NCBI GenBank assembly: GCA_028554795.2
Contig: JAPYKE020000279.1
Coordinates: 528,352-592,351, forward strand
From: Sinohyriopsis cumingii
Lineage: Eukaryota > Mollusca > Bivalvia > Unionida > Unionidae
Direction of reading: 5' to 3'
DNA: 64,000 bases
The notes beneath the pieces were generated by a model, which ran no database searches, was not told the origin of the DNA, and was given only the letters and a program-made list of their open reading frames with translations. Below, in pieces: positions 1 to 64,000 of this stretch (positions are counted from its first letter, which is position 1; each line of letters opens with the position of its first letter). The translations under genes and the position numbers were made by a program.

Positions 1-818
1 CCAGGATGGGCTGTTTTCGCCTGTACAAGTTTTCTGGCTTCTGGATAGGGAATATTATTTGTGTATTTTACCCTCTGAATTTCCTTCTCCTGTTTCCAGG
101 TATCGCAATCCTTGGAATTTGCGTGGTGCTCTTTTCCACAGTTGACACAATGCGGAGTTGCTCTACAGTCAGCTTCCTGATGAGAATTTTCTCCGCATCG
201 GCCACATATTTGGGTTTTAGAACAGCGGTCTTGGTGATGGCCGTATTTTTGACACTTATAACATCGAAGGGGGTTTGGAATGTAGATGTCAACCTTCACT
301 TGCAAGAAGCCAACTTTGACCACTTTGGGTACAGTTGGCTTGTTGAAGTTGAGTACAATGGTGTTGGTGTCCTGCAGGTTATTATTACGTTTGATACGTA
401 TTCGACGGACTGCAGTGACACCTTCACTTTTCATTCCTTCAATGATATCTGCGTCGGTGACTCCAGCCAAGTCACGACAGCGAATCACGCCTTTGGACGT
501 ATTGAGTGTGGTGTGAGCGAATGAGGTCACTGGAATATCGAAGAAAGATTTTATCTTCTTGATATTGTCTGTCTGACCTCGTCGCTCACATTCCACGAGA
601 AGGCAACCCGATTTCATTTTTTTGACACTCTTTGGCGTACCAGTCAAACCTGTAATTGTTTTCTCGATCACAAACGGAGAGAGTGAAGCAAGGGATTTTG
701 CGGCATCTTTAGATTGTATTACCATGAAGCGTGGAAATGAGTCCACACTACATGGTTCGTCGTCCGAGTCAGATAAAGTTTTCGTACGTTTATTTTGAAT
801 TTTTTTGGAAATATCCAT
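1..818 (-). CDS. LINE ORF1 (gag-like, CCHC knuckles), partial
   Basis: The reading frame starts at the ATG at 818 and runs off the window after about 272 codons. It covers the acidic/basic N-terminus, the RRM-like region and the three zinc knuckles. There are no indels relative to the complete copies. One private change lies in the first zinc knuckle: the codon before the Asp-Arg-Cys triplet (about position 233) reads Gln here and Glu in the other copies. It is a nonsynonymous difference that spares the metal ligands. Confidence 0.85.
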   Translation of the reverse strand, partial: MDISKKIQNKRTKTLSDSDDEPCSVDSFPRFMVIQSKDAAKSLASLSPFVIEKTITGLTGTPKSVKKMKSGCLLVECERRGQTDNIKKIKSFFDIPVTSFAHTTLNTSKGVIRCRDLAGVTDADIIEGMKSEGVTAVRRIRIKRNNNLQDTNTIVLNFNKPTVPKVVKVGFLQVKVDIYIPNPLRCYKCQKYGHHQDRCSKTQICGRCGENSHQEADCRATPHCVNCGKEHHANSKDCDTWKQEKEIQRVKYTNNIPYPEARKLVQAKTAHP

Positions 819-1359
819 TTTGGCTAGATTAAAAATTCAGCACCCGTGCTCCCCACCCACCAAGGAGCCCAACAAGGGGACACTTTTCAAGTGTCAGGGA
901 TACACAGATGCTATACTCAGTTGATAAAATTACCTTTGATTGACCTTGAAGTCGCCAATTTCTAAGGTCGGTAAAATTACCCCCGGATTGACCCGTTAAG
1001 CCACCGCCTTCTAGAAAGTCTTCTAAGACTTGGAAAAGGGAAAGATAAAGGACTAGAATACAGGGGCAACGGTGGTATCAAGAGAGATACTAGGAGAAAG
1101 ATAAAGGAGGTGAGAGAGTAAATAAAGACTTCCTAGGGCTCGGCGTGACCAGCCGATTTGTCGGAACCGGGCCCATCCCGACCACCCGTCTAAGAGAAGT
1201 AGAGGCCAAAGTAGTGTATTGCAGGGAAAGCCTCTGCTCAACTACCAGGATCCTTTCCTCCCCCGACACGGGACGCAACCCACGGTAAACAGGTTGCCTC
1301 TACTTAGTCGCCTTTTACGACACGTAGCGAGGCACGTCGGGCCAATTCTACAACCCCGG
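819..1359 (-). promoter_or_regulatory. LINE 5' UTR / internal promoter region
   Basis: About 540 bases lie between the ORF1 ATG and the 5' terminus. The stretch is more GC-rich than the surrounding spacer and carries a run on the - strand (CGTGTCGTAAAAGGCGACTA, around 1306-1325) that I associate, from memory, with 5' regions of I/Nimbus-like LINEs. LINEs of this group usually carry an internal pol II promoter here. No promoter element was identified directly. Confidence 0.55.
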
Positions 1360-1372
1360 AAGTATAAAAAGG
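1360..1372. repeat. Target-site duplication (right side) of LINE
   Basis: The 13-mer AAGTATAAAAAGG follows the 5' end of the LINE. The identical 13-mer sits at the 3' side of every LINE copy (12180-12192, 28748-28760, 45309-45321, 61894-61906). A perfect 13-bp duplication on both sides marks target-primed insertion. Confidence 0.92.
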
Positions 1373-1820
1373 AAGTGTCAAACTCTGCAAGTTATCATCA
1401 ATAGTATAGCAAGCCTGTCCATCTCTCAGATGCTTTCCACAAACCACACCACAGAAAGATTGTAAAACCGATCGTTCCAGAATCAGCCAGTGGTTATTAT
1501 GAAACATCACAGATGAGAGCAGACCTGCTGAGGTATTGTGATTTGGCCATTAGATCGAACACGTTTGCTGGGAAAGGGTTAAAATATCTTGACGGACCTA
1601 TTGTCAAGGCTTTAGCTGCAGTAGAATTTGTGTACTCTGACGAAGTCGACAGAGTAAAGCTTGAAAAAAATCGAAATCTGTGAATGGTTAAATAAATATT
1701 CAGCCTACGTTGAATATGTCAGATGGTTCCCTTGCTGTCACTTCATTCAAAGGGTGTTGGAACTCTATTCATCACCATGGACACATTCAGAGTGTACCTT
1801 TTCATCAGAGAGAATGCAGT

Positions 1821-1825
<5 letters not shown>
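1373..1825 (+). pseudogene. Gene-like exon fragment, right half, split by LINE
   Basis: Unrecognised protein-like frame. From 1405 to the TGA at 1681-1683 it reads 92 codons that look like ordinary protein (for instance the stretch ADLLRYCDLAIRSNTFAGKG, followed by helical-looking sequence). Continuing one frame over past an A7 run (about 1665-1671), it reads another ~50 protein-like codons (SAYVEYVRWFPCCHFIQRVL and so on) to the TAA at 1823-1825. So a frameshift in the A run is likely. A TAG at 1402-1404 is a further break. Upstream, the same frame continues through the target-site duplication into the left half (12105-12192 in the next unit), with no stop between. It is identical in the four units apart from one substitution before the TAG, so selection cannot be judged. 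No family assigned. Confidence 0.5.
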
Positions 1826-1856
<31 letters not shown>

Positions 1857-1857
1857 T
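1821..1857. repeat. (TAA)n microsatellite, 12 units
   Basis: Pure TAA/ATA tract. Its length drops by one triplet per step across the array: 12, 11, 10 and 10 triplets in units 1-4. It directly precedes a repeat remnant with the GCGCTTTACA motif. Confidence 0.9.
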
Positions 1858-2400
1858 AGAACTTTGTATAGCGCCTCATCTTTAGAAGCTCTAAGCGCTT
1901 TACAATATTAGACAACACCTATAAGATAAAAAAAACATATATAATGAAATGATTACAAAAACAAACACCATGAAATTAGAAAACATAAAAAACATGCTGA
2001 AAATATTTAAGGTAGGAAACATTATTAGGCTTTAAGTTTGTTCTTGCAGTCGAAATAAGTGAGTTTTGAGAGCACTCTTGAATGGGATCATTAATGAAAT
2101 GATTACAAAAACAAACACCATGAAATTAGAAAACATAAAAAACATGCTGAAAATATTTAAGGTAGGAAACATTATTAGGCTTTAAGTTTGTTCTTGCAGT
2201 CGAAATAAGTGAGTTTTGAGAGCACTCTTGAATGGGATCACTGTGTCTTTGTGTCTAAGTTCAGTGGGCAATTCATTCGACGTTGCTGGGCCCTGGTATG
2301 CAAAAGAACGCTGTCCATATGTCTTTGTTTTCAAAGTGGGAATAATGAGTATAAATTATTTAGTTATAAATATTTTGTAAGGATCAAATAGACCGCACAC
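1858..2400. repeat. Dispersed-repeat remnant with GCGCTTTACA-type head
   Basis: After the TAA tract comes TATAGCGCCTC then GCGCTTTACA, and further on a GC-richer stretch around 2205-2340. This head, next to a TAA tract, resembles (from memory) short interspersed repeats common in marine invertebrates and fish. I cannot name the family. The 150-bp tandem duplication lies within it. Confidence 0.4.
1942..2240. repeat. 150-bp tandem duplication (two copies)
   Basis: The segment starting TAATGAAATGATTACAAAAA at 1942 is repeated from 2092. The two halves (1942-2091 and 2092-2240) are essentially identical and end in AATGGGATCA. It is present in all four units, so it predates array expansion. Confidence 0.92.
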
Positions 2401-4077
2401 AACAACTCCTTCGTAAATGGGTTAGAATTCTCGACCACCGGCATCTAGGTAGAATAAGAGATTTGATTATTGTGACAGTGGGCAAAAATATATAAAGTAT
2501 GCTAAATAATGTACTCAGAGAATTTCCTTCTATTGAGTGTTGTTCACGTTAACGCCGTTATCGATCGATACACTGATTTTGATTTTGGTATTATTTATAT
2601 TTTTCTGTGCATATAGCCATATAAAAATTCGTTACATGTGAAAAGTGATGATATTTAGTGCGTGTAGACAATTTTGAATGATACGAAAGTCCAAGAGATG
2701 GAAGCTTACTAAAACAAGGTTAAGTAGATTGAGTTTATGACATGAATCGTTTCTCATTTAGTTGCATCTCAGTTAGTGATAACGAATATCTTAAGCTGAC
2801 TATAGTCGTATGACATGAACTGACTGGACATTCCTTTCCACTGCCATTTGTTTTTCTTCAGGTTGAAACAATAGATGCATTAATTGAGAAAAGGAAGGAA
2901 TGATTGTAATTTATAAAAGGAAATATAAATGCATTGATTCCGGTTTAATAATAAATTAGTGATGTATATGTTCTTTTAAATGGTAATACAGACAAATGCA
3001 GTATAGTTGTTATACAAATAGTAATTAAATATATTTAATAGATCAAAAGATCAAAATGAGCATTTCAATATTTCTTATGCCCATACCAAAAAGCGAAATT
3101 TTTTAGAATGTTTTTGGAAGTAAGCAAAGGGCTTCGAATCTCATTGATCAGACAGTATTTGTAGCTAAAAGCAGGTAGAAATTAGACAAATTTTGAACTT
3201 TGAAATGTGATGGTATTGGGTCAACAATTTGGCCTCATTACTATCTCAGTGATTCCTATGTCTTTTTTTTCAATCCACAATGCCTAACAAGAAACTTAGA
3301 TAACTAGGTGCTGAAATCGGTTTACTCTCTCTCTCTCTCTTTCTCCTCCGTGTGCTGAACGCACCCATACCTTCTAAGACTAAAAATTCACTCTAGCTTT
3401 GAGTTATTGTACAGTTCCTTTGTATATGGCGCTTCGAACTGTTCTTAGATATCAAACAAATACTTACAAAATTACCCGTGTGAAATATAAAATAACCGCA
3501 TTGTTGACGGATAAATTTAAGAGGACAAGCGGAATACCATTGATGCACCTTCTGCTGTTAATCCATTTTTGTTCATCGTATTTCGTCATTACTGCCATTC
3601 AAAAGTTGCATACATTTGGTCCATTATATCAATCAATAGTCAGATCTTTCATACTAAGCAAAAAAGTAGGATATGTTTCCAGAGTAACGTCGAAAATTAG
3701 CACTGTCTGAATCAACATGCAAAACAAGCCGAGATCAAGCTGAAATATGAATCAAAGGCTTTTTATGGTACAGTTTAATAAGGACATTTCTTAATTTTCG
3801 CCAACCCAAAAGTGTGCCGCACTAAGTTTTCAACGTTATAGTACATCATAAATATAGTGAATATTTACGAGAATTTGAAGTAGTTAGTTTTAAGATAGAC
3901 ATACTGATACATATTGGAGTAGTAGCACTCTGGCGACAACAATGACGCTCGGGCGACAATGGGAACTAACATTACGCCTCTAGTTTGAAAACTAACACTC
4001 CCTCGTCAATTTAACATGAACCATATGTTTAACATTAGTATGACATTCTGACCTCAAGGGAAAGGATAATGTTGAAC
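2401..4077. other. AT-rich spacer, no gene recognised
   Basis: I see nothing I can assign. It holds a short (CT)n run near 3325-3340 and a 94-codon open frame on the + strand from an ATG at 3426 to 3710 with a hydrophobic stretch. The frame has no family resemblance and unremarkable composition, so I treat it as chance. The stretch ends exactly where block A begins. Confidence 0.6.
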
Positions 4078-4994
4078 ATGTCCATGTGTTAAATGAGCAT
4101 CAGTATTTACAAAGGGGAAATGCAATGTTCAAACCACGTCTACTAACCAACGCAAACTTTTGACTGAGCAACATACATTCATCTTCTGAGTCACACCAAC
4201 ATTTACTAACCATCACGCCGCTTAAACTCACCAGCACCTAATCTCCACTTGAACAACACATACTCACGAACATGCCGTTTTAGTTGCCCAAACCCAAACT
4301 TATTAATAAACTACAAAGCAATGGGATGCTAACACATACACACAACCATCCATGAAAGGGTAGAAATGATCATGCACACACATCAACAGAAGCAGCCATG
4401 AATAGCAGTACTGCTCATATACTGTATATAGAAACATATTTAATTACTATCGTACATCTAGTGAAAGGAAAGAAATATGTAGGAGTGCTTTCATATATAT
4501 ACAAAGTTACTAATATATCTCTAAAGGGTAAGATTATCCATTCACTATGCACACAAACTTGCTACCACACTAAAGGCAACGGGCACTCATACACAAAACA
4601 CATATAGTTATATCCTGATTTGAGTGGGACGTCGTTTAGGCCACCAAGTTAATAGTAATTCCTACGCATTATTTGTCCTACATAAAACCCACCTTGGATA
4701 AGAAAAGAACATATTTAGAAGGAACTGACATGGCCGTTCTGAAGTATTGGTTGCATCAAAATCAATGAAAGATATCCAGTATTCGACAGCAGTGTCTTGG
4801 TATTTAATCGGAACTATACAGTATTGTGCTGACATGCTATTACACCGAATGCATACAGACATACATAATGATTGTAGAGAATTATGTCACCAACAGAAAA
4901 CGTAGTACTTAAACAAATGACCCCAAACTTAGATAATCTGATTATAAGAGGTAATTCTGGAGTTGTTTAATACATTTCGAGTATTCATAGTCGA
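4078..4994. repeat. Block A (left copy of 917-bp direct repeat)
   Basis: Near-identical to 8711-9629. The two copies flank the gypsy fragment. Identity starts at ATGTCCATGTG and ends at CATAGTCGA. This copy differs from A' by a few substitutions and by GCAGTACTG versus GTGTTGTACTG (a 2-base length difference, about 4406). It is not an LTR: the true LTR with primer site lies inside, at 8350-8710. On its right end it is joined abruptly to gypsy RT codons. Confidence 0.9.
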
Positions 4995-7729
4995 CTCCAT
5001 GGACTGCTTGAGGGCCGAATGAGGCCTTGCTCTAGCATTTCATCCAATATTGCTTTTACCTCTTTCCGTTGCGCGAAAGGTATTCTATATGGCCGTTGTT
5101 TAATTGGTGTCTCCGAAGTTGTCTTTATACTGTGAGTTAAGATGTTTGTTCGACCAGGCCTAGTTGTTAGAACATCCTGAAATTCATTGCAAAGATTTCT
5201 AATATCCTCTCGTTGGTCTTTTGTCAAGTTTACCCCCAGCTTAACGCCAGCATCACCTTCACCTGCTCTTGGAGGAAAGTCAATATCCACACCATCGTTC
5301 TCGTCTGCCTTCGTCGCCAGCAGCACAGCACGCTTGTATCCACGCAGCAAGTTTATATGATAGGTAACTGTACCGCGCCTACCGGGTACAGATACCTGGT
5401 AGTTAACATCGTTTACCTTCCGGACCACACGATAAGGTCCCTGCCATTGTGCCTTCATCTTGGACGAACTTGATGGCAAGAGAATGAGGACTTCATCTCC
5501 AGGACTGAATTCTCGTGTTTTCGTGTGACGATCATACAGTGCCTTGATTTTCTTTTGGCGATCCAACAGATTATCTTTGACAAGAGCCCCGATGTCAGCC
5601 AACTTCTCACGCATTTTCACAACATGCTCCACAGTTGACTTCCTTACATCTTCCTCTCCTGTAAACAAGCCTTGTAAAATCTGCATTGGCCCCCTAACTG
5701 GCCAACCATACATCTCTAAGGGTGCAAATCCAGTTTCCTCATGTGGGACTTCGCGGTATGCAAACAACAAAAATGGCAACATCTCATCCCATTCATTCTT
5801 GTTGTCTATACAGAACTTCCGCAACATTGACTTCAAGGTCCCGTTAAAACGTTCTACTTTTCCATTTGCTTGCGGGTGATACGGCGTTGTTGTAACTCCA
5901 CGAATACCCACTAGTTCATACAGCTGTTTCAATAAGGTGCTAGTGAAGTTGGTCCCTTTGTCTGTTAATATGACCCTTGGAAAACCAACACGGCTAAACA
6001 GCTCAATCAGTGCTCTAGCTACATTAGTTGCCTCCATATCCTTCAAAGGAAAAGCTTCGGGATACCTCGTTGCATCATCAACAACCGTCAGAATGTATTT
6101 GTGTCCAGACTTCGTTCTAGATAACGGTCCAACAATATCCATTGCAATTTTTGAGAACGGTTCTGTTATCACCGGTGGGCATACCAGTGGTGCTTTCTCA
6201 CCTGCAGTCTGTTTTGCTGTCATCTGGCATTCATGACACGATGTACAATATTTTTTTACATCGGAAAACATTCCAGGCCAAAAGAACGATTGGAGAATCC
6301 TCTCTTTTGTTTTCTCCAAACCCAGGTGACCTGCAAGGGGTCGATCATGTGCCAGCTCCATTACCATTTTCCGTAATCCTGCTGGTACAACTATTTGCTC
6401 CCCTCCATGTGAACCATCACCAGATTGCCATTTCCGTCGCAAAATATCATTCTCCCAGAAGAATGCCATTGGCTCCTCCTCAGCCTCTTCACGAGTAGCA
6501 AAGGACTTCTCTCTAATACTTTGCAGTGAAATATCCGCAATCTGTAGTTTCGACAACATGTCCGCATTCATTGCTGAAAGTTCGTCAACTTCAATGTCAT
6601 CACGCTGATCAGGATCTTCTGTCTCGATGCTGTTGTTGACAAAGTCATTCTTACCCTCATGCTCACATTGATCAGTATTTTCCACAGTCCTCTCATCGTC
6701 GAGTCCTTTTAACAACGACCTCGTAACAACAAATGACCCTTTCTTGCTAAGTATATCCATCCCCAATAGGGCTTCAGCGGCTAGATTTGAAACAAGACCC
6801 ACTTGCGCTGGTCCCTTATAATATGTAGTGTCGATATTTACCACAGCCAACTGTGCGGTAAATGGCTGACCCACTGCTGTGTATAACTTAACCTTGTGCC
6901 CCTCCAGCTTGCAACTCTCATCAACAAGATCTTCTCTTATCAAGGCCATATCTGATCCAGTGTCCTTCACAAACATGATCTCGCGCCCATTCACACATCC
7001 TGTTTCTGAAATAAACTTTTCACCAATTGTTGGCTTAACAAAACAAGTTGCCGGATTGCCACGATGTTTCATGTCATCTGTTGGACAATACCTTGCAATA
7101 TGTCCCCATTGTTTGCATCGATAACATTGCCTATTCTTCTGCTTGGACTGGTCTTTTATCGATGTTAGTTTTGCTTGCTGCTGTAAGTTCTGACAATTCA
7201 TCTTGTTACGATTTACATTTATATTTTGATGAAACTTAATCCGCTGCCCTTGCTGTTGTAAATTTGTGGGAATATAATCTTCCGCGGCCTCTACGACTGG
7301 ACTAGAGCCCTTGTTCCTCCTAATCCACTGTGCTTGATCTTGTGGCAAGGCTTTCAAGAAAAATTCCTCACGAAGACAAATAACTGGGTCATGATCTTCC
7401 AAGAAACGCTTTATGTGCTGATCAATCCTGGCCATCAGACCACGATACGTCTCAGTGCTTTCCTTCTTCATGCTCAACAGTGCCGTGAAATGTTCATGCG
7501 GTCTCTTTCCAAAACGATCAATCAGTCCTTTCCTGAGTTCCAGGTAATCACCACAAGCTTGAGTTGCAACATATCTAGCCTCCCCTGTCAACATAGTTCT
7601 TAGCTGTAATACTTTCAACTCGTCAGACCAATTGGCATGTTTTGCAATTGATTCAAACTCTGCTAGGAAAGTCACAATATCCTCTCCTCGTTCATGGTCA
7701 TATGCATGTAGCTTTACTTTTAATGGCAT
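4985..7729 (-). CDS. Gag-protease-integrase-(start of RT) polyprotein, 914 aa
   Basis: One open frame from the ATG at 7729. Residues 1-190 are a retrotransposon gag region. A CX2CX4HX4C zinc knuckle lies at 202-215. The aspartic protease has DTGS at 256-259 and LLGMD near 321-325. The integrase zinc domain follows (H461, H468, C495, C498). The integrase core has D531, D590 and E626 with D-35-E spacing, and a GPY/F-like module lies at about 761-798. From ~832 the sequence is the N-terminus of a gypsy RT, stopping within the conserved Ser-Pro-Trp motif at 908-912. There is no RT between protease and integrase. This copy ends two codons later at a nonsense codon (TGG to TGA) not shared by units 2-4. 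The frame could encode Gag, protease and integrase but no polymerase. Confidence 0.9.
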   Translation of the reverse strand: MPLKVKLHAYDHERGEDIVTFLAEFESIAKHANWSDELKVLQLRTMLTGEARYVATQACGDYLELRKGLIDRFGKRPHEHFTALLSMKKESTETYRGLMARIDQHIKRFLEDHDPVICLREEFFLKALPQDQAQWIRRNKGSSPVVEAAEDYIPTNLQQQGQRIKFHQNINVNRNKMNCQNLQQQAKLTSIKDQSKQKNRQCYRCKQWGHIARYCPTDDMKHRGNPATCFVKPTIGEKFISETGCVNGREIMFVKDTGSDMALIREDLVDESCKLEGHKVKLYTAVGQPFTAQLAVVNIDTTYYKGPAQVGLVSNLAAEALLGMDILSKKGSFVVTRSLLKGLDDERTVENTDQCEHEGKNDFVNNSIETEDPDQRDDIEVDELSAMNADMLSKLQIADISLQSIREKSFATREEAEEEPMAFFWENDILRRKWQSGDGSHGGEQIVVPAGLRKMVMELAHDRPLAGHLGLEKTKERILQSFFWPGMFSDVKKYCTSCHECQMTAKQTAGEKAPLVCPPVITEPFSKIAMDIVGPLSRTKSGHKYILTVVDDATRYPEAFPLKDMEATNVARALIELFSRVGFPRVILTDKGTNFTSTLLKQLYELVGIRGVTTTPYHPQANGKVERFNGTLKSMLRKFCIDNKNEWDEMLPFLLFAYREVPHEETGFAPLEMYGWPVRGPMQILQGLFTGEEDVRKSTVEHVVKMREKLADIGALVKDNLLDRQKKIKALYDRHTKTREFSPGDEVLILLPSSSSKMKAQWQGPYRVVRKVNDVNYQVSVPGRRGTVTYHINLLRGYKRAVLLATKADENDGVDIDFPPRAGEGDAGVKLGVNLTKDQREDIRNLCNEFQDVLTTRPGRTNILTHSIKTTSETPIKQRPYRIPFAQRKEVKAILDEMLEQGLIRPSSSPWSRL

Positions 7730-7738
7730 TGAAGATGT

Positions 7739-8062
7739 TTATTCAGTCGTGTTTTCTTGACGTTTTACTTTTTCTAACTCAATTTCCAAACGCTTCATTT
7801 CTAATCTTAATATCTCTCTTTCCGTTTCCCATTCAAACTCCTGTCTTAATTCAAATTCTCTTTCATTTTTCTTTGCGCTAGTTTTTCGCTTTGTTTCCTT
7901 GGGTGGTTGCATGTGCTCAAGGTTAAGTTCCTCTTCATACTCCATAACTTCATTATCTGTAAATTCCATCAAATTCTGTGCTGCCGCTTTTCTTCGTGGT
8001 CGTCCTGAAGCAACCGTGGCTCCCTCAACTTCGACATCATCAGCAACCGACATAATGACCAA
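7739..8062 (-). CDS. Gag N-terminal ORF, 107 aa, charged coiled coil
   Basis: The ATG at 8062 opens a frame rich in Glu, Arg and Lys. Residues ~60-100 look like a coiled coil. It ends at TAA 7741-7739. Only three codons later, in the same frame, the 914-residue gag-pol frame begins. All units carry this stop. It could be a natural stop (separate or readthrough product) or an ancestral nonsense mutation of one longer Gag. Confidence 0.65.
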   Translation of the reverse strand: MVIMSVADDVEVEGATVASGRPRRKAAAQNLMEFTDNEVMEYEEELNLEHMQPPKETKRKTSAKKNEREFELRQEFEWETEREILRLEMKRLEIELEKVKRQENTTE

Positions 8063-8324
8063 CTATATGTACGTACTGTAAGTTCTATCACTGTATTCAC
8101 AGCCACTGGACTAGCATTAATTATCTACGAGTTTCTGGGCTTACACGTGTACACTCGTTACAGTGATACACACTTTGCACTTAACAATTAACAACTGTAC
8201 GTTATACACACAGTACAACCAGTCACTGCTAATATCACAGATTCACTGAATTCACAGCTTTCAGAATTGTCAAACACAATTCCAACGTATTGAAAAAAAT
8301 TCCAAATAATTCACACAGGATTTT
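8063..8324 (-). other. Gypsy 5' leader
   Basis: Untranslated stretch between the primer-binding site and the first ATG, about 260 bases. No open frame or further motif was recognised. Confidence 0.6.
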
Positions 8325-8346
8325 GGAATCCGTACCGCTGCCACCA
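8325..8346 (-). promoter_or_regulatory. Primer-binding site, tRNA-Leu type
   Basis: The - strand reads TGGTGGCAGCGG and then a partly matching continuation, three bases inside the LTR end. The 12-mer is complementary to the CCA-tailed 3' end of common eukaryotic tRNA-Leu (...CCGCTGCCACCA). This fixes the orientation of the element and the inner edge of its 5' LTR. Confidence 0.8.
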
Positions 8347-8349
8347 AAA

Positions 8350-8710
8350 TGTTACATTCGGGTTCAAAGGACACACAAACACCAAGTAAGGGTCCTACAA
8401 CTTTATGTAAAATAAAGCTAAAATCTTAAAAAATAAACTAGAAAAAAAGTGTTCATTACAGTACCAAGCCCAGCTAAAAACTGCTTGCTCTATCACTCTG
8501 CTCTTGTTTTAGTAAGGGTTAGACACATGGAATTCTAATTAAATTAACATTTGTGCCTTATCCAGGCCCAGATAGCCATGGGAAGATAAACAACAGCACT
8601 GAACCTGTTGACAGTCTCTGGTATCAAATATCCAGAATGCTGGGAATAATGTTCTGCTGTCACTACTAACAATCAGATTCTGCTAGAATATGATACAGGC
8701 CCTTATAACA
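8350..8710 (-). repeat. Gypsy 5' LTR, 361 bp
   Basis: It begins TGTTA and ends TAACA, perfect short inverted termini, and sits three bases from the primer-binding site. Its outer edge is exactly where block A' starts. No partner LTR is found at the other end of the fragment. Confidence 0.85.
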
Positions 8711-9629
8711 ATGTCCATGTGTTAAATGAGCATCAGTATTTACAAAGGGGAAATGCAATGTTCAAACCACGTCTACTAACCAACGCAAACTTTTGACTGA
8801 GCAACATACATTCATCTTCTGAGTCACACCAACATTTACTAACCATCACGCCGCTTAAACTCACCAGCACCTAATCTCCACTTGAACAACACATACTCAC
8901 GAACATGCCGTTTTGGTTGCCCAAACCCAAACTTATTAATAAACGACAAAGCAATGGGATGCTAACACATACACACAACCATCCATGAAAGGGTAGAAAT
9001 GATCATGCACACACATCAACAGAAGCAGCCATGAATAGTGTTGTACTGCTCATATACTGTATATAGAAACATATTTAATTACTATCGTACATCTAGTGAA
9101 AGGAAAGAAATATGTAGGAGTGCTTTCATATATATACAAAGTTACTAATATATCTCTAAAGGGTAAGATTATCCATTCACTATGCACACAAACTTGCTAC
9201 CACACTAAAGGCAACGGGCACTCATACACAAAACACATATAGTTATATCCTGATTTGAGTGGGACGTCGTTTAGGCCACCAAGTTAATAGTAATTCCTAC
9301 GCATTATTTGTCCTACATAAAACCCACCTTGGATAAGAAAAGAACATATTTAGAAGGAACTGACATGGCCGTTCTGAAGTATTGGTTGCATCAAAATCAA
9401 TGAAAGATATCCAGTATTCGACAGCAGTGTCTTGGTATTTAATCGGAACTATACAGTATTGTGCTGACATGCTATTACACCGAATGCATACAGACATACA
9501 TAATGATTGTAGAGAATTATGTCACCAACAGAAAACGTAGTACTTAAACAAATGACCCCAAACTTAGATAATCTGATTGTAAGAGGTAATTCTGGAGTTG
9601 TTTAATACATTTCGAGTTTCCATAGTCGA
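8711..9629. repeat. Block A' (right copy of 917-bp direct repeat)
   Basis: Second copy of block A, starting directly at the LTR edge. It carries GTGTTGTACTG (about 9038-9048), GTAAGAGG and GAGTTTCCATAG, where the unit 1 A copy has other bases. Beyond 9629 the sequence continues into a spacer that is not next to A. Confidence 0.9.
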
Positions 9630-10259
9630 TTAGAGAACAATGATATGTAGAAAATGGCAATTTTCTTTAGCACAGCATCAACGAATTTTGTAAACATGCC
9701 CAAAGATCGGGGCATGCTGATTGGTTTTAGTTTTGCGACTCAACTGCCTGTCCCCATTCTCGCTTGGACAGCTAATAGCTGCTTAATCATCGTACCTCTC
9801 CTGCGCTTTTAAAGATACTGTATGAATAGCATGGTGGTATAGTTTATGTGTGCAGTTAGCTTTCATGGAAATCGCATGTAAGATACAAATGACGTTTCAT
9901 ACGCAATGCCAGCATCATTGGTAACAAAGTTGTAATAAAAACATAGCCATAAAATAAAAGATACAAGTCCTCTGTCTCCCCAGGATTCTTATGATCGTGG
10001 TGAATCATGTGTTACCTCTCTTTCTACATCATTCTCTCTCAATCACTCTCTCACACTTTCTCTCTCTCTCTCTCTCTCTCTCTCCTTGTATATCATGGAA
10101 ATTGGTCCCGAAGCTCGAGATGATTAATGAAAATGAAGATCGTTGCCAAACGGTCAGTTTAACTATTTCGATGTCAAACGGCAATCAGTTCCAAAGTAGA
10201 ACCGTAAGAAAATAATTGTCACAGATAATAAGAGCCAACATTTTTTGACATTGTTGCTA
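9630..10259. other. Spacer with (CT)n tract
   Basis: No gene recognised. A (CT)n microsatellite occupies about 10059-10084. Its length varies between units (far longer in unit 4). Open frames here merely read through the CT repeat. Confidence 0.6.
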
Positions 10260-11180
10260 GTTTCATGGCGCATTTGCCTGAATTAAGCGGTCCATTTCTT
10301 CTATGATTCATCAGAATTGTCTCGATCCTTGTTATGCTTGCCAATGCGAAAACTCATTGTCTAGGAGAATGTCCTGCCAACTTATCCTCTGTGTTTTCTT
10401 CATGCAGCCAATGTGAAAATAGTTCAGCTTTTTGGCATGACGTCTGTATACCATTCAAATTTATCGTGCATACAGCAGGGTCGGCATTACAATAGCTTTG
10501 TTGACATTTAGGCTTGTTTGCAGATTGATCCCTATGCGCTCTTCTAATTTGCTTATAGTCTGCCAAAGACCACATTTACTTGAGCCGTTTCGGTGTTGCT
10601 TTCATCATAGATGTGAATTGCACCTGACAGTGTACTGCTGAGTTAGTTGAACTTATCCACTACCTCGAGAATTTAGCCATTTTACTGTGATGGTAGTTTC
10701 TACATAAGGCTTTCCTGTTGTAGGTTGGTTTAGCACCAATGTCCTACTTATACTGATTGTGAGAGCAACACTGTTTCAAGCTGAAGCGAATTAGTCTATA
10801 CAAATATTGGTCCCAAGCCCGAGTCGTTCTGGAGGTTGGCCAGGATTTTTTTTTAGGGTGGCAAAACTTATCAGAAGGTGGAAATGGAGTCGTGAGACTC
10901 AGAAAGAATATATTGTAGGGTCGGGGCCAAAAGAGGTTGGTAACCATTGCCATACATATTTTTGCATAACAGACACAGATTTGGGATTCAAGAACAGTCA
11001 CTGTCTTTAACATTTTGCCTTTAGTCTCCTCCAACTGAATGGAATGCCATCAATTCGGTATCTGATATCAACCCTTTTGTCACAGCCACGGTAAGCACCA
11101 GTAAGCATAACAGCGAACATCATACTGAAGAGGTGCTTCTTTGACTTCTTTGGCGACTGGATGGTTGTGATACATCATTT
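10260..11180 (-). pseudogene. Degraded LINE reverse-transcriptase remnant
   Basis: Read on the - strand in shifting frames, the order matches the C-terminal half of a widespread invertebrate LINE RT. Around 11160-11040: LFSMMFAVMLTGAYRGC, then an RYRIDG-containing stretch and RRLKAK. Around 10720-10680: TGKPYVETTITV. Around 10540-10470: NKAIVMPTLLYA. Around 10460-10340: a YRRHAKKL-like stretch and a W-Q-D motif. The catalytic segment is not readable and many stops and shifts separate the pieces. Assignment to LINE RT rests on remembered motif order. The clade is uncertain and it is not the same family as the I-like element. Confidence 0.7.
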
Positions 11181-12104
11181 TAACTTCCTTCATTTACTGA
11201 ATATCGCAACTACGAATTTTGTCTGGTTTAGTATCACGGAAATAAATTAATTTTCATTGTAATTATTAGCACTTTTTCACATTTTAGTAAAAGGCATGAC
11301 GCAATTATTTGTCCTCCAAAAGATAAATTATGGACTAAAATTATCATCTGTCTTCACCAAAGGTATATTATTCAGTTCGTACATTAAATAGGGTCTTCTT
11401 CTATGTTTATGCTGCAGCTCCTTATCTTATTTGGCTGGATGTTTTCATTTCTTCTAAAATAAATGACACACATGTAAAGCCTTGATGTAGTTTCAAACAT
11501 TACCCACCAGCCCCACCTCCTTCCTCAAACAGCGTTCAGCTATCGGGTGTATTTCATCTGGATGTTGAAGGATGGAACTTTGCTTTTATGACGAGAAACC
11601 CTCTTGTTATAAAACTTTCCACCTACGTGTTTTATTAAAACCATTTCTATATTTCTTCAGATATCCTACCAAAGTTGTTATAAGCGACAACGACTACTTT
11701 CTATCTTTTGTAAGCACCTGTACTGCATGATAATCAGTTTAAATTATCTTCTTCATACCAAATATTCTATATTGCTCATTTCTTATGAAAGTGGCCTTAA
11801 GTTCCAGGATCAGGTCAGTAAACAATATAAAGTAGCCATCTGGGTTGGATTAGTATCCAAATATAGAAATTTTAGGTCTAAATATTATTTGCATTTTGGT
11901 AGATTTAGAACAATATTTAATATAGTACATATACATATTTTAACACAGCCGTATAGCAGTATTGGAGACAAACCAAGATAAGGATACATATTCTCTCTCC
12001 AATATTGATGGGATTTGTACCTGCGCACAACGTTATGTGAAGATGCATCATTCAATCCTTGGCGACTTTAAAATGCCGACTACAAATCTTCAGTAATTCA
12101 TTGA
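11181..12104. other. AT-rich spacer; one exon-like patch
   Basis: No gene recognised. A 49-base patch at 11661-11709 is preceded by TATTTCTTCAG and followed by GTAAGC, like splice acceptor and donor. It reads YPTKVVISDNDYFLSF in one frame. It lies on the same strand and upstream of the split gene-like exon, so it could be a second relic exon, or chance. The 84-codon frame at 11727-11981 has no resemblance to any family I know. Confidence 0.4.
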
Positions 12105-12192
12105 AGACGGTATATAACATCATATACTAGAAAAGGGTGCGACGTCCTAATTACAATAATGTACATTAAGGCTAACCTCAAGTATAAAAAGG
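12105..12192 (+). pseudogene. Gene-like exon fragment, left half, split by LINE
   Basis: After a TGA at 12102-12104 the frame is open for 29 codons (including GCDVLITIMYIKANLKYKK) and runs into the 13-bp target site. Skipping the LINE, it continues in frame at 17944 with EVSNSASYHQ. This continuity across the insertion is the main argument that a real coding stretch was interrupted. Identity unknown. Confidence 0.45.
12180..12192. repeat. Target-site duplication (left side) of LINE
   Basis: AAGTATAAAAAGG, identical to the 13-mer at 17931-17943 on the other side of the element. Confidence 0.93.
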
Positions 12193-12473
12193 ATTGATTG
12201 ATTGATTGATTGTTTGTTTTTTAACGGCGCATCAGCACTGTTAGGCTATTTAGCGCCAAACAAAGTGTTATTTGTATAATCTTTTAAAACTTATAAAAGG
12301 TCCTATATCGACCAGCGATATAAAAGAACAAATGGTTGAAATTAAAAACGGTAAGATGGTAACGGTGCAAAATAAAGCTTCCCGATCAACGGGAAATGTA
12401 AAAAAGATGAATAAGTATTAAAATGGGACGGTATATATATTGCATAAAACTGCACAAGGTGATAGCATAAAAG
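12193..12473 (-). promoter_or_regulatory. LINE 3' UTR, terminal hairpin and (CAAT)5 tail
   Basis: The tail is five ATTG units on the + strand at 12193-12212. Just inside it, 12226-12257 forms GGCGC...GCGCC with an inner AGC/GCT pair, a bulged stem-loop on the RNA. In this LINE group the RT is expected to recognise the RNA 3' end, so this hairpin plus short repeat is the likely recognition element (inference). Equivalent hairpins lie at 28794-28825, 45355-45386 and 61940-61971. Confidence 0.7.
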
Positions 12474-13349
12474 TCAGAGTTTAGAGTAAATATTTACGGC
12501 TTTCAGGAACTCTATAATACGAGTGATGTTTACAGTATCAAAAAGTTCTTTCATGCCATGCACTTTGTAATAACGATCGCGCGTAGGTTGTAGGTCAAAG
12601 CACTCTATCATAAAGTGCTTGACAGTGAATGGTTCATTGCAAGAAACGCACTCTGGTGGGTCTTCACCTTTTAGTATGTGGGTGTGGGTGATATAAGTAT
12701 GACCAATTCGGATTCTTGCTATGACTATCTCCTCCCTACGAATGGTTCTGTAGGAAGGAGTCCATTCTCCTAGAGTTGGCTTGATTGCATGAAGTTTGTT
12801 ATTCACGGCATCATTCCATGATGCCTGCCACTTCTGACGAAAGAACTTTCTGATACAAGGTTTAAAATCAGTATATGGTATTTTAAAATCAGATGGTTCT
12901 TGAGTAAGGGCCATTTTAGCAGCGCGATCTGCTTTTTCGTTACCTTTAATGCCAATGTGGCTAGGTAACCAACAGTATATTATATTGTGGGAGACACTCA
13001 GCTCGGCATCTTTGAAGAGTATGTTTTTTAATAATGGGTTCTCCAGTTTTCTATTGTGTAGTGACTGGAGTCCTGATAGCGAGTCGGAGAATATGATACT
13101 GTTTAAAATATGTTTCTTTTCTATATGTTGCAGAGCAAGGTCTATTGCTCTGATTTCGGCTGTAAAAATTGATGCCCCATTTGGTAAACGAACTTGCGTT
13201 GTATGATTTCCACAAACAAAGGCTGCAGCAACCTTTTCCTCATCCTTTGATCCTTCAGTGTAAATTCTGGTGTAGTTTTTAAATTCGGTGAGGAGTTCAT
13301 CGTAAGAGTTGTGGAAGATAGAAGGGTTTGTTTCGGATTTTTTTTCCAT
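12474..13349 (-). pseudogene. LINE ORF2 C-terminus: RNase H and zinc motif, 291 codons
   Basis: The RNase H fold has YTEGSK at 30-35, E65, D89 and HIGIKGNEKAD at 131-141. The first catalytic position, normally Asp (YTDGS), is Glu here (E32) in every copy. A CX2CX7HX4C zinc motif follows at 234-250. The apparent ATG lies in a run of eight A residues (- strand), where this frame departs from the RT frame. So it is the displaced end of one ORF2, not a separate gene. This copy has THTHIL at about 221-226, shared with unit 4. Confidence 0.88.
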
Positions 13350-15304
13350 CGTGTAGCGTAAAACGTACTTTTGGTTGTTTAATTAGCCAGGGTGGTGTTT
13401 CGGAGATGGATGTTTTTTGAATTTTAGAAAGATCTATATTTGTAGTGTCAAGGCTGGATGATATTCTAATGCCAAAGGAAGGTATGGCGTTTGGTTTATT
13501 TTCGTATAAAGTTTTGTATTTGGGTTGAAAAACAGCCGAAAAAGCAGGATTCAGAGGGTTTGATTTTAAATTTGAGAGCATACTGTGCGGAAAGCATTTC
13601 TCTACGATGCGATAACGGTGGTTCATTCGCCTCAGCTAGAAGGCTTTCACACGGGGATGTTTTAAATGCTCCCAGAGCCAGTCTTATTCCCTGATGATGA
13701 ATTGGATCAAGCATTTTAAGATACGATTTTCTGGCTGAACCATACACAACGCAACCATAGTCCAGTTTGGAGCGAATAAACGTTCTGTATAAATTTAGGA
13801 TGACTTTTCTATCAGCACCCCAGTCAGTGTGCGCTACTACTTTAAGTAGGTTAAGTGCTTTTAAGCATTTAGCTTTTAAGTTCTTTAGGTGTGGAATAAA
13901 GGTCAGTTTTCTGTCAAAGATTATACCTAAAAATTTGGTTTCCTCAACAACTGGAATAGGTGTTCCATCCAGCGTGAGGTTCGGTTCATCGTGATGTTTT
14001 CGTAACTGACAGAAATGCATGCATACCGTTTTTAATTTCGAGAATTTGAAACCGTTTGCATTGGCCCAATTTTGAATTTTGTTTATATTTTGCTGCAGTT
14101 GTCTTTCAATTGTATGCATGTGCTTTGACCGATAACATATTAGAAAATCATCAACGTATAAAGAGCAATCCACACCAGGAGTCAAACACTTGGTGATGCT
14201 ATTAATTTTGATGTTAAAGAGCGTCACAGATAAAATACTGCCCTGGGGCACACCCATCTCTTGCTCGTGCAGATCGGAGAGGGTAGAGCCCACTCGTACT
14301 TTGAATTCTCTGTCTGAGAGGAAGTTGGATATGAAAGAGGGCAGACGGCCTTTTCGACCTAGATCGTTCAGGTCATTTAGTATCCCGTACTTCCATGTCG
14401 TGTCATAGGCCTTTTCTAAATCAAAGAAAACCGCTACTAAATGTTCTTTCTTAATAAATGCATCGCGAATAAATGTTTCCAGTCTAACCAGATGATCATT
14501 GGTGCTCCGGCCATATCGAAAGCCACTTTGGAAAGGAGATATTAAATTGTTAGTTTCCAAATACCAGACAAGCCGAGAACTGATCATTCGTTCCATTGTT
14601 TTGCACACACAGCTTGTGAGTGCAATTGGTCGATAGCTGTTGGGGTCTTCGCTATCTTTACCGGGTTTGGGGACTGGTATTACAGTTGCTTCTTTCCAGA
14701 TTTTTGGTACATTACCAGTAATCCATAAATCATTGAAGAGTTTCAAAAGAGATGTTAAAGATGATTCTGGAAGGTGTTTCAAAAACTGGTAATGTATTTC
14801 GTCAGGCCCAGCGGAAGTATCATGGGGCTTATCTAAAGCCTCCCTAAGCTCCGATAGTGAGAACAATTGATTATAACTTTCCGAGTTGTTGGATGTGAAT
14901 TTTAAACGTGACTTTTCTTTTTGAGTTTTAAGTTTTCGGAAGGCTTCTGAATAATTAGATGATGAGGAATTTTTCGAGAAACTGTCAGCAAGAATATTTG
15001 CAATGTCACGTTTTGAACTAAAGTTGTTATTGTTCAGTGTCAGATGTCGGAGAGGGTTTTGTTTTCTCTTTCCGTTTATTTTGCGTATAGTGTCCCAAAC
15101 TTTCTTAACAGAGGAACGAGAGTTTAAAGAAGAAACATATTTCTTCCATGATGCTCTTTTACTTTCTTTGATTGTGCGGCGAGCTTTGGCCCGGACAATG
15201 CGATATATATTTAAGTTTTCGGGCGTCGGGTGATTATTGAATTTTTTTAATGCTTCTCGGCGTTGCAGTATGGCTTCCTTACAATTCCTTAGTGAGCCAA
15301 GGTT
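13297..15304 (-). pseudogene. LINE ORF2 reverse transcriptase, twice frameshifted
   Basis: The frame is open from about 15304, well above any ATG, and contains the LINE RT core: FFDLEKAYD, GVPQGS and YVDD. It overlaps the endonuclease frame end at 15279-15304, where a single extra base (about 15284) separates the two. A second, private extra base near 13567 shifts the frame again: the core stops at 13496 and the remainder continues in another frame down to 13297. The residue after the ERM motif is Ile-Ser here and Ile-Asn in LINE copies 2 and 3. Confidence 0.88.
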
Positions 15305-16157
15305 TTAGGGTTCTTATACAGTTTGTTGAGGACTTGGGGATAGATTCTTCTGCAGTGGCGGTTAAAATAGATGTAAAATGCTGAATGGGACCGTTAACAT
15401 TGAAAACTGTATCCTCATTCAGCCTAGTTTTACAGAGTGTTTCGAACTTGGCCCAGTCGGCCTTCTTTAAATTCCATTGTGGAATTACTTCATCAATTGT
15501 AGAGTTATGATTTACAAGGGAGATTGGGAAGTGATCGCTGCTGTGAAGGTCATCAGCGACCTTCCATTCATAGTCCAAAAGCAGCGAAGGAGAACAAATT
15601 GTCAAATCGATGCATGTGTATGTACCCGTGCCTGGGTGTAAATATGTAGGTGTTTTGGTATTATATAGACACAGATCGTGTCTAGAAATAAGGTCTTCAA
15701 CTTTGTGAGCTCTGTCACTTGTATGATTCGATCCCCATAAAATGTTATGGGCATTAAAATCCCCGAGTAAAACAAATGGCGCGGGAAGCTGTTGAACAAG
15801 GTCGTCTAATTCGTTTGGTACTAGGTTAGTGTTTGGTGGTAAGTAAATAGAGCAAAATGTAATCACTCGATGTAGAGTGACGCTTACAGCAATGGCTTGT
15901 AAATTGGTATTTAAATGAATGAAGCTATGAGGAGCTCTGTTGTTCACAATAACAGAAACTCCTCCTGATGCCCTATCAACATTTGGAGAGCAGGTGTTAA
16001 ACAGGGAGTAGTTTTTAAATGTGATATTGTCCGTATCTTTCAAGAATGTTTCTTGAAGGCATAGTACCGCAGGATCATGTTCGTTTAAAAGCAGGAGAAT
16101 ATCATTGTAATTTGCTTTAAGTCCTCGACAATTCCATTGTATGATAGTGTTTTTCAT
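15279..16157 (-). pseudogene. LINE ORF2 N-terminus: AP-like endonuclease, 292 codons
   Basis: The ATG at 16157 opens the frame 62 bases after the ORF1 stop. Catalytic signatures of the exonuclease-endonuclease-phosphatase fold are all present: N9 in QWNCRG, E36 in LQET, GDFNAH at 132-137, D184, and SDHFP at 207-211. The frame stops early at 15279, just after the PWLTKE motif, because of a one-base insertion common to all copies. This copy reads LYNTKTP at ~164-170, while copies 2 and 3 read LYDTITP. Confidence 0.88.
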
Positions 16158-16219
16158 TATAAATTTAAATGAAAGATTGTGGAGCTAGGTTAGACCTTTC
16201 GTAGAGGGAATTTGTTTTG

Positions 16220-17389
16220 TTATTTCTCTGGAGGAAGTACGGGGGTGAATTTTTTGTTTGTAGGTCTGGAGTTCCCTTGAGCGCATGGAGCAGATTCTTC
16301 TGCATCCATGCTCTCAATGTCTCCAAACCTGTTATAAAGTTTGATGGGGTCATCTGACCCCTTTTGTTGCCTGTTTCCATGAGATTTATTTTTGTTTTTT
16401 GGTGATTTAGGTTGCTGGGTATTGCTGAATGTAGTTTGTGTAGATGCCGTGTTTCTCTGTGATTGGTAATGAGGGGTGTTTGAGCTTGGTGTTGAATCGG
16501 GTGCTTCTGTTTGTGTTTGAGCGTCCTTCGTTGTTTTAGGATTGCTCTTCACTACAGTGGAGAAGGATGGGCCAGGATGGGCTGTTTTCGCCTGTACAAG
16601 TTTTCTGGCTTCTGGATAGGGAATATTATTTGTGTATTTTACCCTCTGAATTTCCTTCTCCTGTTTCCAGGTATCGCAATCCTTGGAATTTGCGTGGTGC
16701 TCTTTTCCACAGTTGACACAATGCGGAGTTGCTCTACAGTCAGCTTCCTGATGAGAATTTTCTCCGCATCGGCCACATATTTGGGTTTTAGAACAGCGGT
16801 CTTCGTGATGGCCGTATTTTTGACACTTATAACATCGAAGGGGGTTTGGAATGTAGATGTCAACCTTCACTTGCAAGAAGCCAACTTTGACCACTTTGGG
16901 TACAGTTGGCTTGTTGAAGTTGAGTACAATGGTGTTGGTGTCCTGCAGGTTATTATTACGTTTGATACGTATTCGACGGACTGCAGTGACACCTTCACTT
17001 TTCATTCCTTCAATGATATCTGCGTCGGTGACTCCAGCCAAGTCACGACAGCGAATCACCCCTTTGGACGTATTGAGTGTGGTGTGAGCGAATGAGGTCA
17101 CTGGAATATCGAAGAAAGTTTTTATCTTCTTGATATTGTCTGTCTGACCTCGTCGCTCACATTCCACGAGAAGGCAACCCGATTTCATTTTTTTGACACT
17201 CTTTCGCGTACCAGTCAAACCTGTAATTGTTTTCTCGATCACAAACGGAGAGAGTGAAGCAAGGGATTTTGCGGCATCTTTAGATTGTATTACCATGAAG
17301 CGTGGAAATGAGTCCACACTACATGGTTCGTCGTCCGAGTCAGATAAAGTTTTCGTACGTTTATTTTGAATTTTTTTGGAAATATCCAT
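16220..17389 (-). CDS. LINE ORF1 (gag-like nucleic-acid-binding protein), 389 aa
   Basis: Intact frame. The N-terminus is charged. Residues ~70-178 resemble the RRM-like domain of ORF1 proteins. Three zinc knuckles follow: C186-C189-H194-C199, C205-C208-H213-C218 and C224-C227-H232-C238. The C-terminal third is Ser/Thr/Gln/Lys-rich and low in complexity. ORF1 proteins of this group coat element RNA in the cytoplasm and assist target-primed reverse transcription. Differences between copies include Asn/Thr after the RIKR motif (about residue 145). Confidence 0.9.
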   Translation of the reverse strand: MDISKKIQNKRTKTLSDSDDEPCSVDSFPRFMVIQSKDAAKSLASLSPFVIEKTITGLTGTRKSVKKMKSGCLLVECERRGQTDNIKKIKTFFDIPVTSFAHTTLNTSKGVIRCRDLAGVTDADIIEGMKSEGVTAVRRIRIKRNNNLQDTNTIVLNFNKPTVPKVVKVGFLQVKVDIYIPNPLRCYKCQKYGHHEDRCSKTQICGRCGENSHQEADCRATPHCVNCGKEHHANSKDCDTWKQEKEIQRVKYTNNIPYPEARKLVQAKTAHPGPSFSTVVKSNPKTTKDAQTQTEAPDSTPSSNTPHYQSQRNTASTQTTFSNTQQPKSPKNKNKSHGNRQQKGSDDPIKLYNRFGDIESMDAEESAPCAQGNSRPTNKKFTPVLPPEK

Positions 17390-17930
17390 TTTGGCTAGAT
17401 TAAAAATTCAGCACCCGTGCTCCCCACCCACCAAGGAGCCCAACAAGGGGACACTTTTCAAGTGTCAGGGATACACAGATGCTATACTCAGTTGATAAAA
17501 TTACCTTTGATTGACCTTGAAGTCGCCAATTTCTAAGGTCGGTAAAATTACCCCCGGATTGACCCGTTAAGCCACCGCCTTCTAGAAAGTCTTCTAAGAC
17601 TTGGAAAAGGGAAAGATAAAGGACTAGAATACAGGGGCAACGGTGGTATCAAGAGAGATACTAGGAGAAAGATAAAGGAGGTGAGAGAGTAAATAAAGAC
17701 TTCCTAGGGCTCGGCGTGACCAGCCGATTTGTCGGAACCGGGCCCATCCCGACCACCCGTCTAAGAGAAGTAGAGGCCAAAGTAGTGTATTGCAGGGAAA
17801 GCCTCTGCTCAACTACCAGGATCCTTTCCTCCCCCGACACGGGACGCAACCCACGGTAAACAGGTTGCCTCTACTTAGTCGCCTTTTACGACACGTAGCG
17901 AGGCACGTCGGGCCAATTCTACAACCCCGG
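17390..17930 (-). promoter_or_regulatory. LINE 5' UTR, copy 1
   Basis: Same organisation as 819-1359. It ends on the + strand with ACAACCCCGG, directly followed by the target-site duplication. Confidence 0.55.
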
Positions 17931-17943
17931 AAGTATAAAAAGG
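17931..17943. repeat. Target-site duplication (right side), copy 1
   Basis: AAGTATAAAAAGG, partner of 12180-12192. Together they bound the complete LINE copy 1. Confidence 0.93.
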
Positions 17944-18391
17944 AAGTGTCAAACTCTGCAAGTTATCATCAATAGTATAGCAAGCCTGTCCATCTCTCAG
18001 ATGCTTTCCACAAACCACACCACAGAAAGATTGTAAAACCGATCGTTCCAGAATCAGCCAGTGGTTATTATGAAACATCACAGATGAGAGCAGACCTGCT
18101 GAGGTATTGTGATTTGGCCATTAGATCGAACACGTTTGCTGGGAAAGGGTTAAAATATCTTGACGGACCTATTGTCAAGGCTTTAGCTGCAGTAGAATTT
18201 GTGTACTCTGACGAAGTCGACAGAGTAAAGCTTGAAAAAAATCGAAATCTGTGAATGGTTAAATAAATATTCAGCCTACGTTGAATATGTCAGATGGTTC
18301 CCTTGCTGTCACTTCATTCAAAGGGTGTTGGAACTCTATTCATCACCATGGACACATTCAGAGTGTACCTTTTCATCAGAGAGAATGCAGT

Positions 18392-18396
<5 letters not shown>
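17944..18396 (+). pseudogene. Gene-like exon fragment, right half, unit 2
   Basis: Identical to 1373-1825 in the part inspected, with the same TAG (at 17973-17975) and A7 frameshift. Its left half is at 12105-12192, on the other side of LINE copy 1. Confidence 0.5.
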
Positions 18397-18424
<28 letters not shown>

Positions 18425-18970
18425 TAGAACTTTGTATAGCGCCTCATCTTTAGAAGCTCTAAGCGCTTTACAATATTAGACAACACCTATAAGATAAAAA
18501 AAAACATATATAATGAAATGATTACAAAAACAAACACCATGAAATTAGAAAACATAAAAAACATGCTGAAAATATTTAAGGTAGGAAACATTATTAGGCT
18601 TTAAGTTTGTTCTTGCAGTCGAAATAAGTGAGTTTTGAGAGCACTCTTGAATGGGATCATTAATGAAATGATTACAAAAACAAACACCATGAAATTAGAA
18701 AACATAAAAAACATGATGAAAATATTTAAGGTAGGAAACATTATTAGGCTTTAAGTTTGTTCTTGCAGTCGAAATAAGTGAGTTTTGAGAGCACTCTTGA
18801 ATGGGATCACTGTGTCTTTGTGTCTAAGTTCAGTGGGCAATTCATTCGACGTTGCTGGGCCCTGGTATGCAAAAGAACGCTGTCCATATGTCTTTGTTTT
18901 CAAAGTGGGAATAATGAGTATAAATTATTTAGTTATAAATATTTTGTAAGGATCAAATAGACCGCACACA
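18392..18970. repeat. (TAA)11 tract and dispersed-repeat remnant, unit 2
   Basis: The TAA tract is at 18392-18424, one triplet shorter than in unit 1. The 150-bp tandem duplication follows at 18511-18809. Its first copy has ACATGCTG and its second ACATGATG, a unit-specific change. Confidence 0.8.
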
Positions 18971-20646
18971 ACAACTCCTTCGTAAATGGGTTAGAATTCT
19001 CGACCACCGGCATCTAGGTAGAATAAGAGATTTGATTATTGTGACAGTGGGCAAAAATATATAAAGTATGCTAAATAATGTACTCAGAGAATTTCCTTCT
19101 ATTGAGTGTTGTTCACGTTAACGCCGTTATCGATCGATACACTGATTTTGATTTTGGTATTATTTATATTTTTCTGTGCATATAGCCATATAAAAATTCG
19201 TTACATGTGAAAAGTGATGATATTTAGTGCGTGTAGACAATTTTGAATGATATGAAAGTCCAAGAGATGGAAGCTTACTAAAACAAGGTTAAGTAGATTG
19301 AGTTTATGACATGAATCGTTTCTCATTTAGTTGCATCTCAGTTAGTGATAACGAATATCTTAAGCTGACTATAGTCGTATGACATGAACTGACTGGACAT
19401 TCCTTTCCACTGCCATTTGTTTTTCTTCAGGTTGAAACAATAGATGCATTAATTGAGAAAAGGAAGGAATGATTGTAATTTATAAAAGGAAATATAAATG
19501 CATTGATTCCGGTTTAATAATAAATTAGTGATGTATATGTTCTTTTAAATGGTAATACAGACAAATGCAGTATAGTTGTTATACAAATAGTAATTAAATA
19601 TATTTAATAGATCAAAAGATCAAAATGAGCATTTCAATATTTCTTATGCCCATACCAAAAAGCGAAATTTTTTAGAATGTTTTTGGAAGTAAGCAAAGGG
19701 CTTCGAGTCTCATTGATCAGACAGTATTTGTAGCTAAAAGCAGGTAGAAATTAGACAAATTTTGAACTTTGAAATGTGATGGTATTGGGTCAACAATTTG
19801 GCCTCATTACTATCTCAGTGATTCCTATGTCTTTTTTTTCAATCCACAATGCCTAACAAGAAACTTAGATAACTAGGTGCTGAAATCGGTTTACTCTCTC
19901 TCTCTCTCTTTCTCCTCCGTGTGCTGAACGCACCCATACCTTCTAAGACTAAAAATTCACTCTAGCTTTGAGTTATTGTACAGTTCCTTTGTATATGGCG
20001 CTTCGAAATGTTCTTAGATATCAAACAAATACTTACAAAATTACCCGTGTGAAATATAAAATAACCGCACTGTTGACGGATAAATTTAAGAGGACAAGCG
20101 GAATACCATTGATGCACCTTCTGCTGTTAATCCATTTTTGTTCATCGTATTTCGTCATTACTGCCATTCAAAAGTTGCATACATTTGGTCCATTATATCA
20201 ATCAATAGTCAGATCTTTCATACTAAGCAAAAAAGTAGGATATGTTTCCAGAGTAACGTCGAAAATTAGCACTGTCTGAATCAACATGCAAAACAAGCCG
20301 AGATCAAGCTGAAATATGAATCAAAGGCTTTTTATGGTACAGTTTAATAAGGACATTTCTTAATTTTCGCCAACCCAAAAGTGTGCCGCACTAAGTTTTC
20401 AACGTAATAGTACATCATAAATATAGTGAATATTTACAAGAATTTGAAGTAGTTAGTTTTAAGATAGACATACTGATACATATTGGAGTAGTAGCACTCT
20501 GGCGACAACAATGACGCTCGGGCGACAATGGGAACTAACATTACGCCTCTAGTTTGAAAACTAACACTCCCTCGTCAATTTAACATGAACCATATGTTTA
20601 ACATTAGTATGACATTCTGACCTCAAGGGAAAGGATAATGTTGAAC
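18971..20646. other. AT-rich spacer, unit 2
   Basis: Nothing recognised. Counterpart of 2401-4077 with scattered substitutions, one of which changes the chance open frame at 19968-20279. Confidence 0.6.
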
Positions 20647-21565
20647 ATGTCCATGTGTTAAATGAGCATCAGTATTTACAAAGGGGAAATGCAATGTTCA
20701 AACCACGTCTACTAACCAACGCAAACTTTTGACTGAGCAACATACATTCATCTTCTGAGTCACACCAACATTTACTAACCATCACGCCGCTTAAACTCAC
20801 CAGCACCTAATCTCCACTTGAACAACACATACTCACGAACATGCCGTTTTGGTTGCCCAAACCCAAACTTATTAATAAACGACAAAGCAATGGGATGCTA
20901 ACACATACACACAACCATCCATGAAAGGGTAGAAATGATCATGCACACACATCAACAGAAGCAGCCATGAATAGTGTTGTACTGCTCATATACTGTATAT
21001 AGAAACATATTTAATTACTATCGTACATCTAGTGAAAGGAAAGAAATATGTAGGAGTGCTTTCATATATATACAAAGTTACTAATATATCTCTAAAGGGT
21101 AAGATTATCCATTCACTATGCACACAAACTTGCTACCACACTAAAGGCAACGGGCACTCATACACAAAACACATATAGTTATATCCTGATTTGAGTGGGA
21201 CGTCGTTTAGGCCACCAAGTTAATAGTAATTCCTACGCATTATTTGTCCTACATAAAACCCACCTTGGATAAGAAAAGAACATATTTAGAAGGAACTGAC
21301 ATGGCCGTTCTGAAGTATTGGTTGCATCAAAATCAATGAAAGATATCCAGTATTCGACAGCAGTGTCTTGGTATTTAATCGGAACTATACAGTATTGTGC
21401 TGACATGCTATTACACCGAATGCATACAGACATACATAATGATTGTAGAGAATTATGTCACCAACAGAAAACGTAGTACTTAAACAAATGACCCCAAACT
21501 TAGATAATCTGATTATAAGAGGTAATTCTGGAGTTGTTTAATACATTTCGAGTATCCATAGTCGA
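20647..21565. repeat. Block A, unit 2 (carries A'-type sequence)
   Basis: Unlike A in units 1, 3 and 4, this copy has GTGTTGTACTG (about 20974-20984), the form found in every A' block. It is therefore 2 bases longer (919). Its right end keeps the A-type GAGTATCCATAG and the join to gypsy. This is a patch of conversion or exchange from an A' block. Confidence 0.88.
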
Positions 21566-23142
21566 CTCCATGGACTGCTTGAGGGCCGAATGAGGCCTTG
21601 CTCTAGCATTTCATCCATTATTGCTTTTACCTCTTTCCGTTGCGCGAAAGGTATTCTATATGGCCGTTGTTTAATTGGTGTCTCCGAAGTTGTCTTTATA
21701 CTGTGAGTTAAGATGTTTGTTCGACCAGGCCTAGTTGTTAGAACATCCTGAAATTCATTGCAAAGATTTCTAATATCCTCTCGTTGGTCTTTTGTCAAGT
21801 TTACCCCCAGCTTAACGCCAGCATCACCTTCACCTGCTCTTGGAGGAAAGTCAATATCCACACCATCGTTCTCGTCTGCCTTCGTCGCCAGCAGCACAGC
21901 ACGCTTGTATCCACGCAGCAAGTTTATATGATAGGTAACTGTACCGCGCCTACCGGGTACAGATACCTGGTAGTTAACATCGTTTACCTTCCGGACCACA
22001 CGATAAGGTCCCTGCCATTGTGCCTTCATCTTGGACGAACTTGATGGCAAGAGAATGAGGACTTCATCTCCAGGACTGAATTCTCGTGTTTTCGTGTGAC
22101 GATCATACAGTGCCTTGATTTTCTTTTGGCGATCCAACAGATTATCTTTGACAAGAGCCCCGATGTCAGCCAACTTCTCACGCATTTTCACAACATGCTC
22201 CACAGTTGACTTCCTTACATCTTCCTCTCCTGTAAACAAGCCTTGTAAAATCTGCATTGGCCCCCTAACTGGCCAACCATACATCTCTAAGGGTGCAAAT
22301 CCAGTTTCCTCATGTGGGACTTCGCGGTATGCAAACAACAAAAATGGCAACATCTCATCCCATTCATTCTTGTTGTCTATACAGAACTTCCGCAACATTG
22401 ACTTCAAGGTCCCGTTAAAACGTTCTACTTTTCCATTTGCTTGCGGGTGATACGGCGTTGTTGTAACTCCACGAATACCCACTAGTTCATACAGCTGTTT
22501 CAATAAGGTGCTAGTGAAGTTGGTCCCTTTGTCTGTTAATATGACCCTTGGAAAACCAACACGGCTAAACAGCTCAATCAGTGCTCTAGCTACATTAGTT
22601 GCCTCCATATCCTTCAAAGGAAAAGCTTCGGGATACCTCGTTGCATCATCAACAACCGTCAGAATGTATTTGTGTCCAGACTTCGTTCTAGATAACGGTC
22701 CAACAATATCCATTGCAATTTTTGAGAACGGTTCTGTTATCACCGGTGGGCATACCAGTGGTGCTTTCTCACCTGCAGTCTGTTTTGCTGTCATCTGGCA
22801 TTCATGACACGATGTACAATATCTTTTTACATCGGAAAACATTCCAGGCCAAAAGAACGATTGGAGAATCCTCTCTTTTGTTTTCTCCAAACCCAGGTGA
22901 CCTGCAAGGGGTCGATCATGTGCCAGCTCCATTACCATTTTCCGTAATCCTGCTGGTACAACTATTTGCTCCCCTCCATGTGAACCATCACCAGATTGCC
23001 ATTTCCGTCGCAAAATATCATTCTCCCAGAAGAATGCCATTGGCTCCTCCTCAGCCTCTTCACGAGTAGCAAAGGACTTCTCTCTAATACTTTGCAGTGA
23101 AATATCCGCAATCTGTAGTTTCGACAACATGTCCGCATTCAT
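21538..23142 (-). pseudogene. Integrase and RT start, displaced by frameshift (unit 2)
   Basis: This part holds the integrase zinc domain, DDE core and GPY/F-like module, and ends in the RT start followed by residues encoded by block A (to the TAA near 21538). The nonsense codon of unit 1 is absent. It reads Met in the EVKAIM motif where unit 1 has Leu. The apparent ATG is an internal Met, not a true start. Confidence 0.85.
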
Positions 23143-23144
23143 TG

Positions 23145-24299
23145 CTAAAGTTCGTCAACTTCAATGTCATCACGCTGATCAGGATCTTCTGTCTCGATGC
23201 TGTTGTTGACAAAGTCATTCTTACCCTCATGCTCACATTGATCAGTATTTTCCACAGTCCTCTCATCGTCGAGTCCTTTTAACATCGACCTCGTAACAAC
23301 AAATGACCCTTTCTTGCTAAGTATATCCATCCCCAATAGGGCTTCAGCGGCTAGATTTGAAACAAGACCCACTTGCGCTGGTCCCTTATAATATGTAGTG
23401 TCGATATTTACCACAGCCAACTGTGCGGTAAATGGCTGACCCACTGCTGTGTATAACTTAACCTTGTGCCCCTCCAGCTTGCAACTCTCATCAACAAGAT
23501 CTTCTCTTATCAAGGCCATATCTGATCCAGTGTCCTTCACAAACATGATCTCGCGCCCATTCACACATCCTGTTTCTGAAATAAACTTTTCACCAGTTGT
23601 TGGCTTAACAAAACAAGTTGCCGGATTGCCACGATGTTTCATGTCATCTGTTGGACAATACCTTGCAATATGTCCCCATTGTTTGCATCGATAACATTGC
23701 CTATTCTTCTGCTTGGACTGGTCTTTTATCGATGTTAGTTTTGCTTGCTGCTGTAAGTTCTGACAATTCATCTTGTTACTATTTACATTTATATTTTGAT
23801 GAAACTTAATCCGCTGCCCTTGCTGTTGTAAATTTGTGGGAATATAATCTTCCGCGGCCTCTACGACTGGACTAGAGCCCTTGTTCCTCCTAATCCACTG
23901 TGCTTGATCTTGTGGCAAGGCTTTCAAGAAAAATTCCTCACGAAGACAAATAACTGGGTCATGATCTTCCAAGAAACGCTTTATGTGCTGATCAATCCTG
24001 GCCATCAGACCACGATACGTCTCAGTGCTTTCCTTCTTCATGCTCAACAGTGCCGTGAAATGTTCATGCGGTCTCTTTCCAAAACGATCAATCAGTCCTT
24101 TCCTGAGTTCCAGGTAATCACCACAAGCTTGAGTTGCAACATATCTAGCCTCCCCTGTCAACAGAGTTCTTAGCTGTAATACTTTCAACTCGTCAGACCA
24201 ATTGGCATGTTTTGCAATTGATTCAAACTCTGCTAGGAAAGTCACAATATCCTCTCCTCGTTCATGGTCATATGCATGTAGCTTTACTTTTAATGGCAT
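23145..24299 (-). pseudogene. Gag and protease, truncated by frameshift (unit 2)
   Basis: Same start as unit 1 (ATG at 24299). It runs 384 codons through gag, zinc knuckle and protease, then stops at a private one-base deletion just past the acidic linker after protease. Gag differs from unit 1 at residues 46 (Leu for Met) and 174 (Ser for Arg). Confidence 0.87.
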
Positions 24300-24308
24300 T
24301 GAAGATGT

Positions 24309-24632
24309 TTATTCAGTCGTGTTTTCTTGACGTTTTACTTTTTCTAACTCAATTTCCAAACGCTTCATTTCTAATCTTAATATCTCTCTTTCCGTTTCCC
24401 ATTCAAACTCCTGTCTTAATTCAAATTCTCTTTCATTTTTCTTTGCGCTAGTTTTTCGCTTTGTTTCCTTGGGTGGTTGCATGTGCTCAAGGTTAAGTTC
24501 CTCTTCATACTCCATAACTTCATTATCTGTAAATTCCATCAAATTCTGTGCTGCCGCTTTTCTTCGTGGTCGTCCTGAAGCAACCGTGGCTCCCTCAACT
24601 TCGACATCATCAGCAACCGACATAATGACCAA
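24309..24632 (-). CDS. Gag N-terminal ORF, unit 2
   Basis: Identical 107-codon frame with the same terminal TAA three codons before the gag start. Confidence 0.65.
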   Translation of the reverse strand: MVIMSVADDVEVEGATVASGRPRRKAAAQNLMEFTDNEVMEYEEELNLEHMQPPKETKRKTSAKKNEREFELRQEFEWETEREILRLEMKRLEIELEKVKRQENTTE

Positions 24633-24894
24633 CTATATGTACGTACTGTAAGTTCTATCACTGTATTCACAGCCACTGGACTAGCATTAATTATCTACGA
24701 GTTTCTGGGCTTACACGTGTACACTCGTTACAGTGATACACACTTTGCACTTAACAATTAACAACTGTACGTTATACACACAGTACAACCAGTCACTGCT
24801 AATATCACAGATTCACTGAATTCACAGCTTTCAGAATTGTCAAACACAATTCCAACGTATTGAAAAAAATTCCAAATAATTCACACAGGATTTT

Positions 24895-24916
24895 GGAATC
24901 CGTACCGCTGCCACCA
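24895..24916 (-). promoter_or_regulatory. Primer-binding site, unit 2
   Basis: Same tRNA-Leu-type site as 8325-8346, three bases from the LTR. Confidence 0.8.
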
Positions 24917-24919
24917 AAA

Positions 24920-25280
24920 TGTTACATTCGGGTTCAAAGGACACACAAACACCAAGTAAGGGTCCTACAACTTTATGTAAAATAAAGCTAAAATCTTAAA
25001 AAATAAACTAGAAAAAAAGTGTTCATTACAGTACCAAGCCCAGCTAAAAACTGCTTGCTCTATCACTCTGCTCTTGTTTTAGTAAGGGTTAGACACATGG
25101 AATTCTAATTAAATTAACATTTGTGCCTTATCCAGGCCCAGATAGCCATGGGAAGATAAACAACAGCACTGAACCTGTTGACAGTCTCTGGTATCAAATA
25201 TCCAGAATGCTGGGAATAATGTTCTGCTGTCACTACTAACAATCAGATTCTGCTAGAATATGATACAGGCCCTTATAACA
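24920..25280 (-). repeat. Gypsy 5' LTR, unit 2
   Basis: 361 bp, TGTTA...TAACA. Has AACAATCAG near 25239, as in unit 1. Confidence 0.85.
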
Positions 25281-26199
25281 ATGTCCATGTGTTAAATGAG
25301 CATCAGTATTTACAAAGGGGAAATGCAATGTTCAAACCACGTCTACTAACCAACGCAAACTTTTGACTGAGCAACATACATTCATCTTCTGAGTCACACC
25401 AACATTTACTAACCATCACGCCGCTTAAACTCACCAGCACCTAATCTCCACTTGAACAACACATACTCACGAACATGCCGTTTTGGTTGCCCAAACCCAA
25501 ACTTATTAATAAACGACAAAGCAATGGGATGCTAACACATACACACAACCATCCATGAAAGGGTAGAAATGATCATGCACACACATCAACAGAAGCAGCC
25601 ATGAATAGTGTTGTACTGCTCATATACTGTATATAGAAACATATTTAATTACTATCGTACATCTAGTGAAAGGAAAGAAATATGTAGGAGTGCTTTCATA
25701 TATATACAAAGTTACTAATATATCTCTAAAGGGTAAGATTATCCATTCACTATGCACACAAACTTGCTACCACACTAAAGGCAACGGGCACTCATACACA
25801 AAACACATATAGTTATATCCTGATTTGAGTGGGACGTCGTTTAGGCCACCAAGTTAATAGTAATTCCTACGCATTATTTGTCCTACATAAAACCCACCTT
25901 AGATAAGAAAAGAACATATTTAGAAGGAACTGACATGGCCGTTCTGAAGTATTGGTTGCAGCAAAATCAATGAAAGATATCCAGTATTCGACAGCAGTGT
26001 CTTGGTATTTAATCGGAACTATACAGTATTGTGCTGACATGCTATTACACCGAATGCATACAGACATACATAATGATTGTAGAGAATTATGTCACCAACA
26101 GAAAACGTAGTACTTAAACAAATGACCCCAAACTTAGATAATCTGATTGTAAGAGGTAATTCTGGAGTTGTTTAATACATTTCGAGTTTCCATAGTCGA
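25281..26199. repeat. Block A', unit 2
   Basis: Carries CCTTAGATAAG (about 25898-25908), shared only with A' of unit 4, where other blocks have CCTTGGATAAG. Confidence 0.9.
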
Positions 26200-26827
26200 T
26201 TAGAGAACAATGATATGTAGAAAATGGCAATTTTCTTTAGCACAGCATCAACGAATTTTGTAAACATGCCCAAAGATCGGGGCATGCTGATTGGTTTTAG
26301 TTTTGCGACTCAACTGCCTGTCCCCATTCTCGCTTGGACAGCTAATAGCTGCTTAATCATCGTACCTCTCCTGCGCTTTTAAAGATACTGTATGAATAGC
26401 ATGGTGGTATAGTTTATGTGTGCAGTTAGCTTTCATGGAAATCGCATGTAAGATACAAATGACGTTTCATACGCAATGCCAGCATCATTGGTAACAAAGT
26501 TGTAATAAAAACATAGCCATAAAATAAAAGATACAAGTCCTCTGTCTCCCCAGGATTCTTATGATCGTGGTGAATCATGTGTTACCTCTCTTTCTACATC
26601 ATTCTCTCTCAATCACTCTCTCACACTCTCTCTCTCTCTCTCTCTCTCTCTCCTTGTATATCATGGAAATTGGTCCCGAAGCTCGAGATGATTAATGAAA
26701 ATGAAGATCGTTGCCAAACGGTCAGTTTAACTATTTCGATGTCAAACGGCAATCAGTTCCAAAGTAGAACCGTAAGAAAATAATTGTCACAGATAATAAG
26801 AGCCAACATTTTTTGACATTGTTGCTA
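26200..26827. other. Spacer with (CT)n, unit 2
   Basis: (CT)n at about 26626-26652. No gene recognised. Confidence 0.6.
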
Positions 26828-27748
26828 GTTTCATGGCGCATTTGCCTGAATTAAGCGGTCCATTTCTTCTATGATTCATCAGAATTGTCTCGATCCTTGT
26901 TATGCTTGCCAATGCGAAAACTCATTGTCTAGGAGAATGTCCTGCCAACTTATCCTCTGTGTTTTCTTCATGCAGCCAATGTGAAAATAGTTCAGCTTTT
27001 TGGCATGACGTCTGTATACCATTCAAATTTATCGTGCATACAGCAGGGTCGGCATTACAATAGCTTTGTTGACATTTAGGCTTGTTTGCAGATTGATCCC
27101 TATGCGCTCTTCTAATTTGCTTATAGTCTGCCAAAGACCACATTTACTTGAGCCGTTTCGGTGTTGCTTTCATCATAGATGTGAATTGCACCTGACAGTG
27201 TACTGCAGAGTTAGTTGAACTTATCCACTACCTCGAGAATTTAGCCATTTTACTGTGATGGTAGTTTCTACATAAGGCTTTCCTGTTGTAGGTTGGTTTA
27301 GCACCAATGTCCTACTTATACTGATTGTGAGAGCAACACTGTTTCAAGCTGAAGCGAATTAGTCTATACAAATATTGGTCCCAAGCCCGAGTCGTTCTGG
27401 AGGTTGGCCAGGATTTTTTTTTAGGGTGGCAAAACTTATCAGAAGGTGGAAATGGAGTCGTGAGACTCAGAAAGAATATATTGTAGGGTCGGGGCCAAAA
27501 GAGGTTGGTAACCATTGCCATACATATTTTTGCATAACAGACACAGATTTGGGATTCAAGAACAGTCACTGTCTTTAACATTTTGCCTTTAGTCTCCTCC
27601 AACTGAATGGAATGCCATCAATTCGGTACCTGATATCAACCCTTTTGTCACAGCCACGGTAAGCACCAGTAAGCATAACAGCGAACATCATACTGAAGAG
27701 GTGCTTCTTTGACTTCTTTGGCGACTGGATGGTTGTGATACATCATTT
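26828..27748 (-). pseudogene. Degraded LINE RT remnant, unit 2
   Basis: Counterpart of 10260-11180. Has TACTGCAGAG near 27203 where unit 1 has TACTGCTGAG. Equally broken. Confidence 0.7.
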
Positions 27749-28672
27749 TAACTTCCTTCATTTACTGAATATCGCAACTACGAATTTTGTCTGGTTTAGT
27801 ATCACGGAAATAAATTAATTTTCATTGTAATTATTAGCACTTTTTCACATTTTAGTAAAAGGCATGACGCAATTATTTGTCCTCCAAAAGATAAATTATG
27901 GACTAAAATTATCATCTGTCTTCACCAAAGGTATATTATTCAGTTCGTACATTAAATAGGGTCTTCTTCTATGTTTATGCTGCAGCTCCTTATCTTATTT
28001 GGCTGGATGTTTTCATTTCTTCTAAAATAAATGACACACATGTAAAGCCTTGATGTAGTTTCAAACATTACCCACCAGCCCCACCTCCTTCCTCAAACAG
28101 CGTTCAGCTATCGGGTGTATTTCATCTGGATGTTGAAGGATGGAACTTTGCTTTTATGACGAGAAACCCTCTTGTTATAAAACTTTCCACCTACGTGTTT
28201 TATTAAAACCATTTCTATATTTCTTCAGATATCCTACCAAAGTTGTTATAAGCGACAACGACTACTTTCTATCTTTTGTAAGCACCTGTACTGCATGATA
28301 ATCAGTTTAAATTATCTTCTTCATACCAAATATTCTATATTGCTCATTTCTTATGAAAGTGGCCTTAAGTTCCAGGATCAGGTCAGTAAACAATATAAAG
28401 TAGCCATCTGGGTTGGATTAGTATCCAAATATAGAAATTTTAGGTCTAAATATTATTTGCATTTTGGTAGATTTAGAACAATATTTAATATAGTACATAT
28501 ACATATTTTAACACAGCCGTATAGCAGTATTGGAGACAAACCAAGATAAGGATACATATTCTCTCTCCAATATTGATGGGATTTGTACCTGCGCACAACG
28601 TTATGTGAAGATGCATCATTCAATCCTTGGCGACTTTAAAATACCGACTACAAATCTTCAGTAATTCATTGA
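27749..28672. other. AT-rich spacer, unit 2
   Basis: The exon-like patch recurs at 28229-28277. The AATACCGAC variant near 28641 is shared with unit 3 only. Confidence 0.4.
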
Positions 28673-28760
28673 AGACGGTATATAACATTATATACTAGAA
28701 AAGGGTGCGACGTCCTAATTACAATAATGTACATTAAGGCTAACCTCAAGTATAAAAAGG
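28673..28760 (+). pseudogene. Gene-like exon fragment, left half, unit 2
   Basis: Ends in the 13-bp target site at 28748-28760. It continues in frame at 34511, after LINE copy 2. Confidence 0.45.
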
Positions 28761-29041
28761 ATTGATTGATTGATTGATTGTTTGTTTTTTAACGGCGCAT
28801 CAGCACTGTTAGGCTATTTAGCGCCAAACAAAGTGTTATTTGTATAATCTTTTAAAACTTATAAAAGGTCCTATATCGACCAGCGATATAAAAGAACAAA
28901 TGGTTGAAATTAAAAACGGTAAGATGGTAACGGTGCAAAATAAAGCTTCCCGATCAACGGGAAATGTAAAAAAGATGAATAAGTATTAAAATGGGACGGT
29001 ATATATATTGCATAAAACTGCACAAGGTGATAGCATAAAAG

Positions 29042-29917
29042 TCAGAGTTTAGAGTAAATATTTACGGCTTTCAGGAACTCTATAATACGAGTGATGTTTA
29101 CAGTATCAAAAAGTTCTTTCATGCCATGCACTTTGTAATAACGATCGCGCGTAGGTTGTAGGTCAAAGCACTCTATCATAAAGTGCTTGACAGTGAATGG
29201 TTCATTGCAAGAAACGCACTCTGGTGGGTCTTCACCTTTTAGTATGTAGGTGTGGGTGATATAAGTATGACCAATTCGGATTCTTGCTATGACTATCTCC
29301 TCCCTACGAATGGTTCTGTAGGAAGGAGTCCATTCTCCTAGAGTTGGCTTGATTGCATGAAGTTTGTTATTCACGGCATCATTCCATGATGCCTGCCACT
29401 TCTGACGAAAGAACTTTCTGATACAAGGTTTAAAATCAGTATATGGTATTTTAAAATCAGATGGTTCTTGAGTAAGGGCCATTTTAGCAGCGCGATCTGC
29501 TTTTTCGTTACCTTTAATGCCAATGTGGCTAGGTAACCAACAGTATATTATATTGTGGGAGACACTCAGCTCGGCATCTTTGAAGAGTATGTTTTTTAAT
29601 AATGGGTTCTCCAGTTTTCTATTGTGTAGTGACTGGAGTCCTGATAGCGAGTCGGAGAATATGATACTGTTTAAAATATGTTTCTTTTCTATATGTTGCA
29701 GAGCAAGGTCTATTGCTCTGATTTCGGCTGTAAAAATTGATGCCCCATTTGGTAAACGAACTTGCGTTGTATGATTTCCACAAACAAAGGCTGCAGCAAC
29801 CTTTTCCTCATCCTTTGATCCTTCAGTGTAAATTCTGGTGTAGTTTTTAAATTCGGTGAGGAGTTCATCGTAAGAGTTGTGGAAGATAGAAGGGTTTGTT
29901 TCGGATTTTTTTTCCAT
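29042..29917 (-). pseudogene. LINE RNase H and zinc motif, copy 2
   Basis: As copy 1, but with THTYIL in place of THTHIL. The Glu-for-Asp at position 32 is retained. Confidence 0.88.
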
Positions 29918-31871
29918 CGTGTAGCATAAAACGTACTTTTGGTTGTTTAATTAGCCAGGGTGGTGTTTCGGAGATGGATGTTTTTTGAATTTTAGAAAGA
30001 TCTATATTTGTAGTGTCAAGGCTGGATGATATTCTAATGCCAAAGGAAGGTATGGCGTTTGGTTTATTTTCGTATAAAGTTTTGTATTTGGGTTGAAAAA
30101 CAGCCGAAAAAGCAGGATTCAGAGGGTTTGATTTTAATTTGAGAGCATACTGTGCGGAAAGCATTTCTCTACGATGCGATAACGGTGGTTCATTCGCCTC
30201 AGCTAGAAGGCTTTCACACGGGGATGTTTTAAATGCTCCCAGAGCCAGTCTTATTCCCTGATGATGAATTGGATCAAGCATTTTAAGATACGATTTTCTG
30301 GCTGAACCATACACAACGCAACCATAGTCCAGTTTGGAGCGAATAAACGTTCTGTATAAATTTAGGATGACTTTTCTATCAGCACCCCAGTCAGTGTGCG
30401 CTACTACTTTAAGTAGGTTAAGTGCTTTTAAGCATTTAGCTTTTAAGTTCTTTAGGTGTGGAATAAAGGTCAGTTTTCTGTCAAAGATTATACCTAAAAA
30501 TTTGGTTTCCTCAACAACTGGAATAGGTGTTCCATCCAGCGTGAGGTTCGGTTCATCGTGATGTTTTCGTAACTGACAGAAATGCATGCATACCGTTTTT
30601 AATTTCGAGAATTTGAAACCGTTTGCATTGGCCCAATTTTGAATTTTGTTTATATTTTGCTGCAGTTGTCTTTCAATTGTATGCATGTGCTTTGACCGAT
30701 AACATATTAGAAAATCATCAACGTATAAAGAGCAATCCACACCAGGAGTCAAACACTTGGTGATGCTATTAATTTTGATGTTAAAGAGCGTCACAGATAA
30801 AATACTGCCCTGGGGCACACCCATCTCTTGCTCGTGCAGATCGGAGAGGGTAGAGCCCACTCGTACTTTGAATTCTCTGTCTGAGAGGAAGTTGGATATG
30901 AAAGAGGGCAGACGGCCTTTTCGACCTAGATCGTTCAGGTCATTTAGTATCCCGTACTTCCATGTCGTGTCATAGGCCTTTTCTAAATCAAAGAAAACCG
31001 CTACTAAATGTTCTTTCTTAATAAATGCATCGCGAATAAATGTTTCCAGTCTAACCAGATGATCATTGGTGCTCCGGCCATATCGAAAGCCACTTTGGAA
31101 AGGAGATATTAAATTGTTAGTTTCCAAATACCAGACAAGCCGAGAATTGATCATTCGTTCCATTGTTTTGCACACACAGCTTGTGAGTGCAATTGGTCGA
31201 TAGCTGTTGGGGTCTTCGCTATCTTTACCGGGTTTGGGGACTGGTATTACAGTTGCTTCTTTCCAGATTTTTGGTACATTACCAGTAATCCATAAATCAT
31301 TGAAGAGTTTCAAAAGAGATGTTAAAGATGATTCTGGAAGGTGTTTCAAAAACTGGTAATGTATTTCGTCAGGCCCAGCGGAAGTATCATGGGGCTTATC
31401 TAAAGCCTCCCTAAGCTCCGATAGTGAGAACAATTGATTATAACTTTCCGAGTTGTTGGATGTGAATTTTAAACGTGACTTTTCTTTTTGAGTTTTAAGT
31501 TTTCGGAAGGCTTCTGAATAATTAGATGATGAGGAATTTTTCGAGAAACTGTCAGCAAGAATATTTGCAATGTCACGTTTTGAACTAAAGTTGTTATTGT
31601 TCAGTGTCAGATGTCGGAGAGGGTTTTGTTTTCTCTTTCCGTTTATTTTGCGTATAGTGTCCCAAACTTTCTTAACAGAGGAACGAGAGTTTAAAGAAGA
31701 AACATATTTCTTCCATGATGCTCTTTTACTTTCTTTGATTGTGCGGCGAGCTTTGGCCCGGACAATGCGATATATATTTAAGTTTTCGGGCGTCGGGTGA
31801 TTATTGAATTTTTTTAATGCTTCTCGGCGTTGCAGTATGGCTTCCTTACAATTCCTTAGTGAGCCAAGGTT
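29865..31871 (-). pseudogene. LINE reverse transcriptase, copy 2
   Basis: The core is a single frame here. Relative to the Leu at 31433, the motifs lie at D149 (FFDLEKAYD), 205-210 (GVPQGS) and 237-240 (YVDD). The frame is open upstream to 31871 without an ATG and includes a basic linker that belongs between endonuclease and RT. It ends at 29865, just past the A8 run where RNase H drops out of frame. Confidence 0.88.
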
Positions 31872-32724
31872 TTAGGGTTCTTATACAGTTTGTTGAGGAC
31901 TTGGGGATAGATTCTTCTGCAGTGGCGGTTAAAATAGATGTAAAATGCTGAATGGGACCGTTAACATTGAAAACTGTATCCTCATTCAGCCTAGTTTTAC
32001 AGAGTGTTTCGAACTTGGCCCAGTCGGCCTTCTTTAAATTCCATTGTGGAATTACTTCATCAATTGTAGAGTTATGATTTACAAGGGAGATTGGGAAGTG
32101 ATCGCTGCTGTGAAGGTCATCAGCGACCTTCCATTCATAGTCCAAAAGCAGCGAAGGAGAACAAATTGTCAAATCGATGCATGTGTATGTACCCGTGCCT
32201 GGGTGTAAATATGTAGGTGTTATGGTATCATATAGACACAGATCGTGTCTAGAAATAAGGTCTTCAACTTTGTGAGCTCTGTCACTTGTATGATTCGATC
32301 CCCATAAAATGTTATGGGCATTAAAATCCCCGAGTAAAACAAATGGCGCGGGAAGCTGTTGAACAAGGTCGTCTAATTCGTTTGGTACTAGGTTAGTGTT
32401 TGGTGGTAAGTAAATAGAGCAAAATGTAATCACTCGATGTAGAGTGACGCTTACAGCAATGGCTTGTAAATTGGTATTTAAATGAATGAAGCTATGAGGA
32501 GCTCTGTTGTTCACAATAACAGAAACTCCTCCTGATGCCCTATCAACATTTGGAGAGCAGGTGTTAAACAGGGAGTAGTTTTTAAATGTGATATTGTCCG
32601 TATCTTTCAAGAATGTTTCTTGAAGGCATAGTACCGCAGGATCATGTTCGTTTAAAAGCAGGAGAATATCATTGTAATTTGCTTTAAGTCCTCGACAATT
32701 CCATTGTATGATAGTGTTTTTCAT
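31846..32724 (-). pseudogene. LINE endonuclease, copy 2
   Basis: Full endonuclease domain, ending at the shared one-base insertion. It overlaps the open RT frame by 26 bases. Confidence 0.88.
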
Positions 32725-32786
32725 TATAAATTTAAATGAAAGATTGTGGAGCTAGGTTAGACCTTTCGTAGAGGGAATTTGTTTTG

Positions 32787-33956
32787 TTATTTCTCTGGAG
32801 GAAGTACGGGGGTGAATTTTTTGTTTGTAGGTCTGGAGTTCCCTTGAGCGCATGGAGCAGATTCTTCTGCATCCATGCTCTCAATGTCTCCAAACCTGTT
32901 ATAAAGTTTGATGGGGTCATCTGACCCCTTTTGTTGCCTGTTTCCATGAGATTTATTTTTGTTTTTTGGTGATTTAGGTTGCTGGGTATTGCTGAATGTA
33001 GTTTGTGTAGATGCCGTGTTTCTCTGTGATTGGTAATGAGGGGTGTTTGAGCTTGGTGTTGAATCGGGTGCTTCTGTTTGTGTTTGAGCGTCCTTCGTTG
33101 TTTTAGGATTGCTCTTCACTACAGTGGAGAAGGATGGGCCAGGATGGGCTGTTTTCGCCTGTACAAGTTTTCTGGCTTCTGGATAGGGAATATTATTTGT
33201 GTATTTTACCCTCTGAATTTCCTTCTCCTGTTTCCAGGTATCGCAATCCTTGGAATTTGCGTGGTGCTCTTTTCCACAGTTGACACAATGCGGAGTTGCT
33301 CTACAGTCAGCTTCCTGATGAGAATTTTCTCCGCATCGGCCACATATTTGGGTTTTAGAACAGCGGTCTTCGTGATGGCCGTATTTTTGACACTTATAAC
33401 ATCGAAGGGGGTTTGGAATGTAGATGTCAACCTTCACTTGCAAGAAGCCAACTTTGACCACTTTGGGTACAGTTGGCTTGTTGAAGTTGAGTACAATGGT
33501 GTTGGTGTCCTGCAGGTTATTAGTACGTTTGATACGTATTCGACGGACTGCAGTGACACCTTCACTTTTCATTCCTTCAATGATATCTGCGTCGGTGACT
33601 CCAGCCAAGTCACGACAGCGAATCACGCCTTTGGACGTATTGAGTGTGGTGTGAGCGAATGAGGTCACTGGAATATCGAAGAAAGTTTTTATCTTCTTGA
33701 TATTGTCTGTCTGACCTCGTCGCTCACATTCCACGAGAAGGCAACCCGATTTCATTTTTTTGACACTCTTTCGCGTACCAGTCAAACCTGTAATTGTTTT
33801 CTCGATCACAAACGGAGAGAGTGAAGCAAGGGATTTTGCGGCATCTTTAGATTGTATTACCATGAAGCGTGGAAATGAGTCCACACTACATGGTTCGTCG
33901 TCCGAGTCAGATAAAGTTTTCGTACGTTTATTTTGAATTTTTTTGGAAATATCCAT
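32787..33956 (-). CDS. LINE ORF1, copy 2, 389 aa
   Basis: Intact. Reads RTNNLQ after RIK where copy 1 reads RNNNLQ, a change shared with copy 3. Confidence 0.9.
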   Translation of the reverse strand: MDISKKIQNKRTKTLSDSDDEPCSVDSFPRFMVIQSKDAAKSLASLSPFVIEKTITGLTGTRKSVKKMKSGCLLVECERRGQTDNIKKIKTFFDIPVTSFAHTTLNTSKGVIRCRDLAGVTDADIIEGMKSEGVTAVRRIRIKRTNNLQDTNTIVLNFNKPTVPKVVKVGFLQVKVDIYIPNPLRCYKCQKYGHHEDRCSKTQICGRCGENSHQEADCRATPHCVNCGKEHHANSKDCDTWKQEKEIQRVKYTNNIPYPEARKLVQAKTAHPGPSFSTVVKSNPKTTKDAQTQTEAPDSTPSSNTPHYQSQRNTASTQTTFSNTQQPKSPKNKNKSHGNRQQKGSDDPIKLYNRFGDIESMDAEESAPCAQGNSRPTNKKFTPVLPPEK

Positions 33957-34497
33957 TTTGGCTAGATTAAAAATTCAGCACCCGTGCTCCCCACCCACCA
34001 AGGAGCCCAACAAGGGGACACTTTTCAAGTGTCAGGGATACACAGATGCTATACTCAGTTGATAAAATTACCTTTGATTGACCTTGAAGTCGCCAATTTC
34101 TAAGGTCGGTAAAATTACCCCCGGATTGACCCGTTAAGCCACCGCCTTCTAGAAAGTCTTCTAAGACTTGGAAAAGGGAAAGATAAAGGACTAGAATACA
34201 GGGGCAACGGTGGTATCAAGAGAGATACTAGGAGAAAGATAAAGGAGGTGAGAGAGTAAATAAAGACTTCCTAGGGCTCGGCGTGACCAGCCGATTTGTC
34301 GGAACCGGGCCCATCCCGACCACCCGTCTAAGAGAAGTAGAGGCCAAAGTAGTGTATTGCAGGGAAAGCCTCTGCTCAACTACCAGGATCCTTTCCTCCC
34401 CCGACACGGGACGCAACCCACGGTAAACAGGTTGCCTCTACTTAGTCGCCTTTTACGACACGTAGCGAGGCACGTCGGGCCAATTCTACAACCCCGG

Positions 34498-34510
34498 AAG
34501 TATAAAAAGG
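34498..34510. repeat. Target-site duplication (right side), copy 2
   Basis: AAGTATAAAAAGG, partner of 28748-28760. Confidence 0.93.
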
Positions 34511-34963
34511 AAGTGTCAAACTCTGCAAGTTATCATCGATAGTATAGCAAGCCTGTCCATCTCTCAGATGCTTTCCACAAACCACACCACAGAAAGATTG
34601 TAAAACCGATCGTTCCAGAATCAGCCAGTGGTTATTATGAAACATCACAGATGAGAGCAGACCTGCTGAGGTATTGTGATTTGGCCATTAGATCGAACAC
34701 GTTTGCTGGGAAAGGGTTAAAATATCTTGACGGACCTATTGTCAAGGCTTTAGCTGCAGTAGAATTTGTGTACTCTGACGAAGTCGACAGAGTAAAGCTT
34801 GAAAAAAATCGAAATCTGTGAATGGTTAAATAAATATTCAGCCTACGTTGAATATGTCAGATGGTTCCCTTGCTGTCACTTCATTCAAAGGGTGTTGGAA
34901 CTCTATTCATCACCATGGACACATTCAGAGTGTACCTTTTCATCAGAGAGAATGCAGTTATAA
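34511..34963 (+). pseudogene. Gene-like exon fragment, right half, unit 3
   Basis: As unit 1, except CATCGATAG just before the TAG stop (34540-34542), which changes the codon before it from Gln to Arg. This variant is shared with unit 4. Confidence 0.5.
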
Positions 34964-35530
34964 TAATAATAATAATAATAATAATAATTAGAACTTTGTA
35001 TAGCGCCTCATCTTTAGAAGCTCTAAGCGCTTTACAATATTAGACAACACCTATAAGATAAAAAAAACATATATAATGAAATGATTACAAAAACAAACAC
35101 CATGAAATTAGAAAACATAAAAAACATGCTGAAAATATTTAAGGTAGGAAACATTATTAGGCTTTAAGTTTGTTCTTGCAGTCGAAATAAGTGAGTTTTG
35201 AGAGCACTCTTGAATGGGATCATTAATGAAATGATTACAAAAACAAACACCATGAAATTAGAAAACATAAAAAACATGCTGAAAATATTTAAGGTAGGAA
35301 ACATTATTAGGCTTTAAGTTTGTTCTTGCAGTCGAAATAAGTGAGTTTTGAGAGCACTCTTGAATGGGATCACTGTGTCTTTGTGTCTAAGTTCAGTGGG
35401 CAATTCATTCGACGTTGCTGGGCCCTGGTATGCAAAAGAACGCTGTCCATATGTCTTTGTTTTCAAAGTGGGAATAATGAGTATAAATTATTTAGTTATA
35501 AATATTTTGTAAGGATCAAATAGACCGCAC
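34959..35530. repeat. (TAA)10 tract and dispersed-repeat remnant, unit 3
   Basis: TAA tract to about 34989. The 150-bp tandem duplication is at 35074-35372. Confidence 0.8.
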
Positions 35531-37208
35531 ACAACAACTCCTTCGTAAATGGGTAAGAATTCTCGACCACCGGCATCTAGGTAGAATAAGAGATTTGATT
35601 ATTGTGACAGTGGGCAAAAATATATAAAGTATGCTAAATAATGTACTCAGAGAATTTCCTTCTATTGAGTGTTGTTCACGTTAACGCCGTTATCGATCGA
35701 TACACTGATTTTGATTTTGGTATTATTTATATTTTTCTGTGCATATAGCCATATAAAAATTCGTTACATGTGAAAAGTGATGATATTTAGTGCGTGTAGA
35801 CAATTTTGAATGATACGAAAGTCCAAGAGATGGAAGCTTACTAAAACAAGGTTAAGTAGATTGAGTTTATGACATGAATCGTTTCTCATTTAGTTGCATC
35901 TCAGTTAGTGATAATGAATATCTTAAGCTGACTATAGTCGTATGACATGAACTGACTGGACATTCCTTTCCACTGCCATTTGTTTTTCTTCAGGTTGAAA
36001 CAATAGATGCATTAATTGAGAAAAGGAAGGAATGATTGTAATTTATAAAAGGAAATATAAATACATTGATTCCGGTTTAATAATAAATTAGTGATGTATA
36101 TGTTCTTTTAAATGGTAATACAGACAAATGCAGTATAGTTGTTATACAAATAGTAATTAAATATATTTAATAGATCAAAAGATCAAAATGAGCATTTCAA
36201 TATTTCTTATGCCCATACCAAAAAGCGAAATTTTTTAGAATGTTTTTGGAAGTAAGCAAAGGGCTTCGAATCTCATTGATCAGACAGTATTTGTAGCTAA
36301 AAGCAGGTAGAAATTAGACAAATTTTGAACTTTGAAATGTGATGGTATTGGGTCAACAATTTGGCCTCATTACTATCTCAGTGATTCCTATGTCTTTTTT
36401 TCAATCCACAATGCCTAACAAGAAACTTAGATAACTAGGTGCTGAAATCGGTTTACTCTCTCTCTCTCTCTTTCTCCTCCGTGTGCTGAACGCACCCATA
36501 CCTTCTAAGACTAAAAATTCACTCTAGCTTTGAGTTATTGTACAGTTCCTTTGTATATGGCGCTTCGAACTGTTCTTAGATATCAAACAAATACTTACAA
36601 AATTACCCGTGTGAAATATAAAATAACCGCATTGTTGACGGATAAATTTAAGAGGACAAGCGGAATACCATTGATGCACCTTCTGCTGTTAATCCATTTT
36701 TGTTCATCGTATTTCGTCATTACTGCCATTCAAAAGTTGCATACATTTGGTCCATTATATCAATCAATAGTCAGATCTTTCATACTAAGCAAAAAAGTAG
36801 GATATGTTTCCAGAGTAACGTCGAAAATTAGCACTGTCTGAATCAACATGCAAAACAAGCCGAGATCAAGCTGAAATATGAATCAAAGGCTTTTTATGGT
36901 ACAGTTTAATAAGGACATTTCTTAATTTTCGCCAACCCAAAAGTGTGCCGCACTAAGTTTTCAACGTTATAGTACATCATAAATATAGTGAATATTTACA
37001 AGAATTTGAAGTAGTTAGTTTTAAGATAGACATACTGATACATATTGGAGTAGTAGCACTCTGGCGACAACAATGACGCTCGGGCGACAATGGGAACTAA
37101 CATTACGCCTCTAGTTTGAAAACTAACACTCCCTCGTCAATTTAACATGAACCATATGTTTAACATTAGTATGACATTCTGACCTCAAGGGAAAGGATAA
37201 TGTTGAAC
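35531..37208. other. AT-rich spacer, unit 3
   Basis: Nothing recognised. Carries GGGTAAGAATTC near 35552, shared with unit 4 only. Confidence 0.6.
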
Positions 37209-38125
37209 ATGTCCATGTGTTAAATGAGCATCAGTATTTACAAAGGGGAAATGCAATGTTCAAACCACGTCTACTAACCAACGCAAACTTTTGACTGAGC
37301 AACATACATTCATCTTCTGAGTCACACCAACATTTACTAACCATCACGCCGCTTAAACTCACCAGCACCTAATCTCCACTTGAACAACACATACTCACGA
37401 ACATGCCGTTTTGGTTGCCCAAACCCAAACTTATTAATAAACGACAAAGCAATGGGATGCTAACACATACACACAACCATCCATGAAAGGGTAGAAATGA
37501 TCATGCACACACATCAACAGAAGCAGCCATGAATAGCAGTACTGCTCATATACTGTATATAGAAACATATTTAATTACTATCGTACATCTAGTGAAAGGA
37601 AAGAAATATGTAGGAGTGCTTTCATATATATACAAAGTTACTAATATATCTCTAAAGGGTAAGATTATCCATTCACTATGCACACAAACTTGCTACCACA
37701 CTAAAGGCAACGGGCACTCATACACAAAACACATATAGTTATATCCTGATTTGAGTGGGACGTCGTTTAGGCCACCAAGTTAATAGTAATTCCTACGCAT
37801 TATTTGTCCTACATAAAACCCACCTTGGATAAGAAAAGAACATATTTAGAAGGAACTGACATGGCCGTTCTGAAGTATTGGTTGCATCAAAATCAATGAA
37901 AGATATCCAGTATTCGACAGCAGTGTCTTGGTATTTAATCGGAACTATACAGTATTGTGCTGACATGCTATTACACCGAATGCATACAGACATACATAAT
38001 GATTGTAGAGAATTATGTCACCAACAGAAAACGTAGTACTTAAACAAATGACCCCAAACTTAGATAATCTGATTATAAGAGGTAATTCTGGAGTTGTTTA
38101 ATACATTTCGAGTATCCATAGTCGA
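37209..38125. repeat. Block A, unit 3
   Basis: 917 bp with the A-type GCAGTACTG and GAGTATCCATAG. Confidence 0.9.
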
Positions 38126-40860
38126 CTCCATGGACTGCTTGAGGGCCGAATGAGGCCTTGCTCTAGCATTTCATCCAATATTGCTTCTACCTCTTTCCGT
38201 TGCGCGAAAGGTATTCTATATGGCCGTTGTTTAATTGGTGTCTCCGAAGTTGTCTTTATACTGTGAGTTAAGATGTTTGTTCGACCAGGCCTAGTTGTTA
38301 GAACATCCTGAAATTCATTGCAAAGATTTCTAATATCCTCTCGTTGGTCTTTTGTCAAGTTTACCCCCAGCTTAACGCCAGCATCACCTTCACCTGCTCT
38401 TGGAGGAAAGTCAATATCCACACCATCGTTCTCGTCTGCCTTCGTCGCCAGCAGCACAGCACGCTTGTATCCACGCAGCAAGTTTATATGATAGGTAACT
38501 GTACCGCGCCTACCGGGTACAGATACCTGGTAGTTAACATCGTTTACCTTCCGGACCACACGATAAGGTCCCTGCCATTGTGCCTTCATCTTGGACGAAC
38601 TTGATGGCAAGAGAATGAGGACTTCATCTCCAGGACTGAATTCTCGTGTTTTCGTGTGACGATCATACAGTGCCTTGATTTTCTTTTGGCGATCCAACAG
38701 ATTATCTTTGACAAGAGCCCCGATGTCAGCCAACTTCTCACGCATTTTCACAACATGCTCCACAGTTGACTTCCTTACATCTTCCTCTCCTGTAAACAAG
38801 CCTTGTAAAATCTGCATTGGCCCCTTAACTGGCCAACCATACATCTCTAAGGGTGCAAATCCAGTTTCCTCATGTGGGACTTCGCGGTATGCAAACAACA
38901 AAAATGGCAACATCTCATCCCATTCATTCTTGTTGTCTATACAGAACTTCCGCAACATTGACTTCAAGGTCCCGTTAAAACGTTCTACTTTTCCATTTGC
39001 TTGCGGGTGATACGGCGTTGTTGTAACTCCACGAATACCCACTAGTTCATACAGCTGTTTCAATAAGGTGCTAGTGAAGTTGGTCCCTTTGTCTGTTAAT
39101 ATGACCCTTGGAAAACCAACACGGCTAAACAGCTCAATCAGTGCTCTAGCTACATTAGTTGCCTCCATATCCTTCAAAGGAAAAGCTTCGGGATACCTCG
39201 TTGCATCATCAACAACCGTCAGAATGTATTTGTGTCCAGATTTCGTTCTAGATAACGGTCCAACAATATCCATTGCAATTTTTGAGAACGGTTCTGTTAT
39301 CACCGGTGGGCATACCAGTGGTGCTTTCTCACCTGCAGTCTGTTTTGCTGTCATCTGGCATTCATGACACGATGTACAATATCTTTTTACATCGGAAAAC
39401 ATTCCAGGCCAAAAGAACGATTGGAGAATCCTCTCTTTTGTTTTCTCCAAACCCAGGTGACCTGCAAGGGGTCGATCATGTGCCAGCTCCATTACCATTT
39501 TCCGTAATCCTGCTGGTACAACTATTTGCTCCCCTCCATGTGAACCATCACCAGATTGCCATTTCCGTCGCAAAATATCATTCTCCCAGAAGAATGCCAT
39601 TGGCTCCTCCTCAGCCTCTTCACGAGTAGCAAAGGACTTCTCTCTAATACTTTGCAGTGAAATATCCGCAATCTGTAGTTTCGACAACATGTCCGCATTC
39701 ATTGCTGAAAGTTCGTCAACTTCAATGTCATCACGCTGATCAGGATCTTCTGTCTCGATGCTGTTGTTGACAAAGTCATTCTTACCCTCATGCTCACATT
39801 GATCAGTATTTTCCACAGTCCTCTCATCGTCGAGTCCTTTTAACATCGACCTCGTAACAACAAATGACCCTTTCTTGCTAAGTATATCCATCCCCAATAG
39901 GGCTTCAGCGGCTAGATTTGAAACAAGACCCACTTGCGCTGGTCCCTTATAATATGTAGTGTCGATATTTACCACAGCCAACTGTGCGGTAAATGGCTGA
40001 CCCACTGCTGTGTATAACTTAACCTTGTGCCCCTCCAGCTTGCAACTCTCATCAACAAGATCTTCTCTTATCAAGGCCATATCTGATCCAGTGTCCTTCA
40101 CAAACATGATCTCGCGCCCATTCACACATCCTGTTTCTGAAATAAACTTTTCACCAATTGTTGGCTTAACAAAACAAGTTGCCGGATTGCCACGATGTTT
40201 CATGTCATCTGTTGGACAATACCTTGCAATATGTCCCCATTGTTTGCATCGATAACATTGCCTATTCTTCTGCTTGGACTGGTCTTTTATCGATGTTAGT
40301 TTTGCTTGCTGCTGTAAGTTCTGACAATTCATCTTGTTACTATTTACATTTATATTTTGATGAAACTTAATCCGCTGCCCTTGCTGTTGTAAATTTGTGG
40401 GAATATAATCTTCCGCGGCCTCTACGACTGGACTAGAGCCCTTGTTCCTCCTAATCCACTGTGCTTGATCTTGTGGCAAGGCTTTCAAGAAAAATTCCTC
40501 ATGAAGACAAATAACTGGGTCATGATCTTCCAAGAAACGCTTTATGTGCTGATCAATCCTGGCCATCAGACCACGATACGTCTCAGTGCTTTCCTTCTTC
40601 ATGCTCAACAGTGCCGTGAAATGTTCATGCGGTCTCTTTCCAAAACGATCAATCAGTCCTTTCCTGAGTTCCAGGTAATCACCACAAGCTTGAGTTGCAA
40701 CATATCTAGCCTCCCCTGTCAACAGAGTTCTTAGCTGTAATACTTTCAACTCGTCAGACCAATTGGCATGTTTTGCAATTGATTCAAACTCTGCTAGGAA
40801 AGTCACAATATCCTCTCCTCGTTCATGGTCATATGCATGTAGCTTTACTTTTAATGGCAT
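38098..40860 (-). CDS. Gag-protease-integrase-(start of RT) polyprotein, 920 aa, unit 3
   Basis: Longest form of the frame. The last residues (RLWILEMY) are encoded by block A, not by the element. Differs from unit 1 at several positions, for example His for Arg at 120, Met for Leu at 339, Lys for Arg in the PVKGP motif and Glu for Lys near 892. All gag, protease and DDE signature residues are kept. Confidence 0.9.
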   Translation of the reverse strand: MPLKVKLHAYDHERGEDIVTFLAEFESIAKHANWSDELKVLQLRTLLTGEARYVATQACGDYLELRKGLIDRFGKRPHEHFTALLSMKKESTETYRGLMARIDQHIKRFLEDHDPVICLHEEFFLKALPQDQAQWIRRNKGSSPVVEAAEDYIPTNLQQQGQRIKFHQNINVNSNKMNCQNLQQQAKLTSIKDQSKQKNRQCYRCKQWGHIARYCPTDDMKHRGNPATCFVKPTIGEKFISETGCVNGREIMFVKDTGSDMALIREDLVDESCKLEGHKVKLYTAVGQPFTAQLAVVNIDTTYYKGPAQVGLVSNLAAEALLGMDILSKKGSFVVTRSMLKGLDDERTVENTDQCEHEGKNDFVNNSIETEDPDQRDDIEVDELSAMNADMLSKLQIADISLQSIREKSFATREEAEEEPMAFFWENDILRRKWQSGDGSHGGEQIVVPAGLRKMVMELAHDRPLAGHLGLEKTKERILQSFFWPGMFSDVKRYCTSCHECQMTAKQTAGEKAPLVCPPVITEPFSKIAMDIVGPLSRTKSGHKYILTVVDDATRYPEAFPLKDMEATNVARALIELFSRVGFPRVILTDKGTNFTSTLLKQLYELVGIRGVTTTPYHPQANGKVERFNGTLKSMLRKFCIDNKNEWDEMLPFLLFAYREVPHEETGFAPLEMYGWPVKGPMQILQGLFTGEEDVRKSTVEHVVKMREKLADIGALVKDNLLDRQKKIKALYDRHTKTREFSPGDEVLILLPSSSSKMKAQWQGPYRVVRKVNDVNYQVSVPGRRGTVTYHINLLRGYKRAVLLATKADENDGVDIDFPPRAGEGDAGVKLGVNLTKDQREDIRNLCNEFQDVLTTRPGRTNILTHSIKTTSETPIKQRPYRIPFAQRKEVEAILDEMLEQGLIRPSSSPWSRLWILEMY

Positions 40861-40869
40861 TGAAGATGT

Positions 40870-41193
40870 TTATTCAGTCGTGTTTTCTTGACGTTTTACT
40901 TTTTCTAACTCAATTTCCAAACGCTTCATTTCTAATCTTAATATCTCTCTTTCCGTTTCCCATTCAAACTCCTGTCTTAATTCAAATTCTCTTTCATTTT
41001 TCTTTGCGCTAGTTTTTCGCTTTGTTTCCTTGGGTGGTTGCATGTGCTCAAGGTTAAGTTCCTCTTCATACTCCATAACTTCATTATCTGTAAATTCCAT
41101 CAAATTCTGTGCTGCCGCTTTTCTTCGTGGTCGTCCTGAAGCAACCGTGGCTCCCTCAACTTCGACATCATCAGCAACCGACATAATGACCAA
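40870..41193 (-). CDS. Gag N-terminal ORF, unit 3
   Basis: 107 codons, same terminal TAA. Confidence 0.65.
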   Translation of the reverse strand: MVIMSVADDVEVEGATVASGRPRRKAAAQNLMEFTDNEVMEYEEELNLEHMQPPKETKRKTSAKKNEREFELRQEFEWETEREILRLEMKRLEIELEKVKRQENTTE

Positions 41194-41455
41194 CTATATG
41201 TACGTACTGTAAGTTCTATCACTGTATTCACAGCCACTGGACTAGCTTTAATTATCTACGAGTTTCTGGGCTTACACGTGTACACTCGTTACAGTGATAC
41301 ACACTTTGCACTTAACAATTAACAACTGTACGTTATACACACAGTACAACCAGTCACTGCTAATATCACAGATTCACTGAATTCACAGCTTTCAGAATTG
41401 TCAAACACAATTCCAACGTATTGAAAAAAATTCCAAATAATTCACACAGGATTTT

Positions 41456-41477
41456 GGAATCCGTACCGCTGCCACCA
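41456..41477 (-). promoter_or_regulatory. Primer-binding site, unit 3
   Basis: Same tRNA-Leu-type site, three bases from the LTR. Confidence 0.8.
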
Positions 41478-41480
41478 AAA

Positions 41481-41841
41481 TGTTACATTCGGGTTCAAAG
41501 GACACACAAACACCAAGTAAGGGTCCTACAACTTTATGTAAAATAAAGCTAAAATCTTAAAAAATAAACTAGAAAAAAAGTGTTCATTACAGTACCAAGC
41601 CCAGGTAAAAACTGCTTGCTCTATCACTCTGCTCTTGTTTTAGTAAGGGTTAGACACATGGAATTCTAATTAAATTAACATTTGTGCCTTATCCAGGCCC
41701 AGATAGCCATGGGAAGATAAACAACAGCACTGAACCTGTTGACAGTCTCTGGTATCAAATATCCAGAATGCTGGGAATAATGTTCTGCTGTCACTACTAA
41801 CAATTAGATTCTGCTAGAATATGATACAGGCCCTTATAACA
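41481..41841 (-). repeat. Gypsy 5' LTR, unit 3
   Basis: 361 bp with the same termini. AACAATTAG near 41801 is shared with unit 4. CCCAGGTAA near 41601 is private to this copy. Confidence 0.85.
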
Positions 41842-42760
41842 ATGTCCATGTGTTAAATGAGCATCAGTATTTACAAAGGGGAAATGCAATGTTCAAACCA
41901 CGTCTACTAACCAACGCAAACTTTTGACTGAGCAACATACATTCATCTTCTGAGTCACACCAACATTTACTAACCATCACGCCGCTTAAACTCACCAGCA
42001 CCTAATCTCCACTTGAACAACACATACTCACGAACATGCCGTTTTGGTTGCCCAAACCCAAACTTATTAATAAACGACAAAGCAATGGGATGCTAACACA
42101 TACACACAACCATCCATGAAAGGGTAGAAATGATCATGCACACACATCAACAGAAGCAGCCATGAATAGTGTTGTACTGCTCATATACTGTATATAGAAA
42201 CATATTTAATTACTATCGTACATCTAGTGAAAGGAAAGAAATATGTAGGAGTGCTTTCATATATATACAAAGTTACTAATATATCTCTAAAGGGTAAGAT
42301 TATCCATTCACTATGCACACAAACTTGCTACCACACTAAAGGCAACGGGCACTCATACACAAAACACATATAGTTATATCCTGATTTGAGTGGGACGTCG
42401 TTTAGGCCACCAAGTTAATAGCAATTCCTACGCATTATTTGTCCTACATAAAACCCACCTTGGATAAGAAAAGAACATATTTAGAAGGAACTGACATGGC
42501 CGTTCTGAAGTATTGGTTGCATCAAAATCAATGAAAGATATCCAGTATTCGACAGCAGTGTCTTGGTATTTAATCGGAACTATACAGTATTGTGCTGACA
42601 TGCTATTACACCGAATGCATACAGACATACATAATGATTGTAGAGAATTATGTCACCAACAGAAAACGTAGTACTTAAACAAATGACCCCAAACTTAGAT
42701 AATCTGATTGTAAGAGGTAATTCTGGAGTTGTTTAATACATTTCGAGTTTCCATAGTCGA
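41842..42760. repeat. Block A', unit 3
   Basis: GTGTTGTACTG and GAGTTTCCATAG as in unit 1 A'. Has TAATAGCAATTCC near 42416-42428 where others have TAATAGTAATTCC. Confidence 0.9.
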
Positions 42761-43388
42761 TTAGAGAACAATGATATGTAGAAAATGGCAATTTTCTTTA
42801 GCACAGCATCAACGAATTTTGTAAACATGCCCAAAGATCGGGGCATGCTGATTGGTTTTAGTTTTGCGACTCAACTGCCTGTCCCCATTCTCGCTTGGAC
42901 AGCTAATAGCTGCTTAATCATCGTACCTCTCCTGCGCTTTTAAAGATACTGTATGAATAGCATGGTGGTATAGTTTATGTGTGCAGTTAGCTTTCATGGA
43001 AATCGCATGTAAGATACAAATGACGTTTCATACGCAATGCCAGCATCATTGGTAACAAAGTTGTAATAAAAACATAGCCATAAAATAAAAGATACAAGTC
43101 CTCTGTCTCCCCAGGATTCTTATGATCGTGGTGAATCATGTGTTACCTCTCTTTCTACATCATTCTCTCTCAATCACTCTCTCACACTCTCTCTCTCTCT
43201 CTCTCTCTCTCTCCTTGTATATCATGGAAATTGGTCCCGAAGCTCGAGATGATTAATGAAAATGAAGATCGTTGCCAAACGGTCAGTTTAACTATTTCGA
43301 TGTCAAACGGCAATCAGTTCCAAAGTAGAACCGTAAGAAAATAATTGTCACAGATAATAAGAGCCAACATTTTTTGACATTGTTGCTA
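42761..43388. other. Spacer with (CT)n, unit 3
   Basis: (CT)n at about 43187-43213. Otherwise as unit 2. Confidence 0.6.
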
Positions 43389-44309
43389 GTTTCATGGCGC
43401 ATTTGCCTGAATTAAGCGGTCCATTTCTTCTATGATTCATCAGAATTGTCTCGATCCTTGTTATGCTTGCCAATGCGAAAACTCATTGTCTAGGAGAATG
43501 TCCTGCCAACTTATCCTCTGTGTTTTCTTCATGCAGCCAATGTGAAAATAGTTCAGCTTTTTGGCATGACGTCTGTATACCATTCAAATTTATCGTGCAT
43601 ACAGCAGGGTCGGCATTACAATAGCTTTGTTGACATTTAGGCTTGTTTGCAGATTGATCCCTATGCGCTCTTCTAATTTGCTTATAGTCTGCCAAAGACC
43701 ACATTTACTTGAGCCGTTTCGGTGTTGCTTTCATCATAGATGTGAATTGCACCTGACAGTGTACTGCAGAGTTAGTTGAACTTATCCACTACCTCGAGAA
43801 TTTAGCCATTTTACTGTGATGGTAGTTTCTACATAAGGCTTTCCTGTTGTAGGTTGGTTTAGCACCAATGTCCTACTTATACTGATTGTGAGAGCAACAC
43901 TGTTTCAAGCTGAAGCGAATTAGTCTATACAAATATTGGTCCCAAGCCCGAGTCGTTCTGGAGGTTGGCCAGGATTTTTTTTTAGGGTGGCAAAACTTAT
44001 CAGAAGGTGGAAATGGAGTCGTGAGACTCAGAAAGAATATATTGTAGGGTCGGGGCCAAAAGAGGTTGGTAACCATTGCCATACATATTTTTGCATAACA
44101 GACACAGATTTGGGATTCAAGAACAGTCACTGTCTTTAACATTTTGCCTTTAGTCTCCTCCAACTGAATGGAATGCCATCAATTCGGTACCTGATATCAA
44201 CCCTTTTGTCACAGCCACGGTAAGCACCAGTAAGCATAACAGCGAACATCATACTGAAGAGGTGCTTCTTTGACTTCTTTGGCGACTGGATGGTTGTGAT
44301 ACATCATTT
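43389..44309 (-). pseudogene. Degraded LINE RT remnant, unit 3
   Basis: Essentially identical to the unit 2 copy, including TACTGCAGAG. Confidence 0.7.
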
Positions 44310-45233
44310 TAACTTCCTTCATTTACTGAATATCGCAACTACGAATTTTGTCTGGTTTAGTATCACGGAAATAAATTAATTTTCATTGTAATTATTAGCA
44401 CTTTTTCACATTTTAGTAAAAGGCATGACGCAATTATTTGTCCTCCAAAAGATAAATTATGGACTAAAATTATCATCTGTCTTCACCAAAGGTATATTAT
44501 TCAGTTCGTACATTAAATAGGGTCTTCTTCTATGTTTATGCTGCAGCTCCTTATCTTATTTGGCTGGATGTTTTCATTTCTTCTAAAATAAATGACACAC
44601 ATGTAAAGCCTTGATGTAGTTTCAAACATTACCCACCAGCCCCACCTCCTTCCTCAAACAGCGTTCAGCTATCGGGTGTATTTCATCTGGATGTTGAAGG
44701 ATGGAACTTTGCTTTTATGACGAGAAACCCTCTTGTTATAAAACTTTCCACCTACGTGTTTTATTAAAACCATTTCTATATTTCTTCAGATATCCTACCA
44801 AAGTTGTTATAAGCGACAACGACTACTTTCTATCTTTTGTAAGCACCTGTACTGCATGATAATCAGTTTAAATTATCTTCTTCATACCAAATATTCTATA
44901 TTGCTCATTTCTTATGAAAGTGGCCTTAAGTTCCAGGATCAGGTCAGTAAACAATATAAAGTAGCCATCTGGGTTGGATTAGTATCCAAATATAGAAATT
45001 TTAGGTCTAAATATTATTTGCATTTTGGTAGATTTAGAACAATATTTAATATAGTACATATACATATTTTAACACAGCCGTATAGCAGTATTGGAGACAA
45101 ACCAAGATAAGGATACATATTCTCTCTCCAATATTGATGGGATTTGTACCTGCGCACAACGTTATGTGAAGATGCATCATTCAATCCTTGGCGACTTTAA
45201 AATACCGACTACAAATCTTCAGTAATTCATTGA
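44310..45233. other. AT-rich spacer, unit 3
   Basis: Exon-like patch at 44790-44838. The AATACCGAC and AACATTATATAC variants match unit 2. Confidence 0.4.
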
Positions 45234-45321
45234 AGACGGTATATAACATTATATACTAGAAAAGGGTGCGACGTCCTAATTACAATAATGTACATTAAGG
45301 CTAACCTCAAGTATAAAAAGG
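45234..45321 (+). pseudogene. Gene-like exon fragment, left half, unit 3
   Basis: Ends with the target site at 45309-45321. Continues in frame at 51072. Confidence 0.45.
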
Positions 45322-45602
45322 ATTGATTGATTGATTGATTGTTTGTTTTTTAACGGCGCATCAGCACTGTTAGGCTATTTAGCGCCAAACAAAGTGTTAT
45401 TTGTATAATCTTTTAAAACTTATAAAAGGTCCTATATCGACCAGCGATATAAAAGAACAAATGGTTGAAATTAAAAACGGTAAGATGGTAACGGTGCAAA
45501 ATAAAGCTTCCCGATCAACGGGAAATGTAAAAAAGATGAATAAGTATTAAAATGGGACGGTATATATATTGCATAAAACTGCACAAGGTGATAGCATAAA
45601 AG

Positions 45603-46478
45603 TCAGAGTTTAGAGTAAATATTTACGGCTTTCAGGAACTCTATAATACGAGTGATGTTTACAGTATCAAAAAGTTCTTTCATGCCATGCACTTTGTAAT
45701 AACGATCGCGCGTAGGTTGTAGGTCAAAGCACTCTATCATAAAGTGCTTGACAGTGAATGGTTCATTGCAAGAAACGCACTCTGGTGGGTCTTCACCTTT
45801 TAGTATGTAGGTGTGGGTGATATAAGTATGACCAATTCGGATTCTTGCTATGACTATCTCCTCCCTACGAATGGTTCTGTAGGAAGGAGTCCATTCTCCT
45901 AGAGTTGGCTTGATTGCATGAAGTTTGTTATTCACGGCATCATTCCATGATGCCTGCCACTTCTGACGAAAGAACTTTCTGATACAAGGTTTAAAATCAG
46001 TATATGGTATTTTAAAATCAGATGGTTCTTGAGTAAGGGCCATTTTAGCAGCGCGATCTGCTTTTTCGTTACCTTTAATGCCAATGTGGCTAGGTAACCA
46101 ACAGTATATTATATTGTGGGAGACACTCAGCTCGGCATCTTTGAAGAGTATGTTTTTTAATAATGGGTTCTCCAGTTTTCTATTGTGTAGTGACTGGAGT
46201 CCTGATAGCGAGTCGGAGAATATGATACTGTTTAAAATATGTTTCTTTTCTATATGTTGCAGAGCAAGGTCTATTGCTCTGATTTCGGCTGTAAAAATTG
46301 ATGCCCCATTTGGTAAACGAACTTGCGTTGTATGATTTCCACAAACAAAGGCTGCAGCAACCTTTTCCTCATCCTTTGATCCTTCAGTGTAAATTCTGGT
46401 GTAGTTTTTAAATTCGGTGAGGAGTTCATCGTAAGAGTTGTGGAAGATAGAAGGGTTTGTTTCGGATTTTTTTTCCAT
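45603..46478 (-). pseudogene. LINE RNase H and zinc motif, copy 3
   Basis: Same as copy 2 in protein, including Glu at position 32. Confidence 0.88.
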
Positions 46479-48432
46479 CGTGTAGCGTAAAACGTACTTT
46501 TGGTTGTTTAATTAGCCAGGGTGGTGTTTCGGAGATGGATGTTTTTTGAATTTTAGAAAGATCTATATTTGTAGTGTCAAGGCTGGATGATATTCTAATG
46601 CCAAAGGAAGGTATGGCGTTTGGTTTATTTTCGTATAAAGTTTTGTATTTGGGTTGAAAAACAGCCGAAAAAGCAGGATTCAGAGGGTTTGATTTTAATT
46701 TGAGAGCATACTGTGCGGAAAGCATTTCTCTACGATGCGATAACGGTGGTTCATTCGCCTCAGCTAGAAGGCTTTCACACGGGGATGTTTTAAATGCTCC
46801 CAGAGCCAGTCTTATTCCCTGATGATGAATTGGATCAAGCATTTTAAGATACGATTTTCTGGCTGAACCATACACAACGCAACCATAGTCCAGTTTGGAG
46901 CGAATAAACGTTCTGTATAAATTTAGGATGACTTTTCTATCAGCACCCCAGTCAGTGTGCGCTACTACTTTAAGTAGGTTAAGTGCTTTTAAGCATTTAG
47001 CTTTTAAGTTCTTTAGGTGTGGAATAAAGGTCAGTTTTCTGTCAAAGATTATACCTAAAAATTTGGTTTCCTCAACAACTGGAATAGGTGTTCCATCCAG
47101 CGTGAGGTTCGGTTCATCGTGATGTTTTCGTAACTGACAGAAATGCATGCATACCGTTTTTAATTTCGAGAATTTGAAACCGTTTGCATTGGCCCAATTT
47201 TGAATTTTGTTTATATTTTGCTGCAGTTGTCTTTCAATTGTATGCATGTGCTTTGACCGATAACATATTAGAAAATCATCAACGTATAAAGAGCAATCCA
47301 CACCAGGAGTCAAACACTTGGTGATGCTATTAATTTTGATGTTAAAGAGCGTCACAGATAAAATACTGCCCTGGGGCACACCCATCTCTTGCTCGTGCAG
47401 ATCGGAGAGGGTAGAGCCCACTCGTACTTTGAATTCTCTGTCTGAGAGGAAGTTGGATATGAAAGAGGGCAGACGGCCTTTTCGACCTAGATCGTTCAGG
47501 TCATTTAGTATCCCGTACTTCCATGTCGTGTCATAGGCCTTTTCTAAATCAAAGAAAACCGCTACTAAATGTTCTTTCTTAATAAATGCATCGCGAATAA
47601 ATGTTTCCAGTCTAACCAGATGATCATTGGTGCTCCGGCCATATCGAAAGCCACTTTGGAAAGGAGATATTAAATTGTTAGTTTCCAAATACCAGACAAG
47701 CCGAGAATTGATCATTCGTTCCATTGTTTTGCACACACAGCTTGTGAGTGCAATTGGTCGATAGCTGTTGGGGTCTTCGCTATCTTTACCGGGTTTGGGG
47801 ACTGGTATTACAGTTGCTTCTTTCCAGATTTTTGGTACATTACCAGTAATCCATAAATCATTGAAGAGTTTCAAAAGAGATGTTAAAGATGATTCTGGAA
47901 GGTGTTTCAAAAACTGGTAATGTATTTCGTCAGGCCCAGCGGAAGTATCATGGGGCTTATCTAAAGCCTCCCTAAGCTCCGATAGTGAGAACAATTGATT
48001 ATAACTTTCCGAGTTGTTGGATGTGAATTTTAAACGTGACTTTTCTTTTTGAGTTTTAAGTTTTCGGAAGGCTTCTGAATAATTAGATGATGAGGAATTT
48101 TTCGAGAAACTGTCAGCAAGAATATTTGCAATGTCACGTTTTGAACTAAAGTTGTTATTGTTCAGTGTCAGATGTCGGAGAGGGTTTTGTTTTCTCTTTC
48201 CGTTTATTTTGCGTATAGTGTCCCAAACTTTCTTAACAGAGGAACGAGAGTTTAAAGAAGAAACATATTTCTTCCATGATGCTCTTTTACTTTCTTTGAT
48301 TGTGCGGCGAGCTTTGGCCCGGACAATGCGATATATATTTAAGTTTTCGGGCGTCGGGTGATTATTGAATTTTTTTAATGCTTCTCGGCGTTGCAGTATG
48401 GCTTCCTTACAATTCCTTAGTGAGCCAAGGTT
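46426..48432 (-). pseudogene. LINE reverse transcriptase, copy 3
   Basis: Single-frame RT core as in copy 2. Differs near the end, where it reads VRFTLHDG against VRFMLHDG. Confidence 0.88.
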
Positions 48433-49285
48433 TTAGGGTTCTTATACAGTTTGTTGAGGACTTGGGGATAGATTCTTCTGCAGTGGCGGTTAAAATAGAT
48501 GTAAAATGCTGAATGGGACCGTTAACATTGAAAACTGTATCCTCATTCAGCCTAGTTTTACAGAGTGTTTCGAACTTGGCCCAGTCGGCCTTCTTTAAAT
48601 TCCATTGTGGAATTACTTCATCAATTGTAGAGTTATGATTTACAAGGGAGATTGGGAAGTGATCGCTGCTGTGAAGGTCATCAGCGACCTTCCATTCATA
48701 GTCCAAAAGCAGCGAAGGAGAACAAATTGTCAAATCGATGCATGTGTATGTACCCGTGCCTGGGTGTAAATATGTAGGTGTTATGGTATCATATAGACAC
48801 AGATCGTGTCTAGAAATAAGGTCTTCAACTTTGTGAGCTCTGTCACTTGTATGATTCGATCCCCATAAAATGTTATGGGCATTAAAATCCCCGAGTAAAA
48901 CAAATGGCGCGGGAAGCTGTTGAACAAGGTCGTCTAATTCGTTTGGTACTAGGTTAGTGTTTGGTGGTAAGTAAATAGAGCAAAATGTAATCACTCGATG
49001 TAGAGTGACGCTTACAGCAATGGCTTGTAAATTGGTATTTAAATGAATGAAGCTATGAGGAGCTCTGTTGTTCACAATAACAGAAACTCCTCCTGATGCC
49101 CTATCAACATTTGGAGAGCAGGTGTTAAACAGGGAGTAGTTTTTAAATGTGATATTGTCCGTATCTTTCAAGAATGTTTCTTGAAGGCATAGTACCGCAG
49201 GATCATGTTCGTTTAAAAGCAGGAGAATATCATTGTAATTTGCTTTAAGTCCTCGACAATTCCATTGTATGATAGTGTTTTTCAT
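48407..49285 (-). pseudogene. LINE endonuclease, copy 3
   Basis: Same protein as copy 2, same premature end. Confidence 0.88.
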
Positions 49286-49347
49286 TATAAATTTAAATGA
49301 AAGATTGTGGAGCTAGGTTAGACCTTTCGTAGAGGGAATTTGTTTTG

Positions 49348-50517
49348 TTATTTCTCTGGAGGAAGTACGGGGGTGAATTTTTTGTTTGTAGGTCTGGAGT
49401 TCCCTTGAGCGCATGGAGCAGATTCTTCTGCATCCATGCTCTCAATGTCTCCAAACCTGTTATAAAGTTTGATGGGGTCATCTGACCCCTTTTGTTGCCT
49501 GTTTCCATGAGATTTATTTTTGTTTTTTGGTGATTTAGGTTGCTGGGTATTGCTGAATGTAGTTTGTGTAGATGCCGTGTTTCTCTGTGATTGGTAATGA
49601 GGGGTGTTTGAGCTTGGTGTTGAATCGGGTGCTTCTGTTTGTGTTTGAGCGTCCTTCGTTGTTTTAGGATTGCTCTTCACTACAGTGGAGAAGGATGGGC
49701 CAGGATGGGCTGTTTTCGCCTGTACAAGTTTTCTGGCTTCTGGATAGGGAATATTATTTGTGTATTTTACCCTCTGAATTTCCTTCTCCTGTTTCCAGGT
49801 ATCGCAATCCTTGGAATTTGCGTGGTGCTCTTTTCCACAGTTGACACAATGCGGAGTTGCTCTACAGTCAGCTTCCTGATGAGAATTTTCTCCGCATCGG
49901 CCACATATTTGGGTTTTAGAACAGCGGTCTTCGTGATGGCCGTATTTTTGACACTTATAACATCGAAGGGGGTTTGGAATGTAGATGTCAACCTTCACTT
50001 GCAAGAAGCCAACTTTGACCACTTTGGGTACAGTTGGCTTGTTGAAGTTGAGTACAATGGTGTTGGTGTCCTGCAGGTTATTAGTACGTTTGATACGTAT
50101 TCGACGGACTGCAGTGACACCTTCACTTTTCATTCCTTCAATGATATCTGCGTCGGTGACTCCAGCCAAGTCACGACAGCGAATCACGCCTTTGGACGTA
50201 TTGAGTGTGGTGTGAGCGAATGAGGTCACTGGAATATCGAAGAAAGTTTTTATCTTCTTGATATTGTCTGTCTGACCTCGTCGCTCACATTCCACGAGAA
50301 GGCAACCCGATTTCATTTTTTTGACACTCTTTCGCGTACCAGTCAAACCTGTAATTGTTTTCTCGATCACAAACGGAGAGAGTGAAGCAAGGGATTTTGC
50401 GGCATCTTTAGATTGTATTACCATGAAGCGTGGAAATGAGTCCACACTACATGGTTCGTCGTCCGAGTCAGATAAAGTTTTCGTACGTTTATTTTGAATT
50501 TTTTTGGAAATATCCAT
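49348..50517 (-). CDS. LINE ORF1, copy 3, 389 aa
   Basis: Intact and identical in protein to copy 2. Confidence 0.9.
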   Translation of the reverse strand: MDISKKIQNKRTKTLSDSDDEPCSVDSFPRFMVIQSKDAAKSLASLSPFVIEKTITGLTGTRKSVKKMKSGCLLVECERRGQTDNIKKIKTFFDIPVTSFAHTTLNTSKGVIRCRDLAGVTDADIIEGMKSEGVTAVRRIRIKRTNNLQDTNTIVLNFNKPTVPKVVKVGFLQVKVDIYIPNPLRCYKCQKYGHHEDRCSKTQICGRCGENSHQEADCRATPHCVNCGKEHHANSKDCDTWKQEKEIQRVKYTNNIPYPEARKLVQAKTAHPGPSFSTVVKSNPKTTKDAQTQTEAPDSTPSSNTPHYQSQRNTASTQTTFSNTQQPKSPKNKNKSHGNRQQKGSDDPIKLYNRFGDIESMDAEESAPCAQGNSRPTNKKFTPVLPPEK

Positions 50518-51058
50518 TTTGGCTAGATTAAAAATTCAGCACCCGTGCTCCCCACCCACCAAGGAGCCCAACAAGGGGACACTTTTCAAGTGTCAGGGAT
50601 ACACAGATGCTATACTCAGTTGATAAAATTACCTTTGATTGACCTTGAAGTCGCCAATTTCTAAGGTCGGTAAAATTACCCCCGGATTGACCCGTTAAGC
50701 CACCGCCTTCTAGAAAGTCTTCTAAGACTTGGAAAAGGGAAAGATAAAGGACTAGAATACAGGGGCAACGGTGGTATCAAGAGAGATACTAGGAGAAAGA
50801 TAAAGGAGGTGAGAGAGTAAATAAAGACTTCCTAGGGCTCGGCGTGACCAGCCGATTTGTCGGAACCGGGCCCATCCCGACCACCCGTCTAAGAGAAGTA
50901 GAGGCCAAAGTAGTGTATTGCAGGGAAAGCCTCTGCTCAACTACCAGGATCCTTTCCTCCCCCGACACGGGACGCAACCCACGGTAAACAGGTTGCCTCT
51001 ACTTAGTCGCCTTTTACGACACGTAGCGAGGCACGTCGGGCCAATTCTACAACCCCGG

Positions 51059-51071
51059 AAGTATAAAAAGG
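51059..51071. repeat. Target-site duplication (right side), copy 3
   Basis: AAGTATAAAAAGG, partner of 45309-45321. Confidence 0.93.
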
Positions 51072-51524
51072 AAGTGTCAAACTCTGCAAGTTATCATCGA
51101 TAGTATAGCAAGCCTGTCCATCTCTCAGATGCTTTCCACAAACCACACCACAGAAAGATTGTAAAACCGATCGTTCCAGAATCAGCCAGTGGTTATTATG
51201 AAACATCACAGATGAGAGCAGACCTGCTGAGGTATTGTGATTTGGCCATTAGATCGAACACGTTTGCTGGGAAAGGGTTAAAATATCTTGACGGACCTAT
51301 TGTCAAGGCTTTAGCTGCAGTAGAATTTGTGTACTCTGACGAAGTCGACAGAGTAAAGCTTGAAAAAAATCGAAATCTGTGAATGGTTAAATAAATATTC
51401 AGCCTACGTTGAATATGTCAGATGGTTCCCTTGCTGTCACTTCATTCAAAGGGTGTTGGAACTCTATTCATCACCATGGACACATTCAGAGTGTACCTTT
51501 TCATCAGAGAGAATGCAGTTATAA
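51072..51524 (+). pseudogene. Gene-like exon fragment, right half, unit 4
   Basis: Same as unit 3, including CATCGATAG. Confidence 0.5.
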
Positions 51525-52091
51525 TAATAATAATAATAATAATAATAATTAGAACTTTGTATAGCGCCTCATCTTTAGAAGCTCTAAGCGCTTTACAATA
51601 TTAGACAACACCTATAAGATAAAAAAAACATATATAATGAAATGATTACAAAAACAAACACCATGAAATTAGAAAACATAAAAAACATGCTGAAAATATT
51701 TAAGGTAGGAAACATTATTAGGCTTTAAGTTTGTTCTTGCAGTCGAAATAAGTGAGTTTTGAGAGCACTCTTGAATGGGATCATTAATGAAATGATTACA
51801 AAAACAAACACCATGAAATTAGAAAACATAAAAAACATGCTGAAAATATTTAAGGTAGGAAACATTATTAGGCTTTAAGTTTGTTCTTGCAGTCGAAATA
51901 AGTGAGTTTTGAGAGCACTCTTGAATGGGATCACTGTGTCTTTGTGTCTAAGTTCAGTGGGCAATTCATTCGACGTTGCTGGGCCCTGGTATGCAAAAGA
52001 ACGCTGTCCATATGTCTTTGTTTTCAAAGTGGGAATAATGAGTATAAATTATTTAGTTATAAATATTTTGTAAGGATCAAATAGACCGCAC
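51520..52091. repeat. (TAA)10 tract and dispersed-repeat remnant, unit 4
   Basis: TAA tract to about 51550. The 150-bp tandem duplication is at 51635-51933. Confidence 0.8.
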
Positions 52092-53769
52092 ACAACAACT
52101 CCTTCGTAAATGGGTAAGAATTCTCGACCACCGGCATCTAGGTAGAATAAGAGATTTGATTATTGTGACAGTGGGCAAAAATATATAAAGTATGCTAAAT
52201 AATGTACTCAGAGAATTTCCTTCTATTGAGTGTTGTTCACGTTAACGCCGTTATCGATCGATACACTGATTTTGATTTTGGTATTATTTATATTTTTCTG
52301 TGCATATAGCCATATAAAAATTCGTTACATGTGAAAAGTGATGATATTTAGTGCGTGTAGACAATTTTGAATGATACGAAAGTCCAAGAGATGGAAGCTT
52401 ACTAAAACAAGGTTAAGTAGATTGAGTTTATGACATGAATCGTTTCTCATTTAGTTGCATCTCAGTTAGTGATAATGAATATCTTAAGCTGACTATAGTC
52501 GTATGACATGAACTGACTGGACATTCCTTTCCACTGCCATTTGTTTTTCTTCAGGTTGAAACAATAGATGCATTAATTGAGAAAAGGAAGGAATGATTGT
52601 AATTTATAAAAGGAAATATAAATACATTGATTCCGGTTTAATAATAAATTAGTGATGTATATGTTCTTTTAAATGGTAATACAGACAAATGCAGTATAGT
52701 TGTTATACAAATAGTAATTAAATATATTTAATAGATCAAAAGATCAAAATGAGCATTTCAATATTTCTTATGCCCATACCAAAAAGCGAAATTTTTTAGA
52801 ATGTTTTTGGAAGTAAGCAAAGGGCTTCGAATCTCATTGATCAGACAGTATTTGTAGCTAAAAGCAGGTAGAAATTAGACAAATTTTGAACTTTGAAATG
52901 TGATGGTATTGGGTCAACAATTTGGCCTCATTACTATCTCAGTGATTCCTATGTCTTTTTTTCAATCCACAATGCCTAACAAGAAACTTAGATAACTAGG
53001 TGCTGAAATCGGTTTACTCTCTCTCTCTCTCTTTCTCCTCCGTGTGCTGAACGCACCCATACCTTCTAAGACTAAAAATTCACTCTAGCTTTGAGTTATT
53101 GTACAGTTCCTTTGTATATGGCGCTTCGAACTGTTCTTAGATATCAAACAAATACTTACAAAATTACCCGTGTGAAATATAAAATAACCGCATTGTTGAC
53201 GGATAAATTTAAGAGGACAAGCGGAATACCATTGATGCACCTTCTGCTGTTAATCCATTTTTGTTCATCGTATTTCGTCATTACTGCCATTCAAAAGTTG
53301 CATACATTTGGTCCATTATATCAATCAATAGTCAGATCTTTCATACTAAGCAAAAAAGTAGGATATGTTTCCAGAGTAACGTCGAAAATTAGCACTGTCT
53401 GAATCAACATGCAAAACAAGCCGAGATCAAGCTGAAATATGAATCAAAGGCTTTTTATGGTACAGTTTAATAAGGACATTTCTTAATTTTCGCCAACCCA
53501 AAAGTGTGCCGCACTAAGTTTTCAACGTTATAGTACATCATAAATATAGTGAATATTTACAAGAATTTGAAGTAGTTAGTTTTAAGATAGACATACTGAT
53601 ACATATTGGAGTAGTAGCACTCTGGCGACAACAATGACGCTCGGGCGACAATGGGAACTAACATTACGCCTCTAGTTTGAAAACTAACACTCCCTCGTCA
53701 ATTTAACATGAACCATATGTTTAACATTAGTATGACATTCTGACCTCAAGGGAAAGGATAATGTTGAAC
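52092..53769. other. AT-rich spacer, unit 4
   Basis: Nothing recognised. Matches unit 3 (GGGTAAGAATTC near 52113). Confidence 0.6.
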
Positions 53770-54686
53770 ATGTCCATGTGTTAAATGAGCATCAGTATTT
53801 ACAAAGGGGAAATGCAATGTTCAAACCACGTCTACTAACCAACGCAAACTTTTGACTGAGCAACATACATTCATCTTCTGAGTCACACCAACATTTACTA
53901 ACCATCACGCCGCTTAAACTCACCAGCACCTAATCTCCACTTGAACAACACATACTCACGAACATGCCGTTTTGGTTGCCCAAACCCAAACTTATTAATA
54001 AACGACAAAGCAATGGGATGCTAACACATACACACAACCATCCATGAAAGGGTAGAAATGATCATGCACACACATCAACAGAAGCAGCCATGAATAGCAG
54101 TACTGCTCATATACTGTATATAGAAACATATTTAATTACTATCGTACATCTAGTGAAAGGAAAGAAATATGTAGGAGTGCTTTCATATATATACAAAGTT
54201 ACTAATATATCTCTAAAGGGTAAGATTATCCATTCACTATGCACACAAACTTGCTACCACACTAAAGGCAACGGGCACTCATACACAAAACACATATAGT
54301 TATATCCTGATTTGAGTGGGACGTCGTTTAGGCCACCAAGTTAATAGTAATTCCTACGCATTATTTGTCCTACATAAAACCCACCTTGGATAAGAAAAGA
54401 ACATATTTAGAAGGAACTGACATGGCCGTTCTGAAGTATTGGTTGCATCAAAATCAATGAAAGATATCCAGTATTCGACAGCAGTGTCTTGGTATTTAAT
54501 CGGAACTATACAGTATTGTGCTGACATGCTATTACACCGAATGCATACAGACATACATAATGATTGTAGAGAATTATGTCACCAACAGAAAACGTAGTAC
54601 TTAAACAAATGACCCCAAACTTAGATAATCTGATTATAAGAGGTAATTCTGGAGTTGTTTAATACATTTCGAGTATCCATAGTCGA
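53770..54686. repeat. Block A, unit 4
   Basis: 917 bp, A-type at both diagnostic sites. Confidence 0.9.
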
Positions 54687-57421
54687 CTCCATGGACTGCT
54701 TGAGGGCCGAATGAGGCCTTGCTCTAGCATTTCATCCAATATTGCTTCTACCTCTTTCCGTTGCGCGAAAGGTATTCTATATGGCCGTTGTTTAATTGGT
54801 GTCTCCGAAGTTGTCTTTATACTGTGAGTTAAGATGTTTGTTCGACCAGGCCTAGTTGTTAGAACATCCTGAAATTCATTGCAAAGATTTCTAATATCCT
54901 CTCGTTGGTCTTTTGTCAAGTTTACCCCCAGCTTAACGCCAGCATCACCTTCACCTGCTCTTGGAGGAAAGTCAATATCCACACCATCGTTCTCGTCTGC
55001 CTTCGTCGCCAGCAGCACAGCACGCTTGTATCCACGCAGCAAGTTTATATGATAGGTAACTGTACCGCGCCTACCGGGTACAGATACCTGGTAGTTAACA
55101 TCGTTTACCTTCCGGACCACACGATAAGGTCCCTGCCATTGTGCCTTCATCTTGGACGAACTTGATGGCAAGAGAATGAGGACTTCATCTCCAGGACTGA
55201 ATTCTCGTGTTTTCGTGTGACGATCATACAGTGCCTTGATTTTCTTTTGGCGATCCAACAGATTATCTTTGACAAGAGCCCCGATGTCAGCCAACTTCTC
55301 ACGCATTTTCACAACATGCTCCACAGTTGACTTCCTTACATCTTCCTCTCCTGTAAACAAGCCTTGTAAAATCTGCATTGGCCCCTTAACTGGCCAACCA
55401 TACATCTCTAAGGGTGCAAATCCAGTTTCCTCATGTGGGACTTCGCGGTATGCAAACAACAAAAATGGCAACATCTCATCCCATTCATTCTTGTTGTCTA
55501 TACAGAACTTCCGCAACATTGACTTCAAGGTCCCGTTAAAACGTTCTACTTTTCCATTTGCTTGCGGGTGATACGGCGTTGTTGTAACTCCACGAATACC
55601 CACTAGTTCATACAGCTGTTTCAATAAGGTGCTAGTGAAGTTGGTCCCTTTGTCTGTTAATATGACCCTTGGAAAACCAACACGGCTAAACAGCTCAATC
55701 AGTGCTCTAGCTACATTAGTTGCCTCCATATCCTTCAAAGGAAAAGCTTCGGGATACCTCGTTGCATCATCAACAACCGTCAGAATGTATTTGTGTCCAG
55801 ACTTCGTTCTAGATAACGGTCCAACAATATCCATTGCAATTTTTGAGAACGGTTCTGTTATCACCGGTGGGCATACCAGTGGTGCTTTCTCACCTGCAGT
55901 CTGTTTTGCTGTCATCTGGCATTCATGACACGATGTACAATATCTTTTTACATCGGAAAACATTCCAGGCCAAAAGAACGATTGGAGAATCCTCTCTTTT
56001 GTTTTCTCCAAACCCAGGTGACCTGCAAGGGGTCGATCATGTGCCAGCTCCATTACCATTTTCCGTAATCCTGCTGGTACAACTATTTGCTCCCCTCCAT
56101 GTGAACCATCACCAGATTGCCATTTCCGTCGCAAAATATCATTCTCCCAGAAGAATGCCATTGGCTCCTCCTCAGCCTCTTCACGAGTAGCAAAGGACTT
56201 CTCTCTAATACTTTGCAGTGAAATATCCGCAATCTGTAGTTTCGACAACATGTCCGCATTCATTGCTGAAAGTTCGTCAACTTCAATGTCATCACGCTGA
56301 TCAGGATCTTCTGTCTCGATGCTGTTGTTGACAAAGTCATTCTTACCCTCATGCTCACATTGATCAGTATTTTCCACAGTCCTCTCATCGTCGAGTCCTT
56401 TTAACATCGACCTCGTAACAACAAATGACCCTTTCTTGCTAAGTATATCCATCCCCAATAGGGCTTCAGCGGCTAGATTTGAAACAAGACCCACTTGCGC
56501 TGGTCCCTTATAATATGTAGTGTCGATATTTACCACAGCCAACTGTGCGGTAAATGGCTGACCCACTGCTGTGTATAACTTAACCTTGTGCCCCTCCAGC
56601 TTGCAACTCTCATCAACAAGATCTTCTCTTATCAAGGCCATATCTGATCCAGTGTCCTTCACAAACATGATCTCGCGCCCATTCACACATCCTGTTTCTG
56701 AAATAAACTTTTCACCAATTGTTGGCTTAACAAAACAAGTTGCCGGATTGCCACGATGTTTCATGTCATCTGTTGGACAATACCTTGCAATATGTCCCCA
56801 TTGTTTGCATCGATAACATTGCCTATTCTTCTGCTTGGACTGGTCTTTTATCGATGTTAGTTTTGCTTGCTGCTGTAAGTTCTGACAATTCATCTTGTTA
56901 CTATTTACATTTATATTTTGATGAAACTTAATCCGCTGCCCTTGCTGTTGTAAATTTGTGGGAATATAATCTTCCGCGGCCTCTACGACTGGACTAGAGC
57001 CCTTGTTCCTCCTAATCCACTGTGCTTGATCTTGTGGCAAGGCTTTCAAGAAAAATTCCTCATGAAGACAAATAACTGGGTCATGATCTTCCAAGAAACG
57101 CTTTATGTGCTGATCAATCCTGGCCATCAGACCACGATACGTCTCAGTGCTTTCCTTCTTCATGCTCAACAGTGCCGTGAAATGTTCATGCGGTCTCTTT
57201 CCAAAACGATCAATCAGTCCTTTCCTGAGTTCCAGGTAATCACCACAAGCTTGAGTTGCAACATATCTAGCCTCCCCTGTCAACAGAGTTCTTAGCTGTA
57301 ATACTTTCAACTCGTCAGACCAATTGGCATGTTTTGCAATTGATTCAAACTCTGCTAGGAAAGTCACAATATCCTCTCCTCGTTCATGGTCATATGCATG
57401 TAGCTTTACTTTTAATGGCAT
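54659..57421 (-). CDS. Gag-protease-integrase-(start of RT) polyprotein, 920 aa, unit 4
   Basis: Identical in protein to unit 3. At DNA level it differs at a silent site near 55802. Confidence 0.9.
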   Translation of the reverse strand: MPLKVKLHAYDHERGEDIVTFLAEFESIAKHANWSDELKVLQLRTLLTGEARYVATQACGDYLELRKGLIDRFGKRPHEHFTALLSMKKESTETYRGLMARIDQHIKRFLEDHDPVICLHEEFFLKALPQDQAQWIRRNKGSSPVVEAAEDYIPTNLQQQGQRIKFHQNINVNSNKMNCQNLQQQAKLTSIKDQSKQKNRQCYRCKQWGHIARYCPTDDMKHRGNPATCFVKPTIGEKFISETGCVNGREIMFVKDTGSDMALIREDLVDESCKLEGHKVKLYTAVGQPFTAQLAVVNIDTTYYKGPAQVGLVSNLAAEALLGMDILSKKGSFVVTRSMLKGLDDERTVENTDQCEHEGKNDFVNNSIETEDPDQRDDIEVDELSAMNADMLSKLQIADISLQSIREKSFATREEAEEEPMAFFWENDILRRKWQSGDGSHGGEQIVVPAGLRKMVMELAHDRPLAGHLGLEKTKERILQSFFWPGMFSDVKRYCTSCHECQMTAKQTAGEKAPLVCPPVITEPFSKIAMDIVGPLSRTKSGHKYILTVVDDATRYPEAFPLKDMEATNVARALIELFSRVGFPRVILTDKGTNFTSTLLKQLYELVGIRGVTTTPYHPQANGKVERFNGTLKSMLRKFCIDNKNEWDEMLPFLLFAYREVPHEETGFAPLEMYGWPVKGPMQILQGLFTGEEDVRKSTVEHVVKMREKLADIGALVKDNLLDRQKKIKALYDRHTKTREFSPGDEVLILLPSSSSKMKAQWQGPYRVVRKVNDVNYQVSVPGRRGTVTYHINLLRGYKRAVLLATKADENDGVDIDFPPRAGEGDAGVKLGVNLTKDQREDIRNLCNEFQDVLTTRPGRTNILTHSIKTTSETPIKQRPYRIPFAQRKEVEAILDEMLEQGLIRPSSSPWSRLWILEMY

Positions 57422-57430
57422 TGAAGATGT

Positions 57431-57754
57431 TTATTCAGTCGTGTTTTCTTGACGTTTTACTTTTTCTAACTCAATTTCCAAACGCTTCATTTCTAATCTT
57501 AATATCTCTCTTTCCGTTTCCCATTCAAACTCCTGTCTTAATTCAAATTCTCTTTCATTTTTCTTTGCGCTAGTTTTTCGCTTTGTTTCCTTGGGTGGTT
57601 GCATGTGCTCAAGGTTAAGTTCCTCTTCATACTCCATAACTTCATTATCTGTAAATTCCATCAAATTCTGTGCTGCCGCTTTTCTTCGTGGTCGTCCTGA
57701 AGCAACCGTGGCTCCCTCAACTTCGACATCATCAGCAACCGACATAATGACCAA
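57431..57754 (-). CDS. Gag N-terminal ORF, unit 4
   Basis: 107 codons, same TAA. Confidence 0.65.
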   Translation of the reverse strand: MVIMSVADDVEVEGATVASGRPRRKAAAQNLMEFTDNEVMEYEEELNLEHMQPPKETKRKTSAKKNEREFELRQEFEWETEREILRLEMKRLEIELEKVKRQENTTE

Positions 57755-58016
57755 CTATATGTACGTACTGTAAGTTCTATCACTGTATTCACAGCCACTG
57801 GACTAGCTTTAATTATCTACGAGTTTCTGGGCTTACACGTGTACACTCGTTACAGTGATACACACTTTGCACTTAACAATTAACAACTGTACGTTATACA
57901 CACAGTACAACCAGTCACTGCTAATATCACAGATTCACTGAATTCACAGCTTTCAGAATTGTCAAACACAATTCCAACGTATTGAAAAAAATTCCAAATA
58001 ATTCACACAGGATTTT

Positions 58017-58038
58017 GGAATCCGTACCGCTGCCACCA
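58017..58038 (-). promoter_or_regulatory. Primer-binding site, unit 4
   Basis: Same tRNA-Leu-type site. Confidence 0.8.
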
Positions 58039-58041
58039 AAA

Positions 58042-58402
58042 TGTTACATTCGGGTTCAAAGGACACACAAACACCAAGTAAGGGTCCTACAACTTTATGT
58101 AAAATAAAGCTAAAATCTTAAAAAATAAACTAGAAAAAAAGTGTTCATCACAGTACCAAGCCCAGCTAAAAACTGCTTGCTCTATCACTCTGCTCTTGTT
58201 TTAGTAAGGGTTAGACACATGGAATTCTAATTAAATTAACATTTGTGCCTTATCCAGGCCCAGATAGCCATGGGAAGATAAACAACAGCACTGAACCTGT
58301 TGACAGTCTCTGGTATCAAATATCCAGAATGCTGGGAATAATGTTCTGCTGTCACTACTAACAATTAGATTCTGCTAGAATATGATACAGGCCCTTATAA
58401 CA
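58042..58402 (-). repeat. Gypsy 5' LTR, unit 4
   Basis: 361 bp, same termini. GTTCATCACAG near 58143 is private (others GTTCATTACAG). Confidence 0.85.
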
Positions 58403-59319
58403 ATGTCCATGTGTTAAATGAGCATCAGTATTTACAAAGGGGAAATGCAATGTTCAAACCACGTCTACTAACCAACGCAAACTTTTGACTGAGCAACATA
58501 CATTCATCTTCTGAGTCACACCAACATTTACTAACCATCACGCCGCTTAAACTCACCAGCCTAATCTCCACTTGAACAACACATACTCACGAACATGCCG
58601 TTTTGGTTGCCCAAACCCAAACTTATTAATAAACGACAAAGCAATGGGATGCTAACACATACACACAACCATCCATGAAAGGGTAGAAATGATCATGCAC
58701 ACACATCAACAGAAGCAGCCATGAATAGTGTTGTACTGCTCATATACTGTATATAGAAACATATTTAATTGCTATCGTACATCTAGTGAAAGGAAAGAAA
58801 TATGTAGGAGTGCTTTCATATATATACAAAGTTACTAATATATCTCTAAAGGGTAAGATTATCCATTCACTATGCACACAAACTTGCTACCACACTAAAG
58901 GCAACGGGCACTCATACACAAAACACATATAGTTATATCCTGATTTGAGTGGGACGTCGTTTAGGCCACCAAGTTAATAGTAATTCCTACACATTATTTG
59001 TCCTACATAAAACCCACCTTAGATAAGAAAAGAACATATTTAGAAGGAACTGACATGGCCGTTCTGAAGTATTGGTTGCATCAAAATCAATGAAAGATAT
59101 CCAGTATTCGACAGCAGTGTCTTGGTATTTAATCGGAACTATACAGTATTGTGCTGACATGCTATTACACCGAATGCATACAGACATACATAATGATTGT
59201 AGAGAATTATGTCACCAACAGAAAACGTAGTACTTAAACAAATGACCCCAAACTTAGATAATCTGATTGTAAGAGGTAATTCTGGAGTTGTTTAATACAT
59301 TTCGAGTATCCATAGTCGA
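58403..59319. repeat. Block A', unit 4 (carries A-type end)
   Basis: Has a private 2-base deletion (CACCAGCCTAATC near 58554), CCTTAGATAAG as in unit 2 A', and the A-type GAGTATCCATAG at its right end. That mosaic suggests exchange with A blocks and with A' of another unit. Confidence 0.88.
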
Positions 59320-59745
59320 TTAGAGAACAATGATATGTAGAAAATGGCAATTTTCTTTAGCACAGCATCAACGAATTTTGTAAACATGCCCAAAGATCGG
59401 GGCATGCTGATTGGTTTTAGTTTTGCGACTCAACTGCCTGTCCCCATTCTCGCTTGGACAGCTAATAGCTGCTTAATCATCGTACCTCTCCTGCGCTTTT
59501 AAAGATACTGTATGAATAGCATGGTGGTATAGTTTATGTGTGCAGTTAGCTTTCATGGAAATCGCATGTAAGATACAAATGACGTTTCATACGCAATGCC
59601 AGCATCATTGGTAACAAAGTTGTAATTAAAACATAGCCATAAAATAAAAGATACAAGTCCTCTGTCTCCCCAGGATTCTTATGATCGTGGTGAATCATGT
59701 GTTACCTCTCTTTCTACATCATTCTCTCTCAATCACTCTCTCACA

Positions 59746-59800
<55 letters not shown>

Positions 59801-59973
59801 TGTATATCATGGAAATTGGTCCCGAAGCTCGAGATGATTAATGAAAATGAAGATCGTTGCCAAACGGTCAGTTTAACTATTTCGATGTCAAACGGCAATC
59901 AGTTCCAAAGTAGAACCGTAAGAAAATAATTGTCACAGATAATAAGAGCCAACATTTTTTGACATTGTTGCTA
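59320..59973. other. Spacer with expanded (CT)n, unit 4
   Basis: The (CT)n tract spans about 59748-59799, roughly twice the length in units 1-3. It explains most of the longer spacing to the last RNase H copy. Confidence 0.75.
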
Positions 59974-60894
59974 GTTTCATGGCGCATTTGCCTGAATTAA
60001 GCGGTCCATTTCTTCTATGATTCATCAGAATTGTCTCGATCCTTGTTATGCTTGCCAATGCGAAAACTCATTGTCTAGGAGAATGTCCTGCCAACTTATC
60101 CTCTGTGTTTTCTTCATGCAGCCAATGTGAAAATAGTTCAGCTTTTTGGCATGACGTCTGTATACCATTCAAATTTATCGTGCATACAGCAGGGTCGGCA
60201 TTACAATAGCTTTGTTGACATTTAGGCTTGTTTGCAGATTGATCCCTATGCGCTCTTCTAATTTGCTTATAGTCTGCCAAAGACCACATTTACTTGAGCC
60301 GTTTCGGTGTTGCTTTCATCATAGATGTGAATTGCACCTGACAGTGTACTGCAGAGTTAGTTGAACTTATCCACTACCTCGATAATTTAGCCATTTTATT
60401 GTGATGGTAGTTTCTACATAAGGCTTTCCTGTTGTAGGTTGGTTTAGCACCAATGTCCTACTTATACTGATTGTGAGAGCAACACTGTTTCAAGCTGAAG
60501 CGAATTAGTCTATACAAATATTGGTCCCAAGCCCGAGTCGTTCTGGAGGTTGGCCAGGATTTTTTTTTAGGGTGGCAAAACTTATCAGAAGGTGGAAATG
60601 GAGTCGTGAGACTCAGAAAGAATATATTGTAGGGTCGGGGCCAAAAGAGGTTGGTAACCATTGCCATACATATTTTTGCATAACAGACACAGATTTGGGA
60701 TTCAAGAACAGTCACTGTCTTTAACATTTTGCCTTTAGTCTCCTCCAACTGAATGGAATGCCATCAATTCGGTACCTGATATCAACCCTTTTGTCACAGC
60801 CACGGTAAGCACCAGTAAGCATAACAGCGAACATCATACTGAAGAGGTGCTTCTTTGACTTCTTTGGCGACTGGATGGTTGTGATACATCATTT
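59974..60894 (-). pseudogene. Degraded LINE RT remnant, unit 4
   Basis: Has TACTGCAGAG as in units 2 and 3, plus private changes (CTCGATAATTTAG and TTTTATTGTG near 60378-60402). Confidence 0.7.
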
Positions 60895-61818
60895 TAACTT
60901 CCTTCATTTACTGAATATCGCAACTACGAATTTTGTCTGGTTTAGTATCACGGAAATAAATTAATTTTCATTGTAATTATTAGCACTTTTTCACATTTTA
61001 GTAAAAGGCATGACGCAATTATTTGTCCTCCAAAAGATAAATTATGGACTAAAATTATCATCTGTCTTCACCAAAGGTATATTATTCAATTCGTACATTA
61101 AATAGGGTCTTCTTCTATGTTTATGCTGCAGCTCCTTATCTTATTTGGCTGGATGTTTTCATTTCTTCTAAAATAAATGACACACATGTAAAGCCTTGAT
61201 GTAGTTTCAAACATTACCCACCAGCCCCACCTCCTTCCTCAAACAGCGTTCAGCTATCGGGTGTATTTCATCTGGATGTTGAAGGATGGAACTTTGCTTT
61301 TATGACGAGAAACCCTCTTGTTATAAAACTTTCCACCTACGTGTTTTATTAAAACCATTTCTATATTTCTTCAGATATCCTACCAAAGTTGTTATAAGCG
61401 ACAACGACTACTTTCTATCTTTTGTAAGCACCTGTACTGCATGATAATCAGTTTAAATTATCTTCTTCATACCAAATATTCTATATTGCTCATTTCTTAT
61501 GAAAGTGGCCTTAAGTTCCAGGATCAGGTCAGTAAACAATATAAAGTAGCCATCTGGGTTGGATTAGTATCCAAATATAGAAATTTTAGGTCTAAATATT
61601 ATTTGCATTTTGGTAGATTTAGAACAATATTTAATATAGTACATATACATATTTTAACACAGCCGTATAGCAGTATTGGAGACAAACCAAGATAAGGATA
61701 CATATTCTCTCTCCAATATTGATGGGATTTGTACCTGCGCACAACGTTATGTGAAGATGCATCATTCAATCCTTGGCGACTTTAAAATGCCGACTACAAA
61801 TCTTCAGTAATTCATTGA
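60895..61818. other. AT-rich spacer, unit 4
   Basis: Exon-like patch at 61375-61423. AATGCCGAC near 61786 matches unit 1, not units 2 and 3. Confidence 0.4.
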
Positions 61819-61906
61819 AGACGGTATATAACATCATATACTAGAAAAGGGTGCGACGTCCTAATTACAATAATGTACATTAAGGCTAACCTCAAGTATA
61901 AAAAGG
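61819..61906 (+). pseudogene. Gene-like exon fragment, left half, unit 4
   Basis: Ends with the target site at 61894-61906. AACATCATATAC matches unit 1. Confidence 0.45.
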
Positions 61907-62187
61907 ATTGATTGATTGATTGATTGTTTGTTTTTTAACGGCGCATCAGCACTGTTAGGCTATTTAGCGCCAAACAAAGTGTTATTTGTATAATCTTTTA
62001 AAACTTATAAAAGGTCCTATATCGACCAGCGATATAAAAGAACAAATGGTTGAAATTAAAAACGGTAAGATGGTAACGGTGCAAAATAAAGCTTCCCGAT
62101 CAACGGGAAATGTAAAAAAGATGAATAAGTATTAAAATGGGACGGTATATATATTGCATAAAACTGCACAAGGTGATAGCATAAAAG

Positions 62188-63063
62188 TCAGAGTTTAGAG
62201 TAAATATTTACGGCTTTCAGGAACTCTATAATACGAGTGATGTTTACAGTATCAAAAAGTTCTTTCATGCCATGCACTTTGTAATAACGATCGCGCGTAG
62301 GTTGTAGGTCAAAGCACTCTATCATAAAGTGCTTGACAGTGAATGGTTCATTGCAAGAAACGCACTCTGGTGGGTCTTCACCTTTTAGTATGTGGGTGTG
62401 GGTGATATAAGTATGACCAATTCGGATTCTTGCTATGACTATCTCCTCCCTACGAATGGTTCTGTAGGAAGGAGTCCATTCTCCTAGAGTTGGCTTGATT
62501 GCATGAAGTTTGTTATTCACGGCATCATTCCATGATGCCTGCCACTTCTGACGAAAGAACTTTCTGATACAAGGTTTAAAATCAGTATATGGTATTTTAA
62601 AATCAGATGGTTCTTGAGTAAGGGCCATTTTAGCAGCGCGATCTGCTTTTTCGTTACCTTTAATGCCAATGTGGCTAGGTAACCAACAGTATATTATATT
62701 GTGGGAGACACTCAGCTCGGCATCTTTGAAGAGTATGTTTTTTAATAATGGGTTCTCCAGTTTTCTATTGTGTAGTGACTGGAGTCCTGATAGCGAGTCG
62801 GAGAATATGATACTGTTTAAAATATGTTTCTTTTCTATATGTTGCAGAGCAAGGTCTATTGCTCTGATTTCGGCTGTAAAAATTGATGCCCCATTTGGTA
62901 AACGAACTTGCGTTGTATGATTTCCACAAACAAAGGCTGCAGCAACCTTTTCCTCATCCTTTGATCCTTCAGTGTAAATTCTGGTGTAGTTTTTAAATTC
63001 GGTGAGGAGTTCATCGTAAGAGTTGTGGAAGATAGAAGGGTTTGTTTCGGATTTTTTTTCCAT
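62188..63063 (-). pseudogene. LINE RNase H and zinc motif, copy 4
   Basis: Same protein as copy 1, including THTHIL and Glu at position 32. Confidence 0.88.
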
Positions 63064-64000
63064 CGTGTAGCGTAAAACGTACTTTTGGTTGTTTAATTAG
63101 CCAGGGTGGTGTTTCGGAGATGGATGTTTTTTGAATTTTAGAAAGATCTATATTTGTAGTGTCAAGGCTGGATGATATTCTAATGCCAAAGGAAGGTATG
63201 GCGTTTGGTTTATTTTCGTATAAAGTTTTGTATTTGGGTTGAAAAACAGCCGAAAAAGCAGGATTCAGAGGGTTTGATTTTAATTTGAGAGCATACTGTG
63301 CGGAAAGCATTTCTCTACGATGCGATAACGGTGGTTCATTCGCCTCAGCTAGAAGGCTTTCACACGGGGATGTTTTAAATGCTCCCAGAGCCAGTCTTAT
63401 TCCCTGATGATGAATTGGATCAAGCATTTTAAGATACGATTTTCTGGCTGAACCATAAACAACGCAACCATAGTCCAGTTTGGAGCGAATAAACGTTCTG
63501 TATAAATTTAGGATGACTTTTCTATCAGCACCCCAGTCAGTGTGCGCTACTACTTTAAGTAGGTTAAGTGCTTTTAAGCATTTAGCTTTTAAGTTCTTTA
63601 GGTGTGGAATAAAGGTCAGTTTTCTGTCAAAGATTATACCTAATAATTTGGGTTCCTCAACAACTGGAATAGGTGTTCCATCCAGCGTGAGGTTCGGTTC
63701 ATCGTGATGTTTTCGTAACTGACAGAAATGCATGCATACCGTTTTTAATTTCGAGAATTTGAAACCGTTTGCATTGGCCCAATTTTGAATTTTGTTTATA
63801 TTTTGCTGCAGTTGTCTTTCAATTGTATGCATGTGCTTTGACCGATAACATATTAGAAAATCATCAACGTATAAAGAGCAATCCACACCAGGAGTCAAAC
63901 ACTTGGTGATGCTATTAATTTTGATGTTAAAGAGCGTCACAGATAAAATACTGCCCTGGGGCACACCCATATCTTGCTCGTGCAGATCGGAGAGGGTAGA
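63011..64000 (-). pseudogene. LINE reverse transcriptase, partial, copy 4
   Basis: Runs from before GVPQGS through YVDD to the C-terminus. It lacks the private extra base of copy 1. Reads EEPKLLGI against EETKFLGI, and Asp for Glu just before the Met of MGVPQGS, both private. Confidence 0.87.

What the first reader, a model, noticed from the sequence alone, without database searches (positions are those of the whole stretch)
1..64000. A 16.57-kb macrosatellite built from a gene fragment and three fossil retroelements
The window is only tandem units of about 16.56-16.59 kb with very few differences. Long-unit arrays of this size that are neither rDNA, histone nor known gene clusters are rarely described, and this unit contains no intact host gene. 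It could be a chromosomal macrosatellite, a heterochromatic block or a product of circular-DNA amplification.
Basis: seen in the sequence. Interest (0 to 1): 0.8.

Follow-up and report, generated by a model that had tools for sequence, protein, structure and literature searches.

The report
Layered megabase repeat carrying trapped retrotransposons
A large animal genome, probably a freshwater mussel's, holds a multi-megabase tandem repeat whose original six-kilobase unit picked up two jumping genes and was then copied with them aboard; this kind of repeat is known, but here the order of events can still be read.

Summary
Confirmed: the window is 3.86 head-to-tail copies of a 16.56-16.57-kb unit, 0.13-0.27% different. 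It is the last 64 kb of contig C279 in a 2.90-Gb genome. 'Macrosatellite' is right; the unit's origin was missed. The basic unit is ~6.0-6.2 kb and still dominates (920 empty LINE target sites against 152 occupied). A 5.7-kb LINE entered it (14-bp TSD), and a gypsy-type element with Gmr1-like domain order (5-bp TSD ATGTC). Two units with both LTRs were found, at the array's edge on chromosome-scale C6. An illegitimate exchange with an element-free unit then cut off part of that element and duplicated 0.92 kb, giving the 16.57-kb unit. It spread in places and coexists with 14.75-, 11.77- and 4.64-kb forms. Copy bookkeeping closes (920+152+228=1300 against 1287 counted) and gives ~8.6 Mb. The 'gene fragment' is unsupported. 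Best reading: a non-genic, transposon-laden megasatellite evolving by unequal exchange; human counterparts are published (PMC2588610). New member of a known kind, with an unusually complete history.

The parts
1..16571 (.). tandem unit 1 (16,571 bp; phase arbitrary)
16572..33138 (.). tandem unit 2 (16,567 bp)
33139..49699 (.). tandem unit 3 (16,561 bp)
49700..64000 (.). tandem unit 4, cut by the window end, which is also the contig end
1360..4994 (.). satellite core, left part (A flank 1360-4077 plus X1 4078-4994); recurs in each unit
   Evidence: present in element-free ~6-kb units of L009 and L013
4078..4994 (.). X1, first copy of the 0.92-kb duplicated core segment (99.0% identical to X2)
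4995..8710 (-). truncated gypsy-type LTR element: LTR, gag, protease, integrase, start of RT
   Evidence: Pfam hits (integrase above cut-off, protease and zinc knuckle below); LTR and truncation point; RT start read by eye; RNase H lies in the part missing here but present on C6
8350..8710 (-). the one LTR kept in the 16.57-kb unit (361 bp)
   Evidence: matches the LTRs of the two longer copies on C6
8711..9628 (.). X2, second copy of the duplicated segment; begins with target-site copy ATGTC (8711-8715)
9629..12193 (.). satellite core, right part (B flank)
12180..12193 (.). LINE target-site duplication, copy 1 (AAGTATAAAAAGGA); copy 2 at 17931-17944 (= 1360-1373)
   Evidence: single site between core parts in L009
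12194..17930 (-). LINE, 5.7 kb: ORF1 with zinc-knuckle-like motifs (by eye), endonuclease, RT, RNase H; ORF2 not in one frame; ends in (GATT)n
1942..2240 (.). 150-bp direct duplication inside the core, two copies here
1405..1683 (+). 92-codon open frame, candidate 'gene fragment'; no family hit, no sign of constraint

Best explanation
A non-coding megasatellite, about 8.6 Mb in this assembly, whose only chromosome-scale location seen is C6 (the other copies listed are on small contigs). Its ~6-kb core turns over by unequal sister-chromatid exchange and gene conversion. Shown: a LINE sits at one core site in a subset of units, truncated gypsy-element fragments all end at one LTR/X junction (228 copies), and two units keep that element with both LTRs and its target-site duplication. 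Inferred: LINE first, then the gypsy element, giving a 17.3-17.5-kb unit. Supported by linked variants: a non-homologous exchange joined the end of segment X in an element-free unit to the middle of the gypsy element of such a unit, giving X1 - gypsy fragment - X2, the 16.57-kb unit, which was then amplified. Inferred: the two X copies served as recombination sites and expanded the 4.64-kb [gypsy fragment + X] block into its own array on C6. No function needs to be assumed; the unit behaves as a passenger of exchange-driven turnover.
For: Element-free ~6-kb units in L009 and L013. Genome-wide pattern counts: 1287 X, 920 empty and 152 filled LINE sites, 228 LTR/X junctions; reversed-pattern controls 0 in each scan. 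920+152+228=1300, close to 1287. I predicted the far junction of an untruncated gypsy insertion from the target site; the scan found 2 (up to 2 mismatches), both at C6:123.73-123.75 Mb. Reading there showed both LTRs, the target duplication and 1.44 kb of element missing from the window's unit, in two adjacent units (17.32 and 17.46 kb by X spacing) next to non-array DNA. X haplotypes: 'CA--' in 6 of 7 X1 copies, 0 of 9 X2 copies, and 2 of 10 full-length core copies (C74, C28) (recounted in 72). A flank of the four window units differs 0.43-0.81% from C279, C74 and C28 core units, 0.68-1.12% from C321 and C6 block-B core, and 1.18-1.74% from the two untruncated units. B flank leans the other way: 99.5% (0.38 kb) and 98.5% (2.1 kb) to the untruncated units against 98.7-99.0% and 98.2-98.3% to C279 core. 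4.64-kb array: 35 of 46 successive listed LTR/X spacings on C6 are 4620-4660 bp.
Against: X1 of window unit 2 lacks 'CA--'; I read this as later conversion. C74, C28 and one of two C321 copies have 'GATAATCTTG' just before X where the X1 copies have 'GATAATGTTG', so no sampled core unit is an exact donor. The B-flank contrast is small, and over 0.38 kb C324 core is as near (99.5%) and C6 block B nearly so (99.2%). The 11.77-kb units have an X that starts like X1 and has one X2-type base near its end, but a middle block ('CT') found in 8 of 10 core copies and in 0 of 16 X1/X2 copies, and an A flank near the untruncated units (0.81-0.99%) rather than core (1.31-1.49%); so whether they are LINE-only ancestors or excision products is open. 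The two C6 blocks are 6.4 Mb apart with no array sequence at 11 of 11 sample points between them.
Confidence: 0.82

Rival explanations
1. Extrachromosomal circles of one 16.57-kb unit were replicated by rolling circle and reinserted, making a uniform array at once.
For: Long uniform runs: 33 of 66 successive listed LINE spacings on C117 are 16.4-16.65 kb; units in the window nearly identical.
Against: Different unit types share contigs in one orientation (C117: 14.75, 16.57, 11.77 kb), the untruncated form sits at the array edge, and [gypsy+X]n arrays are explained by exchange between X copies. None of this excludes circles as one contributing step.
Confidence: 0.15
2. The array is inflated or created by assembly error (graph loops or both haplotypes kept as separate contigs).
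For: Contig C279 ends inside the array, C117 is array at both ends, and C6 block A stops at a 100-N gap; many copies lie on small contigs.
Against: Array meets non-array DNA without N at two places; units differ by private variants and by structure. True copy number and haplotype duplication were not tested (no reads).
Confidence: 0.08
3. The duplicated X arose inside one unit by replication template switching, not by exchange between two units.
For: Would give the same X1-gypsy-X2 order; the junction shares about one base (by eye).
Against: X1 and the A flank carry variants of element-free units, not of the untruncated units, so two unit types took part, unless later conversion did this.
Confidence: 0.12
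4. The unit is a multi-copy gene cluster, amplified for its product.
For: A 92-codon open frame next to a TATAAAAA motif in the core.
Against: No Rfam or tRNA hit in the window; among 10 ORFs no Pfam hit above cut-off other than retroelement domains; PDB best E 0.54; between the window and C279 core copies 4 amino-acid-changing against 1 silent codon change in 88 codons, too few to test selection but no sign of it.
Confidence: 0.04

Closest known systems
Human non-genic megasatellites with interspersed transposable elements (Warburton et al. 2008, PMC2588610, sections 7 and 8 read)
   Same: Kilobase-scale tandem units without genes that repeat the same transposon fragments; signs of unequal crossing-over; arrays beside assembly gaps.
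   Different: The TE-patterned examples described there are 5.4 and ~6 kb; here the unit reached 16.57 kb and the element-free unit, the untruncated-insertion unit and several derivatives are present side by side.
Human MaLR 'LTR arrays' with LTR6A-marked higher-order repeats (same paper, section 8)
   Same: A retroelement inserted into one monomer marks a higher-order unit that is repeated.
   Different: There the monomer itself is LTR retrotransposon; here the core is not recognisably an element, and the inserted element was cut by an exchange that also duplicated satellite core.
Human macrosatellite DXZ4 (3 kb) and gene-bearing arrays such as TSPY (20.3 kb) (PMC2588610)
   Same: Long-unit head-to-tail arrays.
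   Different: DXZ4 has no recognised TE; TSPY units carry a gene.
Plant satellites derived from tandem repeats inside LTR-retrotransposons (PMC7004042, abstract and outline seen)
   Same: Link between retrotransposons and satellite arrays.
   Different: There the satellite monomer came from the element; here the element came into an existing satellite.
Gmr1 clade of gypsy elements (PMC6238403, passage seen)
   Same: Integrase lies upstream of the RT/RNase H part.
   Different: The window's copy is truncated and passive; its RT phylogeny was not tested.

Membership tests
non-genic TE-laden megasatellite | head-to-tail units of kilobase size at high identity | tested here: met
   0.13-0.27% between window units
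non-genic TE-laden megasatellite | same transposon fragments at the same place in repeated units | tested here: met
   one LINE junction in 152 copies and one LTR/X junction in 228 copies
non-genic TE-laden megasatellite | no gene in the unit | tested here: inconclusive
   no Rfam or tRNA hit, no Pfam hit above cut-off outside retroelement domains among the ORFs tried; no transcript data
non-genic TE-laden megasatellite | copy number varies between individuals | not testable with these tools
   one assembly only
rDNA or tRNA array | rRNA or tRNA genes in each unit | tested here: not met
   0 hits in 64 kb
higher-order repeat satellite | larger unit nested on a basic monomer, both present | tested here: met
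   ~6-, 11.77-, 14.75-, 16.57-, 17.3- and 4.64-kb periods
Gmr1-clade gypsy element | integrase upstream of RT and RNase H | tested here: met
   protease (below cut-off) then integrase; RNase H (E 7e-38) in the C6 stretch that follows the window's truncation point; start of RT between them read by eye, no Pfam RT hit in the piece tried
Gmr1-clade gypsy element | placement in RT/RNase H phylogeny | not tested
   no reference set compared
centromeric satellite | binds CENH3 / lies at the primary constriction | not testable with these tools
   needs ChIP or FISH

The most novel reading that the evidence does not exclude
The array is the centromeric or pericentromeric satellite of a single chromosome (C6), with a basic unit far longer than usual centromere repeats (recall), and retroelement capture followed by illegitimate exchange is the way this centromere renews its higher-order unit.
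Probability: 0.15. Interest if true: 0.7.

Novelty: new member of a known kind. Interest (0 to 1): 0.42.

Why it matters
How retroelements become part of satellite arrays is usually inferred from end products. Here the empty unit, the unit with the untruncated insertion, the rearranged unit and its by-products are found in one genome, so the steps of unequal exchange, truncation, spread and secondary expansion can be tested unit by unit. It also marks a probably chromosome-specific and unstable locus in what is likely a freshwater mussel.

Tried and rejected
Rejected: rRNA/tRNA/snRNA cluster (nothing). Rejected as unsupported: coding gene fragment. My first idea that 11.77-kb units are simple X1-X2 excision products was weakened by their A flank and by the middle of their X and is left open. 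My idea that C74/C28-type core units are the exact exchange donor is supported by the X haplotype and the A flank as a whole but contradicted at one base next to X. A direct search for non-array relatives of the core was not made, because only the best 40 candidates were scored and array copies would fill them. Literature searches: (open-licence library only); 'Unionidae' with 'satellite DNA' gave 6 papers, none evidently on this (listing only), and 'Unionida' with 'macrosatellite' gave 0.
Full report
Observation. The window is the last 64 kb of contig C279 (592,351 bp) of a 2.905-Gb genome in 1138 contigs. It holds three full units of 16,571, 16,567 and 16,561 bp and 14,301 bp of a fourth, differing by 0.13-0.27%. 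The 24-mer distance histogram peaks at 16,560-16,585 bp, with secondary peaks at 4,633-4,635 bp and at 150 bp. These are the internal X duplication and a 150-bp duplication at 1942-2240.

Organism. Eight of C1-C19 were measured: seven are 72-193 Mb (C1, C2, C5, C7, C10, C15, C19) and C6 is 168 Mb, while C20-C22 are 0.9-1.8 Mb, which suggests 19 chromosome-scale contigs. A freshwater mussel assembly also has 19 chromosomes (PMC11162450, passages seen). The COX1 protein on C807 looks unionid to me (recall). I call it a probable freshwater mussel, not proven.

Anatomy of the 16.57-kb unit. On the minus strand at 12194-17930 lies a LINE with endonuclease, RT and RNase H and an ORF1 with zinc-knuckle-like motifs (by eye; no Pfam hit), flanked by the 14-bp repeat AAGTATAAAAAGGA; its ORF2 is not in one frame in window unit 1. 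On the minus strand at 4995-8710 lies a gypsy-type element with one LTR (8350-8710), gag, protease, integrase and, by eye, the first part of RT. Integrase hits are above Pfam's cut-off, protease and zinc knuckle below. In the longer copy on C6 the stretch beyond the window's truncation point has an RNase H domain (E 7e-38), so integrase lies upstream of RT/RNase H, the order described for the Gmr1 clade (PMC6238403, passage seen). The element is flanked by two copies of a 0.92-kb segment X (4078-4994 and 8711-9628; 99.0% identical). The rest, 1360-4994 plus 9629-12193, is the satellite core.

The basic unit. Loci L009 and L013, at 0 and 50 kb of the same contig, contain ~6.03-kb tandem units that go from core position 12193 straight to 1360, with one copy of the 14-bp site, and have X once, without gypsy or LINE. 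On C324, 63 of 74 intervals between successive listed empty sites are 6.0-6.5 kb, median 6.20 kb (positions, counted).

Counting junctions in the whole genome. X pattern, up to 3 mismatches: 1287. Empty LINE site, up to 2 mismatches: 920. Filled LINE site: 152. LTR/X junction: 228. The backward-pattern control was 0 in each of these scans. If each core unit carries one X and each gypsy fragment adds one, X should number 920+152+228=1300; 1287 were found. With 6.19 kb per core, 5.74 kb per LINE and 4.63 kb per gypsy fragment plus X, the family is about 8.6 Mb, 0.3% of the assembly. This is an estimate: deletion variants lower it, diverged sites raise it.

Location. Each scan lists only its first places (about 100). 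Among those, the only chromosome-scale contig is C6; the others are C28, C56, C70, C74, C117, C163, C279, C321 and C324, which are 0.09-1.35 Mb long. On C6 there are two blocks, from 123,726,690 to a 100-N gap at 124,128,312, and from at least 130.583 Mb to about 130,835,182. At 11 of 11 sample points between them (124.15-130.5 Mb) there was no array sequence; the gap makes the scaffold order doubtful. The left edge of block A and the right edge of block B meet non-array DNA without N.

A tested prediction. From LTR end and target site I predicted that an untruncated gypsy insertion would read ...GTTGAAC-ATGTC-TGTTAC.... The genome holds 2 such junctions at up to 2 mismatches, both at the left edge of block A; one has a one-base change in the target copy. 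The stretch read there shows two adjacent units (17.32 and 17.46 kb by X spacing) in which the element has both LTRs, the target duplication on either side and 1,435-1,437 bp lacking from the window's unit. The LTRs of each copy are 96.4% and 97.5% identical. So the insertion is probably older than the spread of the window's units (0.13-0.27% apart), with the caution that conversion among copies blurs such ages.

How the 16.57-kb unit arose. In the untruncated unit the order is A flank - LTR - internal - LTR - X - B flank - LINE. In the 16.57-kb unit it is A flank - X1 - truncated element - LTR - X2 - B flank - LINE. A break at the end of X in an element-free unit joined to a break inside the element of an untruncated unit gives this order in one step; the junction shares about one base (by eye). 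The variants agree in the main. Of 22 informative columns in X, the 'CA--' state at four neighbouring columns is in 6 of 7 X1 copies, 0 of 9 X2 copies, 0 of 3 copies of the 4.64-kb type, and in the X of core units on C74 and C28 (2 of 10 full-length core copies). Two further copies on C6 read later (L079, no gypsy; L084, X2-type) lack it. The A flank of the four window units differs by 0.43-0.81% from C279, C74 and C28 core units, 0.68-1.12% from C321 and C6 block-B core, and 1.18-1.74% from the two untruncated units. The B flank is slightly nearer to untruncated units than to C279 core, though over 0.38 kb C324 core is as near. Against the simplest form of the model: window unit 2 has an X1 without 'CA--', and no sampled core unit fits as donor at every site (C74 and C28 share the X haplotype but differ from X1 copies at one base just before X).

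Later events. On C117, of 66 intervals between successive listed LINE sites, 33 are 16.4-16.65 kb, 11 are 14.7-14.8 kb, 11 are 11.7-12.0 kb and 11 are other. The 14.75-kb form at the start of C117 jumps from unit position 16513 to 1722, so it lacks the LINE's 5' part and adjoining core. On C6, 35 of 46 successive listed LTR/X spacings are 4620-4660 bp: the block [gypsy fragment + X] has become a tandem repeat of its own, and 2 of 2 X copies sampled there lie between LTR and gypsy fragment, as does one at the end of C117 (L014). This is what exchange between X1 and X2 would give. The 11.77-kb form (LINE, no gypsy) has, in 2 of 2 copies, an X that begins like X1 and carries one X2-type base near its end (that base is in 6 of 9 X2 and 0 of 7 X1 copies). 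But its middle block is of the kind in 8 of 10 core copies and in none of the 16 X1/X2 copies, and its A flank is close to the untruncated units. Whether it is an excision product or a LINE-only ancestor patched by conversion is open.

Function. No evidence of one. No Rfam or tRNA hit in the window. Outside the retroelement domains none of the ORFs tried has a Pfam hit above cut-off. The 1405-1683 frame shows 4 amino-acid and 1 silent codon change between window and C279 core copies, too few to test selection.

Compared with what is known. Human non-genic megasatellites with repeating transposon patterns, and LTR arrays whose higher-order unit is marked by an inserted LTR6A with unequal crossing-over between units, are published (PMC2588610, sections 7 and 8 read). 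This finding is of that kind. What is unusual is the unit length without a recognised gene, and that element-free, untruncated and rearranged units and by-products are found together. In the open-licence library I found no description of it (listings seen).

Limits. One assembly, no reads, no transcripts, no relatives; copy number could include both haplotypes.

Noticed in passing
G000:C807 (5338-6678 and 21299-22639) and C1106 (13170-14507; L044): C807 holds two equally scoring COX1 genes 15,961 bp apart, as if a mitochondrial genome were written out more than once; C1106 (26,376 bp) carries a clearly diverged second COX1, either a male-type mitochondrion or another organism in the sample.
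   Followed up: partly
window 4985-8062, minus strand: Gypsy-type element with integrase upstream of RT/RNase H (Gmr1-like order); part of gag through the start of RT is one open frame of 917 aa in window unit 1.
   Followed up: partly
L047 (C6:130,831,185): Orientation flips inside the array about 4 kb before its right edge, with a jump in unit coordinates.
   Followed up: no
L046 (C6:130,585,277-130,585,874): The 150-bp core duplication appears in more than two copies here against two in the window: a local copy-number variant.
   Followed up: no
window 1360-1400: The LINE target site contains TATAAAAA, a TATA-box-like motif of the core; the LINE split the core there and its target duplication kept the motif on both sides.
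   Followed up: no
window 2185-2421, minus strand: Open frame that looks to me like a CR1/L2-type LINE 3' end (recall; Pfam gave nothing), near an ATA run at 1822-1856.
   Followed up: partly
G000:C6:124.13-130.58 Mb: The two array blocks on C6 are 6.4 Mb apart and one ends in a 100-N gap; the scaffold order there may be wrong.
   Followed up: partly
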